Shown piece by piece: positions 1 through 64,000 of a stretch of DNA of 64,000 bases. The stretch's first letter is position 1. Each line of letters starts with the position of its first letter. Source of the DNA: Chrysopilus asiliformis (Eukaryota > Arthropoda > Insecta > Diptera > Rhagionidae). The translations under genes were made by a program, and so were the position numbers. The stretch spans positions 101,192,284-101,256,283 of the forward strand of contig OZ035962.1 of NCBI GenBank assembly GCA_964034945.1, read 5' to 3'. The notes below the pieces were generated by a model. The model had not been told where the DNA came from. It worked only from the letters and a program-made list of their open reading frames with translations, and searched no databases.

Positions 1-372
1 CGTATCAAAATTCGAACAGTTGTACCAAAATTTGAGTAAAACTTTCCAATAAGATTTTTATACCAGTTTTATCAAAATTCCACTATGAAGTCAAACTTTC
101 CAATAAGATTTTTTAAAATTTGTTCCAATCGGATTTTGATGTATGGGAGTTTTATGTAGAATAATATCCTGAATAACTTTTGTTCTTGGACTTTTTTGAT
201 AAGATGCACCGTTTTTGAGATATTCGCAAAAATCGTTTTCGTTCGTGTGGGGGGTACCCCCCCTAATGGTCCATTTTTGCCCGTTAACGAACTTAGCCTC
301 GCATTTTACGAAAAACGAATCTGCGCAAAATTTCAAGTCTCTAGCTCAATCCGTGCGCCTGTAATCCGCGCC

Positions 373-414
<42 letters not shown>

Positions 415-555
415 GGACGGACATGGAAAATTCAATTTTTTTTTATCATTCTAAACATACTGGTGTAATTCATTTTTGTGTGTGATGACGGGATCTTGGC
501 GTTACAAACGGTAAGACAAAGTAAATATACCCTTTGGTTTCATCATACGGGTATA
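1..555 (-). mobile_element. Foldback-like element, copy 1 (cut by window edge)
   Basis: The right end (533-555) is the inverse of the terminal motif TATACCCGTATGGTGAAACC. Inside lie an arm shared with the other copies and a GACA/GACG microsatellite (about 373-420). The left end falls outside the window. The long shared arm and internal microsatellite resemble foldback-type elements; no transposase is visible. Confidence 0.7.
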
Positions 556-837
556 AAAAATAATTATTTGAGCCCCGTGTGTTAGAAATTAAAGCAAGAG
601 AAAAGCATAATAAATAAAATAAATATTCACGATTAATGTCGTAGCACTACAAATTTCTCCAAACTTCGTAGCCGTCCTTCACCCTCTCCGGTAATCTGTC
701 CCTGATGCACACAAAAAAATATGATCACCTAAATAAAACTTGAAATACATGATTTTATTTTATTTTGCAAATTTATGCTTAATGCGGAAGCTAAATCTTT
801 AAAGTTGAATCCGATGAAAATCAAAAAAAAATCTGCT
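556..837. other. Intergenic, upstream of CT1
   Basis: AT-rich sequence with no open reading frame or repeat that I recognise. It leads into the TATA box of CT1. Confidence 0.5.
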
Positions 838-844
838 TATAAAA
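838..844 (+). promoter_or_regulatory. TATA box of CT1
   Basis: TATAAAA lies 77 nt before the CT1 start codon, a spacing also seen for CT4, CT5, CT7, CT8, CT9 and CT10 (about 70-90 nt). Confidence 0.55.
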
Positions 845-914
845 TGTAGAAAACTTTGCAACTTTCATTAAAATTAGTCAAGATAGTGGAAGTGTTCAGG
901 TTCAAATTTTCGAC

Positions 915-1970
915 ATGTTTATTAAAATTTGTGTGCTGAATTTAGTTAGTATTTATTCAATGAATTGCTTTTAAAAAGTACTTTAACGAGTGTAAAACAT
1001 TTTTATAGTACATATTTTTTTTATAATCACAGATTGTGTCGACTGTATTCGCCACAATAAGACCAATTTCAAAAGATCGTCAAATACTTGTTGGTGAGAA
1101 TTCAGAGACATTATCTGAAATTATTGACGAATTTCGATGCTGTGTAAAGAGTGAATCTCAACTGAAATCTCGTGTCGATGATCAGTTTCTGGTGTCTTTT
1201 TTAAGAAATGCTAAATACGACGATGAAAAAGCTTTAGATCAATTGAACGCATTTTACGCTATTCGGGATGTTTTCCCGGACGTTTTTAAAAATCGAAATA
1301 TTTTTAAGAATTCGAAAATTCGCGATTTGTTGAAATCTGGGTAATTTCTAAAATTTTAAATAAAAGTTTGAAAACTGTGCCAATTTTAAAGGTTTTAATT
1401 TTTAGATCCTGGGTTTTTATGCCGCAGGGAGATATACCGAGACCGGCTGTATTTATTGGCCGCTGGGGAGCTTTTGATCCAAAAACATACACGATAGATG
1501 ATTCTTGTTTCGTTGGAACAACGGCATTTGAAATTCTCGCCTGGGAAAACGATGATGCGACAATTTCTGGATCGCGGGTGATTTTGGATCTTGCGAATAT
1601 CACGGAAGCTCATGTGGTGCAATATTCTAATGAATTGTTTCGAAAATATATTGGAATTAATGATGATAAAACTCCTACACAAATAGTGGGATTCCACTTT
1701 ATAAATTCATCACCACAGACGAATGTTGCCATCGAACTTTTTAGAAATATTGTTAAAGATTCTATGATTTACGATCATGGATCGAATTTAACCGCTCTAC
1801 AGCAATTCATCCCGCAGGATCAACTTCCGGTTGAATATGGTGGACCGAAATGGACTATTTTAGATCTCACTAAGAATTTGATAGAATATTTTGAAAAATA
1901 CGCTGATTATTTTGATGAAGATGAAAAAATGTTTGGAACGACTGAAAAGATCAATAAAAACAATTCATAA
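915..1970 (+). CDS. CT1: secreted CRAL-TRIO lipid-carrier-like protein
   Basis: Exons 915-944, 1033-1340 and 1406-1970, giving 300 residues. Exon 1 joined to exon 2 starts MFIKICVLNLIVSTVFA, a typical signal peptide with likely cleavage after VFA. The CRAL-TRIO N-terminal helices follow (DDQFLVSFLRNAKYD at about residues 59-73). The lipid-binding domain contains GRWGAFDP, LANITEAH and FHFINSSP, and ends with LPVEYGG (about 253-259). Introns are GT-AG, phase 0 and phase 2. Unlike its relatives, exons 3 and 4 are fused: the third intron is gone, together with three codons just before it. By family the protein should bind a hydrophobic ligand such as a tocopherol, retinoid or other lipid; the ligand is unknown. 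Export is inferred from the signal peptide only. Confidence 0.88.
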
Positions 1971-2025
1971 GTTTATTCTGAGAAACAATTTTTTAAATTA
2001 AATATCGTTTGATAACTAGTATTTT

Positions 2026-2600
2026 TATACCCGTATGGTGAAACCAAAGGGTATATTAACTTTGCCTTACCGTTTGTAACGCCAAGATCTCGTCATCGCA
2101 CACAAAAATGAATTACACCAGTGTGTTTAGAATGATGAAAAAAGTTGAATTTAGCATGTCCGTCCGTCCGTCTGTCTGTCTGTCTGTCCGTCTGTCTGTC
2201 TGTCCGTCTGTGGCGCGGATTGCGGGCGCACGGATTGAGCTAGAGACTTGAAATTTTGCGCAGATTCGTTTTTCGTAAAATGTGAGGCTAAGTTCGTTAG
2301 TGGGCAAAAATGGACCATTAGGGGGGGTACCCCCCATACGAACGAAAACGTTTTTTGCAAATATCTCAAAAACGGTGCATCTTATCAAAAAAGTCCAAGA
2401 ACAAAACTTATTTAGGATATGATTCTACATAAAACTCCCATACATCAGAATCCGATTGGAATAAATTTTAAAAAATCCTTTTGGAAAGTTTGACTTCATA
2501 GTGTAATTTTGGTACCTACAACTGTTCGAATTTTGATACGAATATCACCATACGGGTCTCCAATGATTGCCAGATTGGCAATTATAGCTTTTGTTATGTT
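2026..2600 (+). mobile_element. Foldback-like element, copy 2
   Basis: Starts with TATACCCGTATGGTGAAACC, has a GTCC/GTCT microsatellite at about 2157-2212, and reaches CACCATACGGGT near 2546-2557, an inverted copy of the terminal motif. The sequence matches copy 1 in reverse. It lies just downstream of CT1. No coding capacity beyond translated microsatellite. Confidence 0.7.
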
Positions 2601-3424
2601 TTTATTTATCAAATTTCAGTTTCATTTTAATTTTGATTAACATTCTGTAAACATAAAATTCAAATATCACTACTGGTAACATTAAATAGTTCTCAAATTT
2701 TTTAACAAAAGTTTGCAAACTAAAATGTTTTAAAAAATAAAATTTAAATAATAATATCTATTCATCATGTAGCCAATCAGGCATAAATAAAGAAAAGGAA
2801 CAAAAAATTAAAACTAATAGTATTGTCAGCATCCTTTAAGAATAAAAGTACGTTTTTTCCTGACAAAGGCACACGGGACAAAAATTAATAAATTCCGGAG
2901 AAAAGTGCCAAATTAAATTGGACCTTTATCCGGAAACTTCCGGGCAAATGGCCATTTTAGTTTGAGACTTTTACCCGAAATCTTTTTCCAGACAAAAGTC
3001 CACGTTTTCCGGATACAAGTCCATCTTTTTCGGGGCAAGAGACTATTGAGTTTTTTCACTTTTTGCAAGATTTTATACATGCTTTCACATATGCTCTTTA
3101 ACCCATTTCTTGCCACCATTTATATTCCATAATAGCAACTTTGACTCCTATGTGGTAACAAAAAGGCTCAAAGTTGCTCAAAGTTACTGGTGCGAAAATG
3201 CACCATTGGTAAGAAATGGGTTAACATAAAGTATTGAACAATCAGTCTTCCGAATCAAATAATTTTTAGAAATTTCCATTTATATTTTATTTTTTAAAAT
3301 TAAAAAATTTATTGAATTTTCCATTTATACAGGTTTTAATGCTACAATATCAATTTTTTTTCTTTCCATATTTGGAATATTTTGAGACAAATTTTAAAAA
3401 ATATATAAAACTGATATTTTACAG
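2601..3424. other. Intergenic between CT1 and CT2
   Basis: AT-rich. Around 3100-3225 the phrases CCCATTTCTTGCCACCA and TGGTAAGAAATGGGTTAA form an imperfect inverted repeat. No exon 1 for CT2 could be recognised here: no ATG leads in frame into a phase-0 donor with a hydrophobic stretch. Confidence 0.5.
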
Positions 3425-4506
3425 ATATCTTCGAGTGCGTTCGCTTTTCTTAGACCAATTTCAAAAGCCCGGCAAAAATTAGCATCAATAATAGGCGAAA
3501 ATCCTGACACGTTAGTGAAGAAAATTACCGAATTTCGAACTATTGTTAAAAATCAACCTCACCTAAAATCCCGTACTGATGATCAGTTCTTGGTATCATT
3601 TTTGCGAAATGCAAAATAGAATGTGGAAAAAGCAAAGAAGAGAGTAGATTCATTTTATGCAATTCGAAATGTACACCCGGAGGTTTTTAAAAACCGAAAT
3701 ATTTTTAAAAATCCTAAAATCCGAGAGCTACTGGAAAATGAGTACATATTTTTAGTAATTTTGTAATAGAAGGTAAGAAAATGAAATATTATTACTTTTA
3801 GTACCACGATTGTGATGCCTCAAGGGGATATTCCCGGACCCGTTGTATTTCTTGGTCGGTGGGGGGCTTACGACCCAAATAAATACAGTATCGAAGACGT
3901 ATGTTTTGTTGGGACAACCGCATTTGAAATTTCTGCATGGGAAAATGATGATGCAACCATTTTTGGAGCATGGGTTATTTTTGATTTGGCGAACGTTACA
4001 CAAGCTCATGTGGCACAATATTCGCATGAGCTTTTCAGAAAATATTTTTTGGTTAATCCAGAAATTACTCCAATCGAAGTAAAAAGTTTTCATTTTATAA
4101 ATACGACACCAGTATCGAAGATTGCTGTGGAAATCGCAAGAGACGTCGTTGAGGGTTCGCTAAAGGATAAAGTATAGAAACTGAAAGAAATATAAATTTG
4201 TGCTTATTTGAATATATAAAATTTTAATTTCAGATTTACGATCATGGATCGAATTTGGAGTCTTTGTACGAATTCATTCCGAAAGAGCGACTTCCGATTG
4301 AATATGGGGGACCCGAGTTTCAGATTTCAGATCTTACAAAAAACTTGACGAAAGTTTTTGAAAAATACGCAGGTTTTACAGACCAAGATGAACAAGTCTT
4401 TGGAACTAATGAAGAGCTTAGGAAAGGTACTTCACCAATAGATAAATTTTTTAAGAATTTTAAAAAACCTGTTAAAAGCATTTTAAATGTTGACAATATT
4501 TTTTAG
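3425..4506 (+). pseudogene. CT2: CRAL-TRIO gene with in-frame stop in exon 2
   Basis: Exon 2 is 3425-3741, exon 3 is 3802-4171 (370 nt) and exon 4 is 4234-4506. All splice sites and phases match the family. Codon 65 of exon 2 is TAG (3617-3619), where relatives have the tyrosine of NAKY, so the product would stop inside the N-terminal helices. Everything downstream remains open, including GRWGAYDP, FHFINTTP and LPIEYGG, so the lesion looks recent, or is an allele or a sequencing error. The exon 2 start (ISSSAFA) keeps the end of a signal peptide, but exon 1 was not found. AATAAA follows the last codon at about 4510. A functional readthrough gene is possible but unlikely. Confidence 0.75.
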
Positions 4507-4845
4507 ATCAATAAAATGTCCAAAGTAAATTTTCGTTTTTAATTCTTGGATAGAATCTGAATTCGACTGATTGATAAATTAAATAAAACCACTCCCAACA
4601 TTGGCGATATTAGAGACCGTAGTTATGATGGCCAAATTAAATTATTTAACAAAACCCAATTTGTAGTTTTTAGGGTGGGAATAATATTTTTTGACCATGA
4701 TTTGTCTATGGTGTCTACCCTGACGATTCGCCACTGCTAATTATGTAAATATCTAAAAAAAAAAACTTGTTATGCACAAAACGTGGAAACGTGTTTTTTT
4801 TAATAAAAATATTATGGGAAGTATTTTTTACAAAGTTTTAGAAAT

Positions 4846-5568
4846 AGGGTGACCATATTTTTTTCATCTGAAGGTGAGACAGACTAACTTAATAGAGAGG
4901 GGAAAGGGAGGCAGTGGAGACGCAGTATGAGGAAAATTTTAATGCTTCGAAATTAATCGTCAAAATGTTGAAAGTCTGATCAGAGAAAAAGGGTATGTTT
5001 CATTTTTTTGTTTTTGTGATTATATAAAAAATGTTTGTGATTACATATATAAAAAATGGAAACATAAAATACCAATAACACTTTTTATATAATCAAAAGT
5101 GTTATGGGTGTTTTATGGTTTCAAAATATAACAAAAATTGTGCCTCCAGAAATACTTTTATAAACAAACATCCCACTTATTATTTATAGTAATGCGCCGC
5201 AGGTGATTTTTTAAAGAAAATGCACTACACGGAGAGAAATCCAAATAGTAATATACGAGACAGTGGACAAAATTGGGAATTATTCCTACAATTTTGGGGA
5301 AATTTCCTATTTTTTGGCATGAATTCTCTTTTTGTTTGGGACTCATTACCGAAAAATTTGACTGTCTCGTATATTCCTATTCGTTGTAGGAATGTGTCCT
5401 ATTATTTCTCCCCGTGTAATATCTGATAAAACTGTGTAGCACTCGATTTTTTTTTTGTTTTTTGACACTAGAATCCATAATTCTGGAGCCAAAGTTTAGT
5501 TTCCGTGACGCGGGGACACCATTCCAAGAATCCGAGACTGTCACCATTTCGGGACGTATGGTCACCCT
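4846..5568. mobile_element. TIR element (AGGGTGACCATA), hAT-like
   Basis: Left end AGGGTGACCATA and right end TATGGTCACCCT are inverted copies. The flanks are similar but not identical (TTAGAAAT on the left; TTAGAACC two bases past the right end), suggesting a decayed 8-bp target duplication. Related half-copies with CATACGTCCCG lie near 36490-36560 and 39717-39810. It contains a nested MITE (5226-5418) and no recognisable transposase. Confidence 0.55.
5226..5418. mobile_element. MITE with TACACGG termini
   Basis: The left arm (TACACGGAGAGAAATCC, then ATATACGAGACAGT) and the right arm (ACTGTCTCGTATAT, then ATTTCTCCCCGTGTA) fold into a long imperfect hairpin. It is nested in the AGGGTGACCATA element. 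Confidence 0.65.
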
Positions 5569-5950
5569 GGTTAGAACCATTCCTAATCTATTCAAACAAT
5601 TGAATATTTTAGAATAATTTAGACATTGTCAGACTGGGCCAGGCAGACACAGTTCGACAGTTAATTATTGGAGTTATGACATTTGCACAAACCACAATAT
5701 AATACAATAGCAGCGCGCATTTAAGTGTCGACTAGTTTTTTTAAAGACAGTAGAGCAGTTAAGGTTGACGGTTTAAAATTTAAATTAGTTTCCAAATAGT
5801 GCCAGATTGTTACGAAATGTTTTTTAATAATATTATCAAAAAAGTTGGTGTAAGAAATGTAAAAACGTTCCTACCATTCCATGTGTGTACCATACTTTAC
5901 AAGTTCTAATTTTAATTGAAGTTCAAAAAATAACAAAAAAATAATTGTAG
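5569..5950. other. Intergenic upstream of CT3
   Basis: The expected exon 1 of CT3 should lie here. An ATG at 5817 opens nine codons before a possible GTTGGT donor and aligns loosely with the CT1/CT6 first exon, but the peptide (MFFNNIIKK) is not a signal peptide, so I do not annotate it. Nothing else is recognised. Confidence 0.4.
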
Positions 5951-6980
5951 AGATATTTGAGTGCATCGCTTGAGATTAGGCCGCTTACAGAAGATCGTCA
6001 AATGGTCGCCGCAATTATTGGTGAAAATCCCAAAACGCTATCTAACAAAATTGAGGAATTTCGATCCTGTGTTAAAAATCTACCCAAGATTAAACCACGC
6101 ACCGATGATCAATTCCTAATTTCTTTCCTACGATACGCTCAATACGACATAGAAAAAGCGTTGGATAAACTGTATTCGTTTTATGCAGTTCGAAGCGTGT
6201 ATCCAAATGTCTATAAGAATCGAAACATATTCAAGAATTCAAAAATACGGGAATTGTTGAAAAACGGGTTTGCAGTGATTTAAAAAAAAGTGGAGTTTTT
6301 GAGAAATTTATTTTCAGAACATGGACGTCAATTCCGCAAGAAAACATGCCAAGGCCAGCCGTATTTATTGGTCGTTTCGGATCATTTGATCCGAAAAAAT
6401 ATGATATAGACGATGTGTGTTTTGTTGGAACAACCGCATTCGAAATTTCTGCATTGGAAAATGATGATGCGACGATTTTTGGAGCCCAGGTAATCCTGGA
6501 CTTTGGTAATATTACGGCAAATCATGTAACACAATATTCTCGGAAATTGTTTAGCAAATATTTTATGCTTAATCTTGAGAGGATTCCAGTTGAAATTAAA
6601 GGTTTTCACTTCGTAAACACCACACCATTATCAAGAGTTGTTATCGATTTTTTAAGGTATTCTGTGGAATATTCATTACAAGGCAAAGTAAGATTTACAT
6701 TCGTTAACAAAAAATTCTGAATTATTGAATAAAAATATTGTTACAGATATTTTCGCATAGTTTCGATTTAAAATCCCTCTACAAATTTATACCGCAAAAG
6801 CAACTTCCGGTTGAATATGGTGGACCGAAATTAAGCTTTGCGGACCTTTCCAAAGACATGACAACAATTTTTGAGAAATATGCAGAGTTTTTTGATCAAG
6901 ATGAAAACATGATTGAAGCTAATGGAGAGCTTCAAGAAAATCGTATACCAATAATTGATAAGAATTTTGACTTACCGTAA
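5951..6980 (+). CDS. CT3: CRAL-TRIO protein, exon 1 unresolved
   Basis: Exons 5951-6267, 6318-6687 (370 nt) and 6747-6980 form one open frame of 306 residues with family phases 2 and 0. The N-terminal helices carry DDQFLISFLRYAQYD. The lipid-binding part has GRFGSFDP, FGNITANH, FHFVNTTP and LPVEYGG. Exon 4 begins IFSHSF where relatives have IYDHGS. Exon 2 begins RYLSASLEIRPL, without the small-residue signal-peptide end of its neighbours, and no good first exon is present, so the true start is unknown and the gene may be losing or have lost its signal peptide. AATAAA occurs at about 7000. It may be a young pseudogene despite the open frame. Confidence 0.72.
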
Positions 6981-7309
6981 AGTATGTTAACATGTTAAAA
7001 ATAAATACAGTTGAAAAACGTTTTTAAGTAATTTAACACTTTATGTGGTGGCAATTAGGGAATGCAATACCGGAGGAAATCTCTATACCGGTATTTCGGT
7101 ATTGTAAAATGATAATACCGGGATCCCGGTATTAAAACCGGTTTTCAACGAAATTATTTGTTAATTAATATTTGTCACAAAAAATTTGCTGTACTTTTAT
7201 TTTTAAGATTCAAATAACTAAGAATACACACCCAAAAGTTTATTTGGTGTGCAATTTTGATTTCAGTAAATGTTCGTCTGGTTTTATCTCCACCACCGAA
7301 CTTAAGCTA

Positions 7310-7640
7310 TGTAGCGTCAGACGAGCACACAAAACCCTCACACGTGTGATAACTGACGTCACGAAAAAAACTCAACACACATTTCACACACATCTGACAC
7401 GACACGTCCTTACACTTGAAAAGTGTTGCTATCAGACAGTGTGGAATTTTTTTCCACACAATCGGATTTTTGTCCCAAAACGTGTTAACGACGCTAATCT
7501 TCACACGAAATTTTGTCACACAATTACACACTGTGTGACGCAGATTGAGTAGTTATCAGACGGAGTGAAAAGCCTCAAAAGGTGTGATGATGAAAGACGT
7601 GTGACAGCAGTCTAAATCGTCTGACACACTGATTTGCTAT
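7310..7640. repeat. Inverted-repeat segment inside the hAT
   Basis: GTCAGACGAGCACAC near 7317 and TCGTCTGACACAC near 7618 are imperfect inverted ends around sequence rich in CACAC/GTGTG. Probably a nested MITE. Confidence 0.4.
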
Positions 7641-7876
7641 CGATTTTTACGCCGTTTTTTGCAAAATTATCTGCGTTGCCAGGAGCAGGTTTTTAGCTAT
7701 GTTAGATTTTCAAAATTTGAAACAGAAGGTCCTGTAAGGATAACACAAATATCCTTTTTCCCATTTTTCCCCGCATTATGGAGTCGCTAATCACGAATCC
7801 GATATTAGATTTTCAAAATTCGAAACGGAAGGTCCTGTAAGGATAACGATTTTTCCCAAAAAATTTTAAATTATTT

Positions 7877-8249
7877 ATGGTTTTTTGGCATTCTAAAATT
7901 TATGCTAGTACATATAAAAAATATGAGGATATGATGGATATGATGGATATGGCGATTTTGGCAGCCTATATTTTGGAGACCAGTGACGACGACGAAAACC
8001 TTTACGACGATGGGTCGAAAGCGCAGTTGTTGGACAAAGGATTGGGTGTCGCGTCGCGAGAAAGAGGGTTTCTTTTCCAAATTTATGGCCAAATTGCGCT
8101 TTGAAGAATCCGAATTGTATCGAAATTTCTTACGGATATCGGTCAGTCAATTCGATAATTTGCTAACATTTGGTGAAGTCGCAGATAGAAACATAACAAA
8201 AGCTATAATTGAAAACCCGTTTGGTGATATGGCATTATTTGAAGTTTAA
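7877..8249 (+). pseudogene. PIF/Harbinger transposase N-terminal fragment
   Basis: A frame reading RRKRSCWTKDW-like residues, then LRFEESELYRNFLRIS and QFDNLL, resembles the N-terminal region of PIF/Harbinger (HARBI1-like) transposases: a W-x-R/K-D/P-W motif followed by the FR(M/I)-x-x-x-x-F(D)xLL segment. Upstream residues lie in another frame (from 7877), so it is frameshifted, and it ends at a foldback fragment near 8250. The catalytic DDE region is absent. The assignment is by motif memory only. Confidence 0.5.
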
Positions 8250-8258
8250 TTGAACAGC

Positions 8259-8427
8259 GAACAGTTGTATCAAAATTCCACTTTGAAGTCAAACTTTTCA
8301 ATAAGATTTTTTAAAAATTCTCCGAATCGGATTTTGATGTATGGGAATTTTATGTAGAATCATATCCTAAATAACTTTTGTTCTTGCACTTTTTTGATAA
8401 GATGCACCGTTTTTAAGATATTCGCTA
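8259..8427 (-). mobile_element. Foldback-like element fragment
   Basis: Matches the unique part of copies 1 and 2 (ACAGTTGTATCAAAATTCCA through the GATGCACCGTTTTT stretch) in reverse orientation. It is nested in the hAT element. Confidence 0.6.
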
Positions 8428-9060
8428 TAACACAGTATGTGTGAAATGGCATGAATTCATGCCAATTCACACATTGGGACATTTTCCCACAGTCTTCACA
8501 CAAACCGAAAAATGCCTATCTCACTTGGAGCTAGGTGACTGGACACGCGTGCATTGCTTTACAGTTCTATGCGATGATATTAATAGGTAATAGAAAAATG
8601 AATGCTTTGCAATTGCGATACAGAATAAACTTCTAAAACTATTTGTCTCTGGTGTGAAATGGAAATGTCTTCCAAATTAGAAGAAAACCCTTTGGCTCGC
8701 CACAATCTTTTACGCTCTCCTGGCGCAATGTAAGTATGAAATATACAAATCAATCTAAACGAAAGTATTTTTTTAAAACAACAATACCGATTTTTCGTCC
8801 ATCACATGAATGAGCATGCGTCGTCGCCTAAGTGAGAAAGACTTTAATGAGGGATTTAATACCGGACAAAAATGAATACGGGTATTTAATTCAATACCGA
8901 AATACCGGTATTGAATCTTCGAAAACCGGGATTTAATACCGGACAAAAATGACCGGTATCCCGGTTTTCGGGATACCGGGATACCGGTATTGCATTCCCT
9001 AGTGGCAATGGCCCTTGTATCGTGTAACGTGTTTATCAAAATATATTTGACTGTATTTTT

Positions 9061-9614
9061 ACTTTCTTCTTCTATAGAGGGAAAGTATTGTGTTCATAAC
9101 GGAGACCGACTCGAGAACGGGGGCAGATAGAAAACCTCTGATCGGTACGAAATCCATTTCAGGCAAAATTTTGAGGATCTCCGTGCATCTGTCTGTCGGT
9201 CTGTCCCTTGTGCGTATCTTAAATAACTCGAGAACGCGTTGACATAGCGACTTGAAATTTTTTGTAAATTAGTTTCATAAAAATCGTCTCTCAACTTTTG
9301 GAAAAGTAACGATAGCTATAATAGGTAACTCCTATATATTTACTTTATTCCTTGACACATAGGCCCGAAACTATTTGAAAATGGTTTTTTTTTAAATTGC
9401 TTGAACCATATGCGCTTTTTGTAAAAAAATGAATATTTAAAGGATATAAAATTTTCTACATTTTTACTTTAACGGTTTTTTTGGGGTATCTAACGGTTGT
9501 CAAAATGTTTGAAAAAAAAATCCGTTTTTTTTTTAAAAATCTCTCGAAAACTATGAACTTTTATGAAAAAATGCGTACAACCAAATTTATATGAAATAAT
9601 ATTCTCTACCTTTT
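9061..9614 (+). repeat. Dispersed repeat, GAGGGAAAGTATTGTG family, copy 1
   Basis: Begins ACTTTC...CTATAGAGGGAAAGTATT and contains CTCGAGAACG-type, TCTGTCTGTCGG and TTTTTCGAGAAA-like stretches. Similar copies lie at 54130-54420 (+) and about 57200-57850 (inverted). Class unknown; no coding capacity seen. Confidence 0.55.
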
Positions 9615-10870
9615 TATACCCGTATGGTGAAACCAAAGGGTATATTAACTTTGCCTTACCGTTTGTAACGCCAAGATCCCGTCATCACACACGAAACTGA
9701 ATTACACCAGTGTGTTTAGAATGATAAAAAAATTGAATTTTGCATGTCCGTCCGTCCGTCTGTCCGTCCGTCTGTGGCGTGGATTATGTGCGCACATATT
9801 GAGCTATAGAGACTTAAAATTTTACGCAGATTTGTTTTTCGTAAAATGCAAGGCTACCCAAATAGCATCGAAAAGTACGGGAACATGAGATTTGTTCTTT
9901 GCGGCTTTAAAATGCAGCAATTTACGCAATCGGGGCTAAAAATTTACACCTATAATTCACATCCGCGTAAAAGAAGCGAAAGAAGTGACGAGCGCGTCGC
10001 ACCGATTAATAATGCGTCTGCAAAGCCACAATTGCTTTAGTGGGGAAATTGGTGACCCACGGTTCATCTTTGGGGCAACATTCGCTTCATGAAAATCCTG
10101 CAGCGATAGAGCAGCATTTGATGGTTTTCGGGTCGAAATAGTCTGCCACTAAAGTTTCATTAAAGCTCCCCGTCTGAGAAACACCAAAAAAAAAATTGAT
10201 GCCTTCAGCCGCCATATTTCTCACTGACATTTGATGGAAACGATTTCGTTTCGAGAATTAAATTTCTTATTTCAGGCGAATGACTGAAGGATATTGCATA
10301 AAAAGTGGATAGCATACATTTTTGAAACAGCATAATTTTATTGGCATCAAAATTTCATTGCAAAAGAAAAAAAATTTTACCGATAAAATAAAATTAAAGA
10401 AATTTTTGATTAAAAACAAAATAATTCAATGGCCCATTAAAATCTGTTTAAATTTCAGATCCAATATTGTCGAAAAATTTTAATGGCAATTAAAATCACG
10501 ACATGCAACCGGAAGAAAAGTCCATTATAAAATAACACTCCACAAAAGTTTCCATTAATTTGTCGCCATTAGATTTTTCTCGTTCGTCTTCTGCTTACGT
10601 TTTTATTTGTTCATTTGTTCATGCTCGCGCATGAGGTAACTAATTACGTCCCTGTCGTTATAATTGCGGCGCGGCAAACCGCTGAAAAGTGTTCCCCACT
10701 ATGGGTCTCGTTGCGCGTCTCGTTGGCACAACTAACTACGTATTTGCGACATAAATTGCTTATCGCCGCGATTTGCATGGTGACGAAATATGGGGATAAA
10801 CACCATAATTGCTGCTTAAAATGCTATTTGGGAAAGTTAATATACCCTTTGGTTTCACCATAAGGGTATA
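9615..10870. mobile_element. Foldback-like element interrupted by another element
   Basis: The left arm starts TATACCCGTATGGTGAAACC (9615) and the right end (about 10836-10870) is the same terminal motif inverted. The middle is replaced by a separate TIR element at 9857-10832. Confidence 0.65.
9857..10832. mobile_element. TIR element CCCAAATAGCAT, about 980 bp
   Basis: Ends CCCAAATAGCAT and ATGCTATTTGGG are inverted copies. An internal stretch around 10205-10375 (GCCGCCATATTTCTCA..., then TTTATTGGCATCAAAATTTC) matches 31308-31450 in the larger CCCAAGTAAC element, so both belong to one family. No transposase is recognised. Confidence 0.65.
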
Positions 10871-11005
10871 AAAATTCACATTTTTATATAATTTTTATAT
10901 AAAATTTTATTTGTCGGATTTATAGTGTAAGTTTTCCACATACATAGATTTTGTATAAGATAGTCAGATATTTCTAATTTCAATTTCAACCATGCTTTCT
11001 TACGA

Positions 11006-12167
11006 TTATTTAACATTTTTAAAATATTTATCTAATGGTGAAGCGCCTTTTCGAAGTTTTTCATTCGATCCAAAGGAAACATCTTCATCAAAATATTTTC
11101 CATATTTTTCGAATTGTTTGATCAAGTCTTTGGTAAGTTCTGAAAACGATAATTTCGTTCCACCATATTCAACCGGAAGTTGATCCCTCGAGACGAATTT
11201 ATAAAGAGATGTCAAATCGGATCCATGCTCGTAAATCTAAAATGGAGTTTTTTTTTAATTTTTTAGTCAAATAAAAGGTTTAATCCTACTTTATCCTTGA
11301 GTGAGTCCTCAACAACGTCTCTGACAATATCAACAGCAACTCTGGACAACGGTGTTGTGTTTATAAAGTGTAAACCTGTTATTTCGATTGGAGTCATTTG
11401 AGGGTTAATCAGAAAGTATTTTCTAATAAGTTCTCGCGAATATTGCGCCACATGAGCCTCTGTGATATTCGCCAAGTCAAAAATCACCCATGATCCAGAA
11501 GTTGTTGCGTCATCATTTTCCCATGCCAGGATTTCATATGCCAATGTTCCAACGAAACATGAATCGTCCAATGTGTACTTTTTGGGATCAAAAATTCCCC
11601 ATCTACCGATAAAAACAGCCGGTCTTGGTATATTTCCCTGAGGCATCACAATCCAAGTGCTAGAAATTACAAATCTATTTAATATAGATCTTTAATTAGT
11701 ATGATTTTAAGAAAATACTTCTGTTCTAGCAAATCACGAATTTTTGGATTCTTAAAAATGCTTCGATTTTTGTAAACGTCTGGATAAACATTTCGAACAG
11801 CATAAAACGAGTCCAACTTCTCCTTTGCCTTTTCAACGTTGTATTTGGCATTTCTCAAAAAAGACACCAGAAATTGATCATCATTACGAGATTTCAGTTG
11901 AGGTTCATTTTTTATACGAGATCGAAGTTCCTCAATTTTATTGACAAAAGTTACAGGATTTTCTCCAACAACCTTTTGACGTTCTTCTGAAAGTATTCTC
12001 ATTGTGGCCGATGCCTACGATAGAGTAAAGTTATAAACTGTTTTGTAAATTTAACTATTTTGTAAATTTATTATATGAAGAGTTGAAACTCGAAGAGGAA
12101 ACATGTTTTTCACATGTCTCGATAGACTCAAAAAAAAATTATGAAAAAAAGAAATACTCTTTACCAT
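11006..12167 (-). CDS. CT4: CRAL-TRIO protein, predicted cytosolic (ATG-only exon 1)
   Basis: Exons, gene order: 12165-12167, 11719-12014, 11290-11659 (370 nt) and 11006-11236, giving 299 residues. The first coding exon is the start codon alone, directly followed by GTAAAG. Exon 2 then reads ASATMRILSEERQ, so there is no signal peptide, and no alternative hydrophobic first exon was found in the 150-bp intron. The protein has DDQFLVSFLRNAKYN, GRWGIFDP, LANITEAH, LHFINTTP and LPVEYGG (about 243-249). The TATA box is 80 nt upstream. From the SGSW motif of exon 3 onward it is nearly identical to CT10, which has a signal peptide and lies 27 kb away in opposite orientation. Expected role: intracellular carrier of a hydrophobic ligand. 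Confidence 0.85.
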
Positions 12168-12245
12168 TGTTGGAATTTTATAAATCGTGTACCTTTACAG
12201 CTTAGCAAACTTAAAAATATTAATAAAAATCTAAAATCGCTGCGA

Positions 12246-12253
12246 TTTATATA
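12246..12253 (-). promoter_or_regulatory. TATA box of CT4
   Basis: TATATAAA on the minus strand, about 80 nt before the ATG. Confidence 0.6.
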
Positions 12254-12766
12254 CCCGATTTTTTATTAATTCACATGCAAAATTATTTTTAATTAGTTCT
12301 AGCTTCGCAACCGATTCTAATCATTGTCATCTACACTGAAAATGCTTTTGACTTGAAAATGGCCATCACTTAATTGTTATTGACTAACCGAAAATATATG
12401 TGACCACCAAAACCACAAATTAGCTTATGTTTTAATCATACAACAATTTTAATCCGTACATTTGTGCATGGGAAAGTGTTTTGTTTAACCTTGAACTCTA
12501 AAATGAAATGAGAAATTAAAAAAAAAATACTATGAAAAGCTCGAATTATAGAAAAACACTTTTTTTGATTATTCAGTACTTTATAATTAATGCTTTTCGT
12601 AAATTCCTCCGAAACTATGCATTTTTCAGTAGTCTTACATGTGACATAACTTGAAGATAGTAAAATTCCTTACACTGGTGTCTTCTACTATAACTCGATA
12701 TCTCAAACCGATATCAAGATATACCGTTATTTTAAAAAATTCAGTTTTAGCTATTCTCTCGAAAAC

Positions 12767-12895
12767 TACACGCAGAGAAAAAAACAGCAAATTTAACTAT
12801 CTAATAATGGAAAATCGTGACTTTTACCAAAAAAGTTAATTTCAATTACCAAAATAGTCAATTTAACCACCAAATGGTAAATTTCACCACTCAGG
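12767..12895 (+). repeat. Dispersed repeat TACACGCAGAGAA, copy 1
   Basis: TACACGCAGAGAAAAAAACAG followed by repeated CAATTACCAAAATAGTCAAT and AACCACCAAATGGTAAA phrases. A second copy is at 59516-59646. Looks like a MITE end; the other end is not clear. Confidence 0.5.
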
Positions 12896-12947
12896 AGTTA
12901 CATTTTTTATTAAAATATCTGATTTTGACTATTTTTGTAATCGATAT

Positions 12948-13232
12948 TAAGGCAGTCATTTACACTTGCGAATCTTTCCAGAATTTCTCCGCGAATTTTA
13001 TTCAGATGTTTATTCCGCGAATTTTATTATTCTATCGCGGAATAAATTCACTTAGCAAAAGTGGTCAAAATTGAATTTATTCCGCTGGTTTTGTACGAAA
13101 AATTCGACTTCGAGCGTCTTTCAGGAATAAATTTCAGAATTTTGTGTCGTATTGTAAAATGTCGTGTAACATGAATTTAGTGTCCCAAAATAAAATTCAC
13201 GGAATAAAGTGTCAGATGTAAACGGCGCCTTA
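12948..13232. mobile_element. MITE with TAAGGC termini
   Basis: Left end TAAGGCAGTCATTTACA and right end TGTAAACGGCGCCTTA are imperfect inverted copies. The interior repeats the phrase CCGCGAATTTTATTC / GAATAAA. No coding capacity. Confidence 0.5.
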
Positions 13233-13467
13233 GTTATAGTCCCAATTGCTCATTAAAAAATAGCTAGATCTACTATTTTTTTCTATTTATAACGGGTTTT
13301 CGGTGATACAAATATTATTCTCTTTAGATGAATTAACATTTTCATCATTCAGCGATATCCACTATCTTTTACCGTTATTAAGGTATTTTCATTGAGAAGT
13401 AAACTAACAGAAAATTTAAGCTATTAAAATTCTCTACGTATCTTTTTCTTTAAGTATCCTGTTTGCG

Positions 13468-13812
13468 TACACGGCAAAAAATCCTGGTGTATTTTTCAAT
13501 CCAAAATTATATTGACGAAATCTTAATAAAATTTTGGATTGGAATTTAATACATGCGAATTTTTGAAAAATTTTTAGCCCTTTTTGCCTTCATATTTTAA
13601 CAATTTTTTATTGTGCATGGAACTTAATTACTTTTAATATTAATGTCTACAATTTAATCAAAATTTTAGACTTTAATACTAAATTAAACTAAAATTAAAG
13701 TTATAAAAATTTCTAATCCATACTACTGGATTAGAATTTTGCATTGGATTACATATAGGTCCAGCTTAATCCAGTTCTGATTGGAATTTACTCCAAGATT
13801 TTTTACCGTGTA
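13468..13812. mobile_element. MITE with TACACGGCAAAAAATC termini
   Basis: Left TACACGGCAAAAAATCCTGG and right CCAAGATTTTTTACCGTGTA are inverted copies with few mismatches. AT-rich non-coding interior. Confidence 0.65.
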
Positions 13813-13979
13813 TCTTTAATAACTCCAGAACGCGTTGAGCTAGCGACATGATTTTTTTTTAAATCAGTTTTACAAAAATAATAGTTATTTATTAATTACG
13901 ATTTTTTAAATATTTTTTCCAAAACCAAACAGGAAAGTTTTGTGTTCATCACAACTGATATTAATTAAAATCATTCATG

Positions 13980-14260
13980 TAATTTGCTTTTTTGTCTATT
14001 TGTCTGTCAGGGTGAAATCTTGTAATCTAATTTTGGCTCACTTCCACTCATCCGAACATTTTCACTACTCCGTCCTTGTAAGGATACCGGAAAGCGGATA
14101 ACATGTACGGATAACATGATAACATGATTATCCTTTTCCGCAAATTTTCCCAAAAAACTCTTTTGGAGATTTTGGGGTCGCTGAACCCGTTTCTAGAGTC
14201 TAAATGTCCATAAGGATATCTCAAAGGCAAATATATATATTTTCGAAGATTACAAAGTAT
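13980..14260 (+). repeat. Dispersed repeat, GTAAGGATAAC family, copy 1
   Basis: Contains AATCTTGTAATCTAA, CTTCCACTCATCCGA and several phrases like TTATCCTTTTCC. Related copies are at about 7720-7860, 18800-19330, 33600-33870 (reverse), 44960-45440 and 63715-63960 (reverse). Class unknown. Confidence 0.5.
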
Positions 14261-14662
14261 AAAACACATAAAAAAACAACAAAAAAACTTAATTTAAATA
14301 AAATATTCTGAATATTTTGTTACAGTGTAATCTATTACCAAATTTTCACTATTCTAGCCATGTCTGATTATAATGTTTCAATTTAAGTAGAAATATGTTC
14401 TCATCTGACTCTTAATCAACTAATAAAAATTTTATTGCCGCTATCATCAGTGTTTTCGTGTTTTTCAAGTTTTTTTAATTTTTTTTTTTTGTTTTCTTTA
14501 CAATGTATTTTCTGAATATTATGCGAATTGGAAATCTAAAGTTCAAAAATACTAAATATTTCATTGCAGTTTCAATTTCATTGAACTTATATCTTTTACA
14601 TTTTTTGATAAACCATAGTAACAAAATATCACTAAGGCAACAAGTTACTACTTTGTTTTTGC

Positions 14663-14708
14663 CATAGATTTAAAAAATATATTTTAAAAAATATATTTTA
14701 AATCTATG
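14663..14708. repeat. Short AT palindrome
   Basis: CATAGATTTAAAAAATATAT and its inverted copy abut to form a 46-bp near-perfect palindrome. Probably the remnant of a larger inverted-repeat element. Confidence 0.45.
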
Positions 14709-15235
14709 ACAAAAAACAGTTAATCCAGTAGCGCTGATTACGAATCTGAACGTAAAAAATAATCTAGCAAAACAGATTTTCTTTTGAAATCTTTTTCCCC
14801 TTCCCTGATACAAATGAAAAGGTTTTCTACTATTTTCTCGAAATTGGTGCTTTGAATATATTTATTTTATAAACCTTTGGTCTGCATGATGAAACCAGTG
14901 AGAATTCTTGGTCCAAATTTTCAAAAGAAAATTATCGTTTCAAAAATGAAAACCTTTCATTTTTTTTCTGACAATGTTCCTCTGGAAAGCTTTCAGGAAA
15001 CCCATACAGAGATGCCTCGATTGACAACATTTTTGGACAGGTACAACTTTATAATTTCTATATCGTAACGTTACGTCGCGTCGTTTATTGATCACTAGCT
15101 TGCATAGCCGTCGTTGCCGGGTTAGAGTTTTCTCCATAAGTTTTTTGGAACAAATAACGCAAAAATAATTTCAAACTGTTGAAAAAATTCGTTATCCTTT
15201 CAGAACCTCCGTTTCGAATTTTGAAATTCGAACAC

Positions 15236-15473
15236 CAGGGCAGCAATCATGTATTCCGACGCGTCTCTGTCTTTCGACTTCGACGCAGCTTTTAACTCTT
15301 GACTTCGGCATATCAGCAGCTTCAAATTTCCTGGAGTGACAGTCAGAATCACGTTTCGATTCATAGTGACGATTCCGCGAAATTTCAAGCTGCAGATATG
15401 GCGAAGTCAAGAGTTAAAAGCTGCGTCGAAGTCGAAAGGCAGAGACGCGTCGGAATACATGATTGGTGCCCAG
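15236..15473. mobile_element. Hairpin MITE with CAGGGCA terminus
   Basis: Two arms of about 85 bp, starting CAGGGCAGCAATCATGTATT and ending CATGATTGGTGCCCAG, are inverted copies that include GACGCGTCTC and TTTTAACTCTTGACTTCG. The ends match those of the 2.1 kb element at 30475-32623. Confidence 0.7.
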
Positions 15474-16430
15474 ATTCATCAGAGGCGCCGAAAACTTCCG
15501 ATTTCGCAGCGTCTTGACGGGAAGACTTCATGACAAAAAATAATGTTTTAAAACACCAACTCCCTTCCCCATCCCCTTTGTTTACACCCTTATTGATAAA
15601 ACTCCGTCTTCCTAAGCATCTACTTTCACATGCTGTGAAAATCACAAGTTTCTAGCTACAGGAGCTTAGGCTGTGCGCAGGTCCGTGCCAAGGCGAACCG
15701 GCACGAAAACCTGAAAATTTCCAAGCATACACAAACTGCGTTCTATCAATTTTTCTAAAATTGAAAATTTTGAAACAACGGTCACAGAGGAGAGATTTGT
15801 CTCCAATTTTGGTTGTGATTATCTAGTTCAGTGGTTCTTAACCTGAGTTCAATCGAACCTCAGGGGTTCGATGAATCAGTCTCCCGGGTTCAGCGGAGGT
15901 CAAAACATACACTTTTTGTTTTTATGTGAAAATCATGTTATACCCGGACAAGTTAGAAAAATTTCCCAGATTTCTGGAAAACACAACAATGTGTGAAAAG
16001 CGGACGGAAAGAGGGAAAGAACATCTGTGCAAGCGATTATCCGGACTATGAAAGGTATTGCTGTATTTGTTTTCAATAGCTGCGTTCCCGACCCATGTAA
16101 AAACTACTGCGCAGTACTTGCCATTAATTTTTGTCGGGAACGCACTTTTGGATGATTGCAAGCAAATCCTAAGATTCGGAATGAGAGGATGTGTAGATGC
16201 GAGCGTTCCGCAGTACTCCGCAGTAGGTTTTTCAAGGATCGGGAACGCAGCTAATGAAATTAAAATCCGTAAATACGAAATAATTGTTTTTAGTGAAGAA
16301 ATTTTTTTTTCTATTTTGGCGGATCGTTTAGGTACCGCTTTCCTGGACAGTAAAAATTTTATTGATCAGCAAACACTTTTTTTTATTTATCTGTTAAACT
16401 ATTCATGAATCCAAAATTTTTACTAGGCAC
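15474..16430. other. Intergenic, repeat-derived
   Basis: No gene recognised. GCTGCGTTCCCGACC near 16079 and GATCGGGAACGCAGC near 16237 form an inverted repeat, probably another MITE. Open frames here have no similarity I recognise. Confidence 0.4.
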
Positions 16431-16711
16431 CACGGCATACAGACAACCAAGGTATGCCGTAAACTCAAATCTGACATTTCTTTGCAACGTCACTTGTGCC
16501 GATTAGTTCGTCAAGTGCAGAGGGAATTTTGTATTCTGGATGGTTTTTTTTTAAATTTGTGCGATTTAAATAAGATATTTGTAAATTAGTGGACTGATTG
16601 CATTAAATAGTGATCAATAAACATAAAAATTAATTAAAAAAAGTCGGCACAAATGACGTCACACATGACTATCAAAAGTTTACAGCATACCTTGGTTGTC
16701 TGTATGCCGTG
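16431..16711. mobile_element. MITE with 35-bp TIRs and 8-bp TSD
   Basis: Ends CACGGCATACAGACAACC... and ...GGTTGTCTGTATGCCGTG are inverted copies of about 35 bp. CTAGGCAC is duplicated exactly on both sides (16423-16430 and 16712-16719). The 8-bp duplication suggests mobilisation by a hAT or similar transposase. Confidence 0.85.
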
Positions 16712-17072
16712 CTAGGCACGTTTTTTCAAGTGCACGATTTTTTCACTTTACTAGTACATCTACTATGAAAATGTCAATGTGGTAGTGAAATTTTGATTTT
16801 GCAAATGAATGTTTTGTAGCATTCACGCCCGTGAACGTGTTCACGCTATAAACCACACGCTTCGCCATTAGACCTTAGGTATTCTTTATTTAAAAAAACC
16901 GGTATTAGTGAATTCCACAAAAAATGCCTATTTGTATTAAGAAAACGTAAAAACTGTTTCTACGCAATTACTATATTTTACTGATTAATCAATTTAGTTT
17001 TAGATTATTTAAAAAAAGTTAAAACAATAAAAAGCTCGTGAAATATATTTATTGGAATTTTAATAATATTTT

Positions 17073-18237
17073 TTATTGTAAGTATTTAACAATTGGTGAG
17101 TCGCCTTTTCGGAGCTTTTCGTTTGTTCCGAACATTTCTTGATCTTCATCAAAATAGTCTGCATATTTTGCAAACACTTCGGTCAAGCCCGTGGTAAGAC
17201 CTGGAAAAGTCAACTTTGGTCCGCCATATTCAACTGGAAGCCGTTCTTTTGGAACAAATTTGTAAAGAGACTCTAAATCGGATCCATGGTCGTAAATCTA
17301 AAAAAAAAACATCTTAAATATTAAAATACTAATTTATATTTGGCTTTTTTTCTACCTTGTCTTTTAATGAATCGTTGACAACATTTCTGCCAATCTCAAC
17401 AGCTTTCTTCGACAACGGACTTGTATTTATAAAGTGAAATCCCTTTATTTCAATTGGAGTCATTTCAGGGTTAACTATGTAATATTTTCGAAAAAGATCG
17501 TACGTATATTCCGCTGCATGAGCTTCCGTCGTATTTGCCAAATCGAAAATCACCCACGCCCCAAAAATTGTCGCATCATCATTTTCCCATGCAGAAATCT
17601 CATGTCCTATTGTTCCAACGAAACACACATCTTCTAAACTGTACTTTTTTGGGTCAAAAGCTCCCCATCGACCAATAAAAATAGCCGGTCCTGGTGAATT
17701 TCCTGGAGGCAATGGGAATCCAGTTCTTAAAAATTATAATCTCTCAAACTCTGTATTTTCAAAAAAAAATTCAAATATTACCCGCCATCGAGTAACTCTC
17801 GAATTTTTGGGTTCTTAAAAATGTTTCGATTTTTAAATATGTTTGGATAAACGTTTCGAATTGCATAAAACGAGTCCAACTTATTCAGTGCTTTTTTTAA
17901 ATCGTATTTCGCATTTCTCAAAAATGCTACCAAAAATTGATCGCTTGTCCGGGATTTCAGGTGTGGCTGACTTTTCACAACTGCTCGAAATTCCTCAATC
18001 TTGTCCAACAATGTCTTAGGGTTCTCACCAACAATTCGTTGCCGTGCCTCGGACATTGGCCTGATTGAGCCCAATTCACCTATTTGTGACTATGATAGAT
18101 AAAAGTTAAGTATTTTTCTAAACTATAGACCTTAATTAATTAGAAAAATCGCCCTTAATGGAAACTAAGAGAAAGTTTTTTGACTAAATTCTACACAAAT
18201 AATTCGAAAAACAATAAAAATATAAATATTTTACCAT
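17073..18237 (-). CDS. CT5: CRAL-TRIO protein, predicted cytosolic (ATG-only exon 1)
   Basis: Exons, gene order: 18235-18237, 17782-18089, 17356-17725 (370 nt) and 17073-17297, giving 301 residues. As in CT4, coding exon 1 is ATG followed at once by the donor GTAAAA; exon 2 continues SQIGELGSIRPMSEARQ, which is polar, so no signal peptide. The only ATG in the upstream stretch is this one. The domain has DQFLVAFLRNAKYD, GRWGAFDP, LANTTEAH, FHFINTSP and LPVEYGG. At the start of exon 3 GF replaces the usual TW. A TATA box lies 84 nt upstream, and AATAAA follows the stop at about 17050. Exon 4 has no internal early ATG, so ORF-only scans could miss it. Role as CT4. Confidence 0.86.
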
Positions 18238-18320
18238 TTTATATAGGTTTATATAAATTATAAGTCCTTGTAACCCCAGTGTCTTTAAAAAGTTAATCAA
18301 AAATTTGAAAAGTCTTGGTA

Positions 18321-18327
18321 TTTTATA
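18321..18327 (-). promoter_or_regulatory. TATA box of CT5
   Basis: TATAAAA on the minus strand, 84 nt before the ATG. Confidence 0.6.
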
Positions 18328-18799
18328 CTCCGTTTATCAGTCATTTTATTTGCACACAAAATGTTCGTTATTTGCTCTAAAAAAATTAGGTTCATAACCC
18401 AGTCCGATAATGAAATCTATTTTAAATTTGTTTATATTTTTTAACTGTCTGTAGAATTGTTTATTTTCCTATGCAGCTTAGGCAAAAAAATTTAATCTGG
18501 TTCTTAGTCAGAGTTCACAAAATCATGTTTTCCACGTTTTGTTTATATTTTTGTAGAGGGAATCATTTTTTTCGCAATTTATTTTTAGAAAATTAGTATA
18601 AAAAAGAAATGTATGATGGAAATAAGTAACTATTCGAGATTTTTCATTCGCTAAAGAGATTCTTCGAAATGTCATTGTACCCAGAAATTATTGAATATTT
18701 TGGGGTATGTCGATCTATGGAAGTACCTTAACCTCTGTGCATCAACATTTACTGGAAAATTTCATCTTTGAACACTTTTTAAAGCTCTTATTTAGCTTC
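18328..18799. other. Intergenic upstream of CT5
   Basis: AT-rich sequence. I see no gene or defined repeat. Confidence 0.4.
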
Positions 18800-19330
18800 G
18801 TACGTCTGTCAGTCAAGGTTAAATCTTGTAATCTAAGTTTGACCCACTTCCACTCATCCGATTGACTTGAAATTTCGTAACTCCGGGGACAATTCCATAT
18901 TTTCACTACTTCATCCTCGTAAAGACAACCGAAGGTCCTGTTAGGATAACACAGTTTTCATTTTACTCAAATTTTCCCGAAAAAAATCGCATCTGGAGTT
19001 TTTCGGGTCGCTAAATCCGATTCTGGCGTTAAGAACGTTGAAGGAATAACGGATGGTCATGTAACGATAACGTAATTATCCGTTACCTGAAATTTTCTGG
19101 AATGTATCCAGAAAATATATGGAGTCACTGTATCCCATTCTGACGTTAAGAAGCCTGTAAGGACAGCGAAAGATCCTGTAAGTGTAACGTGGTTATCCTT
19201 TTCCCCAAATATTCCGGAAAAAATTGCATCTAGAGATTTTTTGTGGTGGATGAATCGGATTTTAGAATCAAAAAGTCGGTAAGGATATCTCAAGGGCAAG
19301 AATATATTAGAAGACAAAAACATGTACATT
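18800..19330 (+). repeat. Dispersed repeat, GTAAGGATAAC family, copy 2
   Basis: Several tandem-like phrases (GAAGGTCCTGTTAGGATAAC, TTATCCTTTTCCCC) matching the other family copies. No coding capacity. Confidence 0.5.
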
Positions 19331-19966
19331 AGTGTGGCAAAATACAGACGTTATTTTTAGAGAGAAATATGCGTTCTAATCAAAAATTCTATACAAAAAT
19401 GCGCCGCAAGCGATTTCATAAAATTTAAGACACCATGGAGCTAGAAACGCACAAAAAAACCGCGTCGCAGGCAAAAATTTTTGGTTTCAAAGGTAGATCA
19501 GGAAAAACACTAGAATTCCGGGACGCCGGAAAAACATACAATAATCCGGGATTGTTCCGGGGAATCGAAGAGACCAAATTGAAGTGCAAGCTTTTAGCAC
19601 AGATACGGCTTTTATCAAAAGTTAAATTACGTCCAAAAATGGGAATAAATGAATTATTATCCCTCCCACTCTTCCATACTAATAAAAAATATACGCGAAT
19701 TGTTCAAAAACGGTTAAATTATTTAAGAAAAAAATTTTTAGAACAAAAAGGTTTTTAGAGTACCTACCTATGACTTTAAATAACTCTCCCATACATCAAA
19801 ATCCGATTCGAGCCAATTTTTATAAGTCCAGTTGGAATTTTACTAAATGGCTTTCCGTATGGTTCTATAGGAGAATAACAGCTTTCAAATCCAAAAAATT
19901 GCATCAAAATCGATTTTTCTGGTATCGCTTAAATGTGGAAAGCTTATATAGAACTTTATTCTGAAC
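19331..19966. other. Intergenic, diverged repeats
   Basis: Contains ACATCAAAATCCGATT, a phrase shared with the foldback-like elements. The 107-codon open frame at 19435-19758 resembles no family I know and sits in repeat-like sequence, so it is not called. Confidence 0.35.
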
Positions 19967-19974
19967 ACATACAC

Positions 19975-20637
19975 CAGTGTTGTTCCTCTACGCGTAGACT
20001 TTGATTGTCTACACTTCAGTGTAGACAATAGCGTAGACAATAGATTTGGGGTAGACAATGTAGACATTGGCGTAGACAATGTCGACTTTGCGTAGACAAT
20101 GTAGACTTTCTCATATCTGTCTAAACAAAGCCATCAGTGAGTCATATATCTAATCCTATACTATATAGGAAATGGCCAATTACAAGAAATGGCGAGGCGC
20201 TGCTGTCCCTAAAGAGTTAAATTTATATGAAAATTCGCTAACTGAGCGACACCAGCGCCGTACCTATCGTACGTGCCCACAGTGAAATTCTGTTTTTTTT
20301 TTAAATATGGCAGGAAGGCTTAAAAACAAAGCATTTAAAGAGCTGGGCTTTGAGGCCAACAGCAAATACTCCGCTTTTTGCCTGCAGTGCAAACATTTTT
20401 TACAAAATACTGCCGAAAGCCGACTAAGACGGGATTTGGCGATTGCTTCCTGGAAATTGTGCTTTATTAAGTTAAAATAATTGAAGAAAATGAGATTTTA
20501 AAACTAAATCAGCTATCCTTTATTTTATTGATTGTCTACATTGTCTACGCGTAGAGAATAGACCATTGTCTACAGTAATAGTCTACGCGTAGACAATGGT
20601 GTAGTCTACATCACGTAGACTACGCGGCACAACACTG
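19975..20637. mobile_element. hAT element relic, 663 bp, 8-bp TSD
   Basis: Starts CAGTGTTGTTCCTCTACGCG and ends CGCGGCACAACACTG, flanked on both sides by ACATACAC (19967-19974 and 20638-20645). CAGTGTTG termini and an 8-bp duplication are hAT hallmarks. Subterminal GTAGACAATG/CATTGTCTAC repeats occur at both ends. Confidence 0.85.
20307..20480 (+). pseudogene. hAT transposase N-terminal fragment (zinc-finger-like)
   Basis: A 57-codon frame inside the hAT relic begins with ATG and has the CxxC pair FCLQCKHF. The position near the N terminus of a hAT element suggests a cut-down BED-type zinc finger. The rest of the transposase is missing. Inference from context; the match is weak. Confidence 0.4.
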
Positions 20638-20845
20638 ACATACACACACACATACTGATTTTGATTTTTCAAATGATTTTAATCTGTTTCTATTATGTAA
20701 GAAATGGAAAATTAAAAAAATCTAATAAAATTTCATAACACTAATTCAAATTCTTATAAAGCAACAAGATTACATATAGAATATGCCTGCTATTAAATTA
20801 TGTTTTCCATATAGCATAAATTTGGTAAGAAATTGAAGATAAAAC

Positions 20846-22017
20846 CTATGGTGCTTTGTAAAACTTAAAGTATTTCGCTATTGGTGAGATGCCTTTTCGA
20901 AGAGACTCATTTGTTTTACATGAAACATCTTCAAAATAATTTGCATATTCCTCAAACCGTGTTGTCAAGTCTTCGGTGAGGTCCGCAAAGCTAGACCCCG
21001 TGCCTCCATATTCAACTGGAAGTTGATCTCTCGGGACGAATTTATAAAGAGACGTCAAATTGCATCCATGCACATGAATCTGTAAAAGATTTTTTTTAAT
21101 TGCTTTGTTAAAATGTTTTATGTTTCTACTCTATTTCTAAGCGGTGCTTCGATAACGTGACTCGCAAGTTCGACTAGAATCCTTGAAAATGGCGTTGTGT
21201 TTATGAAGTGAAAACCTCTTACTTCGATTGGAGTGATTTCACTGTTAACAAGAAAATACTTTCTAAAAACTGTACTCGAATATTGTGTAACGTGAGCTTC
21301 CGTAATATCCGCCATGTCAAAAATGATCCATGCTCCAAAAAGTGTCGCATCATCATTTTCATATGAGTATATCTCGTATGCTGCCGTTCCAAAGAACTCC
21401 ATATCTTCAAAGTCGTATTTTTTTGGGTCAAAGGCTCCATAACGACCAATAAATATCGCCAAACTTATCGCACTCGTTTGGGGAATAGCAAACCACACGC
21501 TAAAAATTAAAATTTCTCAAATCACGGTTTTTTGCTATAAAACGCATAAAGAAATAATACCCGCATTTGAGCATCTCTGGTATAATTGTGTTATTGAAAA
21601 TGTTTCGATTTATGTAAACGTCCGGATATACATTTCGTATTGCACAGAATGCGTCTATATTTTGCGCTGCTTTTTCAACATCGTATTTAGCATTTCTCAA
21701 AAAGGACACCAAAAACTGATCGTCGGTTGGTGATTCAAGATGTGGTAGACTTTTGAGACAACACCGAAGTTCATCAATTTTCTCAGATAGCATATCTGGA
21801 TATTCACCAATAATCCTTTGCCGATCTTCAGAAATGGGCCTTATTGTGGCAAAAGCGAAAGAAAGTATCTGCGAAAAAGTATTTTTTTTATTATTAAAAC
21901 TTTATTTGTACTGACTTTATTTATTAAAAGTCGAAATATTTTCACGCTTTCCGATAGAAATTTAACAAAATTGAATTTGATACTAACTAAATTCAACACA
22001 AAAATTTTAATAAACAT
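20846..22017 (-). CDS. CT6: secreted CRAL-TRIO lipid-carrier-like protein
   Basis: Exons, gene order: 21988-22017, 21561-21868, 21130-21499 (370 nt) and 20846-21079, giving 313 residues. The N terminus, MFIKIFVLNLILSFAFA, is a signal peptide almost identical to that of CT1 and from a homologous first exon. The mature part has DDQFLVSFLRNAKYD, GRYGAFDP, MADITEAH, FHFINTTP and LPVEYGG. Exon 4 opens IHVHGC. The asparagine of the conserved ANIT sequon is aspartate here. A CATAAAA box lies about 80 nt upstream. It is followed downstream on the same strand by CT5 and preceded by CT7, in the minus-strand block. Confidence 0.88.
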
Positions 22018-22095
22018 TGTGAAGAAAATTTGCACATTTAGTCTGCTCCGCTATTATTTTAATGAAAAGTATTACAATGGCCTAAAGCCTCGACA

Positions 22096-22102
22096 TTTTA
22101 TG
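22096..22102 (-). promoter_or_regulatory. TATA-like box of CT6
   Basis: CATAAAA followed by TGTCGAG, the same core-promoter context as CT7 and CT8 (TATAAAATGTCGAG). Confidence 0.5.
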
Positions 22103-22607
22103 CACAGCTTTATTATGATTTTATTTGCACGCGACAAAGGCCTTTAAAAGTTTCAGTTGCAATAAAAATTGTGATACTGCAACCAATTCCGAAGGTTTGT
22201 GGTCTTGAAGGTTTTTTAAACCATGAAAACTTTATTGGAAAATCGTGTCTTCGCGTGTTTTGTTTAAATATTCTTTAAATTTTACACATTTTAAAAAAAA
22301 GGTTGTATTAAAAACTGAGTTTTCCACCACGATTTCTCCAAACATTATTCAGTTCAGTGAAACCAAAAAATTATCTGGTATTTGCTGCACTGCACTCGAT
22401 AAATTTTGTTGTGAGAGAGAAATTTGCTCTTTGACGAAATTCACTTTTGTCATTGCTGGATTTTTTTTGTTATGATGTTATTTCACTGTAGAAACTTATT
22501 TGCAAAAAAAATGATTTTTCGCCCTTTAATCAAAAATTTCAAAATACAAGTGTTACCAGATTGATGCGAATTGCCTTTATACTATACTGCTTTTAACGTT
22601 GAAAATA

Positions 22608-22879
22608 CAGTAATCCCTCCAACTGCTCGGTAGATATGTTCCACAAAAAGAGCGCCCAAACCGAAACCGCGCATTGTGAACCCTTCTTTGTATGAAATTT
22701 TGGGGTTGGGAACACAAAAACCGCGCAGCAGCGAAATTTTTACCGCGCAGTTCGAAATTTTGGTATTAAAAACTTAACCGCGCAGTTGCGAAACCGCGCA
22801 GTTAAAAAAAATGGAGCAGTTAAAAATCGTGCAGTTAAAAACCGCGCAGTTAAAAACCGCGCAGTTGGAGGGATTACTG
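22608..22879. mobile_element. Tc1/mariner-type (pogo-like) MITE, TA TSD
   Basis: Inverted ends CAGTAATCCCTCCAACTGC and GCAGTTGGAGGGATTACTG are flanked by TA (22606-22607 and 22880-22881). The interior holds tandem copies of ACCGCGCAGTTAAAA (about 22770-22865). Termini and TA duplication resemble pogo/Tigger-derived MITEs. Confidence 0.75.
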
Positions 22880-22881
22880 TA

Positions 22882-23332
22882 CATGTTAAAGACTTGGTTT
22901 TTGTCTATTCGTTCTTATTTTATGGAAAAACGATCGAACAGAATGCTTTGAAATTTCTTAATGAATATTTTTTGAAGAACAGAGCTTCTAAATCATAACC
23001 TTATCCAATTAGCGGAAAGATGATACCTTTCTTACACAACTAAACATGGTATTTATAAGGAAAAAAATGGACATAATATTGAATTTTGCTATACAAAGCC
23101 AATTGAAAAGTCGAGAACTAATTGAAGTAGAAACTTAAATGCGGTCTTTAAGAAAAAGGTAAATTAGATTTGAAAAAGATGAACATTGAAGCACTTCTAC
23201 TCTTCTCCACCACACAAGTACAAAAAGTTTTAGCGATTTTATCGAAAACGGTTCTCGAAAACGGTTCAAAAAACTTATTGAAAAAAAAACACTTTAGAGT
23301 ATGACGTTACGTAACATTCCCATACATTAACA
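22882..23332. other. Intergenic
   Basis: No gene recognised. CTTTAAGAAAAAGGT...AGATGAA near 23145-23180 resembles 26970-27010, part of the sequence duplicated around CT7 and CT8. Confidence 0.35.
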
Positions 23333-23766
23333 AAACAAAAGCTATAATTGCCAATCTGGCAATCATTGGAGACCCGTATGGTGATATTCGTATCAAAATT
23401 CGAACAGTTGTACCAAAATTCCACTTTGAAGTCAAACTTTCCAAAAAGATTTTTTAAAATTTATTCCAATCGGATTTTGATGTATGGAAATTTTATGTAG
23501 AATCATATCCTAAATAACTTTTATTCTTGCACTTTTTTGATGAGATGCACCGTTTTTGAGATATTCACAAAAAACGTTTTTGTTCGTTTTTTCGTTCGTT
23601 TTTTCGTTCGTTACTGATGGTCCATTTGTGCCCATGAACGAACTTAGCCTCGCATTTTACGAAAAACGGATCTGCGCGAAATTTCAAGTCTGTAGCTCAA
23701 TCCGTGCGCCCGCAATCCGCGCCACAGACGGACAGACGGACGGACGGACATGCAAAATTCAATTTT
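23333..23766 (-). mobile_element. Foldback-like element, copy in reverse
   Basis: Carries GACCCGTATGGTGATATTCG and the GACAGACGGACGGACGG microsatellite end. It abuts the next copy directly at 23767. Confidence 0.6.
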
Positions 23767-24515
23767 TATACCCGTACGGTGAAACCAAAGGGTATACTAA
23801 CTTAGCCTTACCGTTTGTAACGCCAAGATCCCGTTATCACACACAAAAATGAATTACACCAGTGTGTTTAGAATGATAAAAATAATTAATTGTTGCATGT
23901 CCGTCCGTCCGTCCGTCCGTCTGTCCGTCCGTCTGTCCGTCCGTCTGTCCGTCCGTCTGTCCGTCCGGCTGTCCGTCCGTCTGTCCGTCCGTCTGTCTGT
24001 CTGTCTCTGGCGCGGATTGCGGGCGCACGGATTGAGCTAGAGACTTGAAATTTTGCACAGAACCGTTTTTCGTAAAATGCGAGGCTAAGCTCGTTAATGG
24101 GCAAAAATGGCCCATTAACGTTTTCATTCGTATGGTACCCCCCATACGAACGAAAACGTTTTTTGCGAATATCTCAAAAACAGTGCATCCTATCAAAAAA
24201 GTCCACGAACAAAAGTTATTTAGGATATGATTTTACATAAAACTCCCATACATCAAAATCCAATTGGAATAATTTTAAAAAATCTTATTGGGAAATTTGA
24301 CTTCAAAGTGGAATTTTGATACAACTGTTCACCGTTCACTTAAATCACCATACGGGTTTTCAATAATTGCCAGAGTGGCAATTATAGCTTTTGTTATGTT
24401 TTTTATCAGTCTAAACATGCTGGTGTAATTCATTTTTGTGTGTGATTACGGGATCTTGGCGTTACAAACGGTAAGGCAAATCTAATATACCCTTTGGTTT
24501 CACCATACGGGTATA
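23767..24515. mobile_element. Foldback-like element with both inverted arms
   Basis: The left end TATACCCGTACGGTGAAACC and the right end (about 24408-24515) are inverted copies of roughly 100 bp. GTCC/GTCT microsatellite at about 23898-24007. No transposase. Confidence 0.75.
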
Positions 24516-24524
24516 AAAATCCAA

Positions 24525-24935
24525 TTGGAGACAATTTATATTAATCAATTCGACGCGTCAAATTTCAAATTTCTGACGTTTTTGTAAGTACGATAAAACA
24601 TTAATACTGGAAAGAATTTTAGCTATTTTTGGCTGATTTTGCAGTTGTAAATCCTTAACATCTCAAAAAAGTTGATAAGTTTTATTTTTTAGTGAATTAA
24701 AAATTCAACAGTGGAGAATGTCGTAAATCAAGTTACGATAGCCTTGCACGGAGGTGTCGAATTGGATTGCATGACTCCAATCAGAACTTTTCAATAGGGT
24801 TCTGTGGGATGATAATAGCTTTGAAATGCAAAAAGTAAAATTTATCCTTATCCCATCATTTTGAAGGGATAGCACAGACTTCGGACACTTCACCAAACTT
24901 TGGTACTGGCTGGAATTTCAAAATATATACCAGTT
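24525..24935 (+). repeat. Direct repeat flanking CT7, unit A1
   Basis: Matches 27100-27560 in the same orientation (shared phrases GACGTTTTTGTAAGTACGAT and TGGAGAATGTCGTAA). Together with the CT7/CT8 similarity this shows a tandem duplication of gene plus flank. Confidence 0.7.
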
Positions 24936-24937
24936 AT

Positions 24938-25180
24938 ATGCTTTTCTTACCAGAGGTAAGGAAAAGTAATCTAGTAGTGCCACTGGTAAAAAAACAAGAA
25001 CTTTGCTCCTCAAAATCGAGCGAGAATAGTCGATTTTTTCATACGTCTACCAAAAACAATATCAATCCCAGCTGTTTGGAGGCTTTCGATTATTTGAAAA
25101 AGGACAAAGATATGTTGAAACAAATCTCTTCTCAAGAAAAATACAATGAATCGATAAGTTCATCATCAGTTTGTGCTTGA
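24938..25180 (+). other. 80-codon open frame, unknown
   Basis: An open frame from ATG rich in Ser, Lys and Glu, ending SSSSVCA and followed within 30 nt by AATAAA. No signal peptide, domain or splice site recognised. It lies just downstream of the direct repeat. It could be the last exon of an old retrocopy or chance; not counted as a gene. Confidence 0.2.
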
Positions 25181-25439
25181 AATTGAAAAACATTAATAAA
25201 AATCAATATTTTGATTTATTGATACAATTTTTTTCATTTTTATTTTTTATCACCCTTTATCCCCTCCCCCCCCCCCAATTTTATCACCCATTGGCTCAAA
25301 AAAAAATGGTCACGCTAGTATAGAGGAAAATTGTCGTGCAATTAATATATTTATTTAAAGTAACAGATAAATATATTAATCGCGCGACTGTTAAAGACAA
25401 GATGTTAAGATGTTATTGTTTTATGTTTATAAATGATTT

Positions 25440-26645
25440 TCACGGTAGTTCATAATGTTTAAAATATTTTAGTATCGGTGATTCAGACAACGGAATAGAT
25501 TTGTCTACTCCATACTTTTTCTCATTTTCATCAAAATAATCTGCATAATCTTCAAATTGTTGAGTCAACTTTGCGGTGAGCTCCGCAAAACTTGGGCCGG
25601 TACCACCATATTCAACCGGAAGTTGATCCTTCGGGACGTATTTATACAGCGATGTCAAATTGTGCCCATGCACAAAAATCTGAAACGGGATTTTCAATTA
25701 TTAAAAAATGTGACAATTGAGCCATTGCTTTTTTTTACTTTATTTTTGAGTGAATCCTCAACAACGTGTCTAGCAATTTCGACTGCAATCCTCGTAAATC
25801 CTGACGTATTTATGAAGTGGAAGCCTTTTATTTCGATTGGAGTAGTTTGAGGACCAATCAAAAAATACTTTCGAAAAACTTCACTCGAATACTTTGCCAC
25901 GTGAGTTTCCGTTATGCCTGCCATGTCAAAAATCACCCAAGCTCCAGAAATTGCCGCGTCATCATTTTCCCATGCCAAAATCTCAAATGCCGCTGTACCA
26001 ACATATCCCAAGTCATCAACATTACGTTTTTGCGGGTCGTAGGCTCCATACCGACCAATAAATACAGCAATACCTGGTTTAGCTCCTTGAGGCATTGTAA
26101 ACCAGACCCTAAAGTAATGAATTTTTTTCAAATTTTAATGTCCCTGGAATTTTTGTTTTCATCGTTAATAAATACTGGCAATCGAGAATGTCCTTCATCA
26201 CTGCGTTGTTAGACACGTTTCGATTTATATAAACATCCGGATATACACGCTGAATCCAGTAAAATTCACATAACTTCTGTTTTGCCATTTCAATATCGTA
26301 TTTAGCATTTCGCAAGAACGTAACCAAAAACTGATCATCAGTACGAGCTTTAATATGCGGTAGTTCCTTCACACAGGTTCGGAATTCTTCAAGTATGTCA
26401 TAACAAGTGTCAGGATTCTCACCATTAATAAGTGCGATTCTTTCACGGTCTTTTGAAAGTGGCCTAATTGCGGCTAATGTGCACGAAAATACCTACATTA
26501 GAAAATGCGTTTGATTTCACACAAATTTCACAACATTAAAGGCTAGGAAATTTTTTGTGATTCAAAAAAAAAATATTCAAATCAAATTTATACTAACTGA
26601 ATTCAGCACAAAAATTTTGAGAAACACTTTAAGAATACTTTCCAT
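25440..26645 (-). CDS. CT7: secreted CRAL-TRIO protein (relocated start)
   Basis: Exons, gene order: 26598-26645, 26176-26492, 25739-26108 (370 nt) and 25440-25679, giving 324 residues. Where CT1 and CT6 start with ATG, this gene has GTG; an in-frame ATG six codons upstream gives MESILKVFLKIFVLNS, joined to VFSCTLA, still a good signal peptide. The mature part has DDQFLVTFLRNAKYD, GRYGAYDP, MAGITETH, FHFINTSG and LPVEYGG. Exon 2 ends in CA, so the junction codon is Gln instead of the usual Gly. TATAAAATGTCGAG lies about 84 nt upstream. It is a tandem duplicate of CT8: exons 1-2, introns and promoter are nearly identical, while exon 3 differs at about 12 residues. Confidence 0.87.
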
Positions 26646-26728
26646 AGTTTCCGAATTACATTAACCGTAAACGTTCAGAGTCTACTTTCTTTTAAATAAA
26701 ATTAGTCCAAATTTTCAAAAGCTCGACA

Positions 26729-26735
26729 TTTTATA
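26729..26735 (-). promoter_or_regulatory. TATA box of CT7
   Basis: TATAAAA followed by TGTCGAGC, conserved with CT8. Confidence 0.6.
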
Positions 26736-27099
26736 TCATGTTTTGTAATGCTTTTATTTGCACGCAAACTTTTCATTAATTGGTGTCGTTTCACATAAAA
26801 TTGTCGCTTTAGAACACAAGGAGTAATTTGAAATATTGCTATTTTATTAATGTGCACGATTATTTTTTATAGCGGTAAACACGTGTTTGATATTGAAACA
26901 TATTAATACCCTATTCCGCTTTCGATGAAATAAATAGCTCTATCTGCCTGCTACAGGGCAGAATGCGGTCTTAAAGAAACGGTGAGTTAGGTTTCAAAAG
27001 ATGAAAATCTTCTCTTCTCTGCCATACAAGTACAAAAAGTTTTTGCGATTTTCTCGAAAACAGTTCATTTTTTCAAAATAACATTTCCATGCACCAAAA

Positions 27100-27560
27100 T
27101 CTAATTGGAGCCAAGTTATATTAATAAATTCGACACCTCCGTGCAAGACTATCGTATCTCTCTTGATCTGTCAAATTTCTGACGTTTTTGTAAGTACGAT
27201 AAAACATTAATACTGGGAAGAATTTTAGCTATTTTTTGCTGATTTTGGAAGAAAATTGTTCAATCTGTAATTGTGAATGCTTAACATCTCAAAAAAGTTA
27301 CCAAGTTTTTTTTACTGAATTAAAAATTCAAAATTGGAGAATGTCGTAAGTCAAGTTACGATAGTCTTGCACGGAAGGGTCGAATTGGATTGCATGACTC
27401 CAGTCGAAATTTTTCAATACGGTTCTTTTGGACGATTTGAAATACAAAAGGTAAAATTTATCCTTATGCCATCATTTTGAAGGGATAACACAGACTTTGT
27501 CCGACTCATGGAACACTTCACCAAACTCGGGTACTTGCTGGATGGAATTTCATGATATGT
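27100..27560 (+). repeat. Direct repeat flanking CT8, unit A2
   Basis: Second copy of the 24525-24935 sequence, including GGATTGCATGACTCCA and TTATCC..CATCATTTTGAAGGGATA. Lies downstream of CT8 as A1 lies downstream of CT7. Confidence 0.7.
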
Positions 27561-28379
27561 TTAGTTGTAAAACTTTATTAGAACAAGCCATTCGCCCTTC
27601 CCCTACACAACACGGATTTTTGCCGTTTTCTAGAAAAACGAATTGTGTGCAATGTAAGTTATGTAACTAAAGATAACTTAAGATAAGCAACAACAAAATT
27701 TTTCATGTGACTTTATAAATCCCAATCAATCACGTAACTCATGCAATTAAAATATTTTTATTGATTTTTTGGCAGTTTTAGAAAAAAGCCAGAATATAAT
27801 TTTTCTACCAAAGATGAGGTAAATAAAGATAAGAAACCTGGAACAAATTTTTGGGGGCCCAAAAAAATCCGCCAGTAGAAAGGAAATCTTTAATGCGAAT
27901 TTATTTTCAATTAAACGATTATTTTCCCTTACATTTTGACGGTTAACTTTCAAAGAATCAATTAAAATATTTGAATTGATTGATTGCGAATTCGAATCAC
28001 AGATTTAATTGTAAAATTGTAAAAAATCTAAATTGTATAGATTGTCTATTCGATTTAAGATTTAGATCAAGTAATTTGCGAAAAAAAGGGCAGGCCAACC
28101 GAATACGCCATGAGATTTATAAATCTACAGTGTTTTCCATACATTTTTAAAGTATTATGAAAAGTTCTCTGGTGTTTATCTTTAGTTGTTTAATCTTTTA
28201 TTCTAGAAAAGCTTTCCCCACAATATATTCCAATTGAAGTGAGTGTTTGGGAGTTGCAACTTCATAAGATAGTTTCAAGAAAATAAGAAGGAACTGGACT
28301 GAAACGTATAGAGGAAAACTTTCTTGCGAATAATATATTTATTGAAAGCAACCCGTCGAGAATTCCGAAAGTTAGTTAA
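27561..28379. other. Intergenic
   Basis: AT-rich, no gene or defined repeat seen. Minus-strand open frame 27747-27953 shows nothing recognisable. Confidence 0.4.
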
Positions 28380-28603
28380 AGCCTAAACCCCAATTACGCG
28401 TTCGCGCGTGCGGCATGATTTTGTTCTGCCATCTAGTAGTTGTCACCGCGTCTAAAAGTAGAAACTGAGCCTACTCTACGCGGCAGGCACGTGGCAACGC
28501 GTCTGAGCAACACGCAATTATACATTTACTCATATATATACGTAGTTTTTACCTTCACCGCGTGGCTGCCGCACGCGCGAACGCGTAATTGGGGTTTAGG
28601 CTT
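28380..28603. mobile_element. GC-rich MITE, copy 1
   Basis: Inverted ends GCCTAAACCCCAATTACGCG and CGCGTAATTGGGGTTTAGGC, extended by GTTCGCGCGTGCGGC to about 35 bp. TTAA abuts the right end. The core (GTCTAAAAGTAGAAACTGAG, CCTACTCT.CGCGG) matches the element at 59648-60107. It separates CT8 from unit A2. Confidence 0.75.
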
Positions 28604-28659
28604 AAGAATGTAAAAGACAACATGTTAAGATGTTATTGTTTAATCTTTATAAACGATTT

Positions 28660-29871
28660 TCACGGTAGTTCATAATGTTTAAAATATTTTAGTATCGGCG
28701 ATTTAGACAACGGAATAGATTCGTTTACTCCATATTTTTTCTCATTTTCATCAAAATAATCTGCATAATCTTCAAATTGTTCAGTCAACTTTGCGGTGAG
28801 CTCCGCGAAACTTGGGCCGGTACCACCATATTCAACCGGAAGTTGATCCTTCGGGACGTATTTATACAGTGATGTCAAATTGTGTCCATGCACATAAATC
28901 TAAAACGAGATTTTCAATTATTCAAATATGTAAGAATTTTTATTTAGCCATTGCTTTTTTTTTACTTTATTTCTAAGTGAATCCTCAACAACGTGTCTAA
29001 CAATTTCGACTGTAATCCTCGTAAATGCTGACGTATTTATAAAGTGAAAACCTTTTATTTCGATTGGAGTCATTTGAGGATTAATCAAAAAATACTTTCG
29101 AAAAACTGCACTCGAATACTTTGCCACGTGAGTTTCCGTTATGCCTGCCATGTCAAAAATCACCCAAGCTCCAGAAATTGCCGCGTCATCATTTTCCCAT
29201 GCGAAAATCTCATATGCCGCTGAACCAACATATCCCAAGTCATCAAAATTACGTTTCTGCGGGTCGTAGGCTCCCCACCGACCAATAAATACAGCAATAC
29301 CTGGTTTAGCTCCTTGAGGCATTGTAAACCAGACCCTAAAGTAAAGAATTTTTTTCAAATTTTAATGTCCCTGAAATTTTTGTTTTCATTGTTAATAAAT
29401 ACTGGCAATCGAGAAAATCCTTCATCACTGCGTTGTTAGACACGTTTCGATTTATATAAACATCCGGATATACACGCTGAATCCAGTAAAATTCACATAA
29501 CTTCTGTTTTGCCATTTCAATATCGTATTTAGCATTTCGCAAGAACGTAACCAAAAACTGATCATCAGTACGAGCTTTAATATGCGGTAGTTCCTTCACA
29601 CAGGTTCGGAATTCTTCAAGTATGTCATAACAAGTGTCAGGATTCTCACCATTAATAAGTGCGATTCTTTCACGATCTTTTGAAAGTGGCCTAATTGCGG
29701 CTAATGAGCACGAAAATACCTACATTAAAAATGCGTTTGATTTCACACAAATTTCACAACATTAAAGGCTAGGAAATTTTTTGTGATTCAAAAAAAAAAC
29801 ATTCAAATCAAATTTATACTAACTGAATTCAGCACAAAAATTTTGAGAAACACTTTAAGAATACTTTCCAT
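28660..29871 (-). CDS. CT8: secreted CRAL-TRIO protein, tandem twin of CT7
   Basis: Exons, gene order: 29824-29871, 29403-29719, 28966-29335 (370 nt) and 28660-28899, giving 324 residues. It has the same relocated start as CT7 (MESILKVFLKIFVLNS, then VFSCSLA) and the same TATA context. Exon 2 differs from CT7 at about two residues, but exon 3 differs at about twelve and in places resembles CT9 instead (INPQMTPIEIKG, VEIVRHVVE), so conversion from another member is plausible. It keeps MAGITETH, FHFINTSA and LPVEYGG. The duplicated block runs from about 28610 to 30152 and corresponds to about 25391-26932. Confidence 0.88.
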
Positions 29872-29954
29872 AGTTTCCGAATTACATTAACCGTAAACGT
29901 TCAGAGTCTACTTTCTTTCAAATAAAATTAGTCCAAATTTTAAAAAGCTCGACA

Positions 29955-29961
29955 TTTTATA
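29955..29961 (-). promoter_or_regulatory. TATA box of CT8
   Basis: TATAAAA with the same TGTCGAG context as CT7. Confidence 0.6.
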
Positions 29962-30474
29962 TCATATTTTGTGTGCTTTTATTTGCACGCAAACTTTTCA
30001 TTAATTGGTGTCGTTTCACATAAAATCGTCACTTTAGAACACAAGTAGTAATTTGAAATATTGCTATTTTATTAATGTGCACGATTATTTTTTATAGCGC
30101 TAAACACGTGTTTGATATTGAAACATGTTTATACTCGATTCCGCTTCGAGGTTGCAACCTCGCCCTCCTTCTCCCCTCCCTCCAATCCCTTCCACTACAC
30201 CATAGTCCGGCTTATGGCCTACACTCAGCAAAACGGAATAAAAGTCGTCGACTTGCAGGGAAATTTAGCCTATGCTAAGCGCACGTTCACCTGCGTTAGG
30301 AAAAAGTAAAAATGTGTTAACTTGTGGCCGGAGAAATTTCCTAGACGTTTGTCCTTTACTAGGACTCCGTATCTCAAATCGTTATCGAGATATGCCGTTA
30401 TTTCAAAAAATTCAGTTTTTACAATTACCTTGGAAGCTAACGGTTTTTCACTCATTTTTTTGACATTTTAACAC

Positions 30475-32623
30475 CTGGGCATCAATCGTATAACGAGACG
30501 CAGACACGAAATCGCGTCTTTCATTAAGTAAAGGAATCGTGTATGGAGACGCGTCTTTGCATACTAGCGACGCGTCTTTTCGTTCAGCGACACAGTTCGA
30601 GGTGTCGCTCAGTGTCATCCCAAGTAACGCAATTGGTAATCGGCGACCGCACTAAAGTCTGGCCGCCTTATATTCGGTCGAGATGTCCACTTCACTACCT
30701 ATTCAAATTCCTCAAAGACGTTTTTTCCAATAAGGCGTATCGTCTGAACGAAAAGAAGACCGAGCGCCCTCAAATTAAACCTTAATGGAAGTATCGCCCA
30801 ATAAGACCTGAAAAGAGCTAAACGTCTTATATAAGGCATTGAGACTTTGTGACGCCTTCATGCGATGTGGGACTTTTAAGGCGTATGGCAGACAATACGT
30901 CCATTAGCGGTCTATAAGGGCGTCAATCCCTTATCTAAATCAAGCTGACGCCTTATAGGGCGTAATTTCTACTGTAGACGTCCTATTGGGCGTATTAGAG
31001 CAAGACAGAAAACCTAGTGCGAGAAGTTTGTCCTCTGATTAGAGAGGAAGCCTGGATATGGGGCTTATTAAGAGAGTAATTTTGTGCTTTGTCTCACTTT
31101 GTCTCAAGTTCTTTTGTCTCACTAAAACAGGTGACATTTTTTATTATCTCTGAAAAAATATTTTGGGCGCCCTAACAGACTTGAATTCCACTAGACGCCC
31201 TTTTAGGCGTATTTGAAGGTATTCACGCCCTCCCATTAGAACTTAACGTCTAATAGGGCGCGAAAATGAGCTGACGCGTCTTTGAGGGCGCACATGTTTC
31301 CATCCGCCATATTCCACATTGATGTTAATTCAAATAATTTCCCTTCGAAAATTAAACTTCTTATTTTAAGCTAATCACTTGAGGAAATCGCATAAAAAAT
31401 AGATGGGAGACAATTTTGAAGCAGCACAATTTCATTGGCATCAAAATTTTATTGAATTAGGGGAAAAAAAATTTTGACGAAAAATAAAATTAAAGAAATT
31501 TTTTGTTGAAAACAAAATATTTAGATGGCCCATTTCAATATAAAGCATTTTAGATAGCATTTTGTCAAAAAAAAATTAGTTGCAACTGAAATGGCAGCAT
31601 ATAACATGATGAAAAGCCCATTTACGAAAAGTAAATATAACAAGTTTCCATTATTTCGTCGCTATCATCTGTAAGTTTGTGCTGTCGTTTATCTTTCTAC
31701 CCATCTTTGTTCGCCCAGCAATTCATGTAAGCATACAAGGGACATAAGTATTTCCGTTTGATGATGTGTAGCGAATGCAATGTCGTCAACAGAGAAGATT
31801 AATTTCCGATGGCTACCGACGCCCAAACGAAGACCAATTGACGTCCTAATAGAACTTTCGCCTTTGCGGACGTTTGAGTAGACGCTAAGCGGACATCACG
31901 TCATTCCCCACTGTCGAACTCGTTTCGAATCGACGTCGAATCCAATTCGACATTTGGACCAACGTCACGCCCTCTTGGTCGGACTTTGTGGAAACGACGT
32001 CCACTGTACGCCCTATTTGGTTACTTGGGATTCCGTCTGTCATTTCACAATGGAGGAACAAAAGTAAATAAAAGTTTTTGTATTTAAATTATAATACATT
32101 TATATGATTTCAGGAAGATAACGAGTGAAAAACAGTAGGAAAGGTTCATGGATGAAAATAATGCCTTATCGAGGGGCGCGTTGGACACTGGTGTCTCCGG
32201 CAACAAAAAGAAAAAAACTTTTGTGGGGGATTTGATTTTTATTCACTTCAAGCAAAAAGTCTATTAATTACACATTACGGTTTTGAGATGAGCTGGAACG
32301 GATCATTTATGTCCCTTTAGAACCTGCAAACAACTCGTAATTCACTTTTTTCTGGTGAACTTAACACAAAATTAATTTCAGCTAATCCAAACATTTTTAT
32401 TTTGACGTTTCTGTAGCAAGATAATTGTAGTGAGCAAAACTGATTCGTATTGTGCACTCGGAAAGCTTTATTTAGCATGACCTATAATTGATTTAAGAAA
32501 TTCAATCCATTGAACGTTAAAACTTTTTAGTGTCGCGATACACGATTAGAAAAACGTGTCGCGTCGATGTCGCCGTCTCAGCTCAAAGACGGAGACGCGT
32601 CTCGTTATACGATTGATGCCCTG
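30475..32623. mobile_element. TIR element with CAGGGCATCAATCG ends, host of a nested element
   Basis: Left end (CTGGGCATCAATCGTATAACG) and right end (CGTTATACGATTGATGCCCTG) are inverted with one mismatch, followed by GACGC/GCGTCTC. The ends match the hairpin MITE at 15236-15473. A second element (30618-32030) is inserted inside. No transposase is recognised in the remaining sequence. Confidence 0.65.
30618..32030. mobile_element. TIR element TCCCAAGTAAC, 1.4 kb, nested
   Basis: Ends TCCCAAGTAACGC and GGTTACTTGGGA are inverted. The interior carries many CGCCTTATAGGGCG / GACGTCC-like phrases and a block at about 31308-31450 shared with the element at 9857-10832. Non-coding as far as I can see. 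Confidence 0.6.
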
Positions 32624-33017
32624 GGTTGCATGCAACATAAAAGGTTTCGTCTGCGGCGCATTTCTCTTTGCTTACATTCACACAATTTCAGTTGTATTTA
32701 ATCATGGAACGTGAAGAGCCCGAAAAATTAAGTCAGCCCTCGATTGGGACTCTGTAGCTTTTGATTTTAGCTATTGTGCCAAATTGCGTCTATTTCATAT
32801 GCAGGGCAAGTTTTGCCATGTTGCTTGCAGGTCAATCAAAAACAGTAGCTTTTATGAAAAAATAAGAAACCCTTTGGCGTATGAAATTTCTAAAATTTAT
32901 AGTTTTCTTTGAATTATCGTAAAACTATAACGAGTCTGATTTTTTAAAAGCAACATCCCAGTAGAAACGTCAATGACCAACAAAATGCAAGCACCTCTAC
33001 TAATAGACTAATGGCTG
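32624..33017. other. Intergenic
   Basis: Contains CTGCGGCGCATTT (32651-32663) followed by sequence resembling 36707-36780, a short dispersed repeat. No gene seen. Confidence 0.4.
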
Positions 33018-34172
33018 GTTACACTCTAATTGATTTCTGTTGGATTTCACTACATTTAATGTAGGAATCTGGGTTTCCTACATTAAATGTAGTGATTTCA
33101 CACTTAAGTGTGATTGGAAAATAGAGCGTGAATTCACACAAAAATCAGCGTGAATTCCAACAAAATATGAAGTGATTTCACACAAAAAATCAACAAAAGA
33201 ATAGTGAATTCACACAAAATGTGTGCGATTTCACATTAAATGTGTGCGATTTCACACAAAATGCGTGCGATTTTACACAAAATGTGTGCGATTTCACATT
33301 AAATGTGTGCGATTTCACACAAAATGTGTGCAATTTCACAGAAAATGTGTGCGATTTCACACAAAATGTGTGCGATTTCACTAAAAAGCTTTTATTAAAA
33401 TCTATAAAAAGCTTTTATTAAAAAAATGTACTGAAAAGAAAAAAAAGTATTTTGAGCACCGTGTATCAGAAATAAAAGCGAGATAAAAGCATAAAAATAA
33501 AATAAATTAAATATTTATTTCACTTTTATTTCTGATTATTTTTTCCCTAATACTTTTCTTTAAAAAATTTTTTTTTCAACTTTTTTTATGTATTTACTTT
33601 TTAGTTTTCGAATATATATCCTTGCCTTTGATATGTCCTGACGAACTTTTTGGCTCCAGAACATGATTCAGCGATCCCGAAAACCCTTAAATGAGTTTTT
33701 GTCCGAAAAACTTGAGGAAAAGGTTGATGTCAATCACCTTATCCTTGAAGGACCTTCCGCTATCCTTACAAGGGCGAAGTCATAAAAATATTGTATTGTC
33801 ACCGGAGTTAAGTCTGTGTGCAAAATTTAAGTCTATTGGGGTCTTACCCTTCAAAACTGTCAATTAAGAATGATCAAAAGCTGGTTTTTTACTATTAAAG
33901 ACGACGGTTTTCACTCAGAATTTGTAGTGAAATCACACTGCTGTTGGATTTTACTATCTGCTGTGACGTATTTCACTTCCATTGTGAGAAATCACACAAA
34001 TTCCATATTCTCTTGTTGGAAATCACACAAATTTTGTAGTGAAATCACTCAAAAATAGAGATTTCACGCGAATGTTGGAAATCACACATCAGAAGTGTGA
34101 AAATACTACAAAAAATGAGTTTTTTGCAACAAAATTTAGTGTGAATTCACACAAACCATTTAGAGTGTAGCT
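33018..34172. mobile_element. TIR element with ACACTCTAA ends and internal tandem array
   Basis: Left GGTTACACTCTAA and right TTTAGAGTGTAGC are inverted. The flanking interior is full of TTTCACAC / GTGTGAAA phrases, including the tandem array at 33217-33385. A reverse fragment of the GTAAGGATAAC repeat (about 33600-33870) sits inside. Confidence 0.55.
33217..33385 (+). repeat. Tandem array of 21-bp units
   Basis: About eight units of the form GTGTGCGATTTCACACAAAAT, with variants ending in ATTAAAT. The unit length is a multiple of three, so both strands stay open, but the encoded repeats are an artefact. Confidence 0.8.
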
Positions 34173-34600
34173 TTTAACTGAGACCTTCCTTATAAAAAAA
34201 TAAAGCTCGTTATCGTAAGTCCGCTTCAGATTTTTTAAGTCTATCATGTGCCTGTTTTCCCAAACTGCCCTGCGTATTAAATAGATTTCGCCGCATTCTG
34301 TTCGCCTGCGGTGCATATTTCTCAATTACTTTTCCTCGGTTTTCGTGAAAATCAAGTTTTATTTACAGTATAAAATTCGTTGTTTCGTTGGTGGTCCGTG
34401 GCAGTCATTCCCCCCTCCTCCGATAATTTTATCTCGGATTGACCCAAAATCAATATGACCACCATATCATAATTCGGAGTACGTTGTTTACAAATGTGTC
34501 GTATTAACTCTTATCTTTTGCTTTTACTTTATTACCCACATATTATAATTCTTAATTCGGTTCAACACAATATGATTTACCACATCTTTATATTTAAATT
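34173..34600. other. Intergenic downstream of CT9
   Basis: Contains the dispersed phrase GCCTGCGGTGCATATTTCT near 34296. No gene seen. Confidence 0.4.
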
Positions 34601-36144
34601 TTAACTTTGGTTTCGTGGAACTTTAAAATTCTTAAAATATTTCCTTATCGGTGAAACGCCCTCCCGAAGCGATTCGTTAGTTCCAAGCATTTCATCTTGA
34701 GTAAAAATATTTGCATAGTTTTCTAGCTGTTTAGTCAAGTCATCGGCAAGCTCGGAAAAACATAATTCTGATCCGCCATACTCAATTGGGAGTTGATCTT
34801 TCAAAACAAATGTGTAAAGAGATGTTAAATCACTTCCATGCACGTGAATCTGAAATGAATTTTTTTTTTATTTTAATATCCAAATATGTAAAAAACTTAT
34901 ATGTTAATTTTTCTACTTTATGTTTTAGCGGTTTCTCAACAACGTGTCTGACTATTTCGACTAGAATCCTCGTAAATGGTGTTGTATTTATGAAGTGGAA
35001 GCCTTTTATTTCGATTGGAGTCATTTCGGGATTAATCAAAAAATACTTTCGGAAAACCGCATACGAATATTGCGCCACATGAGCTTCCGTAATATCCGCC
35101 AAATCAAAAATAACCCATGCTCCGGAAATCACCGCATCATCATTTTCCCATGCCAAAATTTCATACGCCAACGTGCCAACGAAGCATGTATCATCAAAAG
35201 TGTACTTTTTTGGATCGTAGGCACCAAATCGACCGATAAATACAGCCGTTTTTGGTTCATCTCCCTGCGGCATCAAAAACCAGGTACTAAAAATTTAAAA
35301 AAGACCAATGCTTGTCGTTTTAATATATTTCAAATTTTTTTTTATAGAAATCGTCGCTTGAGTTTTGTTTTGACGTATATTTACTACAGCTGAGATATTC
35401 AAAAGAAAAATTATGAGAAAAATTGAGCACATACGGTAAAACAATACAAATTGAATTGAATTTTTCCCATATATGTGTGTAAACTCGGTATATATGGGAA
35501 ACAATAACGAATACCTTAGTAACTAATATATATTTTTGAAAATGGGTTTCAGCAATCGATAGAGCACCCCAAAAAACCTATAAAAGTGCAAAAATCTCAA
35601 AAAAAAAAGATTTTGCAGGATATGTGTAAACAATACTGAAGCAACAAAATACCTACTTCCTTTCCAGTAGATTCCGGATTTGTCGATTCTTAAAAATGTT
35701 TCGATTGTCGTAAACGTCCGGATATACATTTCGAATTGCATAGAACGCGTCTATTTTCATTAGTGCTTTTTTAACATTGTATCTGGCATTTCTTAAGAAA
35801 GAAACTAAAAATTGATCATCGGTACGGGATTTTAGATATGGTAAACTGGTTACACATTGACGAAGTTCTTCAATTTTCTCAAATACGGTTTCAGGATCCT
35901 CACCAATAGTTGATGCCACTCTTTGTCGATTTCCACAAATTGGTCTGATTTCGGCAAATGCAACAGAAATTATCTACGATAAAGTAAATCTTAGGTTTAA
36001 TTTAAACTAGTATGTAAAATTATGTTTTAATACTTAAAAAAAATTTAATAAAATAATATAATATTAAATAATACAAGTTGACAGCATACTAACTGAATTC
36101 AGCACGAAAATTTTAAAGAATATTGGGAAGAAAACGTACTCCAT
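34601..36144 (-). CDS. CT9: secreted CRAL-TRIO protein (relocated start)
   Basis: Exons, gene order: 36094-36144, 35657-35973, 34917-35286 (370 nt) and 34601-34849, giving 328 residues. The ancestral ATG position reads ATA; the frame is opened by an upstream ATG giving MEYVFFPIFFKIFVLNS, joined to IISVAFA, a strongly hydrophobic signal peptide. The mature part has DDQFLVSFLRNARYN, GRFGAYDP, LADITEAH, FHFINTTP and LPIEYGG. Intron 2 is unusually long for the block (370 bp). Exon 2 ends in AA, so the junction codon is Asn. A CATAAAA box lies about 80 nt upstream. It is head to head with CT10, with 2.25 kb between the start codons. Confidence 0.87.
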
Positions 36145-36221
36145 TTTTTGAAATAATTAACGTTTAAACTTGATCAGTCCACTGCCTTTAAAAAACGAAT
36201 TAAATTTGATACAGCCGTGGA

Positions 36222-36228
36222 TTTTATG
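36222..36228 (-). promoter_or_regulatory. TATA-like box of CT9
   Basis: CATAAAA on the minus strand, about 80 nt before the ATG. Confidence 0.45.
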
Positions 36229-37409
36229 CCTAGTTGATTTGCCTCTTTGTTTGCATGCCATATTTTACATTTTTGATTGTTTATTATTATTTTTTTGACT
36301 CTCGATGAAACAAGAGAAAATTGTCTAGAAAGTCATATGTTCAGGTTTTGTTTACGTTCAGGTTTTTCTAAGTTTTCATAAATAATAAAAACGTTCTTAA
36401 CTTTCTTGATTATTAATTTATAAATATGTTTTGACGAATAGCGATAATATGAGGTTGAATAATCTCCAGACCTTGATATGGGCTCATCCAAGGGTGACCA
36501 TACGTCCCGAATTATCCGACACATTCCCTGGCGTTCCGGAAACTAAATTTTTGTCCCAGATATTTCAATTTCGTATTATAATATGTATATTAAACGCTAG
36601 AAAAAACGATCACTAAGTATACAAAAACAAAACATACTCAACTTCGACTGGAAGTTTGTCTTCAACGAATTTCGACCTAGAACGCAGGTATCTCTAAAGT
36701 TTTTGTCTGCGGCGCATTTCTTTTTTTGATATTCTTATAATTTCAATTGCATTTATTTATGGAATGTGAAAAAGCATAAGAAATGACCTTTTACTTGACA
36801 ATACATAGCTCTGGTGAAGATTAGACAAAATCAGTATACTAAGCAGTTTAATGGTGATGGTCGTCAAATTACCGAGTTAATTAATTTTTACCTAATCTAA
36901 GTAAACAACTTCCACTGATTTGCCATTTTCAATATTTCCATTGAAAATATATTTATGAATTCCGAAAAACGAAGAAAGCGTGCAAATTGGCTATCATGGA
37001 AAATATTTTCCACGAAATACTTTTAAAGTATTTTTTTAAACTTTTTGTATACGACGAAAAAAGAGTAGTTTCAAACGTGTTCTTTTCAAAGTGGCTAAAA
37101 AGTACTCTGAAAAGTCGGTTACAAGTAGGTACATCTCAATGCATTTTTAATGTGTTGTCAGCAAAAGTACTTTGAAATTTCCGACAGGGTCATTTTAGCT
37201 AACAGGTGAGAAAGACAAAGAAAATGAGATCACATGTGCATTAGAAATGACGTACTCAGATAGCCTACTTTTTTGCACTAAAATTTATCACCTTGAATTT
37301 TGATATTCGGTTGGTTTGAATTTAGGCGAATCACAGTCCCGCCTATCAGATTGGGCGCTTTTTTGTCAATTGAATCCATATTTTCCTCTTAAAATTCCGA
37401 TTTACGATA
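36229..37409. other. Intergenic between CT9 and CT10, left part
   Basis: Contains a half-copy of the GGGTGACCATACGTCCCG repeat (about 36490-36570) and the phrase CTGCGGCGCATTT (36707-36719). No gene recognised. Confidence 0.4.
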
Positions 37410-38046
37410 TGAAGAATATAAGAAAAGCTACAATTGGCAGGGGCCAATCAAGAAATACTCTATATGAGGACAGATAACATTTTTATTAAAAAAACACTTT
37501 TGTATGGGGAGGGGGAAAAGGAGTAGTGCGATTGAATTTTGATATATGGAACAGTTATGTAAAATCATATTCTTAACACATTTCATCTTTCTAATTTCTT
37601 CGATACGATGCACCGTTATCGATAAAACAGGAAAAGAGTATTCCTTTTGTATATGAGATGTGGGAAACAGTCGTCCGATTAGATTTTCATGTATGGATAA
37701 GTTATGTAAAATCCTATTCAAAACATATTTTACCTTTATAAATTTTTCAATATGACTCACCGGTTTCGAGAAAATTGCAAAAAACTGTTTCGTTTGTATG
37801 GGCGAGAAGGAACGGAATGGTCCGATTTTGCCCATTCAAGAACTTAACGTAGCCATTTACGAGAAACATAACTATACAATATTTCAAGTCTCTAGCTAAA
37901 TCCTTTCGAAAGTTATGATGTTCACGGACAGACGGACAGACAGACGGACAGACAGACGGACAGACAGACGGACAGACAGACGGACAGACAGACGGACAGA
38001 CAGACGGACAGACAGACGAACATGCGGAAATCATCTGAAACACCAA
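37410..38046 (-). repeat. Dispersed repeat AAGAAAAGCTACAATTGGCAG with microsatellite
   Basis: The opening phrase recurs near 43829 and 46434 and inverted near 44805. The segment ends in a (GACAGACG)n array at about 37927-38020. Its layout resembles the foldback-like family, but the unique sequence differs. Confidence 0.5.
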
Positions 38047-38323
38047 ACTTCCGTTCTCCTTGCTACCACCAGTTAATAAGAATGTTAAACATAATTATTT
38101 CCTCTGGTAAAATTTTTTGTCTCATTTTTTTATCAAAAAACTGAATGAAATTAATTACACTAAAGTATTGAAGCAAAACAAAAAACAGTACATTTGAACT
38201 TGACTTAAATAATCAGTATATCACAAAAACCCCATTTCAAAGTTATATCAAGATGAGGATAAGACAGACAGACATCTGTTAAAATATTGTTAGGCCAATA
38301 TTTGCTTCACGTTTAGCAAAACC

Positions 38324-38329
38324 TATAAG
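38324..38329 (+). promoter_or_regulatory. TATA-like box of CT10
   Basis: TATAAG lies 72 nt before the ATG. Weak match. Confidence 0.35.
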
Positions 38330-38395
38330 TAGTCAGAAATTGTTTAAAAGAATTATTATTTGTTGATCAGGCTTGTGAAGTTGAAAATATGAAAA

Positions 38396-39592
38396 ATGTT
38401 TAAAACACTTTATACAAAAATCACTTTAGTCTGCTTTTTTAGCATAGTAAGTTACACAACCTTTTGTTTAAATTAATTACAATAAAGTTTTTGAATAGTA
38501 AAAGTTTTTTAAATCACATATTAATCACACGTTATTAATTTTGTATCTATCTTGACAATAGATATTTCCAGTGTGGGTTTCGGCTATACTTCGACCTTTA
38601 ACCGGGGTTTGGCAAAAACATGTTTTACAACAATTTGGAGAAAAGCCTTCGAATGTTTACAATAAAATTGGCGAGCTTCGATCATTGGTCCAGGAACAGC
38701 CGCATCTCTCATCTCGCATTGAAGATCAATTCTTAGTTTCCTTTTTGCGAAATTCTAAATACGACGTTGAGAAAGCTAAGGAGAAATTGGACTCGTTTTA
38801 TGCTGTTCGCGATATGTATCCAGACGTTTTCATAAATCGAAACATATTTAAGAATCCAAAAATTCGAGATCTACTGCAGAAGAAGTATTTTCATTAAGTT
38901 ATATTACAAATCAGATCTTTATTTTCAATTTCTAGCACCTGGTTGTTAATGTCTGAAGAAAATATTCTTAGACCGGCAGTATTTATTGGCCGATGGGGCG
39001 CTTTCGATCCAAAACAATACACTTTAAATGATGCATGCTTTGTTGGAACAATGTCGTATGAGATTTTCGCATGGGAAAATGATGACGCTATCATATCTGG
39101 ATCATGGGTTATTTTTGATTTGGCGAATATCACAGAGGCTCATGTGGCGCAATATTCGCGAGAATTAATTAGAAAATACTTTGTGATTAACCCTCAAATG
39201 ACTCCAATCGAAATAACAGGTCTTCACTTTATAAACACCACACCGTTGTCCAGAGTTGCTGTTGATATTGTCAGAGACGTTGTTGACGACTCACTCAAGG
39301 ATAAAGTAGAAATAGAATTAAACCTATTATTTGTCTAAATAATTAAAAAAATAAATTTTAGATTTACGAGCATGGATCCGATTTGACATCACTTTATAAA
39401 TTCGTCCCGAGGGATCAACTTCCGTTTGAATATGGTGGAACGAAATTATCGTTTTCACAACTTACCAAAGACTTGATTATAAAGTTTGAAAAATATGCAC
39501 CCTTTTTTGACCTAGACGAAAAATTGTATGGAACAAAAGAAAATCTTCGGAAAGGCGAGTCACCTTTAAGAAAATTCGTCATTAAATCTTAA
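38396..39592 (+). CDS. CT10: secreted CRAL-TRIO protein
   Basis: Exons 38396-38446, 38562-38884, 38936-39305 (370 nt) and 39362-39592, giving 324 residues. Exon 1 (MFKTLYTKITLVCFFSI, donor GTAAGT) joined to IFPVWVSA forms a signal peptide. The mature part has EDQFLVSFLRNSKYD, GRWGAFDP, LANITEAH, LHFINTTP and LPFEYGG. Exon 2 ends in AA, giving Asn at the junction, as in CT4 and CT9. From SGSWVIFDL to the end of exon 3 only about two residues differ from CT4, whereas exon 2 is clearly diverged, which fits conversion between distant opposite-strand copies. AATAAA lies at about 39617. Role inferred as a secreted hydrophobic-ligand carrier. Confidence 0.86.
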
Positions 39593-40399
39593 TTCAAAAA
39601 AAAATGTTAAATTTCTTAATAAATGAGTGAAAAGATCTAAAATTTTATCTACCGATTTTAATTCTTACAATTTAAAAAAAAACTCCCGCCTCAGCTATAA
39701 TTTTTTATAATTAACCATACATCCCTGAATGCCTGGGGCTCTCCCATATTTAAGTGTCTTATCGCAGCTCCCCAGAAACTAAATTTTCGTCCCGGATATT
39801 TGAACTTAGGGCCGCTTGCGCCATTTATTCAAAAAACAAAAAAAAAATAAAGTTGTGCTCAACCTACCTGTGACTTTCTATATATATTTAAGAAATCCGA
39901 AAACTGACTCCAAAGGAAAGAATGATTTTTTAAGAACCAAATATAAAAATAAAAATTAAAAAAAAAACGATCACTAGATATACAAAAAATAATCGACTTT
40001 GGCTCGGAGTTGCTGTAAATTATTTTTTTTCGCCTGCGGCGCATTTGAACTTATTGGTGTTTTTACAATTTCCGTTACCATTATTTATTGTCTGTAAAGA
40101 GCACGAAAAACAAAGTTAGATTTCGTTTGGAACTATGTAGCTCTTTATTTTAATCTTTTTACTGCATTCAGATCTACGGCGCATATTTCTTAATTCTTTT
40201 TCCTTGGTTATAGTCCCAACAACACTGGTTTACAAGGTTTTTGACGCCACCTCTAAGCTAGGTGATCTTGAAGGAGTTTGACGTACAGAATACGATGTCG
40301 TTGTCCGTTTTGCTCCATCAGGTCAGGATTTCGAGATATCCTAACCTCAAAATGCAGAAAAATGTTTTTTTTTTAATTTAACTCGTATGCAAGCTAGTA

Positions 40400-40640
40400 C
40401 CCAATTGACCAAATTGGTTGGAAAACCAATTGGATTTCCAATCATCTTGTACCAAGTACCGAAGCTACGATTTATGGAAGTTTGACTGGAAATCCAAGAA
40501 TTTTTCCTGTGAAAATGGTCCTTTTTGTACCAGAAGGTCCATAATTCCAAATGTTCCCACAAATATTCTTAAACTTTATAAAGGAAAATTGCGTGGTACA
40601 TTTGGACACGGTACAAATATTCCAACATTGGTCAATTGGG
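40400..40640. mobile_element. MITE CCCAATTGACCAA, copy 1, TA TSD
   Basis: Ends CCCAATTGACCAA and TTGGTCAATTGGG are inverted and flanked by TA (40398-40399 and 40641-40642). A second copy is at 45010-45211. TA duplication indicates a Tc1/mariner-type mobiliser. It abuts the mariner element to its right. Confidence 0.8.
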
Positions 40641-40642
40641 TA

Positions 40643-41654
40643 AAGGGTGTTTTTTTAAGTCCGATAGAACTTCAAATTTTAAAAAGTAACACAAAAAATT
40701 AAATTTTAATCAAATTTTTTTATTTATTCGAAAGATCAATACATGGCATTAACATTTGAAAATGATTCCGCCACCGCGGCTGTTCTTGACGAAGCGCATT
40801 CCGGACGTCCAATTTTGAGCCACTTTTTCGAGCACTGCTGGCCGTATCTCACGAATAACACGAACAATGTTGGCCTCCAAGGCGTTAATTGTTGCTGGTT
40901 TATCAGCATAAACCAGTGACTTCACGTAGCTCCACAGGAAATAATCGAGAGGTGTCAAATCGCACGACCTTGGAGGCCAATTGAGAGGTCCATTTCTCGA
41001 AATAAGGTTATCGCCAAATTTTGATTTCAATAAGTCGATGGTTGCGGGCGCCGTATGGCACGTAGCGCCATCCTGTTGAAAAATGGTGCGGTAACGATCT
41101 CCATTGACCGTAAAGCGAGCTCCGGCCTCATTTTTGAAGAAATAAGGTCTGATGATGCCACCGCACCAAACGGTGCATTTTTCTGGATGTAATGGAGTCT
41201 GTAGGGTCTCTTGTGGATTGGTCTCACTCCATATGCGGCAATTTTGCAAAAATGAGCTTCATCGCTGAATGAAATTTTGTAAAAAAAAACGTCGCTTACA
41301 CTCCCAATGCCCTACTTCACCTGCTGGTGGCTTATTTTCAGAATTTCTCCGACCACAGGTCAACTCAGTTTTACTTGCCCACATGCAGGCGAACGCGCGC
41401 CTGCCCGAGGCCAATTACGCCGTATGTAGGTCGTCGAGTTAGCCTCCATTTTTCTGAGTGTATAAGTGGCGCGAATATTCGACTAATTTTCAAAGTAAAT
41501 TTTGATAATTTGGCAGCGTTGTTTAAGCGTGAGTCTATTCATGATGATTTGCCAGAGTATACTGATCATAAATGCCAAAAAGTGAGCGCAGTATAACAGC
41601 TCGTTTGACAGTTAACCCTTTCGTAAGTTCTATCTAAACAAAAAAAACACCCTT
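40643..41654 (-). mobile_element. Tc1/mariner element, about 1 kb, inserted beside a MITE
   Basis: Inverted ends AAGGGTGTTTTTTT with subterminal ATAGAACTT on both sides, and TA at 40641-40642 and 41655-41656. It contains a degraded transposase on the minus strand. The left TA is also the right flank of the MITE at 40400-40640. Confidence 0.8.
40749..41550 (-). pseudogene. Mariner-family transposase, degraded
   Basis: The open part (40749-41249) reads CTVWCGGIIRPYFF, FQQDGATCHTA (with a catalytic Asp) and PPRSCDLTPLDYFLW (with the next catalytic Asp), then VKSLVYADKP, all hallmarks of Tc1/mariner transposases of the class found in insects. Upstream, near 41520-41550, MNRLTLKQRCQIIKIYFEN looks like the family N terminus, but the region between is out of frame and partly missing, so no functional enzyme is expected. 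Confidence 0.85.
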
Positions 41655-41656
41655 TA

Positions 41657-42437
41657 TTTCGATATTTTACTAATCATAGTTGAATCAAATATTAATTGTA
41701 TGTAATAGGTTACCGAAGTTGGAAGTCGGTATATTTGCAGCCTGTAAAACGGTCGAATTGCATAACATCAAAAGTAAACAATAAAATTTTTACCATGTAA
41801 ACAATCAGCAATTGTTGATCCTCCGATTTGCACATGCACAAGTGACTTGACATCTATATTTTGATGACACAGTACAAGGTCGATTTCAGAGCGAATTTTA
41901 TGATGAGCTAATGGAATGTAATTAAATGTGAAAATGTGAAAATGCTAACTTCGATGTTGCAAAAAGACGCTTACGGGTTATCTTATCATATTATCTTTTG
42001 ATATTTCTCGATATTTCGGCACCAATGTTGAGCTTATCTAAGCAGAAGTATGTATTCCTTTTAGATTAACTATAAAAGCAGAAGTAAAAACAGCCAGTAG
42101 AAGGCTAGTAAATTTTAATACTTTTGGTTTAGTTCAAAGGCTACAGGAAAGCATCCTTCTTTGATAGCTACAACCGAACGCATATATTCTCTCTTTTTTT
42201 TGAGAAATCACAAGAATATCTTACCTTTTTTTGGGAATAATCGCTATGCTGATGTAATTAATTTTTTATCACTAAATAAATTTACCTGCCATAAACGTCT
42301 TTCTAAAAGAAGAAAAAATATAGAAAAAAATTAATTGCTCACTAAGAGAATTTTTCCACTAACAAAAAGTTAAGAATTCAGTAAATACATACTGTTTTAA
42401 TATTTTTCTTCATCTTGACATTTAGTTTAAACAACTG
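41657..42437. other. Intergenic upstream of CT11
   Basis: AT-rich, no gene or clear repeat identified. Confidence 0.4.
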
Positions 42438-42444
42438 TATAAAT
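42438..42444 (+). promoter_or_regulatory. TATA box of CT11
   Basis: TATAAAT, 118 nt before the ATG, similar to the spacing in CT15 and CT16. Confidence 0.45.
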
Positions 42445-42555
42445 TTACCAATGTGTAGTTTCCTTCTAGATAATTTTCAAATTAAGTTGCTGTACCGAAA
42501 CACTTTTAGCCGTTGATCATTTCTCATTGAATTGTTGAATTTAAATGTCAAAAAC

Positions 42556-43709
42556 ATGGCCACAAGTAACTTTGCTAAAATAATTTTCATTTTCTGGTTG
42601 CACAGTGTAAGAAATTTTTGTTTCAATTTAACTACTAGTGACTAATTTTTCTTTAAATAGATTTTTTATTCTTGTGCTTTGGGAAACCTACGGCCTTTGT
42701 CCAGTGCCTTGCAGGGAAAAGTTTCTCGTTTGGGCGAGTCTCCTGAAGATGCTTCTAATGAAATTAAAAGACTTCGTTTGTGGGCCAACCAAGAACCACA
42801 TTTAAAATCTCGAAGTGAGGATCAATTTTTGGTTTCATTTTTACGAAATGCTAAATATGACTTCGACGCTGCAAAAGAAAAACTGGACGCTTATTATTCG
42901 GTTCGATCGGCTGCACCGGATGTTTTCAAAAACAGAAATATTTTCAAAAATTCCAAATTGAGACATTTAATTCGAACAAGGTACAGAAATTTTCGGTTTC
43001 ATACTTTTAAAGAGATTTTTTTAAATGAAACTTTGCTTTAGTGTTTGGCTAACGATGCCACCCAACAATGAGTCCACCCCAGCTGTGGGTATTGCGAGAT
43101 TCGGTGCATATGATCCAAAGAAATTCGATTTTGATGATTTTGCTTACACCGCTTCCGTTGGATACGACATTGCCGCATGGGAAAATGATAATGCTGTAGT
43201 TTCCGGATTGGTGCTCATACTCGACTGTGAAAATGTAACTGAAGCTCACATGACTCAATGGAAATTGAACCTATTCCAAAAATACACAGCGATTAATGTC
43301 GGTACTGTTCCCATCGAAGTAAAAGCTTTCCATTTTATTAACACAACACCAGCGATGAAAATCGCTGTTAATTATCTTAAAAATTCGGTAGACAAAATTT
43401 TGAGAGAAAGGGTAAAAACTGAAAGAATAATTCAAATCATGAAATTAATTTGGAATCGTTTCGTACTTTTAGATTTATGACCATGGATCAGATTTACAAC
43501 TCGTATATGAGTTCGTCCCAAAACATCAACTTCCAGTTGAATATGGAGGGCTGGAAATTACAGTAAAAGAGCTCACCCAATATATGGAACATTTAGTGGA
43601 GAAATACGCTGATTATTTCGATGAGGATGAAAAGAAATTTGGAACCAATGAATTTTTGCGAAAGGGCATTTCACCCATTGTAAAGTTAGCAAAAAATATT
43701 GTCTCGTGA
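42556..43709 (+). CDS. CT11: secreted CRAL-TRIO protein
   Basis: Exons 42556-42606, 42661-42980, 43042-43411 (370 nt) and 43473-43709, giving 325 residues. The first exon encodes MATSNFAKIIFIFWLHS (donor GTAAGA); with IFYSCA it makes a signal peptide. The mature part has EDQFLVSFLRNAKYD, ARFGAYDP, CENVTEAH, FHFINTTP and LPVEYGG. The exon 2/3 junction codon is AG+T (Ser) instead of Gly. It is the first member of the more diverged right-hand subfamily, in which GRWG becomes ARxG and NDDA becomes NDNA. Exon 4 lacks an early Met and would be missed by ATG-only scans. Confidence 0.86.
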
Positions 43710-43854
43710 TTTTATTTCTGTTATCAAAATTGTTCAAATTTTCATCCGATTATCATATTAAATACTCGTGCTGCATTTTTGTTTTAAAATGATGAATTCA
43801 TGTTGTTTGTGTTTTTATTTGAAAACGTAAGAAAAGCTACAATTGCCAGGGGCC

Positions 43855-44362
43855 AATATTAGGACACACAAAATTGTTATTACAAAATAGCTTGCATACC
43901 CGTCGTTGCCGGGTTAAATTTTTTCAAATTTTTTTTTATGGTCTTGTTGGAGCTAAACTTCAGGCCAATCGGCTCGGTAGTTTCCCCGCGAAAGGGTAAC
44001 ATAGAGGAATAGCTAAGTTTCGAATTCACTTTACCCCCTCCCCTTACTCCCCCACCTCTCGGGCTACTTTTTATTGGGTCTATGTTGGGCCTTGACCCCC
44101 GACGAACATCTATGCCAAATTTTAGACCAATCGGTTCAGTAATTTCCCCGCGAAAGAGTAACATAACTTAGTTTTTAAGTTTCGAAATCACTTTACCCCT
44201 CCCCTTACTCCCCCCACCCCGCGCGCTACTTTTCCGTATGCCTATGTTGAAACCAGAACTACCATAGACACTCAGACACAAATTTCAAGTTAATCGGTGC
44301 AGCCGTTTTTGCGTGAAAGAGGAACAGACAGACACCAACACATTTTTATATATTAGTATGAT
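43855..44362 (-). repeat. Dispersed repeat ending in TATAAAAATGAGTTGGTGTCTG, reverse copy
   Basis: Contains CCGTCGTTGCCGGGTTAA, CGCGAAAGGGTAACATAG, CCCCTCCCCTTACTCCC and GAACAGACAGACACCAAC. The forward copy is at 60809-61162 and a fragment near 15090-15120. Within this copy the middle section is present twice. Type unknown; SINE- or Helitron-like possible. Confidence 0.6.
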
Positions 44363-45009
44363 AAATCAATCTGTACGAGTGAGGAGGTGAGGTGTGGTCC
44401 AATGGAATTTAGGTGTATGGAAGAGTTATGAAAAATTATAGTCTTTTTGAAACTAACGAATATTCAGTATGCAATAGTTCTTCAACAGATTGAGTTAAAG
44501 ACTCAAAACTTTGACCAGATTTTATTGTGTAACATCGACATTGAATCTCTAATATATAGAAGAGTTATGTAGATTTAATTGTACATAACTCCTTTATACA
44601 TCAAAATTTAATTGGCCCGCATTTTGCTTTTCCCCTCATACAAATGGAGAGAGTTTTTTTTTGCGTTTTTCTTGAAAATGGTATCTGATATGAAAAAAGT
44701 TTTTATGAGAAAATTGCTTCAGTCCATAATTCTCCTTGCAATTGGAAATCCAGATAGATTGTACTATCAAAACGCTCTTTTATAGGAATTTTGATTGATT
44801 TCCTTTTGGCAATTGTAGCTTTTCTTAAGTTTATAACAAGAGGCTGGATTTAGATGTAATTAAATAAATCTCCAAATATTTTTTCAAAAAAAAATGTTGG
44901 TTTTCACATATTTCTATATATTTGCTTGTTTTTAGATCCTTTTATTTATTTGATTTTTTTATATGGTAAAATCTTGTAATCTAATTTTGACCCACTTCTA
45001 CTCATCCTA
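44363..45009. other. Intergenic, repeat fragments
   Basis: Contains phrases such as TTTTGGCAATTGTAGCTTTTCTTAA (44803-44827, the inverse of the repeat at 37410) and the beginning of a GTAAGGATAAC-family copy. No gene. Confidence 0.4.
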
Positions 45010-45211
45010 CCCAATTGACCAAATTGGTTGGAAAACCAATTGGATTTCTTGTACCAAGATTTATGCAATTTTGACTGGAAATCCAAGATTTTTTTCTGTG
45101 AAAATGGTTCTTTTTGTACCATAAGGTCCATAATTCCAAATGTTCCCACAAATATTCTTAAACGTGGTACATTTGAACACGGTACAAAAATTCCAACATT
45201 GGTCAATTAGG
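45010..45211. mobile_element. MITE CCCAATTGACCAA, copy 2
   Basis: Matches 40400-40640 with internal deletions; the right end reads TTGGTCAATTAGG (one change). It is inserted in a GTAAGGATAAC-family repeat (about 44960-45440). Confidence 0.7.
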
Positions 45212-46768
45212 CATTAACTGGAAATTTTGCACACATACGTAACTCCGGTAACAATACAAAATTTTCACTATTTCGTCCTTGTAAGGATAATGGAAAATCT
45301 TGCAAGATAAGGTGATTACCCTTTTCCCCAAATTTTCCGGAAAAAATCTCATCTGGGCGTTTTTGGAGTCTCTGAATCCGATTCCGGAGTTAAGAAGTCG
45401 GTAAGGATAACAGAAGGTCCTGAAAGGATAACTTCAGGTATATCAAAAAAACTTTTTCTTTCTCGTAAATGGCAAGGCTGAATTCTTGAACGATCTAAAT
45501 TGGACCTTCCCCCAAAACAAACAAACATACAAGCGAAGCAGTTTTTTTGCAATTTTCTCGAAAACAGTGAGTTTAATTCAACTTTTTATAAAAATAAAAT
45601 ATGTTTAGAATAGGATTTTACATAACTCATGCATACATCAAAATCCAATCGGATCATTCCCTTTCCCCTCTCATATAAAAATGTATTTTTAAATAGCTTT
45701 TCTTAAATTTACTTTGTAGAAACATTCTAAGATTTTCAAACTTCGTTTTGTAAGTAAACAGGCATTTTTCTTAAATTTAAAACCAGAAAAAAAGCTTTAA
45801 ACAGATTAGACAAACACCTTTTTAAGACGTAATTGTCTGAACAAACTTTGAATTGAAGTTTTTAAACTGTTCGACATAATTTCCCAAGAAACACAACGAA
45901 GTTACAATCCAGTAACGTAACCGGTTTGAAACTATGGTTACAAAACGCAAATGTTGCAAATTTGGTTTCTGTAACGTGACTGAAACTTTTCCGATACCGC
46001 TATGTCACCGGAACCGCCACGTTACATTTGTAACTTCACCTATACACAGTTAAGGTAACAGCGAGGTGACTAGTAAACCGATATTATACTTTTTGGTTTC
46101 TATTGTGACTGTTCATTATGCGTTACAATGAAACCAATTTGAAACTTTTATAAGTTGAGAGTAGGTTTCAGTGCACCTTACTACAGACCGAAAAGTTTCA
46201 TCCGTGTTACAAGACAACCATCAATTTCAGTACGTTGCAACCCTATTCACCCCTAATCCCCCCCTATTTGATTTATTTGAAGACCTTCAAGGCGATCGTG
46301 GGCGTATTTTACGAGATTCACATAATTTTCAATTCAAATATTGTAGAAATCAAAAGTATTTAAGCTTTTCAATTAGGGGAATTTCGGGTGCAATGATTAA
46401 TCATGATACTCGGAAGATAAACTGCATAAAAAACATAAGAAAAGCTACAATTGTCAGGGGTCAATCATTAAATACTCTGGGTAAAAAGAGCCTGCAAACT
46501 CGATTTAATAGACGCTAAAAGTTTCATCAAACCAGCCATTAAACTAGTAAAACTAACTCGTTTAAATTAAGAAATTATGAAATTACGATTTGCTACAATT
46601 TATTAAATTAAGTGTTTTTTTATTACATTACGTTCACTTTAATAAACAGAAATTTGCATTTTTCAAATAACAAAATGTCAAAAAAAAAATTACTCTTATT
46701 TTATCATTATTCAAGGTCCAATTTTAGCAATTATAAAAAAAAGGTTCTGCATTTAGCTAATAAAAAGA
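45212..46768. other. Intergenic upstream of CT12
   Basis: Remains of the GTAAGGATAAC repeat, foldback-type phrases (ACATCAAAATCCAATCGG), a segment with repeated GTAACG/CGTTAC and TGAAAC/GTTTCA phrases (about 45890-46190, possible MITE), and AAGAAAAGCTACAATTG near 46434. The open frame 46171-46518 is not supported as a gene. Confidence 0.4.
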
Positions 46769-46775
46769 TATAAAT
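46769..46775 (+). promoter_or_regulatory. TATA box of CT12
   Basis: TATAAAT followed by CTGGGAGCCTAGATTCATTC; the promoter is identical to that of CT13 over at least 60 bp. Confidence 0.6.
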
Positions 46776-46846
46776 CTGGGAGCCTAGATTCATTCTCCAA
46801 TGTGCAGGGGAGTTAAAAACATCTCCATAATCGAAATTTAAACAAA

Positions 46847-48033
46847 ATGGGAAACACTTTTATCATTCGATTGATTACGATTTTTATCTTAAATGTGGTA
46901 AGTAGTTTTTTGTAAATTCCAAGTACAGTTTAAACATTTTGAATATTTCTTTGTAACTGTAGATCGCTATTTCTCGTGCTTCCTATGATATTAGACCGCT
47001 TTCTAGGGATCTAAAAGCGAAAGCTTATCAAGATTTTGGTGAGACTCCTGAAAAAATCTCCGAGAGTGTTGAAAAACTGCGATCGTGGATAAAAAATCAA
47101 CCCCATCTTAAATCTCGAACTGATGAACAATTTTTGCTATCGTTTTTGCGGAGAGAAAAATTTGACTTGGAAGCAGCACAAAATAGATTGGACGCATTTT
47201 ACTCGATTCGATCAATCTTCCCGGATGTTTTTGAAAAAAGGAACATTTTTAAAAATCCAAGGCTCCGAGAATTGGCTGAAACCGGGTATGATTTTGTTTT
47301 TTATTCATGAGAGAAAAAAATTTAATACGCAATAATTATTTTTAAGAACTTTTACATCAATACCACCAAGATCTGATGATCAACCTGCTATAATAATTGC
47401 ACGTTTAGCTGGTTATGATCCGGAAAAGTACAGTGTTGAGGAGTTCGCAAACCTAAATGCTTTAGGTACCGAAATCGCCGCATTTGAAAATGACAATGCC
47501 GCAATTTCTGGAATACAAGTTATTTATGATGCTGCAAATATAACCGAGGAACATGTCGCGAAATACGGTATTGATCTGTTCAATAAATATGTGCTAATCA
47601 TTTACGACATAAATCCGGCGGACATCAAAGGAGTCCATTTTATAAATACTAATCCAATTATCGACTATTGGATTGATGTGTTTAAATCCACATTCGATGA
47701 GAAATGGGTGAAACGGGTAATATTTTTTTTAATCTATTGAAAAAAAAAGTTTAGATAAAGATAAATAAATTTTAGATTAAATCACATCCCACTCTTAAAT
47801 CACTTCAAGATTCCATTTCAATGGAATTTCTACCAATCGAATTTAATGGTCCGAAGTACACGCCAAGTCAACTCACAAGTAAGACGATTAATCTATTTGA
47901 AAAATACGGGAATTACTTTGACGAGGATGCGAAATATGGAACCAATGAAAAATTGCGGAAAGGACCGCCATCTCTATTGAAATTTCTAAAAGCACAACAA
48001 ATACAAGAAATTAAGAAAAAAATTAAATTTTGA
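46847..48033 (+). CDS. CT12: secreted CRAL-TRIO protein, EFNG variant
   Basis: Exons 46847-46897, 46963-47285, 47347-47716 (370 nt) and 47776-48033, giving 333 residues. MGNTFIIRLITIFILNV joined to IAISRA is a textbook signal peptide. The mature part has DEQFLLSFLRREKFD, ARLAGYDP, AANITEEH and VHFINTNP. The family signature LPxEYGG is LPIEFNG, and the preceding segment reads SISMEFLP. These changes sit at the edge of the lipid-binding pocket and may alter ligand or gate behaviour. The tail is basic (EIKKKIKF). It is a tandem duplicate of CT13, 2.2 kb apart. Confidence 0.88.
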
Positions 48034-48201
48034 ATCGAATATTTATTATACTAATAATCGTTACATATTAAATTACAGTTTTTATGCATTTTTAATTGAT
48101 TTTTTTTCAAATTTCTGCATTTTCCTTTAATTAACTCTTCTAGCCTTATAAGAGTTTACTACACATTTTCCGGGGTAATGAAAGCTTATCTTTGAAGCTC
48201 C

Positions 48202-48301
48202 CCCAAATAGCAAAAAAAAAGTCGTAAAGTGGTTGTCGCAACCATACAGTTAAGAAACAAAAGTCGGGACGACCACTTTACGACTTTTTGTGCTCCTTGG
48301 G
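48202..48301. mobile_element. Short hairpin MITE CCCAAATAGCA
   Basis: CCCAAATAGCAAAAAAAAAG, then GTCGTAAAGTGGT, is mirrored by ACCACTTTACGAC and GTGCTCCTTGGG. The left end matches the terminus of the element at 9857-10832. Confidence 0.6.
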
Positions 48302-48947
48302 CCATCACACGAAACACAATTTATTGTCAAACAACAATAATTCATAATACCAATTTTTGCGATTCGAAATATTTATAAAGATAGAATGTGTTTAGAATAT
48401 GATTTTACATAAACGTTCCATACATCAAAATCCAATCGGACCACTCCTTTCCTCCTCCACCAACACAAATGGATTTTTTTTAAATAAACATTTTGTCTGC
48501 CCTCATATACAGTATTTGACCTCCTTATACAGGTTTCACTGTATTAGCACTACGGTTTCTTTCAAAAAAATCTATTAATTAAAGCAATTACTTTTATGAT
48601 AAAATTATCTTTAAATTAATGGTTGTTCATCTTAAAGAAGTAAAAAAAACTCGTTCAGATTTAAAAAAAAAGAAATTATGGTAAAGGCTTTCATTATTCC
48701 ACCATAATTTGCTTTAATTAATTTTTTGCAAGTTTTTTAATAGTCAAATTAGAAGTTTTAAGCTTGAGTACTAAAAACCAAACCATTCCCATCCTGCTTT
48801 ACATTCTTTATTTGAATAAATATCAAAAAAAAATTTAATTTTCACAAATTGAAGGTTCAATTTTATGAATTATATCGCGAAATAAGTCGGGTATTTGAAC
48901 TTTTGAAAAAAATCGTAAAAACATTTTACATTTAGCTAATAAAAAGA
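48302..48947. other. Intergenic between CT12 and CT13
   Basis: AT-rich with short foldback-type phrases (ACATCAAAATCCAATCGG near 48422). No gene. Confidence 0.4.
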
Positions 48948-48954
48948 TATAAAT
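48948..48954 (+). promoter_or_regulatory. TATA box of CT13
   Basis: TATAAAT in the same context as CT12. Confidence 0.6.
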
Positions 48955-49025
48955 CTGGGAGCCTAGATTCATTCTCCAATGTGCAGAGGAGTTAGAAACA
49001 TCTCCATAATCGAAATTTAAACAAA

Positions 49026-50210
49026 ATGGGAAACACTTTTATCATTCGGTTGATTACAATATTTCTATTAAATGTGGTTAGTAGTTTTTTGTAAATTTCA
49101 AGAACAGTTTAAACAATTTCAATATTTTTTTGTGACTGTAGTTTGCTATTTCTCGTGCTTCCCATGACATTAGACCGCTTTCTAGGGATCTAAAAGCGAA
49201 AGCTTATCAAGATTTTGGTGAGACATCTGAAAAAATCTCCGAGAATGTTGGAAAACTGCGATCGTGGATAAAAAATCAACCCCAACTTAAATCTCGAACT
49301 GATGAGCAATTCTTGCTATCATTTTTACGAAGAGACAAATTTGACTTGGAAGCAGCGCAAAATAGATTGGACGCATTTTACTCGATTCGATCAATCTTCC
49401 CGGATGTTTTTGAAAATAGGAACATTTTTAAGAATCCAAGGCTCCGAGAATTGGCTGAAACCGGGTAAGATTTTGTTTTTTATTCATGAGAAAAAAAAAA
49501 TTTAATACACAATAATTATTTTTTAAGAACTTTAACATCAATACCACCAAGATCTGATGATCAACCTGCCATAGTAATTGCACGTTTAGGTGGTTATGAT
49601 CCGGAAAAGTTTGGTTTTGAGGACTTCACAACCCTACAAGCTCTAGTTACCGAAATCACTGCATTTGAAAATGACAATGCCGCAATTTCAGGATTACATA
49701 TTATTTATGATGCTGCCAATGTAACAGAGGAACATGTGTCTCAATACAGTGTTGATCTTTTTAATAAATATGTGCTAATAATTTACGACATAAATCCTGC
49801 CGAGATAAAGGGAGTTCATTTCATAAATATTAATCCAGTTATCGAAAAATGGATTGATACCTTCAAATCCACATTTGACGACGATTGGGGAAAACGAGTA
49901 ACATATTTTTAAACATAAATCTATTGAAACGATTAACTCTTATAAATTTTAGATTAAAAAACATCCCACCCTTAAATCACTTCAAGATTCCATTTCAATG
50001 GAATTTCTACCAATTGAATTTAATGGTCCGAAATACACACAAAGTCAACTCAAAAGCAATATAATTAATCTATTTGAAAAATATGCGAATTATTTTGACG
50101 AGGATGCGAAATATGGAACCAATGAAAAATCGCGGAAAGGACCATCGTCGCTAACTAAATTTCCAAAAGCACATCTAGTACAAGAAATTAAGAAAAAAAT
50201 TAATTTGTGA
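49026..50210 (+). CDS. CT13: secreted CRAL-TRIO protein, EFNG variant
   Basis: Exons 49026-49076, 49142-49464, 49528-49897 (370 nt) and 49953-50210, giving 333 residues. The signal peptide is MGNTFIIRLITIFLLNV joined to FAISRA. By eye about 8 of 108 residues in exon 2 differ from CT12, but about 29 of 123 in exon 3. The second half of exon 3 (HVSQYSVD, INPAEIKG, FININPVI, WIDTFKSTFD) matches CT14 better than its tandem twin. It keeps LPIEFNG in exon 4. AATAAA overlaps the region just after the stop (about 50211). Promoter and 5' leader are those of CT12. Confidence 0.88.
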
Positions 50211-50589
50211 ATAAAATGTATCTAATTTCTATACATTAAATTTTAATTTTGATGGATTTTTTGATTTTGTATTGTGGTTTCTCATACCTGAAAATTTATA
50301 TTTTTAGGTACAAAACTTACATACCCACATTTTTCACATTTGCGATTGGACAAAATTAATCGTCACTTTATAAGGCAGTAGTTGCCTAAACTCTTGACAA
50401 AAAGATTTAAAAAAACGTGATTTCACATTTTAAAATTCAATAATAAAAAAGAAAACAATTGTAGTGAAATTTTTGCAATCTTCTATTGCCACGCACTGAA
50501 ACAGTTTTTTGTGATTAATTACAAAACGGTGTCAGATTGTCTCCACCGATGAATGTAAAAGTGAAGATTAAATAAATCCTTAGCCAGGA

Positions 50590-51135
50590 CGTACACGGAG
50601 CAACTTTCGGTCATCAGCATGCCTCAGCCTCACCAAATTGTAGGAAAGAAACGAGTGCGGCAAGAGGGGAAAAGTCGCCATTCGAAAAGTGTTCTTCACT
50701 TCATCTTTTACGCACACAAACCAAGTCGCTCGTGTAGCAAGTCAGCATGCATGTGTGCGTAATTTCATTGAGTCAGTCGGTGCTTAGCCATCGACTCGTA
50801 AACATAACCCAAATAAATGAAAATTGAATGCAAATAGTGAAATCCCAATTGCAGGTAGTTTTATTTTTCAGGTAGGTGGGTAAATAACAAATTACCAGTC
50901 CTTATTTTTCTATTATTGGCAGTTTCTTTTTTGGCCATTGATGTTGCCTCGGTGCTAGCCAATAAAGGAATGAGCTGGAAATACAACACATATATGAGAA
51001 CCACACACACATGAGCGATCGCTTGTTGTACACAAGTTTTTCCTACTAAAAAGTGAAGAAGCGTGTACGTCGGAAAGGCATTTTGAAGGCCAAAAGTTGC
51101 TGCGACGAGAAGAAGCGTGTGCGTTCGCACTTAGG
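50590..51135. other. GC-richer island of unknown nature
   Basis: Base composition is visibly less AT-rich than the surroundings, and the segment lacks the repeat phrases seen elsewhere. A 89-codon minus-strand frame (50861-51130) starts with a hydrophobic stretch (TLLLVAATFGLQNAF) but has no recognisable family or splice context. It could be a non-coding or 5' exon of an unrelated gene, or foreign repeat DNA. Confidence 0.3.
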
Positions 51136-51329
51136 GTGAAAATTAGATGAAGATCAACTGACTGTTTAAAATGGCTATTGTGATTTTTTTTTTCACTTTA
51201 ATGAGCAAAAAATGACTGTCAAGTAATTTCACCAGCGATTCTTAGATAGGGTATTAAATTTCCGCCACTAACATAGGTGAAAATACTTGATATTTTGTTT
51301 TCCCAAAACCTGAAAAGGTAAAAAAAATA

Positions 51330-51668
51330 TTAAGTTCTTAATTGCCAAATGAGTACAGCCAAATCAAGACATTTGACTTTCTCAACTTCGATTACTTGCA
51401 TCTCTTTCATCATACACTTCCTATTCGCTGACTTTTGATAAATATTCACCTTCTGTTCCTTCAACGCAATCGAGAAATACTTTTTACCGTGCGATTTGAC
51501 TACATGCATCTTTTTCTTTAAATGATTCTGAAATGTACAGATAATATTCACTGGCACTGTCTTCAGGTGAACATTCACTTGATGGTCTGCAGGGAAAGGG
51601 ATAAAAAAGCAAGCTAAATAAATGCTTTTAACAGACATGATAGAATGGCAGATCCAGTTGATAGTCAA
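51330..51668 (-). CDS. Possible small secreted protein, unknown family
   Basis: A minus-strand open frame of 112 codons. Starting at its second Met it begins MSVKSIYLACFFIPFPA, a plausible signal peptide, followed by about 85 residues with Lys/Val-rich alternating character and cysteines (NIICTF, NRKCMM, VKCLDL). No domain is recognised. TTTATATG lies about 60 nt upstream as a poor TATA. A polypyrimidine-CAG just after the hydrophobic stretch (gene sense) could instead be a splice acceptor, making this a last exon. It is the only non-CRAL-TRIO, non-transposon coding candidate in the window. May be chance. Confidence 0.35.
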   Translation of the reverse strand: MTINWICHSIMSVKSIYLACFFIPFPADHQVNVHLKTVPVNIICTFQNHLKKKMHVVKSHGKKYFSIALKEQKVNIYQKSANRKCMMKEMQVIEVEKVKCLDLAVLIWQLRT

Positions 51669-52660
51669 TGTGTTTCCACTATTTCTGTTGATCGTGTAGA
51701 CTGGACTTAAAAGTCATATAAAGTAATATTCTAAAAACTTTTTATTTCAATATTTTTTGCGATAATTATTTGATTTTTTGAAGAAATAGCAAACAACTTT
51801 GTTTTTATTCGGGCCAAGAAATTTATAGATTAAGATCCTAAATGGCATACAACTAATTAGCTGCCAAGTTTCAGAAGCTCAGAACATGATTTTAGATCTA
51901 ATCCACATCACAAATTTAAGTAATACAGCTTTACAAAAAAAAAATACCAAATAGTACAATGCACTATATTTTGACTAGTTTGAAGGTCACATAATCAACT
52001 TTCTTAAAATTATGTAATCTGGGATGTTTTATCATTACCATTCTTTTTATGAGCCATAAAAATGGCAACAAAAAACTAATGCTGATTCTTCCAAAATTGA
52101 AAAAAAATTATCGCTTAGCGGCTGATTTAATTTAAAAAAATATCTGATGTGAACAGCATATGAATTTCTTATACAAAATCTAATTTTCTGCACAATTTAA
52201 ACTATAACCCGACGAATAAAATTGTAGGTTATATAAAAATATGAATTTTACAAAATTTAAAATAACTCGATAACGGTGAAAGATAGCGGAGAACGATATG
52301 TGGCAAAATTGTAGAAAGTGTTATTTTCTTTAATTCTTTTTATAGCTTGAAATACCAAAACAAAACCATTGGTTTTCGAGATAATCACAAAAAACCGATT
52401 TTTTTTATAAATAACGATATATTTCGATAACGGTTTGAGATTTCGAGTGAAAGACAAAAGAGTAGGAAATTTTATTATCTTCAACTTATGTCATACCAAA
52501 AAAAAACCTGAAAACGCCTATTTTTGGAGAAAAACGCAAGAAACGAATTTGAATTTTAAAAAAAATCATCATTTTGGTCTCTTCCGGTTAATAGATTTCC
52601 ACCAAATGTTGAAAGGATCGTTCCATTTCAGGACACAGAATAATTGAGATATCGGGCTGA
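51669..52660. other. Intergenic
   Basis: AT-rich. Repeated phrases like ATTTCGATAACGGT and TTTTCGAGATAATC suggest old repeat copies. No gene seen. Confidence 0.4.
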
Positions 52661-53045
52661 AATTTATTCCAGGTGTAGTGGACATGTTACATTTAAGTAT
52701 GAAATTCGATTTCGTTCATATGGCCACTGCGAGCACGTTTGCTGATTGATTCTTTGGAGCCAATTTTCCACCACTCTTCCACACATATTGTGTACGTTGG
52801 CAATTTCGCGTTCGATATTGTTCCTGAGCTCCTCTAACGTTGTTGGCTTGTTGGCATAAACCAACGACTTAACATAACCCCATAAAAAGAAATCCATCGG
52901 CGTTAAATCGCATGAGCGAGGTGGCCATTCGACCGGACCATTTCTCGAGATTACACGATTGCGACCACCGACTCAGTATTTCGGTAGTAAGTTTTAATAA
53001 TTTCCAAACGTTGCTCGTTCGTGAACTTCATCATGATAAAAATGT
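52661..53045 (-). pseudogene. Mariner transposase, internally deleted
   Basis: Minus strand: an N terminus MMKFTNEQRLEIIKTYYR (from about 53035) is joined after a few codons to VISRNGPVEWPPRSCDLTP and FFLWGYVKSLVYANKP, so most of the catalytic core is deleted. The surviving third catalytic Asp region reads RSCDLTP. A second mariner lineage, different from the one at 40643-41654. Confidence 0.75.
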
Positions 53046-53555
53046 AATCCTTGACTGACGTTTTAGCATTGCCAGATCATAAAAAAAGTTTTAGGGTGCG
53101 TTTTTATTAAAATACAAAATTTGTATGTCCTTATTGAAAGTCCCTTTATATGTAACAGTGGGGATTAATGCGTTAAGTAGTTTTTGAGCAATCCTGGACA
53201 CAGACTAACAACCGGACAGACTCAGGCATTTTATTACGACTCCAATAAAGGTTGAATTTTCGTGATCAAAATACTTTATTATACTTCGTATAAGAAAGTA
53301 AAAAGCTGTTATTTAAGAATTCTGGAATTATAGACTATAGAACATTTGCTAATCCAAAAAGATTCCGTCCAACTGTTAACATAATGTTACTGTTTGCTTT
53401 TATCTATTAACAGTCTAATTTTAAATATTACACAACATGTGTTGTTTTTAAAGTCTGTGGAAATATTGTGTTTTTCGAATAAAAGGCTGAAAACTCAGGG
53501 CCTGGATTCATTTCCATTTGAATTGTGGAGACAAAAACAGTTTTTTTATTCAAAC

Positions 53556-55693
53556 ATGGAGAATAAATATTTTAATCAGTTCACAGTTTTTCTGTTAAGT
53601 GTGGTTAGTTAGTTTTGTGAATTTTCAAAGCAAACATTATGTAATAATTTTAAAATTTTTTTAAACTACAGATTGCATTTTCTTGTGTTTCCGGTAATGT
53701 TCGAACGCTTCCTAGTGCACTGAGAGCGAAAGCGCAACACAAATTCAATGAAAATTCGGAAAAAATTTCAGAAAATGTGGAAAACCTTCGGACGTGGGCG
53801 AAAAATCAACCCCATCTTAGAGCTCGTAGTGATGATCAATTTTTGCTGTCATTTATACGAAGAGAAAAATATGATTTGGAAGAAGCGCAAAATAGATTAG
53901 ATGCGTTTTATGAAATTCGTTCAACATACCCGAATGTTTTCAAAAACAGGAACATTCTTAAAAATCCAAGACTTAAAGAAATAGTCGAGAGTGGGTAAGA
54001 ATTGATTCACTAATTTTGAAGCAAAAAACAAATCAGATTAAAGAGAAAAGTAAATTTAAGCAGCTAAAAATGAATGGTTCGCCTTTAATCTCAATTTAGA
54101 CCTGAAAAAATATACTACAGTCAACATTTTACTTTCCTCTGCTATAGAGGGAAAGTATTGTGTTCATCACGGAGACCAACTCGAAAATGGGGACAGATAG
54201 AAACTTTCCGATCAGTACGAAATCCGTTCCAAGCAAAATTATGAGGACATCCGAGCATCTGTCGTCGTTCTGTCTGTTTGTCGGTCTATCGGCTTTGTCG
54301 GTCTATAGCATGTTTCTCGGTCTATCGATCTGTTTTTTGAAGGAAATAATAACCAAATTTGAAGGAAATAAGTTTTTTTTTCATTATTTCCTTTAATTGT
54401 TTTTACGTATCTTAACGTTTCTTTAGATATTTGTGCCTATTCTGGAATCCAAATTAGAGTTAAGTTTGTTCGGTTTCCCCTAAATTTGTATTCTTTAATC
54501 CGGTGCGTTTCACTTTTATTCGAGAGCGTATGATCTAGTCACGTTTTGATGGTAGAATTACTCGTTGCCAATTTCAGAATACCAGAATATCAATTGAGTT
54601 TGGTTTTACGTTTTGACTTTGGATTCCAGAATAGCCATGACTATTTTTTACATATATTTTCCGAAATTAAATATTGCAGAGGAAAATTTTGTGTTGATCA
54701 CAGCGGATATTTTTGTTTTGAGTAAAGATAGAAGATCTGAAAAAAAAACAATAAAGAAAATCCTTTGTGGACTTTATAATTTTAACTAAATGCTTAACGC
54801 GTTGCGGTGCAATGCCTAGCCGGTCTTCGCCCTCCCCGTCCACGATGACCTGCGGCCTCGCTTAGACGGCAAAGCGATCAGGGGCGAGGTCTCTAGTTTT
54901 ATATTAGATTAAATCAATTTCACATTTTTAATTTTAAGTAGATGTAACAAAAACTGTTGCTTACTGCTTACCAAAAACTGTTGCTTACTGCTTACCTGTT
55001 GTTTACCAAAAAATTTATTTTCAAGGACTTGGACATCAATGCCAATAGGAAACGATGACAAGCCAGTAACAAATATTATTCGTTTGGGAGCGTATGATCC
55101 AAAAAAGTTCACTTTCGATGATTTTGCAACAATGGAGGCGTTGGGTAATGAAATACTAGCTGTTGAAAACGACAATGCGCCAATTTCTGGCATTAATATT
55201 GTTTATGATTGCACAAATGTGACCGAGGATCATGTCTCCCAATACAGTGTTGATGTCTTCAACAAATACGTGCTGATCATTTACGACATAAATCCTGCAG
55301 AGATAAAAGGATGTCATTTCATAAATATTAATCCAGTTATCGACCATTGGATCGACACCTTCAAATCCACATTTGATGAGGAATGGGCCGAACGGGTAAG
55401 AATTGTTTAATTGAATATTTTGTACACATGAAATTATTTTCTACCAATTTTAGATTCATAAGCATCCAGGTTTGGACTCGCTTCATGAATTCATCCCAAT
55501 AGAAAATCTACCAACTGAATATGGCGGTCCGAGATACACTTTGACCGAACTTACTAATAATACGATCAATTTATTTGAAAAATACGCCGATTACTTTGAT
55601 GAAGATGAACAATTTGGAACAGATGAGGAATCGCGAAGTGGAGCTTCATCCGTTTTAAAATTTCCCAAAGGACATAAGATAAAGAGAAATTAA
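53556..55693 (+). CDS. CT14: secreted CRAL-TRIO protein with repeat-filled intron
   Basis: Exons 53556-53603, 53672-53994, 55026-55395 (370 nt) and 55454-55693, giving 326 residues. MENKYFNQFTVFLLSV joined to IAFSCV forms the signal peptide. The mature part has DDQFLLSFIRREKYD, IRLGAYDP, CTNVTEDH, CHFININP and LPTEYGG. Intron 2 is about 1.03 kb, inflated by a GAGGGAAAGTATTGTG-family repeat (54130-54420) and more repeat-like sequence including a direct repeat of CTGTTGCTTACTGCTTACC just before exon 3. The second half of exon 3 is shared with CT13. AATAAA overlaps the stop region (55692). If the long intron is spliced correctly the gene is intact. Confidence 0.84.
54130..54420 (+). repeat. Dispersed repeat, GAGGGAAAGTATTGTG family, copy 2
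   Basis: Inside intron 2 of CT14. Same opening and CTGTCTGTTTGTCGG-type core as 9061-9614. Confidence 0.55.
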
Positions 55694-56013
55694 ATAAAGA
55701 ATTGATATCTATACATGTTAAAAAAAATCATTTCTTTTCGCCTCCGGGGAATATTTCTTCATTTTTTCCTCTGGATTTTATTTTTCTCTTCCAAGCCATA
55801 TTTTGGTTAATATATTTTTTTGTTTTGTTTTTTTTGTCTTTGAATATATCAAACTAAGAAGATAGTAGAGCGTTCCCCAGGAACTACATTAACTTTTATT
55901 TTACTGGTGTACCAACAAAATTGCCTGCTAAAAAGCCTGTCTGGTGTGGACCAATCTGTTTTAACCGAAAACCGGTTTTTTCAAAAATTTGACATCCCCA
56001 CTTGTAAGACAGT

Positions 56014-56466
56014 GCACTCTAAACCAGATTTTACTGGGAGGCCAGTAAAAAGTCAACCACTACTAAATAAAAATTTCTGATCCTCCCAGTAAATATTTTA
56101 TTTAAGTCCCAGTAAAATATCTGCACTAGAAAACTGGAATAACTTTGTAAATTCGTAGTATATTACTAGAAGCCCTAGTGAAATTTGCTGGGCAATTAGC
56201 AATATTGCAAAATTTTTACTGGTAATCAGTTGGAAATGTTTGGAAGACGGGAATAATAAAATTTACTTGGACAAAACCAGTAATTTCCCAGTAATAGCTA
56301 ACTTAATTTTCAGTATTTTTTACTGTTCTTTCGGTAAATTTTACTGTGTCTCAGTAAATTTTACTGGGAGCGCAGTAAAATGTAATTTTTACTGTTTTTA
56401 CCAGTAAATTCGCAGTAATATTTCATTAAAAAATTTACTGGGAAAAGGCCGTTTGGTTGAGAGTGC
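56014..56466. mobile_element. MITE of reiterated CAGTAAAATTTACTG
   Basis: Ends GCACTCTAAACCA and TGGTTGAGAGTGC are inverted (one mismatch). The interior is made of a dozen or so diverged copies of CAGTAAA / TTTACTGG in both orientations. Non-coding. Confidence 0.7.
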
Positions 56467-57051
56467 GCTGGTATACCATTTTCGTAGACAGCGCTAGTAT
56501 ACCAAATTCTGACAGACATAGCAAAACTAAAATGGCGGCAACTAAACTTTCGAGAAATTATATATTGCGGCTATTCAATATTTTATGAAAAAAGGGATCC
56601 TTATGGAATGCATATGCAAGATATTAAAAGTTGATAGATTTGAGGAGGCAGACGGACGATTCCTCCTCTTCCAGGCGTTTTAAAGTCAATATTTTGACAA
56701 TCACAATTTTTGTTGTCCTGCTCACTGACATTTCGCCTATTGAACGGTTTTACCAGAACTTTCTCACCATAGAAATTTTACCGACTGCTAATAAAAAGCT
56801 TCCCAGCTGGCATAACACAAAAATATCAGTTGTGATCAACACAAAACTTTCCTCTGCAATATTTATAGCGAATTCGTATCACGGATTTAAAAAATGCTCT
56901 ACTCTGGAGTCGAAGAGTGCCTACTACTCTGGAGTTGAAGAGTGCCTGATGCAATTTTATAAGAAAAAATTGGTCAAATTTTTCTATTCGGTTCAAAATC
57001 TTGATCGCGAAATTTTCAAGCAAAAAGAGCGGGCCATTCTGATATGCCTTT

Positions 57052-57204
57052 ACCCGGCCCTTACAGGCGTCTGTAGAGCTGACACAGTCTCGTGTAAATG
57101 CACTGACTGCCAGTTCGCTAAATGTATTTTAATGCGTTGTCAGTAATTTGACATTTGAAGTCTGTGCTACTGACAGACTTTATAGTCTCGTGTAAGGGCC
57201 GGGT
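57052..57204. mobile_element. Short MITE ACCCGGCCCTTACA
   Basis: ACCCGGCCCTTACA and TGTAAGGGCCGGGT are exact inverted ends around 125 bp containing GACTGCCAGT / ACTGACAGAC phrases. Confidence 0.7.
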
Positions 57205-57850
57205 TAGTTTTAGGAAAAAAATGTCAAAAATAATATTTTTTCAAATATCTTGAGAACCGTCAGAGTTACAAAAAAACCGTTAAGGCAAAAAATGCAGAAA
57301 ATTTTATTTTCTATAAATTCGCATATAAGCATTTTTTCATAAAAATGCATAGTTTTCGAGATATTTTCAATAAACTTAACTTTTTCAAATTTCTTGATAA
57401 CCGTTAGAGATTCAAAAAAACCGTTAAAGCAAAAAATGTAGAAAATTTAATATCTTTTTAGTTTGGTCATATTCGTTATTTCCCAAAAGCGCATAGGTTT
57501 CGAGAAATTTTTGAAAAACGGTATTTAAAAAAAATTGTATGAGAGATACCCGTTATAGCTACCGTTATTTTTCTAAAAGTTGATAGAAAACTACGATTTT
57601 CGCAACTACATAATTTACAACAAATTTCAAGTCGCTAGATCAACACGTTCATGAGTTTTTTAAGATACGTACAACGGACAGACCGACCGACAGATGCACG
57701 GACATCCTCATAATTTTGCCTGAAACGGATTTCGTATTGATCAGCAATTTTCTATCTGCCACCGTTCTCGAGTCGGTCTCCATCATAATACTTTCCCTCT
57801 ATAGAAAATATTTTCCCTCCAATACTTTCGCTCTATAGAAGAGAAAAGTA
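57205..57850 (-). repeat. Dispersed repeat, GAGGGAAAGTATTGTG family, copy 3
   Basis: Reverse orientation of 9061-9614, including GACAGACCGACCGACAGATG and ending AATACTTTCCCTCTATAG near 57800. Confidence 0.55.
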
Positions 57851-58038
57851 ATAAAAGCCAATGTAGTTCCTGTGTTAATGATCTGTTAATTTTCTCATAG
57901 ACTGCCAGTCTTAAAAAATTTGGGCACCATTGTCTTGTACAATGGTAACTACTGTTTGAGAATTTTCTTTTATTCAAATTCTGCTTGGTGCTCTTTAACA
58001 TTCGATAAAAAAAACTGCTAGTTCTTTTTATTTCACAC

Positions 58039-58045
58039 TATAAAA
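58039..58045 (+). promoter_or_regulatory. TATA box of CT15
   Basis: TATAAAA, 122 nt before the ATG. Confidence 0.45.
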
Positions 58046-58160
58046 TAACTGCGTAAATATTAGAATAGGATTGGAACTTTAAAAAAAAAACGAAGCGTAG
58101 ATTCATTTTTAGTGCAGTCACCGAGATTAAAACTGCTTCACAATCCGAGTTGTTTCAAAA

Positions 58161-59361
58161 ATGAGGAACAAATTTTTACTAAATCTGGTTACGATTTTTT
58201 TGTTAAGTGTGGTTAGTTTTTTGAATTTTATTAAATAATTTAGGAAAATTATACTAAAACTTATTCAAAAACACAGTTTTCTACATCGTGGGCTTCCAGT
58301 AACATACGATCGCTTTCCAGTGCACTAAAAAATAAAGTGTTACAGAAATTAGGTGAAAATCCTGAAAAAGTTTCGGAGAATGTGGGAAAACTTCGAACAT
58401 GGGTAAAAAATCAACCCCATCTTAAATCCCGAATTGATGATCAATTTTTGGCGTCATTTTTACGGAGAGATAAATACAATTTAGAAGCGGCCCAGGAACG
58501 ATTGGATGCCTTTTACTCAGTTCGGTCAACATTTCCAGATGTCTTTGAAAAGAGGAATATTTTTAAAAACCCGAAACTCAGAGATTTCCTTCAAACTGGG
58601 TAAGATTTATTTATCTTAAAGACTAAAAATTCTTTGTGAAACTTAACGATTTTTTAAGGACGTTTGTATTAATGCCTCCGAGTGATAATGATGTCCCAGC
58701 CGTTGCAATCCTGCGATTAGGTGCTTTCGATCCTAAAAAACATCCTTTCGAGGATTTAGGTAACCTGCTGGCAATGGGTTTTGGCCTGAGCGGTTTGGAA
58801 AATGATATTGCTGTAATATCTGGTATTCAGATCGTTTATGACTGCACAAATGTTACTGAGGACCATGTCTCTCAATATACTGCGGAAGTTTTTCAAAAAT
58901 ATGTTCTTATTAACGTGGATATAAGCCCTGTAGAAATAATAGGTTATCATTTTACAAATGTTTCACCAATAATGGAGCCTGGCATCGAGCTATTAAAAAC
59001 AGTGCTTGACACAACAATGAGACAACGGGTAAAACGAAAACGAGATTTTTTAATTGATTTTTTATAACAAAAAAAAAATCTACTTTAGGTCTATAAGCAT
59101 TCCGATTATGAATCCCTTTACAAGTTCGTTTCGAAAGACTTACTTCCTGTGGAATATGGTGGACCAAAATACACAATGCCCGAGTTAGTAGACAATTTAG
59201 AAAAATTATTGGAAAAATATGCAGATTACTATGATGAAGACGAAAGGAATTTCGGGTCAATTGAAAAGCTACGCACTGGAGTTTCGCCCGTGAAAAAATT
59301 TGGCAGAAGATTTTCAGATCTACCTAAAATAATTGCCGACAATTTAAAATTAGATTTGTAA
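58161..59361 (+). CDS. CT15: secreted CRAL-TRIO protein
   Basis: Exons 58161-58211, 58277-58599, 58659-59028 (370 nt) and 59089-59361, giving 338 residues, the longest member. MRNKFLLNLVTIFLLSV joined to FSTSWA is the signal peptide. The mature part has DDQFLASFLRRDKYN, LRLGAFDP, CTNVTEDH, YHFTNVSP and LPVEYGG. The FINTTP motif of relatives is FTNVSP, which is still an N-x-S/T sequon. The C-terminal tail is longer and basic (VKKFGRRF and beyond). AATAAA at about 59392. It lies in tandem between CT14 and CT16. Confidence 0.88.
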
Positions 59362-59515
59362 AGAAAATAATTATGATATGAAAATATACCAATAAAATCT
59401 ATGATTTTGATTACATTCTTATTACATATTTTTTATTTGAATGTCAGTTTTTTGCCCGGATTTCTCAAATCCGACTGAACCGATTTTAATGAAACTTTTC
59501 AGTTAGGTTCAGAGT

Positions 59516-59646
59516 ACACGCAGAGAAGAAAACAGTAAATTCGATTATTTAATGATGGTGAATCGGGACGATAGATAAATTTCAATTACAAAAATAGTCA
59601 ATTTAATTTCAATTACAAAAATAGTCAATTTAACCATGAAATAGTA
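59516..59646 (+). repeat. Dispersed repeat TACACGCAGAGAA, copy 2
   Basis: Matches 12767-12895; contains CAATTACAAAAATAGTCAAT twice. Confidence 0.5.
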
Positions 59647-59647
59647 A

Positions 59648-60107
59648 AGCTTGTCCCACAATTGGCGTGGTGCGGCAGCGGCGCGGCGCGGTTAGCTCAG
59701 AGCGGCAGGGCGACAGCCGCAGTCATTTTTAAACCGAAATTACGCGGCGCGGTTGCAGCTCTATTTGTGTTCTCATAACCTAAAAATCGCAGAAAATTTG
59801 AAGATTATTAATTTTTCCGTTTCATTTTCCGTTTCGAATGCGTTTTCAAAGTTCTTTTCCATCTTTTTACTTGATAAAAATATTTGCAACAACACTCAGA
59901 AAACATAAACAACTGTCACCGCTTCCAACCGCGTCTGAAAGTAGAAACTAGACCTACTCTTCGCGGTGGCGCGCGGTTGCCGCGCGGCTGCCGCGTTTGA
60001 TCACCGCGCAATTATAAACCAACTCATATAAACCTATAGTTTCTTCTACCATCTGTCACCGCGCCGCGCCGCGCGGCGCCGCTTTGCGCGTAATTGTGGG
60101 ACAAGCT
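59648..60107. mobile_element. GC-rich MITE, copy 2
   Basis: Inverted ends AGCTTGTCCCACAATT and AATTGTGGGACAAGCT, and a core rich in GCGGCGCGGC. The inner segment (GTCTGAAAGTAGAAACTAGACC) matches the MITE at 28380-28603, although the outermost ends differ. TTAA overlaps the right end. By far the most GC-rich stretch of the window. Confidence 0.7.
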
Positions 60108-60592
60108 TAAGTCAGACAAATGAGGTCAGACAAATTTTTATGAAATAAATCCATTTGTGCGGGGAAGGGGGGAATTAATGGTCCGATTGGATTTTGATGT
60201 ATGGAACGGTTATGTAAAATCGAATTCTAAGCACATTTTACCTTCATAAATTGTTCAATACGACTCACCGTTTTCGAGAAAATTGTTAAAAACTGTTTCG
60301 TTTGTATGGGAGAAGAATAGTCTGGATTTGCACGCTCAAGAACTTAGCTTTGGCATTTACGAGAAATGCAATTAGACGTCATTTTCATAGACTTGAATCC
60401 AAACAATATCGAAGAATTATAAGCAAAAAACAATTAAAAACATTTGTATTTTCAAATAAATATTGTATGAGACAAAATTTGTTTATTTTCGCAATGGATT
60501 AATTTCCTACTAAATTTATTGTCAACAGAGCTGCGTCCGCCTAAAGGTGAAGCCAATTAAAAATTAAAAAAAAACAAACAATTGTGCAAACA

Positions 60593-60599
60593 TATAAAA
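60593..60599 (+). promoter_or_regulatory. TATA box of CT16
   Basis: TATAAAA, 112 nt before the ATG. Confidence 0.45.
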
Positions 60600-60704
60600 A
60601 TTAGTTTACTTGGAAATTTTCAGTACAAATTGATGAAGTTTTTATAATTTTAATCATTAGAGGATAATCCGACTAAATTCAAACATCTCTTTAAAAATTC
60701 TGAA

Positions 60705-62661
60705 ATGACAAAGTTAATTGCTATATTAATCTTATCGGTATATTTGATAAATCTTGTGAGTACTAACAATTATTGGTTAATTTTTTAAGATATTTTGGAT
60801 GAAATCATCATACTAATATATAAAAATGAGTTGGTGTCTGTCTGTCTGTCTGTTCCTCTTTCACGCAAAAACGGCTGAACCGATTGACTTGAAATTTAGC
60901 ATGAGTGTCTGTGGTAGTTCTGGTTCCAACATAGGCATACCGAAAAGTAGCGCGATGGTTGGGGGGAGTAAGGGGAGGGGGTAAAGTGATTTCGAAACTT
61001 AGTTTTTGCGCTATGTTACCCTTTCGCGGGGAAACTACCGAGCCGATTGGCCTGAAGTTTAGCTCCAACATAGACCATCAAAAAAAAAAATTGAAAAAAC
61101 TTAACCCGGCAACGACGGGCATGCAAGCTAGTTTTAAATAAAATTGTGTTGTCCTAATATTTTTTTAAAGCAGCCATAGTGAAATGTTTTGATGTTAAAA
61201 TAAACTGTGAATTTCAGATATCCATTTCATATAGTGTAGGAATATTAGGATCACTTACTGATGTCGTTGGAAAAACAGTGAAGAAAACCATTTCCCATCT
61301 TGCTGGTGAAAATCTATCCGAAGTAACGAAACAAGTTGGACATCTGAAATCCTGGGCGCAAAATCAAAAAGGTTTGAATTCTCGAACTAGTGATGATTTT
61401 TTGGCAACATTTTTGCGAAGTGCTAACTACAATGTTGAGGAGGCACAGAAGAAAATAGACACATATTACCGGGTTCGATCAGCTGCGCCCGATGTTTTCA
61501 AAAATCGAAATATTTTCAAGAATCGAAAATTAAGGATCTTGGCTAAACTAGGGTAAGTAATACTTCTTGTTGTAACCGAGAAATACTTCTTGGTATGTAC
61601 CGGGTTTTTTATGCCCGGTTGATATTAGGCTGGGGTGACTTCATGTAACTTATTTTCGGTCGTCTAACTAATCGAAGGAAATTTTTATTCGCCAAAAATT
61701 GATTAAACAGGCCGACACCCACTCTGCTGCACACGATATAAGAGTATTTTCTATGTAATTTGGAATCGTTGAATCCGAATCTGGCAGTAGTTTGATTGTA
61801 CCAGATCTACTTTTCCAGATTATAGAAAAAAATGCCTTTAGGGGCCATACGATTAAGCAGGGTAATAGAAGGGTAAATAAAATTGACTTGGCTAAAGTAA
61901 ACTCTTTTCTGTCACTGTATCATACACCAAAAATTCTAATAAATCTCGAAAGTATGAACTTAAATATATAAAATATGGTTTTATATTTTTTTTAGACTAT
62001 TTATGATCGTACCAGCAAATGGGGATGAAGCTCCAATAGCAATCAATCGATTAGGAATTTACGATCCCAAAAAGACCACTTTTGATGATCATGGGTATTT
62101 TATGTCATTGGCCTATGAAGCCCATGCCTGGGATAGTCAAAATTCTGCTATTACTGGAATGTCGGTGATTGCTGATTGTGCGAATATGACTTTAGAACAC
62201 GTGGCCCAATATACACCTGAGCTCCTCCAAAAATACGTCCTAGTGAACCTTAATGGTAATCCTTTGCAGATGAAGGAGATGCATTTCATCAATACACCAC
62301 CATTTATGGAATCTACTATTAATTTATTGAAAAGAATAATGGATGAAAATATGCAGAGCATAGTAATTATAAAATTATTTGACCATTTTCAAAGTTTTTT
62401 TTTAATGAAACTCATTTATAGGTACACACGCATACCGATGATCTGACAACACTTTATGAATTTATACCAAAAAATCGACTTCCGAAAGAATATGGTGGGT
62501 CAAACGGTTCGATTAAAACGCTTATAAAAGATTGTGAACGAGTTCTTGAGAAATACGCAAACTATTATGAAAATGATAAGAAATTTGGACTAACTAAAAT
62601 AGTTAATAAAGGATTGGAAACGGTTTCAAATGTAGCTAATAGTATTTTATCACTATTGTAA
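60705..62661 (+). CDS. CT16: secreted CRAL-TRIO protein, most diverged member
   Basis: Exons 60705-60755, 61218-61552, 61996-62362 (367 nt) and 62422-62661, giving 330 residues. MTKLIAILILSVYLINL joined to ISISYS gives a signal peptide. Exon 2 is 335 nt, the longest, with an extra segment LTDVVGKTVKKTISHLAGE before the helices. The conserved DDQFL is SDDFLATFLRSANYN. Further on are NRLGIYDP, CANMTLEH, MHFINTPP and LPKEYGG. WENDDA of relatives is WDSQNS, and exon 3 is one codon shorter. Intron 1 carries the repeat at 60809-61162. All phases match the family. Its sequence is the least like the others, so it may be an older branch. Confidence 0.84.
60809..61162 (+). repeat. Dispersed repeat TATAAAAATGAGTTGGTGTCTG, forward copy
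   Basis: Lies inside intron 1 of CT16 and is the inverse of 43855-44362, ending AACGACGGGCATGCAAGCTA and TGTCCTAATAT. Confidence 0.65.
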
Positions 62662-63047
62662 GTTTCAACCAAAGTATGCTCGAAATCTGTTAAAAGTGAA
62701 AATATTGTGTGAAGAAAAATTTTTTTTATATGAAAATAAAGTGTGAAAAAATGAAAAATGTGTTCCAATAAAAATTTCTTTACCCCCGTAGCCTCAAATC
62801 TACAATCTATCGACATTTTTTTTACTATAAATGAGAAACAGTGTTGTGCAAATTGTTTACAAAACGTATTTTACATAATAGTTTACCTGTAGAAAATTAG
62901 TTGTTTACAGACACCAAAATCACAATGAACAATGTAAACATTGTAAAAAATTATTTTTTTTAATTTTTCTAGTAACTGCAATATTCAAATTATAATTCTG
63001 AAACATCCAAATAAAATCATAACCAAGTGAAGTTATTTAAACATTTT
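62662..63047. other. Intergenic downstream of CT16
   Basis: AATAAA near 62767 may be the CT16 polyadenylation signal. CAGTGTTGTGCAAATTG near 62839 resembles a hAT terminus, but no partner end was found. Confidence 0.4.
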
Positions 63048-63216
63048 TATACCCGTATGGTGAAACCAAAGGGTATATTAACTTTGCCTTACCGTTTGTA
63101 ACGCCAAGATCCCGTCATCACACACAAAAATGAATTACACCAGTGTGTTTAGAATGATAAAAAAAAATTGAATTTTGCATGTCCGTCCGTCTGTCTGTCC
63201 GTCTGTCTGTCTGTCC

Positions 63217-63254
<38 letters not shown>

Positions 63255-63711
63255 CTGTCTGTCTGTGGCGCGGATTGCGGGCGCACGGATTGAGCTAGAG
63301 ACTTAAATTTTGCGCAGATCCGTTTTTCGTAAAATGCAAGGCTAAGTTCGTTAATGGGCAAAAATGGACCATTAGGGGGGTACCCCCCCATACTACAGTC
63401 CGTCCGTCTGTCCGTTTGTCCGTCTGTCTGTCTGTGGTGCCCCAATCCGCACCACAGACAGACAGACGGACAAACGGACAGACGGACGGACAAACGAACA
63501 GACGGACGGACAAACGAACAGACGGACGGACAAACGGATGGACAAACGGACGGACAAACGGACAGACGGACGGACGGACATGCAAAAATTAATTATTTTT
63601 ATCATTCTAAATACACTGGTGTAATTCATTTTTGTGTGTGATAACAGGATCTTGGCGTTACAAACGGTAAGAGAAAGTGAATATACCCTTTGGTATCACC
63701 ATACGGGTATA
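63048..63711. mobile_element. Foldback-like element, complete palindromic copy
   Basis: Begins TATACCCGTATGGTGAAACC and ends with the inverse of this motif (GGTATCACCATACGGGTATA). Each arm runs about 110-130 bp of unique sequence and then a GTCC/GTCT (left, about 63180-63267) or GACA/GACG (right, about 63466-63580) microsatellite. The clearest view of the family structure. No coding capacity. Confidence 0.8.
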
Positions 63712-63714
63712 ATT

Positions 63715-63960
63715 AACTGAGTCCTATGTTAAATATACATTCCTACACCCCAGATGAGATTTTTTTCTGGAAATTTTTAGGAAAAAAAGAATCACGTTAT
63801 CCTTACAGGATTTTTCGTTCTCCTTACAATGTAGTGAAAACGAAGTAGTGAAAATATTGTTATTGTCATCGGAGTTAGCACAGTTTCAAGTCAATCGGAT
63901 GAGTAGAAGCGGGTCTAAATTACATTAAAACACAAACAAACGAAAAAGCAAGATAACTGA
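63715..63960 (-). repeat. Dispersed repeat, GTAAGGATAAC family, reverse copy
   Basis: Contains GTTATCCTTACAGGA and GTCAATCGGATGAGTAGAAG, the inverse of the phrases at 14000-14200. Confidence 0.5.
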
Positions 63961-64000
63961 TAGTTTTTTTTAAATACTTCTTAATTTATATGTATGTGAT

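Follow-up and report, generated by a model that had tools for sequence, protein, structure and literature searches.

Putative secreted lipid carriers related to alpha-TTP, encoded in a tandem CRAL-TRIO array of Chrysopilus asiliformis

TTPA is a cytosolic protein. Together with RLBP1, it is the closest solved relative of the fly genes considered here, as judged by searches with one predicted signal-bearing protein (CT6) and one cytosolic neighbour (U2), whose best PDB sequence matches were to TTPA (3w67, 3w68 and 1oip) at E values of 1.8e-17 and 5.2e-27, respectively, which places both in the alpha-TTP/CRALBP branch. According to PMC4487086, TTPA uses residues R192, R221, R68, K190 and K217 for PIP2 head groups, and mutants of R192 or R221 are linked with a failure to bind PIP.

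CRAL-TRIO genes duplicated in tandem, like those described below, are reported for Heliconius melpomene, in which most of these genes lie in tandem and twenty occupy one scaffold; these arrays differ from the present one in that neither "signal peptide" nor "secret" occurs in the main text of that report (PMC5739039). EfTTP, an alpha-TTP-like protein of 308 aa named among the putative salivary secretory proteins of a leafhopper, is likewise alpha-TTP-like, putatively secreted and from an insect, but it is the product of a single gene, its level in the salivary gland is below that in other tissues, and the relevant text does not show a signal peptide (PMC11050670). Among the excretory/secretory products of Haemonchus, a CRAL-TRIO protein was more abundant in the vesicle-depleted part, although this case concerns a nematode and the pertinent passages describe neither an array nor a signal peptide (PMC10785392). 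The leafhopper and nematode cases give extracellular proteins of this kind some precedent.

The stretch of DNA analysed here (the window) comprises 64,000 nucleotides, and the initial annotation had placed a cluster of 16 CRAL-TRIO genes in it. All 16 loci were recovered by tblastn of exons and by spliced models, from the ATG of CT1 at 915 to the stop of CT16 at 62661. The array extends far past the window, with 34 exon-2 loci on the same chromosome by tblastn and further copies on another chromosome. PF00650 matches lie above the cut-off of 22.6 bits exon by exon across the array, and the four proteins scanned whole scored 50.5 (CT6), 54 (CT15), 71.5 (CT16) and 88.3 bits (U2), as expected of the CRAL-TRIO (Sec14) superfamily. 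A structure model of the CT1 domain adds little beyond the sequence match: it is partial and poor (pLDDT 63.9), and its ten top Foldseek matches, all tocopherol transfer proteins, reach a TM of about 0.4 with this poor model. The loci of the window are as follows (score, von Heijne-type cleavage score; h8, best 8-residue hydropathy).

CT1, 915..1970, + strand: spliced model; signal exon 915-944, exon 2 1033-1340, fused exon 3-4 1406-1970; score 5.5, h8 3.0
CT2, 3425..4506, + strand: interrupted copy; in-frame stop at 3617-3619 in exon 2
CT3, 5951..6980, + strand: exons 2-4; upstream ATG exon at 5817 without hydrophobic core
CT4, 11006..12014, - strand: exons 2-4; upstream ATG exon weak (ATG at 12167)
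CT5, 17073..18089, - strand: exons 2-4; signal-exon relic upstream (ATG 18237), usual donor absent
CT6, 20846..22017, - strand: spliced model; signal exon 21988-22017; exons 21561-21868, 21130-21499, 20846-21079; score 6.7
CT7, 25440..26645, - strand: spliced model; signal exon 26598-26645; exons 26176-26492, 25739-26108, 25440-25679; score 6.1
CT8, 28660..29871, - strand: spliced model; signal exon 29824-29871; exons 29403-29719, 28966-29335, 28660-28899; score 6.3
CT9, 34601..36144, - strand: spliced model; signal exon 36094-36144; exons 35657-35973, 34917-35286, 34601-34849; score 5.6
CT10, 38396..39592, + strand: signal exon 38396-38446; exons 38562-38884, 38936-39305, 39362-39592; h8 3.04, score 1.8
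CT11, 42556..43709, + strand: signal exon 42556-42606; exons 42661-42980, 43042-43411, 43473-43709; score 3.4
CT12, 46847..48033, + strand: signal exon 46847-46897; exons 46963-47285, 47347-47716, 47776-48033; h8 2.83, score 1.7
CT13, 49026..50210, + strand: signal exon 49026-49076; exons 49142-49464, 49528-49897, 49953-50210; score 4.3
CT14, 53556..55693, + strand: signal exon 53556-53603; exons 53672-53994, 55026-55395, 55454-55693; score 8.1
CT15, 58161..59361, + strand: signal exon 58161-58211; exons 58277-58599, 58659-59028, 59089-59361; score 8.8
CT16, 60705..62661, + strand: signal exon 60705-60755; exons 61218-61552, 61996-62362, 62422-62661; score 4.0

The third intron of CT1 has been lost, so that exons 3 and 4 form one reading frame. 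In 12 of the 16 genes (CT1 and CT6-CT16) the models begin with an ATG exon that lies upstream and spans 10-17 codons. The GT-AG intron after it is in phase 0, measures 54-462 bases and has a GTTAGT, GTAAGT, GTAAGA or GTGAGT donor; exon 1 encodes the hydrophobic N terminus and exon 2 the cleavage region. The same signal exon and phase-0 GT-AG splicing recur in U10, U11, U13 and C4x, which together with the 12 window genes make up a signal-bearing set of 16. The hydrophobic N termini first proposed for the 12 genes bear scrutiny: their best 8-residue hydropathy is 2.48-3.29, whereas 17 array relatives whose own Met stands at the homologous place (U1-U9, D1, B1-B4 and three C4 loci) do not exceed 1.81, and hydropathy fully separates the signal-bearing genes from these relatives. 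(The N-terminus counts take in three of the four C4-cluster loci, as no start could be read for C4:24217430; the models of U8 and U9 lack exon 4, and that of U12 lacks the start of exon 2.) A comparable scan found no qualifying signal exon within 600 bases upstream of any of the 17, and resampled upstream sequence yields such an exon with a chance of 0-7% per gene. These 12 window genes are therefore predicted from sequence to depart from the cytosolic, signal-free state of the alpha-TTP/CRALBP branch, and the sequence supports well that most members in the window are built for export.

The motif xIRPL/I, which had been said to stand directly after the hydrophobic stretch, does so in part. It is exact in 7 of the 12 (CT1, CT6-CT9, CT12 and CT13), while the others carry LRPL (CT10 and CT11), VRTL (CT14), IRSL (CT15) or LGSL (CT16), and the predicted cut immediately precedes the conserved segment in a partly different seven (CT1, CT6-CT9, CT11 and CT14). 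Exon 1 itself reads as coding because differences fall 29/12/31 by codon position, with 35 synonymous and 37 nonsynonymous changes (both summed over the same 12 non-independent pairs); that its length is always a multiple of three follows from how the models were built. Of the 16 signal-bearing genes, 10 have a TATA-like box ahead of the exon-1 ATG, where 2.4 would be expected.

All 16 signal-bearing genes, joined by four members that lack the signal (CT3, CT4, CT5 and U12), form one clade with 100/100 support. The first tree held five cytosolic rows and the second seven, plus L002 and L003, and both were built from sets excluding the B and C genes, U1, U3, U7 and CT2. Since all the signal-bearing genes fall in this one clade, the topology fits a single gain of the signal exon, with subsequent loss or decay in the other four members; on the tree, one gain suffices if these four are set aside, and five changes are needed if they are counted. 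CT16 is the deepest branch, and the fork above it is not strongly supported. As to the source of the exon, splice acceptors occur just upstream of the Met in 6 of the 17 cytosolic relatives (expected 5.1), no more commonly than by chance, so that descent from an ancestral 5′ UTR exon is not supported.

The clade also departs in part from TTPA at the phosphoinositide patch, scored here at K190, R192, K217 and R221 (R59 and R68 being left out). A basic residue at K190 is kept in 1 of 16 signal-bearing genes (U11) but in 7/7 cytosolic rows, a scoring that excludes eight B- and C-cluster loci, U3 and U7, and one at K217 in 1 of 16 (CT12) as against all six scorable cytosolic rows. TTPA, as described in PMC4487086, uses both of these residues, which the clade, with its signal-type leader, has mostly lost. 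R192 and R221 are each still basic in 13 of the 16 (R221 with one gap), and this, with the two exceptions just named, means that the patch is dismantled only in part. A C-terminal tail, GTFRxLxxD, which is a feature defined in this analysis, is present in 11/17 cytosolic array genes and in L002 and L003, and was found in no member of the clade. Sequons show a modest excess in the signal-bearing genes, which are not independent (40 versus 28.4 in shuffled sequences), compared with 6 versus 9.2 in the seven cytosolic rows. CT3-CT5 and U12, which have no signal peptide, share both the patch changes and the sequon excess (12 versus 7.6), so these traits are characters of the clade and not of export as such. 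A gain of cysteines for disulphides was considered, but cysteines are in fact rarer in the clade (0.76 per 100 residues) than in the seven cytosolic rows (1.74); CT2 stands outside the patch, sequon and cysteine counts. Neither net charge nor pI cleanly split the groups.

We think it likely that these genes encode lipid carriers that are secreted and that descend from alpha-TTP-like proteins of the cytosol. An alpha-TTP/CRALBP-type clade would have departed from the cytosol when one ancestral gene of the array acquired a first exon that set a signal peptide ahead of the old N terminus, and this gene would then have multiplied in tandem. Its products would enter the secretory pathway and lose the peptide at or near the old start, freeing a carrier of the CRAL-TRIO type, about 265-315 residues long, most probably outside the cell since a KDEL-like C-terminal end occurs in none of the 16 signal-bearing proteins. 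The freed carrier would hold a small hydrophobic ligand and, because two basic patch residues are gone, may depend less, or not at all, on the phosphoinositide exchange of cytosolic alpha-TTP. Cleavage, export and ligand carriage, together with the tissue concerned, are what we infer for the proteins of this clade.

A different fate, which we regard as unlikely, is that the proteins reach the ER and stay there, luminal or anchored by an uncleaved hydrophobic N terminus, and handle lipids inside the secretory pathway. The von Heijne-type scores bear on this in both directions: CT10 and CT12 combine hydrophobic N termini with poor scores, so that some members could be signal anchors, and the highest-scoring site of CT13 and of CT16 falls well upstream of the conserved segment, but 9 of the 12 genes score at least 3.5, and the lack of KDEL-like ends likewise speaks against retention. 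Very improbable, in our estimation, is an array of mostly decaying duplicates without present function. CT2 is interrupted, and 600 bases of its upstream sequence yielded no signal exon; this exon is also lost or absent in U12 and in CT3, CT4 and CT5, all three of which lack a convincing one; against this, the open frames are complete in all 12 named genes, and dN/dS is 0.19-0.46 in nine pairs (dS exceeding 1 in several), which suggests purifying selection on array genes. Very improbable too is that exon 1 goes unused and translation starts at a Met within exon 2 to give cytosolic proteins, for although the array neighbours do have their start Met next to the homologous motif, no signal-bearing row of the alignment has a Met there, whereas CT4, which lacks the signal exon, does, and exon 1 shows the coding-type substitutions, consensus-like donors and upstream TATA-like boxes given above.

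The proposal that secreted members form an unusual lipid-transport system is thus supported in part. The export design has the cytosolic-type neighbours as internal controls, and the loss of K190 and K217 fits the idea of an unusual transport system, which is tempered by the partial loss of the patch and by the existing precedent. The broader reading, in which an entire animal clade of the Sec14 family carries lipids outside the cell, having arisen by one signal-exon gain in a tandem array and then having had its phosphoinositide-exchange patch weakened, seems to us evenly poised between right and wrong. If true, it would place one more kind of extracellular carrier alongside lipocalins, takeout/JHBP and odorant-binding proteins, and would offer a clear example of a cytosolic lipid-transfer family that became secreted, with the relatives from before and after the change adjoining in one array. 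It also makes testable how the Sec14 fold might load and unload ligand without cytosolic phosphoinositides and how an existing protein acquires a signal peptide.

The assembly itself showed no TTAGG arrays at the six contig ends read, and its mitochondrial contig carries its genes in what we take to be the ancestral insect order.

The initial annotation had described a 16-gene CRAL-TRIO cluster in which most members carry a signal peptide, and this observation is correct. The gene count is borne out by exon-wise tblastn, which places 16 CRAL-TRIO loci (CT1-CT16) inside the window (C3:101192284-101256283, in a genome of 429 Mb and 42 contigs) and 13 further exon-2 loci upstream on C3 (U1-U13). 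A single locus, D1, lies just downstream of the window and four more, B1-B4, near C3:101.35 Mb, such that C3 holds 34 loci by exon-2 count in the stretches examined; the 36 kb between D1 and the B genes contained no PF00650 match among the matches listed, profile search counts being lower bounds. On C4 there are four loci near 24.2 Mb and, at 31.89 Mb, a near-copy of CT7/CT8 (C4x) with introns and signal exon, which is a recent DNA-level duplication on a chromosome other than theirs.

Signal-bearing members share a plan in which an exon 1 of 10-17 codons is followed by a phase-0 intron and exons 2, 3 and 4, and the full signal exon is present in 12 window genes (CT1 and CT6-CT16) as well as in U10, U11, U13 and C4x. 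CT1 has lost the third intron, its exons 3 and 4 forming one frame at window 1406-1970. Exon 2 of CT2 carries an in-frame stop, and a search nearby found no signal exon; no convincing signal exon was found for CT3, CT4 or CT5, the last of which has an apparent relic of one. Exons 2-3 of C4x (C4:31891693-31894146, L025) are 94-97% identical to CT7/CT8, and its upstream 150 bases are 95-97% identical.

Two measures, a von Heijne-type matrix and Kyte-Doolittle hydropathy, were applied to the N termini after joining of the exons. The best 8-residue hydropathy was 2.48-3.29 in the 12 window genes, as opposed to at most 1.81 in 17 array relatives that start at their own Met, and the cleavage score reached at least 3.5 in 9 of the 12 (CT11, 3.4; CT10, 1.8; CT12, 1.7). 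When the 600 bases upstream were resampled with a first-order model (300 trials per gene), a qualifying exon arose in 0-7% of trials. Under identical criteria, none of the 17 leaderless relatives has a qualifying signal exon upstream, and 15 lack an in-frame open acceptor there entirely. Among 12 non-independent pairs, exon 1 differences at codon positions 1/2/3 number 29/12/31; synonymous changes count 35 and nonsynonymous ones 37, and exon 1 evidently evolves as coding sequence. TATA-like boxes occur 77-122 bases 5' of the exon-1 ATG in 10 of the 16 signal-bearing genes (2.4 expected), and upstream of the Met in 1 of the 17 relatives (2.3 expected), where that Met may not mark the first exon.

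These relatives (U1-U9, D1, B1-B4 and three of the four C4-cluster genes), presumably cytosolic given the missing leader, place their Met 3-6 codons before the homologous motif, as in U2 (M-A-D-I-R-P-I-S), and none has a hydrophobic leader. In CT1, CT6, CT7, CT8, CT9, CT11 and CT14 the predicted cut falls exactly at the homologous place; this match to the relatives' start motif suggests that a signal peptide was placed before an otherwise intact N terminus.

In a tree built on the mature part of the proteins, the 16 signal-bearing genes together with CT3, CT4, CT5 and U12 form a single clade (100/100 support against five cytosolic rows). The clade was recovered again with seven cytosolic rows and two further sequences, L002 and L003, long branches that meet and were flagged by the tree program; its stem is long in that tree (0.66). 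One gain suffices if the four signal-less members are left uncounted, while counting them requires five changes, which read as one gain and four losses of the signal peptide. A single origin is likely, and since the array supplies this together with a leaderless control, the observation is stronger than first stated.

Residues of the phosphoinositide patch were placed by alignment to alpha-TTP. The K190 place is acidic in 13 of the 16 signal-bearing genes (Q in two, K in U11) but basic in 7/7 cytosolic rows, and it is E, D or Q in all 16 window loci, CT2 included. The K217 place is basic in only one signal-bearing gene, CT12, versus 6/6 scorable cytosolic rows. R192 and R221 are each basic in 13/16 (one gap at R221). 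One study reports that in simulations the PIP2 head group is contacted by R192 and R221 as well as by R68, K190 and K217, and that PIP binding is abolished in mutants of R59, R192 and R221 (PMC4487086). With K190 and K217 mostly changed and R192 and R221 mostly kept, the patch appears weakened, not erased.

Of the 17 cytosolic array genes, 11 were found to end in a GTFRxLxxD tail, as were L002 and L003. No such tail was found in any clade member, or in the other six cytosolic genes, whose last exons were covered in part. With their first 24 residues removed, the 16 signal-bearing proteins contain 40 sequons, where shuffles give 28.4; the four signal-less clade members contain 12 (shuffles, 7.6) and seven cytosolic rows 6 (shuffles, 9.2). 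The excess, modest and non-independent, is a mark of the clade. dN/dS was 0.19-0.46 in nine pairs, four of which have dS >1.1, near saturation; the dS of CT9/CT6 is 1.07.

The leader would bring the protein into the ER and be cut near the old start. Because a KDEL-like C-terminal end is absent in 16/16 signal-bearing proteins, the protein would most likely exit the cell, its CRAL-TRIO cavity holding a small hydrophobic ligand. Cytosolic alpha-TTP acts against PIP2 on the cytosolic face of the plasma membrane; that partner is absent outside the cell, so a weakened patch would fit export. A secreted lipid carrier is a plausible interpretation of these sequences.

No description of an insect family of signal-peptide-bearing CRAL-TRIO proteins was found in the literature searched, most subscription papers lying outside it. 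Near cases are the CRAL-TRIO genes arrayed in tandem in Heliconius (PMC5739039), an alpha-TTP-like protein listed with the saliva proteins of a leafhopper (PMC11050670), a CRAL-TRIO protein from the secretions of a nematode (PMC10785392), and apicomplexan Sec14-like proteins, for which a figure legend key has a signal-peptide mark (PMC10543664).

The left ends of C3 and C4 (L031, L032) consist of a near-perfect satellite with a unit of ~36 bases, and no TTAGG arrays were present in the six contig ends examined. Other features of the window are:

94-465, 2116-2424, 23544-24232 and 63152-63695: copies of one repeat family, which hold ACAG/TGTC tetranucleotide arrays
33209-33381: ~8 copies of a 21-base unit, open in both directions
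40752-41258 and 52667-52972, minus strand: frames resembling, by motif, transposase pieces of the Tc1/mariner type

Contig C42 (L045, L046) is the mitochondrial genome, of 16,384 bases, and its gene order appears to be the ancestral insect order.
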